From the NCBI GenBank assembly GCA_000955795.1, contig JYOB01000014.1:1-35409 (forward strand): 35,409 nt of DNA, read 5' to 3'. The notes under the pieces are model-generated. The model made no database searches and was not told the origin of the DNA. It saw nothing but the letters and a program-made list of their open reading frames with translations. Shown one piece after another: positions 1 through 35,409 of this stretch. Made by a program: the position numbers and the translations under genes. This stretch comes from Burkholderiaceae bacterium 26. Lineage in GTDB: Bacteria; Pseudomonadota; Gammaproteobacteria; Burkholderiales; Burkholderiaceae. Every line of letters starts with the position of its first letter. The first letter of the stretch is position 1.

Positions 1-26
1 TCCTTCAATTTTCGTAACCGGGCGGA

Positions 27-70
27 GGCGGGGAAAACTCGCTGCGCTCAAACAGTTCCCCGCCTTTTTT
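27..70 (+). terminator. Probable intrinsic terminator
   Basis: GGCGGGGAA at 27-35 pairs with TTCCCCGCC at 56-64 across a 20-base loop and is followed at once by six T residues (65-70) on the plus strand. It would end transcription coming from a gene left of the window. It lies inside the larger 2-94 palindrome, so its main role may be as part of the repeat. Confidence 0.5.
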
Positions 71-151
71 CCGCCCGCTTACGAAAATTGAAGGCGCCAT
101 CAAGGGCAGGAAAGTCAAAGGCAAAACCATCTCAGCGCCAGCCCAAACGAC

Positions 152-189
152 AAGGCCAACCTCGCGCTGGGTTGGCCTTTTTCTTTTGA
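152..189 (+). terminator. Rho-independent terminator
   Basis: AAGGCCAAC at 152-160 pairs perfectly with GTTGGCCTT at 171-179, extended by one C-G pair, with a short loop. A T-rich tail (TTTTTCTTTT) follows on the plus strand. This is a textbook intrinsic terminator, probably for the gene left of the window; it sits at the centre of the nested inverted-repeat block. Confidence 0.75.
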
Positions 190-326
190 CGTTGAGCCCT
201 TGATGGCGCCTTGAATTTTTGTGAGCGGGCGGATCAAGGAAGGAGGCTTGTCTGAGCGAAGCGAGTTTGCCTCCTTCCCCGCACGGTCACACAAATTCAA
301 GGGGAAGTCGCCATCTCGGGCGCGCC

Positions 327-372
327 TTTCTTTTGCTTACTTTTCTTTGGCAAGACAAAGAAAAGTGAGTCG
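327..372 (+). repeat. Dispersed short repeat, copy 1 (inverted relative to the copy at the window end)
   Basis: The segment has a perfect internal palindrome, TTTTCTTTG / CAAAGAAAA, around a six-base loop GCAAGA (342-365). Apart from a few bases in its left third, it is the reverse complement of 35367-35409. It contains no gene. The rest of 373-501 holds only a C9 tract (426-434) and the leader of the LysE-type gene. Confidence 0.8.
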
Positions 373-501
373 GTCCCGGCAGGGAACGAAAGGGAGGTGG
401 ACCACCAACGCAAAAACCAAAGACACCCCCCCCCATTTGACGCCCCAATTTTTTCATGGATAACTGTGCCCCCCTCCCCCAACAACACAGCGAGCCACCC
501 C

Positions 502-1137
502 ATGACCCTCCAAACCTGGCTGGCCTTTATCGGTGCCAGCGTCATCATCCTGCTCATCCCGGGTCCGACCATCCTGTTGGTGATCGGTGATTCGCTGGCC
601 AACCGTGGCCGCTCGGCGTGGAGCACCGTTGCCGGCGTGGCGGCAGGCGACACGACCGCCATGGCCGTTTCCCTTGCCGGTGCGGGCGCGCTGCTCGCCG
701 CTTCAGCCACGGCCTTCACGGCGCTCAAGCTCATCGGCGGTTCGTACCTCGTCTACCTGGGCATCAAATCCATCCTCAGCGCCCGCCGCCTACGCGACGA
801 TGCGCCGGAGGCCACCATCCCCGTGCAGCAAAAGTCCGCTGGCCGCCGCTTCCTCTCCGCCTGGACGGTCACCGCGCTGAACCCCAAGAGCATCGTCTTC
901 TTCGTCGCGTTCGTGCCGCAGTTCATGTCGGCCGAGCAGACCTTCCTCTCGCAGAGCGTGATCCTGCTGCCGACCTTCGTCATCCTGGCTGCCGCCAATG
1001 CGTCGATGTACGCGCTGGCCGCCAAGCTGCTCGCCAAGCGCCTGACCAGCGTGGCCGCGCAGCGCCGCTTCGGCTACACGGGCGGCGCGGTGATGGTGGG
1101 CGCAGGCACGCTCACGCTGGGCATGCAGTCGGCCTGA
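502..1137 (+). CDS. LysE/RhtB-family amino-acid or metabolite exporter
   Basis: The 211-residue product is an inner-membrane protein of the LysE/RhtB family, which exports amino acids and derivatives using the proton gradient. The N-terminal helix carries the family signature IPGPT (about residues 18-22), followed by a glycine/alanine-rich second helix, a G-G-x-Y-L-x-Y-L-G motif near 80-90, and ALNPKSIVFF (about 135-144), also typical. Length matches the usual 205-215 residues. The reading frame stays open upstream to a GTG at 397, but only the ATG at 502 gives the normal MTLQTW-type start; its ribosome site is weak. LtrA follows 30 bases downstream. The substrate cannot be told from sequence. 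Confidence 0.88.
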   Translation: MTLQTWLAFIGASVIILLIPGPTILLVIGDSLANRGRSAWSTVAGVAAGDTTAMAVSLAGAGALLAASATAFTALKLIGGSYLVYLGIKSILSARRLRDDAPEATIPVQQKSAGRRFLSAWTVTALNPKSIVFFVAFVPQFMSAEQTFLSQSVILLPTFVILAAANASMYALAAKLLAKRLTSVAAQRRFGYTGGAVMVGAGTLTLGMQSA

Positions 1138-1167
1138 TCGCACTTCAAGCCGCACCGAGGACACCCG

Positions 1168-2361
1168 ATGCCCCGTAGTTATCTCCGCCCCTCGCCCGAA
1201 GGGGCCCACGGCCACCACCGCGTCACCAACATCGAGCTGTTCTTCGATCTGGTGTTCGTGTTTGCGGTGACACAACTCTCGCACCTGCTGATCGGCAACT
1301 TCACGCTGCAAGGCGGCGCGCAGGCGCTGCTGCTGATGCTGGCGGTGTGGTGGGTGTGGATCTTCACGTCGTGGGTGACGAACTGGCTCGATCCAGACAA
1401 GCTCGCCATCCGCATGCTGATGCTCGTGCTGATGACGGGCGGGCTGCTGCTCTCGGCATCGCTGCCGCAGGCGTTCGGCTCGCGCGGGCTGGCGTTTGCG
1501 CTGGCCTATGTGTTCATGCAGTTCGGGCGCACGCTGTTCTTCCTGTGGGCCGTGCGCGGCGAGTCGCTGCCTATGCGGCGCAACTTCCAGCGCATCGCCA
1601 CGTGGCTCGGCATCTCTGCCGTGCTGTGGCTGGCGGGCGGCCTGTCGGACGGTTCCGTGCGCTGGGCCTGCTGGATCATCGCGCTGACCATCGAATGGCT
1701 TGGCCCCTCGATGGGCTTCTACACGCCGGGCCTGGGCCGCTCCACCACCAACGACTGGAACGTGGAAGGCGGCCACATGGCCGAGCGCTGCTCGCTGTTC
1801 ATCATCATCGCGCTGGGCGAATCGGTGCTGGTGACGGGCTCCACGTTTGCCGGCCTCGACTGGAGCGCAGAAAACATCGCGGCGATGGCGATGTCGTTCA
1901 TCGGCAGCCTGGCGATGTGGTGGCTGTACTTCGACACGATTGCCGAGCGCGGTGCGCGCACCATCTCGCATTCGGCTGATCCGGGCCGGCTCGCACGCCT
2001 GGCCTACACCTACATCCACGTGGTGCTGGTGGCCGGCATCATCGTCGGGGCGGTGGCCGATGAGTTCGTGCTGGCGCATCCGGTGGGCCACGCCCATGCG
2101 GGGACGGCGCTGGCGGTGCTGGGCAGCGCGGCGCTATACCTGCTGGGCAACCTGCTGTTCAAGTGGGCGATCTTCGGGCGGTTACGCCCGGCACATGTGG
2201 TCGGCCTGGTGGTGCTGGGCGGCGCATGGCTGCCAGCGGCTGAGCTTCCGGCGCTGGCCGTGTCGGCGCTGGCGACGGGCGTGCTGTGCGGCACCGCGGC
2301 CTGGGAATGGTACGCACGCGCTTGCGAAACGGCGGAGCCCGCACAGGCGCGCAGCCACTGA
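1168..2361 (+). CDS. Low-temperature-requirement protein A (LtrA) family membrane protein
   Basis: A 397-residue multi-pass membrane protein. Near the N-terminus it has H-x-R-V-T-N-I-E-L-F-F-D-L-V-F-V-F, the diagnostic segment of the LtrA family (named after a Listeria cold-growth gene; molecular function unsettled). Roughly ten hydrophobic segments follow. A second family landmark, ERCSLFIIIALGES (about residues 209-222), is present. The ATG at 1168 has a GAGGA ribosome site seven bases upstream. The gene may share a transcript with the LysE-type gene 30 bases upstream, and a 94-base gap separates it from the glutathione transferase gene. The family call is firm; the role is unknown. Confidence 0.88.
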   Translation: MPRSYLRPSPEGAHGHHRVTNIELFFDLVFVFAVTQLSHLLIGNFTLQGGAQALLLMLAVWWVWIFTSWVTNWLDPDKLAIRMLMLVLMTGGLLLSASLPQAFGSRGLAFALAYVFMQFGRTLFFLWAVRGESLPMRRNFQRIATWLGISAVLWLAGGLSDGSVRWACWIIALTIEWLGPSMGFYTPGLGRSTTNDWNVEGGHMAERCSLFIIIALGESVLVTGSTFAGLDWSAENIAAMAMSFIGSLAMWWLYFDTIAERGARTISHSADPGRLARLAYTYIHVVLVAGIIVGAVADEFVLAHPVGHAHAGTALAVLGSAALYLLGNLLFKWAIFGRLRPAHVVGLVVLGGAWLPAAELPALAVSALATGVLCGTAAWEWYARACETAEPAQARSH

Positions 2362-2455
2362 GTGGTTACCTGAAAATTCCAGTTTTTGGACATTACAAAA
2401 GGCCACTCGCCCACATAATCTGTCAACCAACATGACAGAACACGAGGGCCCCGCC

Positions 2456-3163
2456 ATGATCGACCTCTACTACTGCGCCACGCCCAACGGCCTGAAGATG
2501 GCGCTGTTCTTTGCCGAAACCGGCTTGCCGCACCGCGTCATCCCCGTCGATATCAGCCGGGGTGATCAGTTCAAGCCCGAGTTCCTGGCCATCTCGCCCA
2601 ACAACAAGATTCCGGCCATGGTCGATCACGACCCGGCCGAAGGCAGCGAACCCGTGGTGCTGTTCGAATCGGGTGCCATGCTGCTTTACCTGGCCGAGAA
2701 AACCGGCCAGCTGATGCCCGCTGACCTGCACGGCCGCATGGAAGTGCTCAAGTGGCTGTTCTGGCAGGTGGGCGGCCTCGGCCCGATGGCCGGGCAGATC
2801 GGCCACTTCAACGTGTACGCCCCCGAGCGCGTGCCCTACGCCATCGAGCGCTACACCAAGGAAACGAACCGCCTGTACGGCGTGCTCGACCGCCGCCTGG
2901 CCGATCGCCCCTACATTGCCGGCAACGACTACACGATCGCCGACATCGCGGCCTATCCGTGGATCGTGCCGCACGCCGGGCACGGCCAGGACTTGAACGA
3001 CTTTCCGAATCTGCAGCGCTGGTTCGAAGCCGTTGGCGCGCGCTCGGCCACGCAGCGCACCTATGCCGGGGTCGAGCGCGCCTACTCGCGCCGCCGCGAA
3101 GACATCTCCGACGACGAGCGCAACGTGCTGTTGGGCCAGACGGCCAGCTCCACCGCGCGCTGA
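2456..3163 (+). CDS. yfcG: Glutathione S-transferase, nu-class YfcG-like disulfide-bond oxidoreductase
   Basis: A 235-residue cytosolic protein that matches E. coli YfcG closely from memory. Signatures are TPNGLK at the active-site turn (residues 8-13), SPNNKIPAMVD (about 47-57, cis-proline segment), ESGAMLLYLAEKTG (about 70-83, binding the gamma-glutamyl group) and WLFWQVGGLGPM in the C-terminal helical domain. YfcG-type proteins lack the usual catalytic serine, tyrosine or cysteine and act as glutathione-dependent disulfide reductases. An in-frame ATG at 2432 is possible, but the one at 2456 gives the family N-terminus MIDLYY. The C-terminal tail after residue 210 is probably disordered. 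It forms its own unit or a short one with the MFS gene 60 bases downstream. Confidence 0.9.
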   Translation: MIDLYYCATPNGLKMALFFAETGLPHRVIPVDISRGDQFKPEFLAISPNNKIPAMVDHDPAEGSEPVVLFESGAMLLYLAEKTGQLMPADLHGRMEVLKWLFWQVGGLGPMAGQIGHFNVYAPERVPYAIERYTKETNRLYGVLDRRLADRPYIAGNDYTIADIAAYPWIVPHAGHGQDLNDFPNLQRWFEAVGARSATQRTYAGVERAYSRRREDISDDERNVLLGQTASSTAR

Positions 3164-3223
3164 TCCTCGCGGAGCCTCCGCGCTCCGCTCCATTCCGCTT
3201 TCTTCTTCTGACAGGAGCCGACC

Positions 3224-4420
3224 ATGCCGGCATCGCTGTGGTGGTTGTGCCTGGGCGCGTTCGCCATCGGCACTGAAGGTTTCATGATCGCCGGCCTGCT
3301 GCCGGTGCTGGCCGCAGACCTGGGCGTGAGCGTGCCGGCGGCCGGGCAGCTCGTCACCGTGTTTGCCGTCACGTACGCCGTGGGCTCGCCCGTCATGGCG
3401 ACGCTGCTCGGCAATGTGGACCGGCGCCGCGTGCTGATCGGCGCGCTGGCCATCTTTGCGGCGGGCAACCTGCTGGCTGCCACCGCACACGGCTTTGGCC
3501 AGTTGATGGCGGCGCGCGTGCTGCTGGCGCTGGCGGCGGGCGTCTTCCTGCCGACGGCCAATGCAGTGGCGACCTCGCTGGTGCCGGCTGGGCGCAGCGG
3601 CTCGGCGCTCGCCATCATCACGGGCGGCGGCACGGTCGCGGTGGCGCTCGGTGTGCCGCTGGGCGCGTGGATTGCCGCGCAGGGCGACTGGCGCTCGACG
3701 TTCATCGCATGCGGTGTGTTGTCGGCATTGGCCACCGCAGGCCTCGCCTTCGGCCTGCCGCGCGCCCTGCCGCACAGCGTGACCACGCTGGCGCAACGCC
3801 TGAGCGTGGCACGCCGGCCCGGCATGCTGGGTGCGCTGGCGGTGTCCGCATTGTGGGCGGCAGGCGGCTTTACGTTCTACACCTACGTCGCACCGTTCTT
3901 TGTGCAAGGGCTGGGGTTCGCGCCGCAGCATGTGGGCATCGTGCTGTTCCTGGTCGGCAGCTTTGCGGCGCTGGGCACAGGCCTGGGCGGCCACATGACC
4001 GACCGCGCAGGCGTGGCGCGCGTGCTGGCGGTGAGCAGCGCAGGCATCGTGCTGGCGTTCTCGATTCTGTCGCTGTCGGCGCAGGTGCTGCACGGCGCGG
4101 TGGCTGGCGCCATCGCCATCGGCGCGGTCGTGCTCTGGGGCATGGCCGGCTGGGGCTTCGGCCCGGCGCAAGCGACGCGGTTGATCCGCCTCGCCCCCGA
4201 TGTGTCGCCGACCACGCTGTCGCTGCATGCGTCGGCGGTGTATGTGGGGATCGCGCTGGGGTCCACGGTGGGGGCGCTGGCGTTGGCCCACGGCGGGCCG
4301 GGCATGCTGGGATGGGCCGCCGCCGCGTGCCATGTGGTGGCGGTGGTGCTGTGGCGGATGGGCGGGCGGCATGGGACAGCGTCGGCCGATGAACCTGCAG
4401 CCACGTCGGTCGCCCACTGA
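3224..4420 (+). CDS. MFS transporter, DHA1 drug/purine-efflux type
   Basis: The 398-residue protein has about twelve hydrophobic segments. The first helix reads GTEGFMIAGLLPVLAADLGVSV, the start typical of the DHA1 branch of the major facilitator superfamily (AraJ, PbuE, NepI relatives), which are proton-driven exporters of sugars, purines or drugs. The loop 2-3 motif is DRRRVLIG (about residues 66-73), a variant of MFS motif A. The ATG at 3224 follows an AGGAG ribosome site. The final 25 residues are polar and leave the membrane. The stop at 4420 is followed at once by the 42-bp satellite. The substrate is unknown. Confidence 0.88.
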   Translation: MPASLWWLCLGAFAIGTEGFMIAGLLPVLAADLGVSVPAAGQLVTVFAVTYAVGSPVMATLLGNVDRRRVLIGALAIFAAGNLLAATAHGFGQLMAARVLLALAAGVFLPTANAVATSLVPAGRSGSALAIITGGGTVAVALGVPLGAWIAAQGDWRSTFIACGVLSALATAGLAFGLPRALPHSVTTLAQRLSVARRPGMLGALAVSALWAAGGFTFYTYVAPFFVQGLGFAPQHVGIVLFLVGSFAALGTGLGGHMTDRAGVARVLAVSSAGIVLAFSILSLSAQVLHGAVAGAIAIGAVVLWGMAGWGFGPAQATRLIRLAPDVSPTTLSLHASAVYVGIALGSTVGALALAHGGPGMLGWAAAACHVVAVVLWRMGGRHGTASADEPAATSVAH

Positions 4421-4429
4421 AAGCCGAAG

Positions 4430-5064
4430 CGCGGAACGCGACGCGCCGGGTTCTGAACCCGGCGATCGGACGTCAGACCCTCGCGTTCCGACCCTGGACC
4501 TCGGCGGTCGAGCCTCAAACCCTCGCGTTCCGAGCTTGGACCCCGGAGCTCGAGCCTCAAACCCTCGCGTTCCGAGCTTGGACCGCGGCGCTCGACCCTC
4601 AAACCCTCGCGTTCCGAGCCTGGACCTCGGCGCTCGACGCTCAAACCCTCACATTCCGACCCTGGACCCCGGGGCTCGAGCTTCAAACCCTCGCGTTCCG
4701 AGCTTGGACCCCGGCGCTCGACCCTCAAACCCTCGTGCTCCACGCTTTGAGCTCGAGATTTTCGACCTCAAACACCCGCACTCCGGCCTTCGAGGTCGAC
4801 GTTCGGGCCTCAAAGGCTCGGCGTCCGGCCTCCGACCCCTCGCGCTCGGCCCTCTGAGCCCGATTTTTTCGACCTCGAACTGTCACGTTCCGAGCGTTGA
4901 GCCTGGTGCACGAGCCTCGGACACTCACGCTCGACTGTCTGAGCCCGATTTTTTCGACCTCGAACTGTCACGTTCCGAGCGTTGAGCCTGGTGCACGAGC
5001 CTCGGACACTCACGCTCGACTGTCTGAGCCCGGCAATCGAGCCTCAGAGCCTCACGCGTCGCGC
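4430..5064. repeat. Degenerate 42-bp tandem-repeat satellite with an 85-bp higher-order duplication
   Basis: Six clear 42-bp units start at 4477, 4519, 4561, 4603, 4645 and 4687, with core CGTTCCGAGCTTGGACC and ending in GCCTCAA. Weaker 42-43 bp units continue from 4729, and a decayed unit precedes 4477. At 4853-4937 and 4938-5022 an 85-bp block is duplicated with no difference; each block is itself two diverged units of about 42-43 bp. The period is a multiple of three, so long frames stay open on both strands (for example the plus frame through 4985, giving a 14-residue repeat around NPRVPSLDPGAR). No start or ribosome site supports a gene, so I treat it as non-coding. Confidence 0.85.
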
Positions 5065-5319
5065 TCAGACCGCCGCAGTGGGCGCGTTCCGGTCGTCAGT
5101 CGAACGCCGCCCGCCACGCCGGTCCAGGTACGGCAGCGCAAACATGTAGAGCCCCGTGAACAGCAGCAACGCCAGCGGCAGCAACGGCGCATAGGTGATC
5201 CACGCGGGCGGCTGGGCGCCCTTGCCCACACCCATGGCGACAAAGTTGGCGATGACCGTGAGCGTGAAGGCCATCGACACCCAGCGATGAAACTGGCGGA
5301 TTGCGTTGCGGGCGCTCAC
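5065..5319 (-). CDS. Small two-helix inner-membrane protein
   Basis: An 84-residue protein with two predicted membrane helices (about residues 16-32 and 42-65) and a short basic and polar C-terminus. I do not recognise a named family. The start is GTG at 5319, overlapping the stop of the upstream glyoxalase-like gene in a GTGA arrangement, so it is probably translated by coupling as the last gene of the four-gene minus-strand operon. The coding frame ends just where the repeat satellite begins, so the C-terminal residues may have been affected by the repeat. Confidence 0.65.
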   Translation of the reverse strand: MSARNAIRQFHRWVSMAFTLTVIANFVAMGVGKGAQPPAWITYAPLLPLALLLFTGLYMFALPYLDRRGGRRSTDDRNAPTAAV

Positions 5320-5735
5320 TTTGCACCCCCAGCGGCCTGGATCATCTTCCAGCCGTTGCCAGCGGGGTCACGAAAGCCGGCATCGACACTGCCGAAGCGC
5401 TCGACCGGCTCCTGCGTGAACTCGACGCCGCGCTCGCGCAGTTGCGCATAGGTGGCCCGGCAATCGGCAACGGTCAGCACCAGCGGCGGCATCGCGCCCT
5501 TGGCGACCATGGCGCGCAGCGTCTGCGCGGTGGCCTCGTCGTGAATGGGCGGGCCCGGCTGGAACAGGCCGAGCTGAAACGACGGCTGCTCCGGATGCTG
5601 CACCGTCAGCCAACGGTACGGGCCGTTGCGCACATCGGTATGCACGCGAAACCCCAGCTTGTCGACATAGAACGCCAGCGCCGCGTCCTGATCATCTACA
5701 TACAGCCCGACGACATTGATCCCTTGGCTCATCAC
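5316..5735 (-). CDS. VOC-family (glyoxalase/bleomycin-resistance-like) protein
   Basis: The 139-residue product has two beta-alpha-beta-beta-beta modules. The first is GLYVDDQDAALAFYVDKLGFRVHTDV (about residues 10-35); the C-terminal module ends FRDPAGNGWKMIQ (about 120-132), the typical closing strand of glyoxalase I-like proteins. Members bind a divalent metal and act as isomerases, dioxygenases or drug-binding proteins; the substrate is not predictable. Its ATG overlaps the stop of the AraC-type regulator gene (ATGA at 5732-5735), and its stop overlaps the next start, so it is embedded in a translationally coupled operon with that regulator. Confidence 0.85.
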   Translation of the reverse strand: MMSQGINVVGLYVDDQDAALAFYVDKLGFRVHTDVRNGPYRWLTVQHPEQPSFQLGLFQPGPPIHDEATAQTLRAMVAKGAMPPLVLTVADCRATYAQLRERGVEFTQEPVERFGSVDAGFRDPAGNGWKMIQAAGGAK

Positions 5736-6238
5736 CGCTCCTTGTTGTTGGTGGGTGACGGATTTGTACCGTCCGCCAGCTGGCGGCGCTTCTCCGAAAC
5801 TGCTGTGACAAGGTCGGGCCGCTGCGCCGCTTTCAGCACACAGGCGGGCACGCGATCAAGTTGCTGCTGCGGCGCGGTGGCCTGGGCGTGGCGGCGCAGG
5901 GCGCTCGGGCTCTGCCCGGTGATGTCGCGAAAGATGCGGCCGAAGGTGCCAAGGCTTTCCCAGCCGGTGGCGTAAGCGATTTCGATGATGGGCAGGTCGG
6001 TATCGCGCAGCAGGGTGGTGGCCTGCTCGATGCGGCGCGTGAGCAGGTAGCGGTGCGGTGGAATACCGAAGGCCTGCTTGAACGAGCGCGCAAAATGCGC
6101 CTCCGACACGCCGCTCACTTCGGCCAGCCGCTTGACGGGCCACGCCTCGTGCGAGGCGGCGTCCATGCGGTCTTTGGCGCGAAGCAGGCGGCGCAGCAGC
6201 GCGGGGTCTTGCTGCGCGTCGGTGTGTGCCGTTGCCAC
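5732..6238 (-). CDS. Short AraC-family transcriptional regulator (HTH domain only)
   Basis: A protein of about 168 residues consisting almost wholly of an AraC/XylS double helix-turn-helix domain. Helix-turn-helix 1 is VKRLAEVSGVSEAHFARSFK and helix-turn-helix 2 contains EIAYATGWESLGTFGRIFRDITGQSPSALR. No ligand-binding domain is present. The start is uncertain: the frame is open far upstream over the aminotransferase gene, but the first reasonable start after that gene's stop is GTG at 6238. The C-terminal 45 residues look unstructured. The gene lies 19 bases after the aminotransferase and overlaps the glyoxalase-like gene by four bases. It may control this operon, but no operator was identified. 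Confidence 0.8.
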   Translation of the reverse strand: MATAHTDAQQDPALLRRLLRAKDRMDAASHEAWPVKRLAEVSGVSEAHFARSFKQAFGIPPHRYLLTRRIEQATTLLRDTDLPIIEIAYATGWESLGTFGRIFRDITGQSPSALRRHAQATAPQQQLDRVPACVLKAAQRPDLVTAVSEKRRQLADGTNPSPTNNKER

Positions 6239-6257
6239 CGCGGCCTGCGCCCGGGGG

Positions 6258-7466
6258 TCAGCCGAGCTTGAACTCGCCGATAGCGTGCGCGAGCTTGCGC
6301 ACACCCTCTTCCACCTGTGCCAGCGACGAGGTGGCGTACGACAGACGCAGCGTCGAGCGATCCGGGTCGACCGGGTAGAACGCCGCACCCGGCACGAACG
6401 CCACACCACGCTCGATGGCCACCTTGGCCACATCGCCGGCATTGCGGCCCGGCAAGGCGCACCACAGGAACATGCCGCCGCGCGGGCGGTTGAAGGTCAG
6501 TTCGGTTTCAGGCAGCAGCGCACGCAGGCCGTTGGCCATGGCGTGGGCGCGTTCGGCATAGGCGGCGCGCGTGCGCGGCAGCACGGTGTCCAGCCGATTG
6601 CTGCGCAGGTAGGCCGCGGCCGTGGCCTGCGCAAACGTGGAGGTGTGCGCGTCGGCAAACTGCTTGACCATCACCGCGTTGCCCAGCACCGGCTGCGAGG
6701 CGATCATCCAGCCCACGCGCAGGCCCGGCGCCATCACCTTCGACAGGCTGCCGAGATAGATCACACGCCCCTGAGCGCCGTCGGTCTGCTGCGACAGCGC
6801 GTACAGCGACGGCGGCGGGGGTGCATCGAAATACAGATCGCCGTAAGGGTCGTCTTCCACGATCAGCAGGTTGTGGCGCACCGCCACGTCCAGCAGGCGC
6901 TTGCGGCGCTCCAGGCTCATCAGCGCGCCGCTCGGGTTGCCGAAGTTGGGAATCACGTAGAGGAATTTGGGTCGCGCGGTGGCGAGCACCTTTTCCAGTG
7001 CATCGACATCCAGGCCGTCGCCGTCGGTCGGCACGCCGGCCACCTTGGCGCCGTACAGCTTGAACGCCTGAATGGCGGCGAGGAAGGTGGGGGCTTCGGT
7101 CAGCACCGTGTCGCCTTCGCCGATCAGCACCTTGCCCAGCAGATCCAGCCCTTGCTGCGAACCGGTGGTGACGAGGATGTCGGTGTTGGCGACGTTGGCG
7201 CCGCGTGCCTTCATCAGCGTGACGATGGCCTCGCGCAGCGGCTCGAAGCCCTCGGTGGCGCCATATTGCAGCGCGCGGGCGGCGTCGGTGGTGAGCGCGC
7301 TGTCGGCCGCGGCCTTCAGGCCTTCCACGTCAAACAGGGCCGAATCAGGAAAGCCGCCGGCAAACGAGATCAGGCCCGGCTTGCCGAGCACCTTGAACAG
7401 CTCACGGATGGCGGAGGTTTCAACATTTTGCAGGCGGGGTGCCAGCAGCGATTGCAGGAATTCCAT
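6258..7466 (-). CDS. PLP-dependent fold-type I aminotransferase (class I/II, 2-aminoadipate/aromatic type)
   Basis: A 402-residue cytosolic enzyme of the aminotransferase class I/II branch that includes LysN (2-aminoadipate) and MocR-like aminotransferase domains. Landmarks are ISFAGGFPD (about residues 33-41), LQYGATEGFEPLREAI (substrate/cofactor loop), TTGSQQGLDLL (PLP phosphate contact), PNFGNPSG (asparagine and proline near PLP), EDDPYGDL (aspartate that pairs with the PLP ring nitrogen) and YLGSLSKVMAPGLRVGW, with the Schiff-base lysine in SLSK. It is first in a four-gene minus-strand operon. A 126-base gap separates it from a divergent glyoxalase-like gene. The amino-donor specificity is open. 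Confidence 0.9.
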   Translation of the reverse strand: MEFLQSLLAPRLQNVETSAIRELFKVLGKPGLISFAGGFPDSALFDVEGLKAAADSALTTDAARALQYGATEGFEPLREAIVTLMKARGANVANTDILVTTGSQQGLDLLGKVLIGEGDTVLTEAPTFLAAIQAFKLYGAKVAGVPTDGDGLDVDALEKVLATARPKFLYVIPNFGNPSGALMSLERRKRLLDVAVRHNLLIVEDDPYGDLYFDAPPPPSLYALSQQTDGAQGRVIYLGSLSKVMAPGLRVGWMIASQPVLGNAVMVKQFADAHTSTFAQATAAAYLRSNRLDTVLPRTRAAYAERAHAMANGLRALLPETELTFNRPRGGMFLWCALPGRNAGDVAKVAIERGVAFVPGAAFYPVDPDRSTLRLSYATSSLAQVEEGVRKLAHAIGEFKLG

Positions 7467-7592
7467 GGCGTGCGTGTCTCTGTAGTTCGAGTGCCCGCCA
7501 CTTTACGTGATGTGCGCCCCGTGCGCATGCCAACACGGCGTCACAGCCGTGACTAGAATTCCGCCACCGAATCGGTAAAAAGGAGCCCTTGC

Positions 7593-7946
7593 ATGGCCGT
7601 CCGACGCATCGTCCCCAACCTGCATGCCGCCGACCCGGCAAGCGCCCGCGCGTTTTATGCCGAACTGCTCGATCTGGAAGTGGTGATGGACCACGGCTGG
7701 ATCATCACCTTTGCTGATACGGCCAGCACGATGACGCCGCAGGTCAGCATCGCCAGCGAAGGCGGAAACGGTACGCCGGTGCCGGCGCTGTCAGTGGAAG
7801 TGGACGATGTGGATGCGGTGCATGCGCGGGCCGTATCGCTGGGCCTGGAAATCGTCTACCCGCTTGTTGATGAGCCGTGGGGCGTGCGCCGCTTTTATGT
7901 GCGCGATCCGTTCGGCAACGTCGTCAATATCCTGGCGCACCGTTAA
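7593..7946 (+). CDS. VOC-family glyoxalase-like protein
   Basis: A compact 117-residue single-subunit VOC protein. It begins with VPNLHAADPASARAFYAELLDLEV (first module), has LSVEVDDVDAVHARAVSLGLEIVYPL (second module) and ends RRFYVRDPFGNVVNILAHR, the classic closing strand. The histidine near residue 10 and the glutamate in SVEVDD are candidate metal ligands. The ATG at 7593 has an AAGGAG ribosome site 7-8 bases upstream. A TAGAAT hexamer at 7554-7559 is a plausible -10 box, but no good -35 box is visible. It is transcribed away from the aminotransferase operon and is monocistronic, since a minus-strand terminator and gene follow. Confidence 0.85.
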   Translation: MAVRRIVPNLHAADPASARAFYAELLDLEVVMDHGWIITFADTASTMTPQVSIASEGGNGTPVPALSVEVDDVDAVHARAVSLGLEIVYPLVDEPWGVRRFYVRDPFGNVVNILAHR

Positions 7947-7959
7947 TACGGCGGCATCG

Positions 7960-7995
7960 AAGAAAAACGCCCGCATGCCAAAGGCGATGCGGGCG
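7960..7995 (-). terminator. Rho-independent terminator of the small [15 protein letters not shown] gene
   Basis: On the minus strand CGCCCGCAT (7995-7987) pairs perfectly with ATGCGGGCG (7976-7968) around a ten-base loop, followed by TTTTTCTTC. This is a strong intrinsic terminator for transcription leaving the gene at 8017. It lies between two converging genes; on the plus strand it lacks a T-tract. Confidence 0.85.
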
Positions 7996-8016
7996 CGGCA
8001 TTGTGCCGGCTGACGG

Positions 8017-8737
<721 letters not shown>

Positions 8738-8935
8738 AGCAGTTACCTCCCATCAATCAGTTGACGTTCAGGATGATGTGCGGCGGCCACGCATGTGCGC
8801 GGCGTCTGTCGCACGCAATCAACCGTGTCAGCACGAAGCTTGCCCGCAGCGCATCGCCCCGAAGGGCATGCGCACGGCATGGCGCTTGCTCGACGGTACG
8901 GCGTATCAAAACAGAAACCCCTACCGGAGAGCCCC

Positions 8936-9412
8936 ATGAACAAAGCTGAAATCCCTGTGGCACAACGCGCCGTGCTGTCGATGCTGCTGGACGATCACCG
9001 CGAGGTGAAAAAACTCTTCAAGACGTTCCAGCAAGAGAAGGACAAAGCGGCCTGCGAGCAAATCGTGCGCGAAGCATGTGAAAAGTTGACCGTGCACACG
9101 CAGCTTGAAGAAGAGGTGTTCTACCCGTTCGTGCGTGACAACGGCGGCGAAGCGTTCAAGGATCTCGTCGACGAAGCCGTGGTGGAGCACGCCACCGCGA
9201 AGGACCTGATCAAGCAGTTGAGCGGCATGCACGCGGGCGACGATCTGTTCGCGGCAAAGTTCACGGTGCTGGCCGAGTACGTTTCACACCACGTGGAAGA
9301 AGAAGAGACCGAGCTCTTTCCCAAGCTGGTCCGTCAGCACGTCGACCTGACGCCGCTGCAGGAGCCCATGACCGCGCGCAAGGAGGCGCTGCTGGCCGAA
9401 ACAGCAAGCTGA
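8936..9412 (+). CDS. Hemerythrin HHE-domain protein
   Basis: A 158-residue four-helix-bundle protein expected to bind a di-iron centre and sense or store oxygen, or protect against oxidative and nitrosative stress. Iron-ligand candidates are visible in order: DDHREVKK (about residues 18-25), HTQLEEEVFYP (about 54-64, H and E), EHATAKD (about 86-92) and HHVEEEETELFP (about 116-127, H and E). The frame is open farther upstream, but the ATG at 8936 follows CCGGAGAGCCCC and gives the expected length. The ThDP-enzyme gene starts 32 bases after its stop, so the two are likely co-transcribed. Confidence 0.9.
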   Translation: MNKAEIPVAQRAVLSMLLDDHREVKKLFKTFQQEKDKAACEQIVREACEKLTVHTQLEEEVFYPFVRDNGGEAFKDLVDEAVVEHATAKDLIKQLSGMHAGDDLFAAKFTVLAEYVSHHVEEEETELFPKLVRQHVDLTPLQEPMTARKEALLAETAS

Positions 9413-9444
9413 CCGACACGACCATCTGATACTGGACAGAAACC

Positions 9445-11241
9445 ATGCAAGCCACCGTCAGCGACTTCCTCGTCGCCCGCCTGTATGACTGGGGCGTGCG
9501 GCGCATCTTTGGCTACCCCGGAGACGGCATCAACGGCATGTTCGGTGCCCTGCAGCGAGCCGGCGGCAAGATCGAATTCGTGCAGGTGCGGCATGAAGAA
9601 ATGGCCGCCTTCATGGCCTCTGCACACGCCAAGTTCACGGGTGAACTGGGCGTGTGCATGGCAACGTCCGGCCCGGGGGCGACGCACCTCATCACGGGGC
9701 TGTACGACGCGCGGCTCGACCACATGCCGGTGCTGGCGATTACCGGGCAGCAGGCGCGCACGGCAGTCGGTGGGCATTACCAGCAGGAGGTCGATCTGGC
9801 GGCGATGTTCCGTGACGTGGCCGGGGCGTTTGTCCACCAGGCCAGCATGCCGGCGCAGGTGCGGCATCTGCTGGATCGCGCGGTGCGCATCGCGATCGGG
9901 CAACGCCGGGTGACGGCGCTCGTGCTGCCGAACGATCTGCAGGAAATGCCCTACACCGAACCGCCGCGTGCGCACGGCACGGTGCACTCGGGCGTGGGCT
10001 ACAGCGCGCCGAGCGTGATCCCGCAAGCCGCCGACCTGGAGCGCGCGGCGGACATCCTCAACAGCGGCCGCAGGGTAGCGATGCTCGTGGGCGCAGGCGC
10101 ACTCGGGGCCAGTGCAGAAGTGGCAGCGGTGGCGGAAACGCTGGGCGCGGGCGTGGCCAAGGCGCTGCTTGGCAAGGCCGTCCTGCCCGACGAATTGCCC
10201 TATGTGACAGGCGCCATCGGCCTGCTTGGCACCGAGCCAAGCTGGGAGCTGATGAACCATTGCGACACGCTGCTGATGGTCGGCTCCGGCTTTCCCTATG
10301 CAGAATTCCTGCCCAAGGAAGGCCAGGCGCGCGGCGTGCAGATCGACCTGGACCCCGGTATGCTCGGGCTGCGCTATCCGATGGAGGTCAACCTGGTTGG
10401 CGACAGCGCACAAACGTTGCGAGCACTGCTGCCGTTGCTCCAGCGCAAGACCGATCGCTATTGGCCCGAACGCATTGCCCGCTGGAATGAAAGCTGGTGG
10501 AAGACGCTGGAAAGCCGCGCACTGCAACCGGCCTACCCCGTCAACCCGCAGCGCGTGTTCTGGGAGCTGTCACCCAAGCTGCCGGACAACGTGATCGTCA
10601 CCAGCGATTCCGGCACGTGTGCCAACTGGTATGCGCGCGATCTCAAGTTCAAGCCCGGCATGATGGGCTCGCTGTCGGGCGGGTTGGCATCGATGGGGGC
10701 AGCCGTGCCGTATGCAATTGCCGCCAAGTTTGCGCACCCGGAGAGACCCGCCATTGCATTCGTGGGCGACGGCGCCATGCAGATGAACAACATGGCCGAA
10801 CTCATCACCGTGTCGAAATATTGGAAGCGCTGGAAGTCTCCCAGGTGGATCTGCATGGTGCTCAACAACCAGGATCTGAACGAAGTCACGTGGGAGCAAC
10901 GCGTGATGGAAGGCGACCCGAAGTTCCCGGCCTCACAGGACATCCCAGATGTGCCGTATCACCGCTTTGCAGAGTTGATCGGCCTGAAGGGCATCTACGT
11001 CGACAACCCCGACCAACTGGCCGGCGCGTGGGACGAAGCGCTCAGCGCAGACCGCCCCGTGGTGCTGGAGGTGAAGACCGACCCCGATGTGCCGCCGCTG
11101 CCGCCGCACGTCACGCTGCAGCAGGCGCGCAACTTTGCGACGGCACTGGCATATGGCGACCCGGATGCGAGCGGTGTGCTGCGCGGGACGGCGCGTCAGG
11201 TGTTGTCGGCTTTGTTTCCGGTGCATAGGGAGAAGGAGTGA
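9445..11241 (+). CDS. ThDP-dependent enzyme, pyruvate oxidase / acetolactate synthase-like
   Basis: A 598-residue enzyme of the pyruvate oxidase/acetohydroxyacid synthase superfamily. The N-terminal domain has GYPGDGINGMFGAL and RHEEMAAFMASAHAKFTG; the glutamate pair there includes the one that activates the thiamine ring. The central domain spans about 190-330. The C-terminal domain carries the diphosphate-binding motif GDGAMQMNNMAEL to NNQDLN (about 440-475). The family uses pyruvate or related 2-oxo acids. An unusual KYWKRWKSPRW stretch lies inside the ThDP-binding region. Pairing with hemerythrin and PRC-barrel genes suggests a redox or stress role rather than branched-chain synthesis. 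No regulatory subunit is adjacent. Confidence 0.88.
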   Translation: MQATVSDFLVARLYDWGVRRIFGYPGDGINGMFGALQRAGGKIEFVQVRHEEMAAFMASAHAKFTGELGVCMATSGPGATHLITGLYDARLDHMPVLAITGQQARTAVGGHYQQEVDLAAMFRDVAGAFVHQASMPAQVRHLLDRAVRIAIGQRRVTALVLPNDLQEMPYTEPPRAHGTVHSGVGYSAPSVIPQAADLERAADILNSGRRVAMLVGAGALGASAEVAAVAETLGAGVAKALLGKAVLPDELPYVTGAIGLLGTEPSWELMNHCDTLLMVGSGFPYAEFLPKEGQARGVQIDLDPGMLGLRYPMEVNLVGDSAQTLRALLPLLQRKTDRYWPERIARWNESWWKTLESRALQPAYPVNPQRVFWELSPKLPDNVIVTSDSGTCANWYARDLKFKPGMMGSLSGGLASMGAAVPYAIAAKFAHPERPAIAFVGDGAMQMNNMAELITVSKYWKRWKSPRWICMVLNNQDLNEVTWEQRVMEGDPKFPASQDIPDVPYHRFAELIGLKGIYVDNPDQLAGAWDEALSADRPVVLEVKTDPDVPPLPPHVTLQQARNFATALAYGDPDASGVLRGTARQVLSALFPVHREKE

Positions 11242-11506
11242 GGTGGGAGGTGCCGGGCTCAAGCCACCTTCCACCTTGATGTGGATGGTGCCTATGTGAC
11301 TGTCAGAAGAGGCAAAGAAGAAGCGTCACGACGATTCGCTGATCTTCTTGTCTTGCGTGTCTCAATCGGTGGTGCTTGCTGCGAGCACACACAGCGTGGG
11401 GCATCGCGGGTTGTCTGCGGTCAGGCACCCGAGGTCCAACGTCACGCTGTAATTGCTCTGCCCGACTTTGCCTTGCCGTGTCGCCCCGTTGCCTTTTGCC
11501 GTGGCA

Positions 11507-12409
11507 TCAAACCTGGGCACTGCAACTGGCCTGGGTCGCGTCGTGATGGTGCTCACGCAGCGCGCCCGGTATGCCGGTACCCGCCAGGCCATCGGCCGCC
11601 AGCCATGCCGCGGTGGCGGCAGCGGCGCGGTCGATGAGTTCTCCGCAGCGGGCGTAGTCGTAGGGCGACACATCGAGGGGGCACAGCGGTGGCACCACGG
11701 CAATGGGCACCTGCCCGGCCCAGCGCTCCAGGTCTTGCACAAGCTGACGCGCAACCAGCAGTGACAAGGCGTTCAGCGCGTGCTCGATGGCGCTGCGCGG
11801 GGCGCGACGGTCGGCACAGGCAAACCCCGCTGGCAATACGACGACACGTGTGGCGCCCAGCCGGATGGCGGCGGAGATTGGCGTGTTGTTGGCGACGCCC
11901 CCGTCGATCAACAGGCGATCACCAATGCGCACCGGCGGAAACACGCCCGGAATGGCGGCGCTGGCAAGCACGGCTGGCACGATGGCGCCGGAAGACAGCA
12001 CCACCTCGGCGCCAGTTTGCATGTCGGTGGCCACAACGTGCAGGGGGAGCGTGGCCGCCTCCAGCAGGGTCTGCCCGAAATGCCGCGTCAGCAGGCGCTG
12101 CAGGCCGGATGCATCGACTAGGTGCTCCCGTTGCCCACCCAGGAGCCCGAGCATGCTGAACATTGCCCGCCATGACCATGGCATCACGTCGGCGCGCCGC
12201 ACGCCGCGCCACAGCGCTTCGAGCTGGGCTGTGCCCGCCGCGTGCGGGTTGCACGCAAAAAAAGCGGCGTTGATGGCGCCCGCCGAGGCGCCCACCACCA
12301 TGTCCGGGACCACGCCCGAGGCCACCAGCTCGCGCAGCATGCCGGCCTCGATGGCGCCGAGGCTGCCGCCGCCAGCAAAGACAAACGCTGTTCGTTCCAC
12401 TCTGTCCAT
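11507..12409 (-). CDS. Patatin-like phospholipase
   Basis: A 300-residue patatin-family serine hydrolase. The glycine-rich oxyanion loop is GGGSLGAIEAGM (about residues 13-24), the nucleophile elbow is GASAG (serine about 42) and the dyad aspartate is in IDGGVANNTP. The usual arginine of the GGGxRG loop is leucine here. These enzymes release fatty acids from phospholipids. An ATG six bases upstream (12415) is also possible. There is no signal peptide, so it is cytosolic or secreted by another route. The 265 bases between its stop and the ThDP-enzyme gene contain no supported gene; a short minus frame down to 11362 ends in cysteine-rich sequence that may be a remnant. Confidence 0.88.
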   Translation of the reverse strand: MDRVERTAFVFAGGGSLGAIEAGMLRELVASGVVPDMVVGASAGAINAAFFACNPHAAGTAQLEALWRGVRRADVMPWSWRAMFSMLGLLGGQREHLVDASGLQRLLTRHFGQTLLEAATLPLHVVATDMQTGAEVVLSSGAIVPAVLASAAIPGVFPPVRIGDRLLIDGGVANNTPISAAIRLGATRVVVLPAGFACADRRAPRSAIEHALNALSLLVARQLVQDLERWAGQVPIAVVPPLCPLDVSPYDYARCGELIDRAAAATAAWLAADGLAGTGIPGALREHHHDATQASCSAQV

Positions 12410-12518
12410 GATCAATGCCGCGTTGCAGCAAAGAAGTCCAATCGAGTCAATCAGGAGACGACTGGAACTAGAGTAGGTCTGCGCTGCCGTTGCGGCTAGT
12501 CAGGTCGATTGGCGCCGA

Positions 12519-12791
12519 TCAGCGAGCTTGCCGCGCAGCGTCTGCCACCGGCTTCCAGTGCAGAAAGCCGAACAGCAACGTCAGCAACACGCTGTCGAGC
12601 AACGGGCCCTTGTGCAGCGACACCTTCCGGAAGCAAAACACCACCTCCAGCGCATGCGCCGCCAGCAACACCAAGGCCGCGACGCGCAACCAGCCGATGG
12701 CATCGGCGGACAGCGGCAGCGGCGTGGCATAGCTGGCCAGCGCAACGCCATACACGGCGAGCAGGGCGAGCTTGCAGAGGACAGTGAACAT
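12519..12791 (-). CDS. DUF1145-family small membrane protein
   Basis: A 90-residue protein with three probable membrane helices: FTVLCKLALLAVYGVALASY (2-21), LRVAALVLLAAHALEVVFCF (about 35-54) and LLDSVLLTLLFGFLHWKPV (about 63-81). The pattern H-A-L-E-V and the ending FGFLHWKPV fit the DUF1145 (YhhL-like) family of unknown function. The start chosen is ATG at 12791, preceded by a GGAGA ribosome site; the frame extends upstream but without support. It is on the same strand as the patatin gene, 109 bases before it. Confidence 0.75.
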   Translation of the reverse strand: MFTVLCKLALLAVYGVALASYATPLPLSADAIGWLRVAALVLLAAHALEVVFCFRKVSLHKGPLLDSVLLTLLFGFLHWKPVADAARQAR

Positions 12792-12918
12792 GCAGGTCTC
12801 CAAAGAGTCGGTGATTGAGTTGCCATGCAGCATACCGGCCACCCCGATCACGCCAGCCGCTTCAAACACCTGGATAGACGCCGTCCTCCAGCCAGCCGTG
12901 TCGGCAGCCGGGCATTTG

Positions 12919-13044
12919 TCAGGCCACGGCCTGGCGGGGCAGCGCTTCGCTCAGGTCCGCCAGCGTGGGCGCATTGTCGGCGCCGAGTTGTCGCTCCGTC
13001 AGCACCACGCGCGCACAGACGACAACCTCGGCAGCAGGGCCCTC
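12919..13044 (-). pseudogene. Possible gene remnant (C-terminal fragment) in an otherwise gene-free stretch
   Basis: Within the 357-base gap 12792-13148, one minus frame reads 41 residues with protein-like composition, including VVVCARVVLTERQLG and PTLADLSEALPRQAVA, then a stop at 12919-12921. Upstream it is cut by an in-frame TAG at 13045-13047, with no start or ribosome site. It could be the tail of a lost gene or chance. I do not recognise the family. Nothing else was found in this gap. Confidence 0.25.
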
Positions 13045-13148
13045 CTATCGATTGAGATGGTGAATCGCGAAGCAAGGCTTTCCAAGCTGTCGTAAGCGCC
13101 GTAGTTGCACGCGTCTAACACGCCAATGCAAGAACATGGTGCTTGATG

Positions 13149-13892
13149 CTAGCTGCGTTCGTAAATTGGTACTTCCGTCGCGTAGAGGAAGAAGGACTGG
13201 GCCGGACGGTAGAACGTGGTGGTGGCGTTAGCGTTGATCGCGAGCAACGCGCGTTCATAGGCGCGGAATGCGCCAACAGACGACACATCATCGAACCAGA
13301 GACTGGCAACACCTTCGTAGACGGGCACATCCGTGGCACTGAAGTAGGCCAGCATGGCATTGAATTCCGGAACCTGTCTGTTATGTACGCAGCGTCGCAA
13401 TGCGGCTGCGGCAAGCGGCTCGGCGGCCAAGGCCAGCTCGTGCGCCCGCGACCATCGATCAAAGAACTCGGGTAGTGACAATCCTTCTGCAGCCCGCAGG
13501 TAGTGCAGAACCTTGGCCCCACATGCGCGTTTCGGAGTCACAACCGGCTGCTCCGCTTCCACCGCCACCAAACTGAGCGAAACGCTGGCGTCTGCGAAGT
13601 TGGCGGCATCAGGTCCAACCTTTGTACGCACGTGCTCATGTGCAAAGGTGGCGGACATGTCCTGCGCATTGTCCCAATACAGTTCCGTTACCGAATCCCG
13701 TGCAACCGTCATCGAATGCTCGGGTTCGGCGGTCGATCCGAACGCCGCATCGAAGACGTGGTTCTGTACATAGCGCCGCAGGGTGACGGGGTTCTCATTC
13801 GAGATCGCGCCATGCACGTGCTGTACATAGGCCACGTATTCGGCATGCGTCATGCCAGGGCGGCGGCAGACCGCAGCGATCATCTTGATCAT
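13149..13892 (-). CDS. EthD-domain protein (two-domain dimeric alpha+beta barrel)
   Basis: A 247-residue protein with an EthD-type ferredoxin-like domain. The first half starts MIKMIAAVCRRPGMTHAEYVAYVQHVHGAI, the classic EthD/polyketide-cyclase-like opening with a conserved histidine near 26-28. A second, weaker copy begins KVLHYLRAAEGLSLPEFFDRWSRAHELAL near residue 128. Such proteins act in ether and aromatic catabolism as decarboxylases, isomerases or accessory proteins. A good AAAGGA ribosome site precedes the ATG at 13892. It is the last gene of the minus arm, 40 bases after the aldehyde dehydrogenase. The exact reaction is unknown. Confidence 0.78.
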   Translation of the reverse strand: MIKMIAAVCRRPGMTHAEYVAYVQHVHGAISNENPVTLRRYVQNHVFDAAFGSTAEPEHSMTVARDSVTELYWDNAQDMSATFAHEHVRTKVGPDAANFADASVSLSLVAVEAEQPVVTPKRACGAKVLHYLRAAEGLSLPEFFDRWSRAHELALAAEPLAAAALRRCVHNRQVPEFNAMLAYFSATDVPVYEGVASLWFDDVSSVGAFRAYERALLAINANATTTFYRPAQSFFLYATEVPIYERS

Positions 13893-13932
13893 CGTTGTCC
13901 TTTGTGAGTTGAGGTTGGGCTATCCATCAGGC

Positions 13933-15402
13933 TCAAGCGGCGTCGAGGCCGTCCCAGCACAGATATTTGACCTCCAGGAACTCGTCGATACCGAGGTGCG
14001 AACCTTCGCGCCCCAGGCCGCTTTGCTTCACACCACCGAATGGCGCGACTTCGGTCGAGATCAGGCCGGTGTTGATTCCGACCATGCCCGACTCGATGCG
14101 GGCAGCGTTGCGCCAGATGCGGGCAGCGTCGCGGCTGTACAAATACGCGGCAAGTCCGTATTCGGTGTCGTTGGCCATGGCGATGGCGTCATCGTCGGTA
14201 TCGAAGCGGAATAGAGGCGCCACGGGGCCGAAGGTCTCCTCGCGGGCAATCAGCATATCGTGCGTGACGTCAACCAGCACGGTCGGCTCGAAGAAGTTGC
14301 CACCGAGCGCATGCCGGTTGCCACCGTGCAGAAGCCGCGCGCCTTTGTCTAGGGCATCGACCACGTGCTCTTCAACTTTTCGCACGGCCGCCGTGTCGAT
14401 CAGCGGGCCAAGCTGCACGTCTGCTTCCAGGCCGTTACCCGTACGCAGGCGGGCTACGCGTTCGGCCACGCGTTCGGCAAGCGCATCGTAAATGCTGGAC
14501 TGCACCAGCACGCGATTTGCGCTGATACACGCCTGCCCCGTGTTGCGGAACTTGGCTGCGACTACGCCATCGGCTGCGGCATCAAGATCGGCGTCGTCAA
14601 AGATAATGAATGGTGCGTTGCCGCCGAGTTCCATCGAGCATTTCTTCACTGTCTGTGCGGCTTGGGCCAGCAAGACACGACCGACTTCGGTCGAGCCCGT
14701 GAAGGTGAGCTTGCGGATCAGCGGGTTGGCCGTCAGCTCACCGCCGATCGCTCGCGTGTCGTTGCCCGTCACTACGCTGAAGGCACCGGCCGGAACACCC
14801 GCACGCTGTGCCAGTTCGGCAAGTGCCAACGCGGTCATCGGTGTCTGGCTGGCGGGCTTGAGCACCATCGTGCAGCCGGCGGCAAGCGCCGGCCCCGCCT
14901 TGCGCGTGATCATTGCGGCGGGAAAATTCCACGGCGTGATGGCTGCGCATACGCCGATCGGTTCGCGCAGCGCGACAACGCGCTGCGCTTCCTTGGCGCC
15001 TGGAATCACATCACCGCGCACGCGCGTTGCCTCTTCGGCAAACCAGCGCAGGAACGATGCGGCGTAGTCGATTTCGCCACGGGCTTCAGCCAGCGGCTTG
15101 CCTTCTTCCAGCGTGATGAGCGTTGCGAGATCTTCACGATGCGCCAACGTCAATTCGTACCACCGGCGCAGAACTTCACCACGATGCTTGGCGGTGGTAC
15201 GGCGCCAGGTGGTAAAGGCGCTATGCGCCGCATCGATGGCGCGGCGTACTTCCTCCTCGCGGCAGCGCGGCAGTTCTACGAGCAACGATTGATCGGCCGG
15301 GTTGTGCAGCGCATAACGACCGTGCGGTGTGCTTTCCACCCATTCGCCGGCGATGAAAGCGGCTTCGCGCCACAGCGTGGGATCTTTCAGAAGGTGCTTC
15401 AT
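13933..15402 (-). CDS. Aldehyde dehydrogenase, succinate-semialdehyde dehydrogenase (GabD) type
   Basis: A 489-residue NAD(P)-dependent aldehyde dehydrogenase. Landmarks are TPWNFPAAM with the catalytic asparagine (159), KPASQTP in the cofactor site, FTGSTEVG (glycine-rich), MELGGNAPFI with the general base Glu258, and NTGQACISANR with the nucleophile Cys292. The C-terminus has APFGGVKQSGLGREGS. Length and motifs fit the succinate/glutarate-semialdehyde dehydrogenase branch. It sits 12 bases after the DapA-like gene with an AAGGAG ribosome site, so it probably oxidises the aldehyde released by that enzyme or by another step of the cluster. Acting on free succinate semialdehyde alone is the alternative. 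Confidence 0.9.
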   Translation of the reverse strand: MKHLLKDPTLWREAAFIAGEWVESTPHGRYALHNPADQSLLVELPRCREEEVRRAIDAAHSAFTTWRRTTAKHRGEVLRRWYELTLAHREDLATLITLEEGKPLAEARGEIDYAASFLRWFAEEATRVRGDVIPGAKEAQRVVALREPIGVCAAITPWNFPAAMITRKAGPALAAGCTMVLKPASQTPMTALALAELAQRAGVPAGAFSVVTGNDTRAIGGELTANPLIRKLTFTGSTEVGRVLLAQAAQTVKKCSMELGGNAPFIIFDDADLDAAADGVVAAKFRNTGQACISANRVLVQSSIYDALAERVAERVARLRTGNGLEADVQLGPLIDTAAVRKVEEHVVDALDKGARLLHGGNRHALGGNFFEPTVLVDVTHDMLIAREETFGPVAPLFRFDTDDDAIAMANDTEYGLAAYLYSRDAARIWRNAARIESGMVGINTGLISTEVAPFGGVKQSGLGREGSHLGIDEFLEVKYLCWDGLDAA

Positions 15403-15414
15403 GGTTGTGCTCCT

Positions 15415-16434
15415 TCAGCAGGGGAAGCGGCCAACCATGAAGGCTTCATCCGGGTCCGACGTGACGGGCAGGCCCGACGCCACCAGACCTTGGCGCAGCA
15501 TCTTCATCAGGCGATCCGGCACGCGCATGGCTGGCGCGCGCAGGGGGCCACCGTTAAAGCCGGCGAGCCAGTCCTGATACTTCCACATGGTGCGGTTGAG
15601 CACGCCGGTGCCGCCCGCGTAGGTTTGCGCGGCCGCGCCGTTGGCGCTGCGTGCCGGATTGACCTTCCAGTACATCGCCATGGCCTCTTCCCACCGGCCG
15701 GTGCGTGCCAGTTCAAACGCCTTCGGGTAGTAGTCACCCATCCACGCGGTGTTGCTGGTGCCGGAGAACTGCAGCTCCATCAGACTCATCAGCGGAATCG
15801 CATCGCCTTCGATCGGGCAACTGATGACGACCTCGTTGCGGAAGTGGTGGTACATCTCGCAGATGCCAGCCGGCAGCGGGAATCCTTGCTCGGATTTGAT
15901 CGCAACGATGTTGGGGCAATCGTCGAGCAGCCGGCGCACCAGGCTGACCGGCATGCCCGCCGGATGTACACGCTCGAAGCCCCACAGCGGGATCGGGAAC
16001 AGCATCACCGCAAGGTCGGTCGCGTCACAGAAGGTCTTCGTGTAGTTGTAGATTTCTTCCTCGCTCGTTGGCCAGAACTGGGGCGGGTAAGACAGCAGGA
16101 CGATGTCGGCGCCAGCTTTCTCGGCCAGCTTTACGGCCTCAATGTTTTCGGCCAGCGTGCCAAACGCCGCATGGAAGAAGAGGCCAAGCCGGTTGCCTGC
16201 GGTCTCGCGTGCCCAGGCCGTGAACTGGGCGTTTTCTTCGGGCGTGATGGCAACTTCGCTGCACAGCAACGTGTAGCTGAACCCAAGCTTGGTTGCCAAT
16301 TCAATGTCGTGGCGGATGCCGTGTTCGTTCAGGCGCTTCAAGTCGGCGCTGTAGCTGGGTATGGTGACGGCCGAGCAGCCGATCAGGTGTTCGCGCGCCC
16401 AGGCGCGGGCGTCGGATTTCTTGTAGGTGGCCAT
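15415..16434 (-). CDS. Divergent dihydrodipicolinate synthase (DapA)-family lyase/aldolase
   Basis: A 339-residue class I (Schiff-base) lyase of the DapA/N-acetylneuraminate lyase superfamily. The lysine is clear in NIVAIKSEQG (Lys180). Other conserved positions are altered: the usual G-T-T-G-E loop is replaced by LLCSEVAITPEE (57-68), and the Y-N-x-P tyrosine region reads MLFPIPLWGFERVHP with no tyrosine. It is longer than DapA (about 290 residues), as are hydratase-aldolases of the NahE type. It precedes the aldehyde dehydrogenase by 12 bases and follows the cyclodeaminase-like gene by 32. A retro-aldol or dehydratase role in a catabolic pathway is inference; lysine biosynthesis is unlikely. 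Confidence 0.82.
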   Translation of the reverse strand: MATYKKSDARAWAREHLIGCSAVTIPSYSADLKRLNEHGIRHDIELATKLGFSYTLLCSEVAITPEENAQFTAWARETAGNRLGLFFHAAFGTLAENIEAVKLAEKAGADIVLLSYPPQFWPTSEEEIYNYTKTFCDATDLAVMLFPIPLWGFERVHPAGMPVSLVRRLLDDCPNIVAIKSEQGFPLPAGICEMYHHFRNEVVISCPIEGDAIPLMSLMELQFSGTSNTAWMGDYYPKAFELARTGRWEEAMAMYWKVNPARSANGAAAQTYAGGTGVLNRTMWKYQDWLAGFNGGPLRAPAMRVPDRLMKMLRQGLVASGLPVTSDPDEAFMVGRFPC

Positions 16435-16466
16435 CGTTGGCGTCTCCTTGGGAATGTGGGGGTGAT

Positions 16467-17477
16467 TTATTTGGCGATCGGAACAATGCTGGCCGGCAGG
16501 GGCACGCCGCGCCCTTGCTCCTTGGCATGTGCAAAGAGCATCTCGGCAATGACGATGTCCTGAAGCGCGGACCCGACAGACTTGTAGAGCACGATGTCGC
16601 TGTCAGCCTGGCGGGGCTTGATCTCTCCCGCAGCGAGCGCCGAGAGCGGCACCAGCTTGCTGGCGATGGGCACGCCTGCACGCGAGGCGGCGATGGCATC
16701 GCCAGTATCGTGGGCGACTTCCTGTGGCATGTCGGCCACGATGCAGGCGGCGCGCGCCATCGTTTCCTCGTCGACTTCGCGCTGTTCCGGCAGCGTGGAA
16801 CCCAGCGAGACCACCGTAGCGCCCGGCGACAGCCACGCGCCGCGCAGGACGGGTGACTCGTCCCGACTGCGCGCGGCACAGATGACGATATCCGCACCCT
16901 CCACAGCCGCTTCAGGCGACTCCGATGCGGCGATGTCCAGTGCAGTGCGAAACGATTCGGCAAAGCGCTCGCGGCTCGCAGGCGTGGGGCTGTATACGCG
17001 CACGGATTGCAGTGTGCGCACCGCACGCAGGCAATCGAGTGCATTGCGTGCTTCAAAGCCAGAGCCGATGATCGCCACGTGCAGCGGCCGATTGGGTGCT
17101 AGCAGGTCCACCGCCAACGCCACGGTCGCTGCCGTACGCAGGCCGGTGACCCTGTTGCCATCGACCAATGCACTCAGGGCCATGGTCTTCTGATCGAACA
17201 ACGAGATCAGGTAACTTGCCCGGCGCGCACGCGGGGATGCCGCGATCAGCTTGCAGCCCATGTGGCCGCCGGCCGGCGACACGGCGGTCAGGCTGCGCAG
17301 CCAGATGCCGTCACCACGTGCCATCGAGCGCGGCGGCACCATGGCGTCGGACGTGGGTTTAGCGTAGGCCTTGGCGAGGGCAGCGACGGCCGAAGGCCAG
17401 TCGGCAAGCGATGCGACATCGGCATCGCTCAGGAACAACGTGGGGGCGAGCAGTTCGCTCGGTTGCAGGTCGGACAT
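16467..17477 (-). CDS. Ornithine cyclodeaminase / mu-crystallin family protein
   Basis: A 336-residue NAD(P)-binding protein of the OCD/mu-crystallin family, which includes ornithine cyclodeaminase, ketimine reductases, and alanine and opine-type dehydrogenases. Motifs are GHMGCKLIAASP, TGLRTAATVALAVDLL, the Rossmann loop VAIIGSGFEARN, and KSVGSALQDIVIAEMLF near the C-terminus. A GTG at 17525 would extend the protein by 16 residues; the ATG at 17477 better fits the family. It starts 115 bases downstream of the second LysR gene. In this context it may reduce or oxidise an imine or amino-acid-like intermediate, which would suit a nitrogen-containing substrate; this is inference. Confidence 0.85.
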   Translation of the reverse strand: MSDLQPSELLAPTLFLSDADVASLADWPSAVAALAKAYAKPTSDAMVPPRSMARGDGIWLRSLTAVSPAGGHMGCKLIAASPRARRASYLISLFDQKTMALSALVDGNRVTGLRTAATVALAVDLLAPNRPLHVAIIGSGFEARNALDCLRAVRTLQSVRVYSPTPASRERFAESFRTALDIAASESPEAAVEGADIVICAARSRDESPVLRGAWLSPGATVVSLGSTLPEQREVDEETMARAACIVADMPQEVAHDTGDAIAASRAGVPIASKLVPLSALAAGEIKPRQADSDIVLYKSVGSALQDIVIAEMLFAHAKEQGRGVPLPASIVPIAK

Positions 17478-17592
17478 GGCGCTGGGCGTGGAAGTCAACG
17501 GCCAGCCGACTATAGAAGGCCGCACCTGCGCGAGGTACTGCCTGACAGCGAAAGCAGCTATGCACCAGATCGATAGCTGCGGAAGATGCCGC

Positions 17593-18546
17593 TCAGGTGA
17601 TGTGAGACTCCGCTACGCGATGGATCAGGCGGCGCACTTCCAGCGTGGCCCGCGTGTGGGGTCGGAGTGGGGATTCCGCCAAGACCACGAAGCGCTCAAG
17701 CAGAGGCTGGACGATCTGCGACGACGCCAGCCGCGCATCCAGCATGCCGGGCTGCACGGATGCGATAGCGTAGCCGCCGCCGGCTGCGGCAATCTCGTAT
17801 TGCAGGCGGACGGAGTCGGCCTCTACCGCCACTTGCAGTGGCAAGGCGTGGTCTGTGGCCAGACGATCCAGCCGTGCACGCAACAGATGAGGGCGACTGG
17901 GTACGACAAGAGGAACACCGGCCAGCGCAGTCAGCGCGACATCGCTCTTGCTGACAAGGGCATCCCCTCGTCGGCCAACCAGATGCAGAGGTACGCGCGC
18001 AAGCACGTATGCGTCACCAATGCTCGCCTCGTCTTCCCGCAGAACAATGCCCATGTCGAGCCGGCCGTCCCGCAATTGCTCTTCAAGCTGCGCGCTGGCA
18101 CCTTCCACCAGGTGTAGCCGCACGCCGGGCAGTTGCTCGCGCACGGCGGCGAACAGCGGCGCTGCAAATTGCCCGACCGCTGAAGGCAGCAAGCCGACCA
18201 GCACCTCCCCAACGGGTTGGCCGCGCGCATTGCGAATGTCATCGGCAAGAGCGTCGGCCTCATCCACAAGACGGGCGACACGCGGCAGTGTCTGCTCACC
18301 AAACTCTGTGAGCACGACACCGCGACCGGTTCTGCGAAACAGGCGCTGCCCACACTGCTGCTCAAGCTGTGCAATGTTGCGGCTGACCATGGACTGCGGC
18401 ATATCGAGCATCGCGGCGGCCTTGCTCAGGCTTCCTGATGCGGCAACGCGTACAAACAGCAGCCAGCGTGGGTCGATGATCGGTAGCGTGCTGAGCATGT
18501 CCGGCATGACCACCTTGCCGGGCTTTGGCGAGGGTGTCGGCTTCAT
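17593..18546 (-). CDS. LysR-type transcriptional regulator (second of an overlapping pair)
   Basis: A 317-residue LysR regulator. The winged HTH is IDPRWLLFVRVAASGSLSKAAAMLDMPQSMVSRNIAQLEQQCGQRLFRRTGRGVVLT split over about residues 23-78, followed by a linker helix and a periplasmic-binding-fold effector domain (about 100-300). Its ATG at 18546 overlaps the stop of the upstream LysR gene (ATGA), which fixes the start although the frame stays open far upstream. The DNA-binding domain differs clearly from its neighbour's, so it is not a recent duplicate. Likely role: control of the adjacent catabolic genes. Confidence 0.88.
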   Translation of the reverse strand: MKPTPSPKPGKVVMPDMLSTLPIIDPRWLLFVRVAASGSLSKAAAMLDMPQSMVSRNIAQLEQQCGQRLFRRTGRGVVLTEFGEQTLPRVARLVDEADALADDIRNARGQPVGEVLVGLLPSAVGQFAAPLFAAVREQLPGVRLHLVEGASAQLEEQLRDGRLDMGIVLREDEASIGDAYVLARVPLHLVGRRGDALVSKSDVALTALAGVPLVVPSRPHLLRARLDRLATDHALPLQVAVEADSVRLQYEIAAAGGGYAIASVQPGMLDARLASSQIVQPLLERFVVLAESPLRPHTRATLEVRRLIHRVAESHIT

Positions 18547-19499
18547 GGCTGCGGTGCGGACGGTGATACCGGCGGCGATGCACCAGGCGCGGCAGCGTCC
18601 ATGGCCGCCGCCGCTTCCTTGATAAGCGCACGCAGCCAGCGCAGGCCAAGATCGGCGCTGCGGTGCTTGTGCCACTGCATGGATTGCTCCATGCGAGGAA
18701 TGGGCACCGGCACCGGGCGAATCGTGATGGGCAGGCTGCGGACGGCCTGCGCGGCGAGCCGCTTGTGCATGGTGGCAATCCGGTCGGTGCCGATCAACAG
18801 GTGCGCGGGTGCCACAAAGCTGAATGTGGTGGTCTCTATCCTCCGGACGATGCCCAGCTTGTGCATGAACCATTGCTCCAGCGCGGAGTGTTCGTCCCCA
18901 GGCTGCACGACGATGTGGCCGGCGCCCATGTAGCGCTCGGCGGTCAGTTCGCCCCTGGCCAGCGGGCTTTGGTCCCACAGCACGCAACAAAAGGTTTCCT
19001 CAAACACGACCTCGGCTGGGTGCTCGGCCGGGCAGTAGTCCTTGGGGATGATAAGCAGGTCGACTTCACCGCGCTCCAGTGCACGCTCGGGGTAGGCGAC
19101 CTGCGGGCGCAGTTCAAAGCGGACACCCGGCGCCTGGTGGTATGCGAGCCGCAGCAGATGCGGCATCAGGGTCATCGTCGTGTAGTCCGAGACCAGGAGA
19201 CGGAAGATCCGATCCGATTGGCGTGGCAGGAAGGCCGGCTGTGCGGCGACGGTGGCATCGATCCGCACAAGGATGTCGCGCACGGGGTCTTTCAGGCCTT
19301 CTGCCCGTGCCGTCAGTTCCATCTTGCGGCCGACTTGGACCAGCAGCTCGTCGTCAAAGTACTCGCGCAGCCGCGCCAGCGCATTGCTCATTGCGGCCTG
19401 GCTCAGATGGACCTTCTCTGCGGCGCGGCTGATGTTCTGTTCGGTCAGGAGAGCGTCGAGGGCGACGAGCAGATTTAGGTTGAGCTTGTTAAAGCGCAT
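18543..19499 (-). CDS. LysR-type transcriptional regulator, NodD/NahR-like
   Basis: A 318-residue LysR regulator that starts MRFNKLNLNLLVALDALLTEQNIS and continues AAEKVHLSQAAMSNALARLREYFDDELLVQVGRKMELT, the N-terminus typical of the NodD/NahR/LinR subgroup, whose members respond to flavonoids, salicylate or other aromatic compounds. The effector domain runs from about 95 to 300; the tail is proline/alanine-rich. It is divergently oriented to the outer-membrane protein gene at 19805 across a 305-base regulatory region. Its stop overlaps the start of a second LysR gene. It is the best candidate activator of the plus arm, by the usual LysR divergent rule. Confidence 0.9.
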   Translation of the reverse strand: MRFNKLNLNLLVALDALLTEQNISRAAEKVHLSQAAMSNALARLREYFDDELLVQVGRKMELTARAEGLKDPVRDILVRIDATVAAQPAFLPRQSDRIFRLLVSDYTTMTLMPHLLRLAYHQAPGVRFELRPQVAYPERALERGEVDLLIIPKDYCPAEHPAEVVFEETFCCVLWDQSPLARGELTAERYMGAGHIVVQPGDEHSALEQWFMHKLGIVRRIETTTFSFVAPAHLLIGTDRIATMHKRLAAQAVRSLPITIRPVPVPIPRMEQSMQWHKHRSADLGLRWLRALIKEAAAAMDAAAPGASPPVSPSAPQP

Positions 19500-19584
19500 G
19501 GGCGCCGTCTCCGTTGAAGGTCTTCTCCCGAAGCGATTGGGGCACCCCCCGCAGCGTGGTCTTGTGGTCTCGCGCTAGGGTTTC

Positions 19585-19602
19585 CCCTGAAAGTATTCAG
19601 GG
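19585..19602. promoter_or_regulatory. 18-bp palindrome, candidate LysR operator
   Basis: CCCTGAA-AGTA-TTCAGGG is a perfect 7+7 palindrome with a four-base centre, 86 bases upstream of the NodD-like LysR gene and about 200 upstream of the outer-membrane protein gene. The TGAA...TTCA half-sites span T-N10-A, one base short of the classical LysR T-N11-A. The rest of the 305-base intergenic region (19500-19804) contains no gene. Confidence 0.45.
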
Positions 19603-19766
19603 CGCCAATACAGCGGATGGAAACAATCAATTTGAGCCATTCGCGAGGGCATCTTAATCTAAACCCGTCCTGGCACACACGCGAATTGCGGTGCACAACC
19701 CAGGATGATGTGCGCCCCAAATAGACGGCAGCAGCGGCTTGTTTGCGCGCACTCAACGACAAAACA

Positions 19767-19786
19767 GACACCCGATACGAGGTGTC
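19767..19786. promoter_or_regulatory. Inverted repeat in the leader of the catabolic operon
   Basis: GACACC (19767-19772) pairs with GGTGTC (19781-19786) around eight bases, ending about nine bases before the AGGAGA ribosome site of the gene at 19805. It could be an operator half-site pair, or an RNA hairpin near the start of translation. The stem is short and there is no T-tract, so it is not a terminator. Confidence 0.3.
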
Positions 19787-19804
19787 GAAAAGTGAGGAGA
19801 CAAC

Positions 19805-20737
19805 ATGAGCAAACGACTAGCCGCGGCGTGCACTGCCGCAGGCTGCATGACGCTGGCCGCGCTGGCGTCGAACACCGCGAATGCATTTGAAGGGGGCGTT
19901 TCGCCGTATCCAGCCGGTGCTGCGGGCACCAGCATCGCAGCCATGCCGCCGATCCCTGGGTTGTTCGTGCTGGAGCAATTCAGTTACAGCCACTCCAACG
20001 GGTTATACGACAACAGCGGCAACAAACTGCCGATTCCGTTCAGTATCTCTGCGCCGTCGATGACGACGCGCTTGCTGGCGGCGTATCCGGTCACCGTGCT
20101 GGGTGCGGGTCTGTATTCCCAACTGGTTGTGCCGGTGGTCTCGCTGCATACGGACATTGTCGGGCAGAGCCAACGCCATAACGGCTTGTCGAATATCACG
20201 GTATCGCCTGCCATCTTGAAGTGGTCGGTCACGCGCAACCTCGCCATCGTCACGGGCTTTGATATCGCGCTCGCCAACGGTGCATACAACCAGGACCGCC
20301 CAAGCGTGGCAGTGGGCTACACGTCATGGCAGCCGGTCTTCTCGTTTCGTTACAACGTGCCCAACGGCATTGACGTTGGCATGACCAACCGCTTGCTCAT
20401 CAACCGGGAAAACGGCGACACCGGATACCGCTCGGGTTCGGCCTATGTGGCGGATTTCACGGCGGGGTGGAACTTCGGCAAATGGAAAGTCGGCGTAGTG
20501 GGCGGCTATCTGAACCAGTTCACCGACGACAAGCTCAATGGCGCGACCGTCGCCAACAACCGTGCCCGCAGCTTGGCACTGGGGCCATCCATTGCGTACG
20601 ACGCGGGCGCCTTCAATATCAACATCAACTATCAGCAAGGGGTGTATGCAGCCAACACATCCAAGAGCAGCGCAGTGTGGCTGAACATCGCCATCCCGCT
20701 GTGGGCGAAGCCGCCTGGCCCGGGCAACGGCATCTGA
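19805..20737 (+). CDS. Outer-membrane protein of the phenol/MetA-degradation (SphA-like) transporter family
   Basis: A 310-residue exported protein with an N-terminal signal peptide (basic MSKR, hydrophobic core, cleavage expected near TANAF, residues 24-28). The mature part has alternating hydrophobic strands rich in glycine and aromatic residues, ending in the strand AVWLNIAIPLW. The pattern fits the Phenol_MetA_deg family of outer-membrane proteins found in aromatic-compound operons and thought to admit hydrophobic substrates. An AGGAGA ribosome site precedes the ATG. It opens the ten-gene plus-strand operon, 21 bases before the hydrolase gene, which suggests an entry channel for the pathway substrate. 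Confidence 0.85.
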   Translation: MSKRLAAACTAAGCMTLAALASNTANAFEGGVSPYPAGAAGTSIAAMPPIPGLFVLEQFSYSHSNGLYDNSGNKLPIPFSISAPSMTTRLLAAYPVTVLGAGLYSQLVVPVVSLHTDIVGQSQRHNGLSNITVSPAILKWSVTRNLAIVTGFDIALANGAYNQDRPSVAVGYTSWQPVFSFRYNVPNGIDVGMTNRLLINRENGDTGYRSGSAYVADFTAGWNFGKWKVGVVGGYLNQFTDDKLNGATVANNRARSLALGPSIAYDAGAFNININYQQGVYAANTSKSSAVWLNIAIPLWAKPPGPGNGI

Positions 20738-20758
20738 AAACGCATTAAAGGAATCGGG

Positions 20759-21919
20759 ATGTTCCGCTATTTCCCTACGAACTACGTCTGGAATTTGTCC
20801 GTCGATCTTGCCATTGAAATGGGGGCGCGCATCGGCGAAATCGAGGCGATGTGCGCACCATTGCAGGAGGCCGCCAAGCAGCCTGATGCCGCCGGTACGC
20901 GCGCGTTTCGCGAAACGTGGTCGCGCATGGCCGACAAGCTGTGCGAGCTGGCCGCGGAGGACGAAGCGCGAGGGCGCACGCTGTCCGCCGGCGACAAGTA
21001 CAACCGTGCCGCCACGTACTACCTCACCGGCGAGCGCTTGCAAGCGCACGGCGCGGAAGGCCGTCTTGAGCTGTACAAGCGCTTTCTGGAGGTGTTTGCC
21101 AAGGGCATTGCCGCGACGGGCGAAAACTGCGAACGCGTGGAGATCCCGTATGGCGATGCGCATCTCTCTGCGCTCTATGTCCGTGCGGAGGGCGTGACCG
21201 GGCGGGCCCCGATTCTCGTGCAGATCAACGGGCTGGACTCGACCAAGGAGATGAAGTACCGCGTCGGGCTGCCGCAGTGGCTGGCGCGGCGTGGGGTGTC
21301 GTCGCTCGTGGTTGATCAGCCTGGTACGGGCGAGGCCTTGCGCCTGCACGACATGCATGCGGTCTACAACACCGAAGTGTGGGCCAGCAAGATCGTCGAC
21401 TGGCTGGAAACGCGCGATGACATCGACCCGAAACGCATCGGCCTGGAAGGCGTTTCACTCGGCGGCTACTACTGTCCGCGCGCGGTGGCTTTCGAGCCGC
21501 GCTTTGCATGCGGCGTGGTGTGGGGCGCCAACCATGACTGGCGCGACGTGCAGAAAAAGCGCCTGGCGCGCGAGGGAAGCTTTCCCGTGCCGCACTACTG
21601 GGAACACGTGCGCTGGGTGTGGGGCGCGCCCGACATGGACACCTTCATGCGCATTGCCGAAAACGTGCATCTGGATGGCGTGCTTGACCGCATTCGTGTT
21701 CCGTTTCTCGTCACCCATGGCGAGAAGGACTCGCAAATTCCCGTGCACTGGGCCCACCGCACGTATGAGCAACTCGTCAACAGCCCCAAGCGCGAGCTGA
21801 AGATCTTTACCGACCGCGAAGGCGGCGTGCAGCACAGCAGTTTCGATAACTCGGCCAACGCTGGTGCCTACATCGCCGACTGGGTCGCAGAAACACTGGG
21901 CGGCCGGACGGCCCCCTGA
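20759..21919 (+). CDS. Alpha/beta hydrolase, 2,6-dihydroxypseudooxynicotine hydrolase / FrsA-like (C-C bond type)
   Basis: A 386-residue alpha/beta hydrolase with a long helical N-terminal domain (about residues 1-125). That layout fits 2,6-dihydroxypseudooxynicotine hydrolase and related C-C hydrolases rather than ordinary esterases. The catalytic triad is readable: Ser233 in GVSLGG, Asp324 in HGEKDSQIP and His359 in GGVQHSS. The oxyanion segment is QINGLDSTKE. An AAAGGA ribosome site is present. It sits directly before the extradiol-dioxygenase gene, so cleavage of a ring-fission product or an acyl side chain is plausible. The closeness to the nicotine-pathway enzyme is from memory and needs an alignment. 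Confidence 0.85.
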   Translation: MFRYFPTNYVWNLSVDLAIEMGARIGEIEAMCAPLQEAAKQPDAAGTRAFRETWSRMADKLCELAAEDEARGRTLSAGDKYNRAATYYLTGERLQAHGAEGRLELYKRFLEVFAKGIAATGENCERVEIPYGDAHLSALYVRAEGVTGRAPILVQINGLDSTKEMKYRVGLPQWLARRGVSSLVVDQPGTGEALRLHDMHAVYNTEVWASKIVDWLETRDDIDPKRIGLEGVSLGGYYCPRAVAFEPRFACGVVWGANHDWRDVQKKRLAREGSFPVPHYWEHVRWVWGAPDMDTFMRIAENVHLDGVLDRIRVPFLVTHGEKDSQIPVHWAHRTYEQLVNSPKRELKIFTDREGGVQHSSFDNSANAGAYIADWVAETLGGRTAP

Positions 21920-21947
21920 TCATCAACCCATGACCGATAGGACTTCC

Positions 21948-22904
21948 ATGAACATCATCGGACCCGATGCACTGCTGTTTGGCGTCGACGACGTTGCCGC
22001 GTGCGCGCAATATCTGACCGACTACGGCCTGAAGCCGGTTGGCGTGACCGCCGCCGGAGGCCGCTTCGAGGCGCTGGACGGCACGTTCATCCGCATTGCG
22101 CACAAGGACGATGCGACCTTGCCGCCCTCGCTCGGCACCGCGAGCTTCCTACGCCAGACCATCTACGGCGTGGCCGACCAGCAGACGCTGGAGGCGATTG
22201 CCGCAGAGCTGCAGAAAGACCGCCCCGTCGAACGCCATGCGGATGGCTCCATCCACGCTGTGGACGATGCGGGCTTTGCACTGGCGTTTCAGGTGACGGT
22301 TCGCCGCCCGCTGGAGTTACCGGCGGAGCGTGTCAACGCACCGGGCGCACCTGCGCAGCGGCCGGCGAACGTTGTAGGCGTGGACGGCGATGCCGTGGTG
22401 CAGGCCCGCACGCTCTCGCACGTTGTCTACTTCGTGCCGGATGCCGCGAAGGCGGAGGCGTTCTACGTCAAGCGCCTGGGCTTTGTCTGCACCGATCGCT
22501 TTGTCGGCGTGGGGCCTTTCTTGCGCCCTGCCGGCACGCTCGACCACCACACGCTTTTCATGATCGAGACGCCGCCATTCATGAAGGGCTGTGAACATTT
22601 CACGTTCCATCTGGGCGGCCCGACCGAGGTGATGCAGGCCGGGGCGCGACTGGTCGAGAAGGGCTATCAATCGTTCTGGGGCCCGGGGCGCCATCGCTTC
22701 GGCTCCAACTGGTTCTGGTACTTCAACAGCCCGCTCGGCTGCCATGTGGAATACGACGCCGACATGGACTTGCACGATACCGACTGGATCGCACGCGAAG
22801 CACCCATGGGGGCGGACACCTCGCAACTGTTCCTGTTCCAGCATCGCGAGAACTGGGCACCGGGCGGTCCGCCGGCAACCGATGCGGCGCACGCCGCATC
22901 CTGA
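21948..22904 (+). CDS. Two-domain extradiol-type (VOC) ring-cleavage dioxygenase
   Basis: A 318-residue VOC-superfamily protein with two repeated modules (about 1-125 and 150-290), the plan of type I extradiol dioxygenases such as BphC. In the C-terminal module the 2-His-1-Glu iron site is credible: His158 (LSHVVYF), His217 or His221 (CEHFTFH) and Glu268 (GCHVEYD), with spacing close to BphC. It therefore probably cleaves a catecholic or dihydroxypyridine-like ring next to the hydroxyls. An ATG at 21930 is also in frame, but the one at 21948 follows AGGACTTCC. It lies 28 bases after the hydrolase gene and 17 before the Rieske ferredoxin gene. Confidence 0.83.
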   Translation: MNIIGPDALLFGVDDVAACAQYLTDYGLKPVGVTAAGGRFEALDGTFIRIAHKDDATLPPSLGTASFLRQTIYGVADQQTLEAIAAELQKDRPVERHADGSIHAVDDAGFALAFQVTVRRPLELPAERVNAPGAPAQRPANVVGVDGDAVVQARTLSHVVYFVPDAAKAEAFYVKRLGFVCTDRFVGVGPFLRPAGTLDHHTLFMIETPPFMKGCEHFTFHLGGPTEVMQAGARLVEKGYQSFWGPGRHRFGSNWFWYFNSPLGCHVEYDADMDLHDTDWIAREAPMGADTSQLFLFQHRENWAPGGPPATDAAHAAS

Positions 22905-22921
22905 GGGATCGGAACTCAGCC

Positions 22922-23290
22922 ATGTCGACATCCAACCGCGTACCGCTATGCCAGTTGCATGAATTGATCGATGGCCATTCGCGTGGTTTTGACCCGCGCG
23001 GTATCGGCCAGGACACGGTCTTCGTGGTGCGGCGAGGCGAGGCACTTCATGCCTACCGTGATGCCTGCCCGCATCAGGGCGGAACGCCAATGGCATGGCG
23101 CAAAGATGCCTACCTCAATGGCGACGGCACCCGCATCGTCTGCCATGCGCATGGCGCGCAATTCGATATCGGCTCCGGCGTTTGCGTTCTTGGCCCCTGC
23201 CTGGGACAAGCGCTGGAGCCCATCAAGATCGAGGTGGCCGAAAACGGCACCGTGTTCTTGATGCCAGACAACAAGGAGACACCACAATGA
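22922..23290 (+). CDS. Rieske-type [2Fe-2S] ferredoxin
   Basis: A 122-residue stand-alone Rieske protein. The cluster ligands are Cys49 and His51 (CPHQGG) and Cys74 and His77 (CHAHGAQFD), giving C-x-H-x22-C-x2-H. There is no membrane anchor and no catalytic oxygenase domain. No Rieske oxygenase alpha subunit or reductase gene occurs anywhere in the window. It lies between the extradiol dioxygenase and the FAD monooxygenase and overlaps the latter by four bases (ATGA at 23287). It could donate electrons to an enzyme encoded elsewhere, or keep the extradiol iron reduced as XylT-type ferredoxins do; both are inference. Confidence 0.9.
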   Translation: MSTSNRVPLCQLHELIDGHSRGFDPRGIGQDTVFVVRRGEALHAYRDACPHQGGTPMAWRKDAYLNGDGTRIVCHAHGAQFDIGSGVCVLGPCLGQALEPIKIEVAENGTVFLMPDNKETPQ

Positions 23291-24417
23291 CATCCCCAGT
23301 GCAGAAGATCCTCGTGATTGGCGGCGGCTTTTCCGGCATGGCCGCAGCCATCCAATGCACCAAGCTCGGCATGCAGGTCGACATGGTCGAGATTGATGCG
23401 AAATGGCGGGCCTATGGCGCCGGCATCAGCATCGGTGGCCCAACGCTGCGCGCCTTGAAAACTATTGGCGTACTCGATGCATTCCGAGAGCGCGGCTACT
23501 GTGGCGATGGCGTCAATCTTTTCACATCGAGCGGCCAGGCGCTGGGGCAGCTACCCACGCCGCGTGTGGCCGGACCAGATGTGCCGGGTGGCGGCGCAAT
23601 CATGCGCCCGGCGCTGGCTGACATCCTGGCCAAGGCGACGGTCGCTGCGGGCGTGAAGGTGCGCCTGGGCTGCACATTCACAGCGATTGAGCAACGCGCC
23701 GACGGGGTGGACGTTGCCTTTACCGATGGCACGCAAGGTCGCTACGACCTCGTGATCGGCGCCGATGGGTTGTACTCGAAGGTGCGCGAGGCAGCGTTTC
23801 CCAATGCACCCACGCCGCAGTACACCGGCCAGGGTGTCTGGCGTGCCGTGGTTCCTCGCCCCGCAGACATTACGTGCGCAACGATGTGGCTCGGGCAGAA
23901 GGTCAAGACAGGCGTCAACCCCGTATCGCAAGACGAGATGTACCTGTTCGTGACCGAAGACCGTGAGGCGAACGAGTACATCGACCCGCAACGTTGGCCG
24001 CAGATGCTGTCGGATCTGCTCGCACCGTTCAGCGCGCCGTTGATGCAAACCATCCGCGCGCAGATCTCCGCACAGTCGCTCATCAACTATCGCCCACTGG
24101 AAAGCCTATTGATGCCGCGCCCGTGGTTCAGCGGCCGCATCGTGCTGATCGGGGATACGGTCCACGCCACCACACCGCACATGGCGGCCGGTGCCGGTAT
24201 CGGCCTGGAAGACGCCATCGTGCTAGCCGAGGAATTGGAGCGCGCTGCCACGCTCGATGCCGCACTGCAAGCCTTCCAGGATCGCCGCTGGGACCGTTGC
24301 CGCATGGTGGTGGAAAACTCCGGCCGCCTGGGCGAGATCGAGATTGCCGGCGGTGACAAGGCCGAGCACGCCCGCATCATGCGCGACACGCTCATGAGCC
24401 TGGCACAGGCCATCTGA
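23287..24417 (+). CDS. FAD-dependent aromatic-ring hydroxylase (PHBH / salicylate-hydroxylase type)
   Basis: A 376-residue class A flavin monooxygenase. The FAD Rossmann motif is GGGFSG (12-17), the second fold segment is YDLVIGADGLYSKVR, and the flavin-ribityl motif is IGDTVHATTPHMAAGAGIGLEDA (about 287-309). All three define the p-hydroxybenzoate hydroxylase family, which hydroxylates phenolic or hydroxypyridine rings using NAD(P)H and oxygen. Translation is coupled to the Rieske gene by ATGA. It is the likely first oxidative step, making the ortho-dihydroxy ring for the extradiol dioxygenase. Resemblance to 6-hydroxynicotinate monooxygenase or salicylate hydroxylase could not be ranked. 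Confidence 0.88.
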   Translation: MTSPVQKILVIGGGFSGMAAAIQCTKLGMQVDMVEIDAKWRAYGAGISIGGPTLRALKTIGVLDAFRERGYCGDGVNLFTSSGQALGQLPTPRVAGPDVPGGGAIMRPALADILAKATVAAGVKVRLGCTFTAIEQRADGVDVAFTDGTQGRYDLVIGADGLYSKVREAAFPNAPTPQYTGQGVWRAVVPRPADITCATMWLGQKVKTGVNPVSQDEMYLFVTEDREANEYIDPQRWPQMLSDLLAPFSAPLMQTIRAQISAQSLINYRPLESLLMPRPWFSGRIVLIGDTVHATTPHMAAGAGIGLEDAIVLAEELERAATLDAALQAFQDRRWDRCRMVVENSGRLGEIEIAGGDKAEHARIMRDTLMSLAQAI

Positions 24418-24433
24418 CACGGCGGAGACCTCC

Positions 24434-25606
24434 ATGGAATCGAATCTTGAGACCGGCGGCGCAGCGCGATTGGGCGGCCGGGGCACGTTCGCGCTACTGG
24501 CTGCACATTGCGCCGGCATGGTCGACATGGTCGCCTTGCCGGTATGGGTTGGCACCTTGATCGGAAGCTATCACCTCGACCCGCAAGAGGCGGGTGGCTT
24601 GGTAACGTTGTTTTTAGCGGCGGCCGTGGCAAGCAGCGTAGTCTTCGCGCCACGACTGAATCGTCTGCCGGCCCGTGCTTCTGTATCTGCCGGCTTTGGG
24701 GTGGCCATGCTGGCGTTTCTCAGCATGGCAGCCGTGGGCGACAGTTATGCGGCCATGGCAGGTTTGCATGCTGTTGCGGGTTTCGCCGTGGGATGCAGCC
24801 TGAGCTTTACGCACGGCACAATCGGGCGCAGTCGCAATCCGCATCGGTTGTTTGCTGCGGCGGGCTTGGCGCTGGGCTGCTTTGCCATCGCTTTTCTGGG
24901 TGTGACACCGGGCTTGGTCGCGTTGCACGGTGGATCGATCCTCTTCCGCGTCTTCGCGGGTGTCATGGCGATTGCCGCCGTGCTGTGTGCGGCGGCGTTT
25001 CCGGCCCTTGAGGCGCCGCGCCTTGAGATGTCCGCTGCCGAGCCGAGCTTTTCGCCAGCCGTATGGAGCGGCATGCTGGGCGTGGCCTGCATGGCAGTGA
25101 CCCAGGCAATGGTGTTCAGCTTTGTCGAACGCATTGGCGTGGATCGAGGTTTCGGCCTGGCCGCCGTCACCTCCGTATTGATCGCAACGGGGTTGGTGAA
25201 CCTGCTGCCAGCGCCAATGGCGGGGTTCCTGGAGTTGCATGTGCCGGCCCGGCGGGTTGTGCTGGGTGGGCCGCTCGTGCAGGCAACACTTGCGCTCGTC
25301 ATCACGCAGAGTTCTGCGCTGGCCCCGTATGCGGCGGCCGGCGCGGTGTTCGTTGCCGTCATGATCTTCACGCACACCTTCGCGTTTGGCGTGCTGGCCC
25401 GGATGGACGTCACCGGCCGCGCCGTGGCCGCCACGCCCGCCATGCTGATGACTGGCGCCGCCGTCGGGCCGATCCTTGGCGGCACGCTGGTCAAGTTTCT
25501 TGGCTACGGCAGCCTTGGCATCGCCGCTGTCTTGATGGCCATTGCCGCCATGCTGTGTTTCTCACGTCTTGAACGCCGCGCTGTGCCCGCAGGAGCCTCC
25601 GCATGA
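24434..25606 (+). CDS. MFS transporter
   Basis: A 390-residue membrane protein with about twelve hydrophobic segments and a polar N-terminus. Early helix 1 reads HCAGMVDMVALPVWVG, and the loop after helix 2 (RLNRLPARASVS) is a weak version of MFS motif A. A GGAGA ribosome site precedes the ATG, 16 bases after the FAD-monooxygenase stop. Its stop overlaps the cyclase-family gene (ATGA). Its place in the operon suggests uptake of the substrate or export of a toxic intermediate; direction and specificity are not visible. It is not closely similar to the MFS gene at 3224. Confidence 0.85.
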   Translation: MESNLETGGAARLGGRGTFALLAAHCAGMVDMVALPVWVGTLIGSYHLDPQEAGGLVTLFLAAAVASSVVFAPRLNRLPARASVSAGFGVAMLAFLSMAAVGDSYAAMAGLHAVAGFAVGCSLSFTHGTIGRSRNPHRLFAAAGLALGCFAIAFLGVTPGLVALHGGSILFRVFAGVMAIAAVLCAAAFPALEAPRLEMSAAEPSFSPAVWSGMLGVACMAVTQAMVFSFVERIGVDRGFGLAAVTSVLIATGLVNLLPAPMAGFLELHVPARRVVLGGPLVQATLALVITQSSALAPYAAAGAVFVAVMIFTHTFAFGVLARMDVTGRAVAATPAMLMTGAAVGPILGGTLVKFLGYGSLGIAAVLMAIAAMLCFSRLERRAVPAGASA

Positions 25607-26412
25607 AGCCAACCCGACGCTTTGTCGATCTCTCCATCTATCTGGAGAACGACGTGCTCTCCGACCCGCCGCCGCTGGCACCGAAGATCACCTACCAGAA
25701 GCATGCCGATACCTTGCCCGAGTTCATGGCCATGCTGCCCGGCACGAAGCCTGAGGACTACCCCGGTGGCGAAGCCGCTGCGGCCGAGTGGGTCACGCTC
25801 ACCACGCACAGCGGCACGCATCTCGATGCGCCCTGGCACTTCCATTCGACCATGGACGCCACCCTTGGCGAGGCCAAACCGTCGATCACCATCGACGAAG
25901 TTCCACTGGAATGGTGCTTCCAGCCCGGCGTGAAACTCGACTTCCGGCACTTCCCCGACGGCTACGTGGTGACGGCCGCCGATGTGGAGGCAGAGCTTGC
26001 ACGCATCGGCCACACGCTGCAGCCGCTCGACATCGTCGTGGTCAACACGCGGGCGGGCGCGCGCTATGGGCACAACGACTACGTCAACGCAGGCTGCGGC
26101 ATGGGCTACGAGGCGACGATGTACCTGCTCGAACGCGGCGTGCGCCTGACCGGAACCGATGCATGGAGCTGGGATGCACCGTTCTCCTACACCGCCAAGA
26201 AGATCGCCGAGACGGGCGATACCTCACTGATCTGGGAAGGGCACAAGGCCGGTCGCGACATTGGCTACTGCCACCTGGAGAAGCTGCACAACCTCGAGGC
26301 CCTGCCTCCGCATGGATTTGTCATCAGTTGCTTTCCGCACAAGATTCGCGGGGCATCCGCAGGGTGGACGCGCGCGGTCGCCATCTTTAACGCTGAACGG
26401 GACATTGCATGA
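25603..26412 (+). CDS. Cyclase-family metal-dependent hydrolase (kynurenine formamidase / isatin hydrolase-like)
   Basis: A 269-residue protein of the cyclase/KynB superfamily with the metal-binding signature HSGTHLDAPWHF (69-80: His69, His73, Asp75 and His79). Later conserved segments are VVVNTRAGARYG, GMGYEATMYLLERGVRLTGTDAWSWDAPF and GVRLTGTD-type turns. Known members open amide or lactam bonds: N-formylkynurenine in KynB and isatin in isatin hydrolase. That suggests a nitrogen-containing or lactone intermediate in this pathway. It overlaps both neighbours by ATGA and has an AGGAG ribosome site inside the MFS gene. It is longer than KynB (about 210 residues), closer to isatin hydrolase-type proteins. 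Confidence 0.85.
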   Translation: MKPTRRFVDLSIYLENDVLSDPPPLAPKITYQKHADTLPEFMAMLPGTKPEDYPGGEAAAAEWVTLTTHSGTHLDAPWHFHSTMDATLGEAKPSITIDEVPLEWCFQPGVKLDFRHFPDGYVVTAADVEAELARIGHTLQPLDIVVVNTRAGARYGHNDYVNAGCGMGYEATMYLLERGVRLTGTDAWSWDAPFSYTAKKIAETGDTSLIWEGHKAGRDIGYCHLEKLHNLEALPPHGFVISCFPHKIRGASAGWTRAVAIFNAERDIA

Positions 26413-27005
26413 GCTTTCCAACAATTCAACGTATCGTGACGGGCCACGACGCCGACGGGCGCGCGGTGATCGTCTCGCAAGGGCCATTGCCGACCGTGGT
26501 GGAAATTGCGGCCATTCCCGGCACGGTGTTCCACGAAGTGTGGAGCACGTCGGGCAACCCGGTGCCGATCGACAACGGCGCGGATCCCACCGTGGGCGCG
26601 CTGATGTTGCCGCCGCCAAAGCAAGGCACGCGCTTCCGATTTGTCGATATTCCGCCCGATACCTCGGAGTTCCTGGCGCGTGGCGCGACCCGGATGCAGG
26701 AAGCGTTCACCCAGGTGGGCGATGCACATGCATCTACCGTGCGCGCCGATTCGCCGCATCCGCTGATGCATCGCACGGAATCGATCGACTACGGCGTGGT
26801 GATCGATGGCGAGATGACGCTGGTGCTCGATGATTCCGAGGTGGCGCTTGCACCGGGAAGCGTGGTCATTCAACGCGGCACCAATCACGCCTGGGCCAAC
26901 CGCTCCAGCCGGCCGTGCAGGATGCTCTTCGTGCTGATCGACGGCGTGTACGACCCGGCCATCGCCGAGGCATTGCAGGCCCGGACGCAACCGGAGGCGC
27001 AATGA
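26409..27005 (+). CDS. Cupin-domain protein
   Basis: A 198-residue protein with one cupin barrel in its C-terminal half: SIDYGVVIDGEMTLVLDDSEVALAPGSVVIQRGTNHAWANRSSRPCRMLFVLI (in parts, about 118-172). Cupin motif 2 keeps a histidine (GTNHAWAN), but motif 1 has DYGVV where metal-binding cupins have H-x-H, so the usual metal site is incomplete. A histidine nearby (HRTESIDYG) might substitute. It may be an isomerase, decarboxylase or non-catalytic protein rather than a dioxygenase such as gentisate dioxygenase, which is also about twice as long. It is ATGA-coupled to both neighbours. Confidence 0.8.
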   Translation: MSFPTIQRIVTGHDADGRAVIVSQGPLPTVVEIAAIPGTVFHEVWSTSGNPVPIDNGADPTVGALMLPPPKQGTRFRFVDIPPDTSEFLARGATRMQEAFTQVGDAHASTVRADSPHPLMHRTESIDYGVVIDGEMTLVLDDSEVALAPGSVVIQRGTNHAWANRSSRPCRMLFVLIDGVYDPAIAEALQARTQPEAQ

Positions 27006-28009
27006 AGTTCGCCACATTGCCCGGCGAGGGAACCGACGGTCGCCTTGTGTTGGTGTCGCGCGATCTTCAGCGCGCTGTCGATGCCACTCCAATTGCCGCC
27101 ACGTTGATCGATGCACTGGAGCGTTGGGAGGATGTTGCGCCCAAGCTGCAGGCGCGCTACGACGATCTCAATGCGGGGCGTATTGCTGACGCACGTGCAT
27201 TTGATGCTGCCGCTTGCCTGGCACCGCTGCCGCGTAGTCCGCAATGGTGCGATGGCTCGGCGTTTCTCAACCACGGTCGGCTGATGGAGCGCGCATTCAA
27301 TACGCCGCCGATTCCAGATTTCGCCACCATCCCCGTGATGTACCAGGGTGCGAGCGACGACTTTCTCAGCCCGACGCAGGATGTGCCGTTGCCCAGTGAG
27401 GCCGACGGTATCGATTTCGAAGGCGAGTTTGGTGTGGTCGTCGGTCGTATACCGATGGGCGTCTCTGCCACGCAGGCCTTGGACCACATCCGCCTGCTCG
27501 TGCAGATCAACGATTGGAGCCTGCGCGCATTTGGGCCACGCGAGATGAAGACAGGTTTTGGGTTTCTGCAGGCCAAACCGTCGACCAGCTTTGCGCCGGT
27601 CGCCATCACGCCCGACGAGTTGGGCGGAAATTGGCGCGACGGCCGCGTGCAACTGCGTCTGCATATCGAATGGAATGGTCACTGGTTTGGTCATCCATGT
27701 GGCAGCGAAATGAATTTCAGCTTTGGCGACCTCATTGCACATGCCGCGCGTACACGCCAACTGTCCGCTGGAACCATCATCGGCTCCGGCACGGTATCGA
27801 ATGTGAGCCGCACAGCTGGATCGGCATGTATTGCAGAGCGGCGTGTGATCGAGATCATCGACGAAGGCGAAGCCAAGACTGGCTTCATGCGCTTCGGCGA
27901 TCAGGTCAGGATGATGGCGCGCGACGCAGAAGGTGAGATGCCGTTCGGCATCATTGAGCAGCGTGTTGTTCAAGCGGGTGCAGCTAGCGCAAAAGAGGAG
28001 CAACGATGA
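27002..28009 (+). CDS. Fumarylacetoacetate hydrolase (FAH)-family protein
   Basis: A 335-residue FAH-superfamily enzyme. Metal-binding positions are visible in DFEGEFGVVVG (the E-x-E pair) and QINDWSLRAFG (the aspartate). The closing motif GTIIGSGTVSN is also family-typical. Members hydrolyse C-C bonds of 1,3-diketo acids or act as hydratases and decarboxylases late in meta-cleavage pathways. The N-terminal 75 residues form a cap domain like that of true fumarylacetoacetases and related 320-340-residue proteins. It is ATGA-coupled to the cupin and epimerase genes. It fits a lower-pathway step converting the ring-opened product to central intermediates. Confidence 0.87.
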   Translation: MKFATLPGEGTDGRLVLVSRDLQRAVDATPIAATLIDALERWEDVAPKLQARYDDLNAGRIADARAFDAAACLAPLPRSPQWCDGSAFLNHGRLMERAFNTPPIPDFATIPVMYQGASDDFLSPTQDVPLPSEADGIDFEGEFGVVVGRIPMGVSATQALDHIRLLVQINDWSLRAFGPREMKTGFGFLQAKPSTSFAPVAITPDELGGNWRDGRVQLRLHIEWNGHWFGHPCGSEMNFSFGDLIAHAARTRQLSAGTIIGSGTVSNVSRTAGSACIAERRVIEIIDEGEAKTGFMRFGDQVRMMARDAEGEMPFGIIEQRVVQAGAASAKEEQR

Positions 28010-28956
28010 GAGCCTTGGTGACGGGGGCCAATGGTTTCGTAGGATCAGCGTTGGTTCGCCGGTTATTGCGCGATGGGGTCGCTACCACAAGCGATGTCAC
28101 AGAGTTGCTGCTTGTGGACCAACAGATCGACGCCATCCCCGCGGATGCCCGCGTTACTGTCATCAACGGAGACTTTGGCGCGCCGCACACACTTGATGCT
28201 GTGCTGTCAAAGCCCGTGGATCTCGTCTTTCACTTGGCGAGTGTGCCGGGCGCACAGGCCGAAGCCAATCGGGATCTGGGCGACCGGATTAACTTGCATG
28301 GCACCCTGGCGTTGTTCGAATGCCTCGCGAAACAGCCGAGCGTTCATGGGACCGTGCCGCGAGTCGTCTTTGCCAGCAGTGTCGCGGTTTATGGAGTCCC
28401 TCTGCCGTCGCACATGGACGAGCATTCGGCGGTACACCCCACCATCAGTTACGGCGTGCACAAGTTAGTTGGCGAGCAATTGTTGGCCGATTGGACGCGT
28501 CGCGGCTCGGTCGATGGCCGCTCGTTGCGCTTGCCGGGCATCGTGGCGCGGCCCGGATTGTCCCTAGTACACGGCTCCGCCTTCATGAGTGCGATCTTTC
28601 GCGCCGCTCAACATGGGCAACCCTATGTATGTCCTGTCTCGCCATCGGCAACAGCATGGTGGATGTCGCGTGCCTGCTGTGTCGACAACTTGGTACATGC
28701 TGCGCGGTTGTCTTCGGACGGTCTACACGCGGAGCGCGTCTGGACGCCCCCCGTGCTGCGATTGGAGGTTGGTGCGCTCGTCGACGCGCTGACGCATAGG
28801 TTCGGCCCGATGCAAATCAGCTATGCCCCCGAGGATGGGATCGAGCGATTGTTTGGCCGCCAGCCACCACTGATCGATCGTCGCGCTGTCGCGGCTGGCT
28901 TTCAACACGACGGCACTGTCGAGGCGTTGATCGAACGGGCGCTGATGGAGGGCTGA
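28006..28956 (+). CDS. NAD-dependent epimerase/dehydratase-family oxidoreductase (DenD-like)
   Basis: A 316-residue extended short-chain dehydrogenase. The NAD-binding motif is TGANGFVG (6-13), then LVFHLASVPG, the serine segment FASSVAVYG and the catalytic pair in YGVHK. The overall pattern resembles D-erythronate dehydrogenase (DenD) and related hydroxy-acid dehydrogenases more than sugar-nucleotide epimerases, but I cannot confirm this. It is the last gene of the operon, coupled by ATGA. A hairpin GGCTGAA / TTCAGCC (28951-28968) overlaps its stop codon. Confidence 0.85.
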   Translation: MRALVTGANGFVGSALVRRLLRDGVATTSDVTELLLVDQQIDAIPADARVTVINGDFGAPHTLDAVLSKPVDLVFHLASVPGAQAEANRDLGDRINLHGTLALFECLAKQPSVHGTVPRVVFASSVAVYGVPLPSHMDEHSAVHPTISYGVHKLVGEQLLADWTRRGSVDGRSLRLPGIVARPGLSLVHGSAFMSAIFRAAQHGQPYVCPVSPSATAWWMSRACCVDNLVHAARLSSDGLHAERVWTPPVLRLEVGALVDALTHRFGPMQISYAPEDGIERLFGRQPPLIDRRAVAAGFQHDGTVEALIERALMEG

Positions 28957-28996
28957 AATGGTTCAGCCAGCCCCCATGGCCGCCTTCGGCGACATA
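28951..28996 (+). terminator. Possible terminator of the catabolic operon
   Basis: GGCTGAA (28951-28957) pairs with TTCAGCC (28962-28968) around the four-base loop ATGG, overlapping the TGA of the epimerase gene. A second small stem GCCG / CGGC follows at 28979-28990, then the AT-rich stretch GACATATTTT. Neither has a full T-tract directly after a strong stem, so this is a weak call. Confidence 0.35.
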
Positions 28997-29589
28997 TTTT
29001 AATAGAGCATCGGTGATGCATCGACGCATCATCCATGCGGGTCAGAAACGCTCCAGATTGTTGACAAGCCTCGCTATGGAAGGGCACACGTGAGCGATCG
29101 ACCTACTTGACACATGAGAGCTGGCGACTTTCATTGACCCCGTTCGGCGCGTGGGAGAACCGCATGAAATCGCAGGTGTGGCCGTCATGCTTGCTAGCCC
29201 AGCGGATGGTTTATGACGCGTCAACACATCGTCGTGGACAGAGGGACGACTATTAGCGATGGAAGTTGACGCACGTCGATGATTTGCAGCCGGCGCTCGT
29301 TGAGGTCATTCTGGCGTACACATCACGAAACGCGAGATGTATCGCTCCACTACTGAAGGGAGCGCACGTGCCACATAACATTCTCGCGAGCGGAGGAAAA
29401 ACCAGGGTGCTAAGCGGGGATGAAAAGCACCGCGCCAAGCTGGCGCGCCCGCAAACATTACGTAGTGCTTAAAGCCTTGCAGTACAGCGGTTTCTGGAGG
29501 GGCTCGCCCCCCCCCCCAGAATCCAAACCTTTCAGCGAGATTGAAACGCTTTCATTTCCTCGCCATTCTGTTTCCGCGCCTGCCGAAAC
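28969..29589. other. Gene-free region between the catabolic operon and glmS
   Basis: About 620 bases between converging genes. Composition is less GC-rich than the flanks, stops are frequent in all frames, and no start with a ribosome site is convincing. One minus frame around 29245-29325 gives protein-like sequence (RQNDLNERRLQIIDV) with stops on both sides, possibly an old gene or transposase remnant, though this may be chance. A G/C hairpin containing a C11 tract (29507-29517) lies near glmS. The near-palindrome GATGCATCGACGCATC lies near 29015-29035. Confidence 0.5.
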
Positions 29590-29625
29590 TTATTCGACAG
29601 TCACCGATTTCGCCAGGTTACGCGG
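29565..29625 (-). other. Predicted attTn7 target (3' end of glmS and insertion point)
   Basis: The last codons of glmS encode [11 protein letters not shown], the conserved stretch that the Tn7 protein TnsD recognises in most bacteria. In known systems insertion falls about 25 bases beyond the stop, here near 29565. No Tn7 end sequences or tns genes are present, so the site appears empty. The prediction uses established knowledge of Tn7, not a test. Confidence 0.55.
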
Positions 29626-31428
29626 CTTGTCAACGTCCGTACCGCGCGCCAGTGCGGTGTGATACGCCAGCAATTGCAGCGGCACCACGTGCAGGATCGG
29701 CGAGAGCTGGCCGTAATGCTCAGGCATGCGGATCACCTGGATGCCGTCGCTCGACTGGATCTGCGTATCGGCGTCGGCAAACACGTACAGCTTGCCGCCG
29801 CGCGCACGCACTTCCTGGATGTTCGACTTGAGCTTTTCGAGCAGCGCGTCGTTCGGGGCGACGGTCACGACCGGCATCTGCTCGGTCACCAGCGCCAGCG
29901 GGCCGTGCTTGAGTTCGCCAGCGGGGTAGGCCTCGGCGTGGATGTACGAGATTTCCTTGAGCTTGAGCGCGCCTTCCAGGGCGATCGGGTAATGCAGACC
30001 GCGACCGAGGAACAGCGCGTTCTCACGGCGGGCAAACTCTTCCGACCACGCGATGATCTGCGGCTCCAGCGCCAGCACGGCATTCAGCGCCGACGGCAGG
30101 TGGCGCAGATGGCGCAGCGCATCTTCTTCCTGCTCCGCATTCAGATGGCCGCGCAGCTTGGCAAACGTCAGTGCCAGCATGTACAGCGCTGCCAGCTGCG
30201 TGGTGAACGCCTTGGTGGACGCCACGCCAATCTCGGTGCCCGCGCGCGTGAGGAACTTGAGCTGCGTCTCGCGCACCATGGCGCTGGTCGCCACGTTGCA
30301 GATCGCCAGCGTGTGCGTGTGGCCCAGTTCGCGTGCGTGGCGCAGCGCGGCCAGCGTGTCGGCGGTTTCGCCCGATTGCGAAATCACGACGACCAGCGCG
30401 TTCGGGTTGGGCACCGTCTCGCGGTAGCGGTATTCGCTGGCGACTTCCACCTGCGTCGGGATCTTGGCGATCGATTCAAGCCAGTACTTGGCCGTGCAAC
30501 CCGAGTAGTAGCTCGTGCCGCAGGCCAGGATCAGCACGCTGTCGACCTTGGGCAGCACCTGGGCCGCCTCGGGGCCAAACAGGTCGGGGCCAAACCCTTG
30601 CACGCCTTCAAGCGTGTCGCCCAGGGCGCGCGGCTGCTCGAAGATTTCCTTCTGCATGAAGTGGCGGAAGGGGCCGAGTTCCACGGCAGCGGCGTAAGTG
30701 CCGACTTCCTTCACTTCGCGCTCGACGATCTTGTCGTGGGCATCGGCCACGGTAAAGCCGTCGCGGGTGATTTCCACCACGTCGCCTTCTTCCAGATAGG
30801 CCATGCGGCTGGCGGTGCCGGCCACGGCCAGCGCGTCCGACGCCAGGAACGATTCGTTCTCGCCAATCGCCACCACCAGCGGCGAGCCGGCGCGCGCGCC
30901 CACCACCACGTCGGGGTTGTCACGGGCAAACACGGCAATCGCATAGGCACCGTGCAAGCGCTTGACCGACGCACGCACCGAGGCGAACAGGTCGCCGCGC
31001 GTGGCGCTGCTCGGGTACGTGTAGGCCTGGTGGATCAGGTGCGCCACGACTTCGGTATCCGTCTGCGATTCAAAGCCGTAGCCGACGGCCTTGAGTTCTT
31101 CGCGCAGCGCTTCGTAGTTTTCGATGATGCCGTTGTGCACCAGAGCGATGGTGTCGCCCGAGAAGTGCGGGTGGGCGTTGACGGTATCCGGCCGGCCGTG
31201 CGTGGCCCAGCGCGTGTGCGCGATGCCGATGGCGCCATCCAGGTGGCTCGTCTGTGCCTGGGCATCCAGATCGGCCACGCGCGAGACGGTGCGCGCGCGC
31301 TGTAGCTGGCCATCACGCTGAACGGCAACGCCGCAGGAGTCGTAGCCGCGATATTCCAGGCGGCGCAGGCCCTCGATCAGGACGGGAACGATATTGCGCG
31401 TGGAAACCGCGCCAACGATACCGCACAT
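29590..31428 (-). CDS. glmS: Glutamine--fructose-6-phosphate aminotransferase (isomerizing)
   Basis: A 612-residue cytosolic enzyme making glucosamine-6-phosphate from fructose-6-phosphate and glutamine, the first step of UDP-GlcNAc supply for peptidoglycan and LPS. The N-terminal glutaminase domain begins MCGIVGAV with the nucleophile Cys2 and contains [21 protein letters not shown] and HNGIIENY. Two SIS sugar-isomerase domains follow (about 285-420 and 460-600), with ACGTSYYSG and [13 protein letters not shown]. It ends [11 protein letters not shown], as in all GlmS. The ATG at 31428 has a GGAG ribosome site. It is 116 bases downstream of glmU on the same strand. No glmS ribozyme is evident upstream. 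Confidence 0.98.
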
Positions 31429-31447
31429 GTTGATTTCTCCAGTTGGG

Positions 31448-31477
31448 GTGCGGCAGCACGTTGAATGTGCGCCGCAC
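31448..31477 (-). promoter_or_regulatory. Hairpin in the glmS leader (glmU-glmS spacer)
   Basis: GTGCGG (31448-31453) pairs with CCGCAC (31472-31477), and GCAC (31456-31459) pairs with GTGC (31467-31470), giving a strong stem-loop 20 bases upstream of the glmS start. No T-tract follows on the minus strand. It may affect processing or translation of the glmUS transcript. Confidence 0.5.
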
Positions 31478-31502
31478 TCGGTAATTCAGTATCGATGCTC
31501 GC

Positions 31503-31531
31503 GCGCCGAAGCGGCATCCGCTGTTCGGCGC
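31503..31531 (-). promoter_or_regulatory. Hairpin just downstream of glmU
   Basis: GCGCCGAA (31503-31510) pairs exactly with TTCGGCGC (31524-31531), extended inside by GCGG / CCGC. It lies 14 bases past the glmU stop. The minus-strand sequence beyond it has no T-run, so it looks like an RNA-stabilising or processing structure rather than a full terminator. Confidence 0.5.
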
Positions 31532-31544
31532 AGGAGAAACCCTG

Positions 31545-32912
31545 TCAGCCTGCCTTCTTCTGCTTGACCGGGCGCTGCCAGCTGTCGATGGTGACCTGGC
31601 GCGCCCGCGAGACCGTCAGCTTGCCCTCGGGCGCGTCCTTGGTCAGCGTGGTGCCGGCACCCAGCGTCGCGCCCTTGCCCACGCGCACCGGCGCCACGAG
31701 CTGCGTATCGGAACCGATGAAGGCGTCGTCTTCGATGATGGTGCGGAATTTGTTCGCGCCATCGTAATTGCACGTGATGGTGCCCGCGCCGATGTTGACG
31801 CGCGAGCCCACCGTCGCGTCGCCCACGTAGGCAAGGTGGTTGGCCTTGCTGTGCGCCGCGACCTGGCTGTTCTTTACCTCGACAAAGTTGCCGATGTGCA
31901 CGTCCTCGGCCAGCTCGGTGCCCGGGCGCAGGCGCGCGTACGGGCCGATGCGCGAGTCGGCGCCAACCTTGGCACTCTCGATGTGGCAGAACGGCAGGAT
32001 CTCGGCGCCGGCCTCGATCACCGCATCGCGGATCACCGCATTGGCGCCGATGCGCACGCCGTCAGCCAGCGTGACGTTGCCCTCGAAGATGCAGTTGACG
32101 TCGATCACCACGTCGCGGCCGCACGTAAGCTTGCCGCGCACGTCGATGCGCGCCGGGTCGATCAGCGTCACGCCGTCTTCCAGCAGTTGCTGCGCGAGGT
32201 TGCGCTGGTGAATGCGCTCAAGCTCCGCCAGTTGCACCTTGCTGTTCACGCCCAGGGTTTCCCATTCGGCCAGCGGATGCGCGGAGGTAATGGGCACGCC
32301 TTCGCTGGCGGCACGCTCGATCACATCGGTCAGGTAATACTCGCCCTGCGCGTTGTCATTCGACAGCGTCGCCAGCCAGTTCTTGAGCTTGGCCGTCGGG
32401 CACACCAGGATCCCGGTGTTCACCTCATGGATGGCGAGCTGCGTTTCGTTGGCGTCTTTCTGCTCGACGATGCGCGTGATGCGGCCGGCGGCGTCGCGCA
32501 CGATGCGGCCGTAGCCGGTCGGGTCGCCCAGGTGCACGGTCAGCACGCCCAGGTGGTCATTGCCGGCGGCGCCCACCAGGGCGCTCAGTGTTTCGGCGCG
32601 GGTGAGCGGCACATCACCGTAGAGCACCAGGGTGGGCACGCTCTCGTCGAGCTGGTCCACGGCCTGCATGACGGCGTGGCCCGTGCCAAGCTGCTTGTCT
32701 TGCGTGGCGAAGGCGATGTCGGACGCACCGACCATCTCGCGCACCCGATCACCGCCGTGGCCCACCACCACCACCAGCCGCGTCGGCGACATGGTTCGGG
32801 CGGTTTCAATGACGTGCGCCAGCAACGGTTTGCCGGCCAGGGGGTGCAGCACTTTCGGCAGGGCGGAGCGCATGCGTTTGCCCATGCCTGCAGCCAGGAT
32901 GACGATATTCAC
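31545..32912 (-). CDS. glmU: Bifunctional GlmU: GlcNAc-1-phosphate uridyltransferase / glucosamine-1-phosphate acetyltransferase
   Basis: A 455-residue cytosolic enzyme making UDP-GlcNAc. The N-terminal uridyltransferase domain starts [16 protein letters not shown] with the G-x-G-x-R nucleotide loop, and [10 protein letters not shown] carries the metal aspartate. From about residue 250 a left-handed beta-helix of hexapeptide repeats ([38 protein letters not shown]) forms the acetyltransferase. The frame extends upstream to 32999, but homologous sequence starts at GTG 32912, preceded by AGGA, giving the usual length of about 456. It lies upstream of glmS, probably in one transcript. Confidence 0.97.
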
Positions 32913-33250
32913 AAGGAGGTTCCTAGAGTGACTCGAAGCGATAGCCTGCGACGGGTTGCCGGCGCCAGAAACGGCTGCCTGAAACCCACCGCCCGCCACC
33001 TCCCCTCAGGATGGCCGGACCGCCTGCAAACCCTTCTGCGGGGCGCTTTTGCGGCGTATAAGACACAGATGCAAAAATTCTAGCATGGGCCCCACCCTCC
33101 CCCTGAACCGGTCAAACGGTGGAATTGTTGCAACCGCGCCATTACCGAGACGGTTAGCCCGCCCGCCGGTCAGGCGGATGGCGGACACCCGGCGTAGCGC
33201 GCCGGAGCGAATTTGGGCAGCGTACGCCGCCCGTGTGACGGGGGGCGCGC
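32913..33250. promoter_or_regulatory. glmU upstream region with candidate promoter and ttcA-distal hairpin
   Basis: This 338-base gap separates ttcA from glmU on the minus strand. A minus-strand TAGAAT (33082-33077) is a candidate -10 box, but the TTGACC farther up is too distant to be its -35 box. A stem CCGGCG / CGCCGG (33189-33205, five-base loop) lies about 45 bases after the ttcA stop and may help end that transcript; it lacks a T-run. No gene was found here. Confidence 0.35.
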
Positions 33251-34198
33251 TCAGCTTGCGGCCACCTCGCCGGGCAGGGCTTGGTCGGCGGGCTTATCCC
33301 CTGGCTTGCGCTCAAACCGCACGAACTCGATGCGATCGTCATGCGAGCCGGCAAACACCAGCGGGGCCTGGTCGTAGGCGGTCTGGCCAAACAGCGCGTC
33401 TTCACCGATCTTCGCCAAGCCCGTGGTCAGGCCGTTGAAGTCGAACAGATCGGTATCAGCCAGGTGCGACGGCACCACGTTTTGCAGTGAAGCGAAGATG
33501 TTGTCGATGCGGCCCGGCGTCTGGCGCTCCCACTCCAGCAGCATCTCCTTGACCTTCTTGCGTTGCAGGTTTTCCTGCGAGCCGCAGAGGTTGCACGGGA
33601 TGATCGGGAATTCCATCGCGCGGGCGTAGGAGGCGATCTCCTTCTCTGCGCAGTAGGCCAGCGGGCGGATGACGATGTGCTCGCCGTTGTCCGTGGCCAG
33701 CTTGGGCGGCATCGCCTTCATCTTGCCGCCGAAGAACATGTTCAGGAAGAACGTGTTGACGATGTCGTCGCGGTGGTGGCCCAACGCGATCTTGTTGGCA
33801 CCCAGTTCCTTGGCCGTGCGGTAAATCACACCGCGGCGCAGGCGCGAGCACAGTGAGCACGTGGTCTTGCCCTCGGGCACCTTCTCCTTGACGATCGAAT
33901 ACGTGTCCGCCTCGACGATCACATACTCCACGCCCACCTTCTTCAAGTAGTTGGGCAGCACCTCTTCCGGAAAGCCCGGCTGCTTCTGATCAAGGTTCAT
34001 CGCAATCAGCTTGAAGTCGACCGGCGCACGCTTCTGCAGCGCCATCAGGACCGACAGCATCGTGTATGAATCCTTGCCGCCAGACAGGCACACGAGGATG
34101 GTGTCGCCGTCTTCGATCATCTTGAAGTCGCCGATGGCGCGGCCGACCTGCGACTGCAGACGGGTTTCGAGGCGGTGGAAATTATTGGAAAACGTCAT
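33251..34198 (-). CDS. ttcA: tRNA 2-thiocytidine(32) synthetase TtcA
   Basis: A 315-residue cytosolic enzyme that thiolates cytidine 32 in certain tRNAs using ATP and an iron-sulfur cluster. The PP-loop ATPase motif is SGGKDS (39-44). Cluster-binding cysteines are in CSLC (114, 117) and CNLC (202, 205). [21 protein letters not shown] and [11 protein letters not shown] are further TtcA landmarks. The C-terminus after about 275 is a lineage-specific tail. The ATG at 34198 gives the standard N-terminus; the ribosome site is weak. It is divergent from the ketopantoate reductase-like gene across 154 bases. Confidence 0.97.
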
Positions 34199-34352
34199 GG
34201 CATCTCGACCCCGCCAGCGCTGAATAATGGCCGAACGGGCGTCAAATTGTGAGGAAAATCAGCATTTTAGCGCGCGCGGGGCGCCGCCTGCAGGGTCGGG
34301 CGAACAGGCCTAGAATCGTTTGCCTATCTTCTGCTCGATGGAAACGAACCCA

Positions 34353-35318
34353 ATGACGACAGCAATGCGGATTCTGGTGCTTGGCGCCGGCGGCACCGGC
34401 GGCTATTTCGGCGGCCGGCTCGCCCAGGCGGGCGCAGACGTGACCTTTCTGGTGCGGCCGGCACGCGCGGCGCGGTTGCGCGAACACGGTCTCGTGATTC
34501 GCAGCCCGCACGGCGATGCGCAATTGCCCGTGCAGACCATCACCGCAGACCAAACTGCGGCTTGGGGCCGTGCAGACTTGGTGCTGCTGAGCTGCAAGGC
34601 CTATGACCTGGAAGACGCCATCACGGCAATCCGCCCCGTGGTGGGCGAGCGCACGGTGGTGCTGCCGGTGCTGAACGGGCTGGCGCATCTGGAACGCCTA
34701 GATGCCGCGTTTGGTGAATCGCGTGTGCTCGGTGGGCTGTGCCACATCAGTGCGACAAGTGCGCCGGACGGGGCGGTGCTGCACCTGAGCAATGGCCAGG
34801 GCCCGGCCGTGCACTCGATCACGTTTGGCGAGCGCACGCCGCATGCGCCGCGCGAGCGCACCGAGGCAATCCGCGACGTGTTTGCCACGGCCAACTTCGA
34901 TTCCGTGCTGGCCGAAAACGTCATGCAAGACATGTGGGAAAAGTTCACCTTTCTCACTTCGCTGGCGGCGATGACTTGCCTGATGCGGGCGACGGTGGGC
35001 GAGATTGTCGCCACGGATGAGGGCGCTGCGTTGAACGAGGCGATGTTCATGGCGTGCGAGCGCGTGGCTGCGGCGTCGGGGTATCCGAATCGGCAGGCTG
35101 CGCGCGAACGCGGGCTCAATGTGCTGACGCAGGCTGGGTCGCCGCTGACGGCATCGATGCTGCGAGACCTGGAGAGTGGTGCGCGGGTTGAAGCGGATCA
35201 CATCGTGGGGGACATGCTGCGCCGCGGGCGGGCGTTGGGGACGGATGTTTCGTTGCTGCGGGTGGCGTTTACGCATTTGCAGGCTTATCAGCAGCGGTTG
35301 TTGCGGGCGGCTGTTTGA
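34353..35318 (+). CDS. 2-dehydropantoate 2-reductase (ketopantoate reductase, ApbA/PanE) family protein
   Basis: A 321-residue NADPH-dependent oxidoreductase of the ApbA/PanE family. It begins MRILVLGAGGTGGYFGGRLAQAGADVTFLVRP, with the Rossmann loop GAGGTGG. The conserved lysine is in LLSCKAYDLEDAI, and VLPVLNGLAHLE and the C-terminal QDMWEKFTFLTSL and GYP / SMLRDLESG segments complete the pattern. The enzyme reduces ketopantoate in pantothenate synthesis, but bacteria often carry paralogues with other substrates and no pan gene is adjacent, so no symbol is given. Starts at 34338, 34353 and 34365 are possible; 34353 is chosen. A TAGAAT at 34311-34316 is a candidate -10 box. Confidence 0.85.
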   Translation: MTTAMRILVLGAGGTGGYFGGRLAQAGADVTFLVRPARAARLREHGLVIRSPHGDAQLPVQTITADQTAAWGRADLVLLSCKAYDLEDAITAIRPVVGERTVVLPVLNGLAHLERLDAAFGESRVLGGLCHISATSAPDGAVLHLSNGQGPAVHSITFGERTPHAPRERTEAIRDVFATANFDSVLAENVMQDMWEKFTFLTSLAAMTCLMRATVGEIVATDEGAALNEAMFMACERVAAASGYPNRQAARERGLNVLTQAGSPLTASMLRDLESGARVEADHIVGDMLRRGRALGTDVSLLRVAFTHLQAYQQRLLRAAV

Positions 35319-35366
35319 TTGTTTTGCGTTTGTGGTTCATTCCCGGTTTCATCCCCTGCAGGGGCT

Positions 35367-35409
35367 GACTCACTTTTCTTTGTCTTGCCAAAGAAAGTAA
35401 GCAAAGAAA
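35367..35409 (-). repeat. Dispersed short repeat, copy 2 (inverted partner of 327-372)
   Basis: The segment is the reverse complement of the element at 327-372, including the TTTTCTTTG / CAAAGAAAA palindrome. It starts about 48 bases after the stop of the ketopantoate reductase-like gene and may continue past the window end. A small palindrome CCCCTGCAGGGG (35354-35365) lies directly before it. Confidence 0.8.

Follow-up and report, generated by a model that had tools for sequence, protein, structure and literature searches.

The closest described counterpart of the locus reported here is the fde (flavonoid or naringenin degradation) operon, in which FdeE is the flavonoid 8-hydroxylase, FdeD its Rieske partner, FdeC the dioxygenase and FdeR a LysR-type regulator divergent from fdeA (PMC11303751, PMC11069340, PMC8552027, PMC10799723). 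A second related system is the ifc cluster of Variovorax sp. V35. According to the text of PMC11069340, its hydroxylase IfcA is isoflavone-specific and 36.3% identical to FdeE of Herbaspirillum seropedicae, disruption of the FdeB homologue in this strain left daidzein degradation unaffected, and the X2-to-X3 step of the isoflavone pathway is given no gene.

The sequence analysed here, hereafter the window, is a stretch of 35,409 nucleotides from Burkholderiaceae bacterium 26. With a probability of roughly 0.8, we consider the cluster at 13149-28956 to be a flavonoid-catabolism island of Ralstonia that joins an fde operon to a functionally tied accessory arm. As judged from homology and gene order, the right arm, consisting of fdeR and ten genes at 19805-28956, is the fde operon. 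The left arm is a conserved extra gene group that probably broadens the flavonoid range of its carrier.

Pfam searches found, in open frames spanning the range, EthD, Aldedh, DHDPS, OCD_Mu_crystall and two LysR families on the minus strand, and a Phenol_MetA_deg porin, alpha/beta hydrolase, Glyoxalase/extradiol, Rieske, FAD_binding_3, MFS_1, Cyclase, Cupin_2, FAA_hydrolase and Epimerase on the plus strand (Table 1). An earlier note on this DNA, made from the letters alone, had listed all these families, and they are real and correctly placed. Its view of a single catabolic unit that hydroxylates an aromatic ring, opens it by extradiol cleavage and hydrolyses the product is likewise supported. 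The cluster had been said to match no nameable pathway and now has a name, since the right arm corresponds to the fde operon, in the same order as in a Herbaspirillum genome; the gene set is in this sense already assigned to a named pathway for the right arm. Several open frames begin 5' of the likely gene start, and likely starts were chosen by eye from the translations for the OCD-family (17480), second LysR (18507), dioxygenase (21948), hydroxylase (23287) and FAH (27002) genes.

Table 1. Features of the cluster and its surroundings, with gene identities predicted by homology.
Feature	Position	Strand	Evidence
Entire insertion, made up almost wholly of the two arms	13018..29565	.	blastn of window vs G058
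EthD-domain protein, last left-arm gene	13149..13892	-	PF07110 E 1.9e-20, two stretches
Aldehyde dehydrogenase, succinate-semialdehyde-dehydrogenase subfamily	13933..15402	-	PF00171 E 4e-172
DapA-like lyase, distinct subfamily	15415..16434	-	PF00701 E 1.4e-11
Ornithine-cyclodeaminase/mu-crystallin-family oxidoreductase (OCD)	16467..17480 (open frame to 17525)	-	PF02423 E 1e-42
Second LysR-type regulator	17593..18507 (frame 17593-18990)	-	PF00126, PF03466
FdeR, LysR-type regulator, divergent from fdeA	18543..19499	-	Pfam; position and orientation shared with related fde loci
Operator-like core GATGGAAACAATCAATTT in fdeR-fdeA gap, conserved	19616..19633	+	Block in alignment of 29 distinct gaps
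fdeA, outer-membrane porin (Phenol_MetA_deg)	19805..20737	+	PF13557 E 7.7e-42
fdeB, alpha/beta C-C hydrolase, Ser/Asp/His present	20759..21919	+	2jbw E 1.4e-17, these residues aligned
fdeC, two-domain extradiol dioxygenase	21948..22904	+	PF00903; aligned to BphC 1han
fdeD, Rieske ferredoxin	22922..23290	+	PF00355 E 3.8e-12
fdeE, FAD-dependent flavonoid 8-hydroxylase homologue	23287..24417	+	PF01494 E 9e-28
MFS carrier, position F	24434..25606	+	PF07690 E 1.3e-13
Cyclase-family metal hydrolase, position G	25603..26412	+	PF04199 E 8.7e-37
Cupin, position H	26409..27005	+	PF07883 E 6.7e-11
FAH-family hydrolase, position I	27002..28009	+	PF01557 E 1.3e-34
NAD-dependent epimerase/dehydratase-family dehydrogenase, position J	28006..28956	+	PF01370 E 1.2e-26

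Given these starts, five pairs of the plus arm (D/E, F/G, G/H, H/I and I/J) overlap by 4 bases, as in one operon. Extradiol dioxygenases bind iron at a 2-His-1-Glu site, and two His and one Glu are conserved in FdeC when aligned to BphC (1han). The FdeE translation carries GGGFSG and GDTVHATTPHMAAG, corresponding to the GxGxxG and (with T for A) GD motifs given in PMC11303751. The hydroxylase is 64-81% identical to its counterparts in loci that show R and A-G, and 99% in R. pickettii; the cyclase at position G shows 86-99% identity across loci also showing R and A-F. The divergent fdeR and fdeA are separated by a 305-bp gap, whose conserved core GATGGAAACAATCAATTT presumably resembles the rhizobial nod box. 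At up to 3 mismatches this core matched once in the window, with no second copy found there, and 0 times in 100 shuffles. A scan returned 1 promoter-like site against 3.2 expected and 15 terminator-like sites against 12.0 expected, figures that carry little information.

The two arms form one insertion in Ralstonia. This 16.5-kb segment lies beside glmS. A second Ralstonia (G058) lacks it at the corresponding site, and 2.2 kb there separates glmS from the patatin gene. No tRNA was found in the window. GC content is 0.60-0.65 across the cluster and not markedly distinct.

Within the left arm, the OCD, DapA-like and aldehyde dehydrogenase (ALDH) genes make up a triad, beside which the second LysR gene is retained in several genera and which the EthD gene also adjoins in R. 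pickettii (L136) and P. lacunae (L100). The ALDH scored 695.6 bits against TIGR01780, above the cut-off of 646.35. In the DapA-like protein, K180 is invariant in 14/14 relatives and aligns with the DHDPS lysine in the PDB chain alignment, a position that we take to be that of the Schiff-base lysine; Phe146, also invariant in 14/14, occupies what is presumably the position of the active-site Tyr. This Tyr and a GTTGE motif define classical DapA and hydratase-aldolase members, and GTTGE is absent from the protein in both the alignment of 14 relatives and the PDB chain alignment. The structure model has a mean pLDDT of 60.6 and falls below 50 in several loops and over residues 259-339; a fold search with it ranked PhdJ 9-10, behind DHDPS and a sugar-acid dehydratase. 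Because the pLDDT is low, the search only shows that the predicted lyase falls in the DapA superfamily and does not discriminate its function.

Linkage between the arms was followed in a family sample of 398 genomes, of which 18 carry the DapA-like gene and 39 carry FdeC. FdeC is present in 18/18 DapA genomes (hypergeometric 9e-21, with the window's own genome included and kinship ignored), and 20/20 DapA loci lie at most 16.4 kb from FdeC. The 48 FdeC loci of this sample divide into 27 with FdeB only, 11 with DapA only, 10 with both and 0 with neither (Fisher 1.6e-5, kinship ignored), and in 10 of the 11 DapA-only loci the hydroxylase is only 33-37% identical to the FdeE of the window. One DapA-only locus (in G381) has an FdeB-bearing FdeC copy 20 kb off, and in P. 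hospita a full fde operon lies elsewhere on the plasmid that bears its DapA-only locus. When the FdeB-less label is mapped on a tree built from 31 DapA rows, 3 changes are needed, of which one depends on a long branch leading to Corynebacterium. In the named set, where 80 of 458 loci were compared, DapA accompanies 9/80 FdeC loci, and neither FdeB nor DapA is found in 3/80 (L131, L142 and L150). Robbsia, Trinickia and Paraburkholderia also carry both arms together, which shows that these genes were not brought together by chance. That the arms are conserved together, as the earlier note supposed, holds for part of the family and fails for the 27 FdeC loci that have no DapA-like gene. We conclude that the left arm belongs to the same system as the fde operon.

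By homology with published work, FdeR would sense a flavonoid and switch on fdeA-J, FdeE with FdeD would hydroxylate C8 of the A ring, and FdeC would open that ring beside the new hydroxyl. FdeB might then remove the acyl side chain from the remaining pyranone, leaving the cyclase, cupin, FAH-family enzyme and dehydrogenase to open and shorten the remainder. Where the A ring has no 5-hydroxyl (daidzein or liquiritigenin type), opening should leave a CH=CH-CO-COOH chain that FdeB could not hydrolyse. By analogy with the hydratase-aldolases of naphthalene degradation, we propose that the DapA-like enzyme splits this chain into pyruvate and an aldehyde; once the ALDH had oxidised this aldehyde, decarboxylation would yield the 2-hydroxy-4-pyranone. 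Our suggestion for the specific step is tentative and rather less than probable: the left arm may be a second route for stripping the opened A ring of isoflavones or 5-deoxyflavonoids. In that case the lyase of the triad would represent a new DapA subfamily releasing pyruvate from the 5-deoxyflavonoid ring-fission product, the triad would supply the missing X2-to-X3 isoflavone step, and loci that combine FdeB with the triad, like the present one, would degrade both A-ring classes. The outcome of FdeB disruption in V35 and the 33-37% identity of the hydroxylases in DapA-only loci count in its favour. The OCD-family gene has no part in this scheme, and the departure of the DapA-like protein from the classical members at the Tyr and GTTGE speaks against it.

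The left arm could alternatively act later, on the C ring, while still being an isoflavone module: the ALDH would oxidise the aldehyde from the opened, decarboxylated 2-hydroxy-4-pyranone that derives from isoflavones, and the DapA-like lyase and OCD enzyme would cut or reduce the remaining oxo-acid. We hold this to be conceivable and somewhat doubtful. The IfcD products of X3, C10H10O3 and C10H10O4, differ by one oxygen (PMC11069340), which in our own reading fits an aldehyde and its acid, and on Variovorax plasmids the triad lies next to cupin, FAH and epimerase genes, with no FdeC in the stretch. A C-ring role alone, however, gives no account of why, in the family sample, every one of the 11 FdeC loci without FdeB carries the DapA-like gene. 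These Variovorax plasmids would also suit an independent catabolic operon merely travelling beside fde, as would a Novosphingobium locus (L016) having left-arm genes without an FdeC match in its stretch, G805 with the triad and no FdeC match within its 20-kb stretch, G538 (84% complete) with the DapA-like gene and no FdeC match, and the 27/48 FdeC loci of the family sample lacking the left arm. G805 and G538 stand outside the family, as does G571, in which the DapA-like gene and FdeC are 1.8 Mb apart, and the linkage is not universal there. Against such independence, which we regard as unlikely, stand the linkage in every DapA genome and locus of the family sample and that of the left arm with FdeC in two Bradyrhizobium plasmids and one Roseomonas plasmid, whose differing gene orders indicate that the arms are not one frozen block.

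The earlier note had favoured a nitrogen-containing substrate and a pathway of the hydroxypyridine or indole type. Its three clues were a hydrolase related to an enzyme of nicotine breakdown, a cyclase likened to KynB and isatin-type enzymes, and the cyclodeaminase-family protein. In the PDB the hydrolase is indeed closest to 2,6-dihydroxypseudooxynicotine hydrolase (2jbw), of the nicotine pathway, and the cyclase and OCD families bear names of families acting on nitrogen compounds elsewhere. The three clues proved to be fold-level resemblances. The cyclase scored 27.7 bits against arylformamidase, for which the cut-off is 223.05, and the cyclodeaminase-family protein passed none of the 13 NCBIfam cut-offs among the matches listed. 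The hydrolase homologue 59470 lies within an isoflavone hotspot, all of whose genes were upregulated by daidzein in the account of PMC11069340. Because family-level support is missing and the match with fde loci is operon-wide, the N-heteroaromatic reading was rejected as highly improbable.

The comparison makes a gap concrete, namely an isoflavone pathway step for which the text of PMC11069340 names no gene and a three-gene module often found beside fde-type dioxygenases, to which the accessible literature assigns no role. The presence of FdeB or DapA would predict which flavonoids each cluster can use, a matter of interest for the way root bacteria deal with signals from plants.

Among the described systems, the fde locus of H. 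seropedicae SmR1, which lies outside the 80 loci compared, has a divergent FdeR, porin FdeA, FdeC, FdeD and the 8-hydroxylase FdeE in their published roles; the window is likened to it by these roles, and sequence identities are from other Herbaspirillum. In Herbaspirillum sp. Sphag64 (L155) the order R-A-B-C-D-E-F-G-H-I-J is the same, with an extra EthD match between I and J, and identities are 80% for B, 74% for C, 66% for E and 91% for G; FdeA and FdeR of the window stand further off, at just 31% and 51% identity to their Herbaspirillum counterparts. Apart from that EthD match beside J, the L155 stretch has no match to the left arm, which the window possesses. Burkholderia anthina shares the R-A-J order, except that B and C are separated by an EthD gene. 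In the open PMC library, no description of the left arm was found in the accessible fde and ifc literature, and no title on fde in Ralstonia appeared among the matches listed. The main text of PMC11069340, apart from its gene table and supplement, contains none of the terms 'dihydrodipicolinate', 'cyclodeaminase' and 'aldehyde dehydrogenase'. The ifc cluster described there shares with the window an FdeC-type dioxygenase, an FdeB-type hydrolase, cupins and the logic of A-ring opening, whereas its IfcA-type hydroxylase is not in the window, whose enzyme is of the FdeE type as judged by its distance to the hydroxylases of FdeB-less loci rather than to IfcA. The nicotine-pathway hydrolase 2jbw performs C-C hydrolysis (PMC11069340) and shares its fold family and the aligned Ser/Asp/His with the hydrolase of the window, which is set among flavonoid genes. 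With the DapA-like protein of the window, NahE and PhdJ share the DapA superfamily at 14-16% identity, and differ from it at the Tyr replaced by Phe and in the absent GTTGE. NahE and PhdJ are trans-o-hydroxybenzylidenepyruvate hydratase-aldolases, and the window protein may act in a similar manner on a vinylpyruvate side chain.

All protein families listed in the earlier note were recovered by Pfam searches between 13149 and 28956 (see table). Its view that the cluster matches no nameable pathway does not hold for the right arm, which is, judged by sequence, the already known fde operon for flavonoid (naringenin) degradation, with the order R-A to J shared with Herbaspirillum sp. Sphag64 (locus L155). 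Protein identities between L155 and the window are 51% (R), 31% (A), 80% (B), 74% (C), 57% (D), 66% (E), 55% (F), 91% (G), 74% (H), 69% (I) and 48% (J); L155 differs from the window in having an extra EthD match between I and J. When aligned to BphC, the window dioxygenase has both His and the Glu in register, and the alpha/beta hydrolase likewise matches the Ser, Asp and His of 2jbw. Herbaspirillum seropedicae is described as degrading naringenin via the fde operon, the expression of which requires FdeR, a LysR regulator divergent from fdeA (PMC10799723). FdeE and the Rieske protein FdeD hydroxylate the A ring at C8, after which FdeC opens the ring (PMC11303751, PMC11069340, PMC8552027); a phenol-degradation protein is the match for FdeA in a published table (PMC8552027).

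Coordinates, strands and arrangement of the genes in the two arms
Feature	Position	Strand	Remark
FdeR-like LysR	18543-19499	minus	innermost of the left-going genes
Second LysR	17593-18507	minus	next outward after the FdeR-like LysR
Ornithine-cyclodeaminase-family protein (OCD)	16467-17480	minus	
DapA-like protein	15415-16434	minus	
Aldehyde dehydrogenase (ALDH)	13933-15402	minus	
EthD protein	13149-13892	minus	outermost gene
Porin, alpha/beta hydrolase, extradiol dioxygenase, Rieske, FAD hydroxylase, MFS, cyclase, cupin, FAH, epimerase	19805-28956	plus	in that order

Alignment of 29 distinct fdeR-fdeA gaps, drawn from loci with R and A both >55% identical, revealed a conserved block, the core of which, GATGGAAACAATCAATTT, occurs once in the window where none is expected (≤3 mismatches; 0 in 100 shuffles). 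The form AATGGATNNAATCCATT was found in 24 of 175 loci, some overlapping one another. We take the core to resemble the rhizobial nod box. This likeness is consistent with the description of FdeR as NodD-like in the title of a reference cited by PMC10799723.

The interval from glmS to the patatin gene spans 17.2 kb in the window versus 2.2 kb in the Ralstonia genome G058, and the blastn alignment of the two breaks at window positions 13017 and 29566, hence the inserted island comprises both arms and little else, with G058 carrying about 0.9 kb of its own DNA there. On the right, the alignment is interrupted 24 bases after the glmS stop codon (29566-29590), which is the classic Tn7 target site. 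Among the 16 same-genus genomes listed, the cluster is present in G000 and G113 and absent from 14. The glmS-patatin spacing is about 19 kb in G121 and about 14 kb in G137, both Ralstonia, and neither interval gave a blastn match to the island or a match to its proteins.

No assigned role for the left arm was found in the open-access papers searched; on the sequence evidence, it is a conserved accessory module tied to the right arm. The earlier note had read both arms as one cluster, and their conservation together was borne out in part of the Burkholderiaceae: in a family sample of 398 genomes (DapA-like, E ≤1e-60; FdeC, E ≤1e-90), the DapA-like protein was detected in 18 genomes and FdeC in 39, all 18 DapA genomes were FdeC-positive, and each of the 20 DapA loci lies ≤16.4 kb from the nearest FdeC. 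The 48 FdeC loci were scored over the window and, elsewhere, over about 20 kb each (14 kb in one case): 27 had FdeB only, 10 had FdeB and DapA, 11 had DapA only and none had neither. One of the 11, in genome G381, has another FdeC copy with FdeB 20 kb off; of the three FdeC copies that G381 carries (L047-L049), two lie close to an OCD/DapA-like/ALDH triad and the third belongs to a complete fde operon.

In plasmid records, FdeC, FdeD, OCD, DapA, ALDH and a hydroxylase, with no FdeB match, occur at two Bradyrhizobium plasmid loci; a Roseomonas plasmid locus has the same linkage with FdeB present, and in a Corynebacterium plasmid record the dioxygenase is more distant. In P. hospita, one plasmid holds both an FdeC locus that lacks FdeB and a complete fde operon, and about 24 kb separate this operon from the triad. 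A tree of 31 DapA proteins requires 3 changes in the FdeB-less label, which was assigned from the locus stretches; one of these changes rests on the long Corynebacterium branch. At L048 and L129, OCD and ALDH are close to those of the window (75-78%) and the DapA-like gene, just 51-53% identical, clusters with the FdeB-less-locus clade, which suggests gene exchange within the triad.

The linkage has exceptions. In the named set, made up of the best 80 of 458 relatives, a DapA-like gene lies at 9 of the 80 FdeC loci, and neither it nor FdeB at three (L131, L142, L150); the L131 genome has another FdeC copy with FdeB (L109), and L142 is a 5-kb contig. At the order level, the window's own genome counted, DapA was found in 3 and FdeC in 5 of 399 genomes; both are present but 1.8 Mb apart in G571, and G538 (84% complete) has DapA without an FdeC match. 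The DapA-like search at the phylum level returned 2 of 388 genomes, the window's and G805, whose triad adjoins genes resembling a DUF1302/DUF1329/MMPL set, as judged from position and first residues. Genes of this type are annotated beside fde in Azospirillum and Diaphorobacter, where no FdeA porin match was seen. On Variovorax plasmids, cupin, FAH and epimerase genes accompany the triad, and the stretch shows no FdeC match. A third FdeC cluster type in Burkholderiaceae (L080-L087) has the order (I)-(J)-C-D-B-E and is 53-57% (FdeC), 62-66% (FdeB) and 47-49% (hydroxylase) identical to the window.

For the left arm we tentatively propose that FdeC would cut the ring between C8 and C8a, giving a pyranone that bears a side chain of four carbons. 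If the 5-hydroxyl is present, this chain would be an acylpyruvate from which an FdeB-type hydrolase would release oxaloacetate; if the hydroxyl is absent, it would be CH=CH-CO-COOH, which would require a pyruvate lyase followed by an aldehyde dehydrogenase. The Schiff-base lysine of the DapA-like protein is kept in 14 of 14 aligned sequences; the protein lacks the Tyr and the GTTGE motif, which places it outside the classical members and makes the lyase reaction a predicted one only. Alternatively, the triad may act later, on the C ring, a reading to which we give about the same weight. The side-chain scheme is consistent with three points reported for Variovorax sp. V35 in PMC11069340: daidzein degradation was unaffected when the FdeB homologue was disrupted, intermediate X3 is 2-hydroxy-5-(4-hydroxyphenyl)-4H-pyran-4-one, and the gene for the X2 to X3 step is given as not known. 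The hydroxylases of the 10 DapA-only loci other than the one in G381 are just 33-37% identical to the window FdeE; as a comparison of identity figures, this agrees with the published 36.3% between the H. seropedicae FdeE and the isoflavone-specific IfcA of that strain (PMC11069340).
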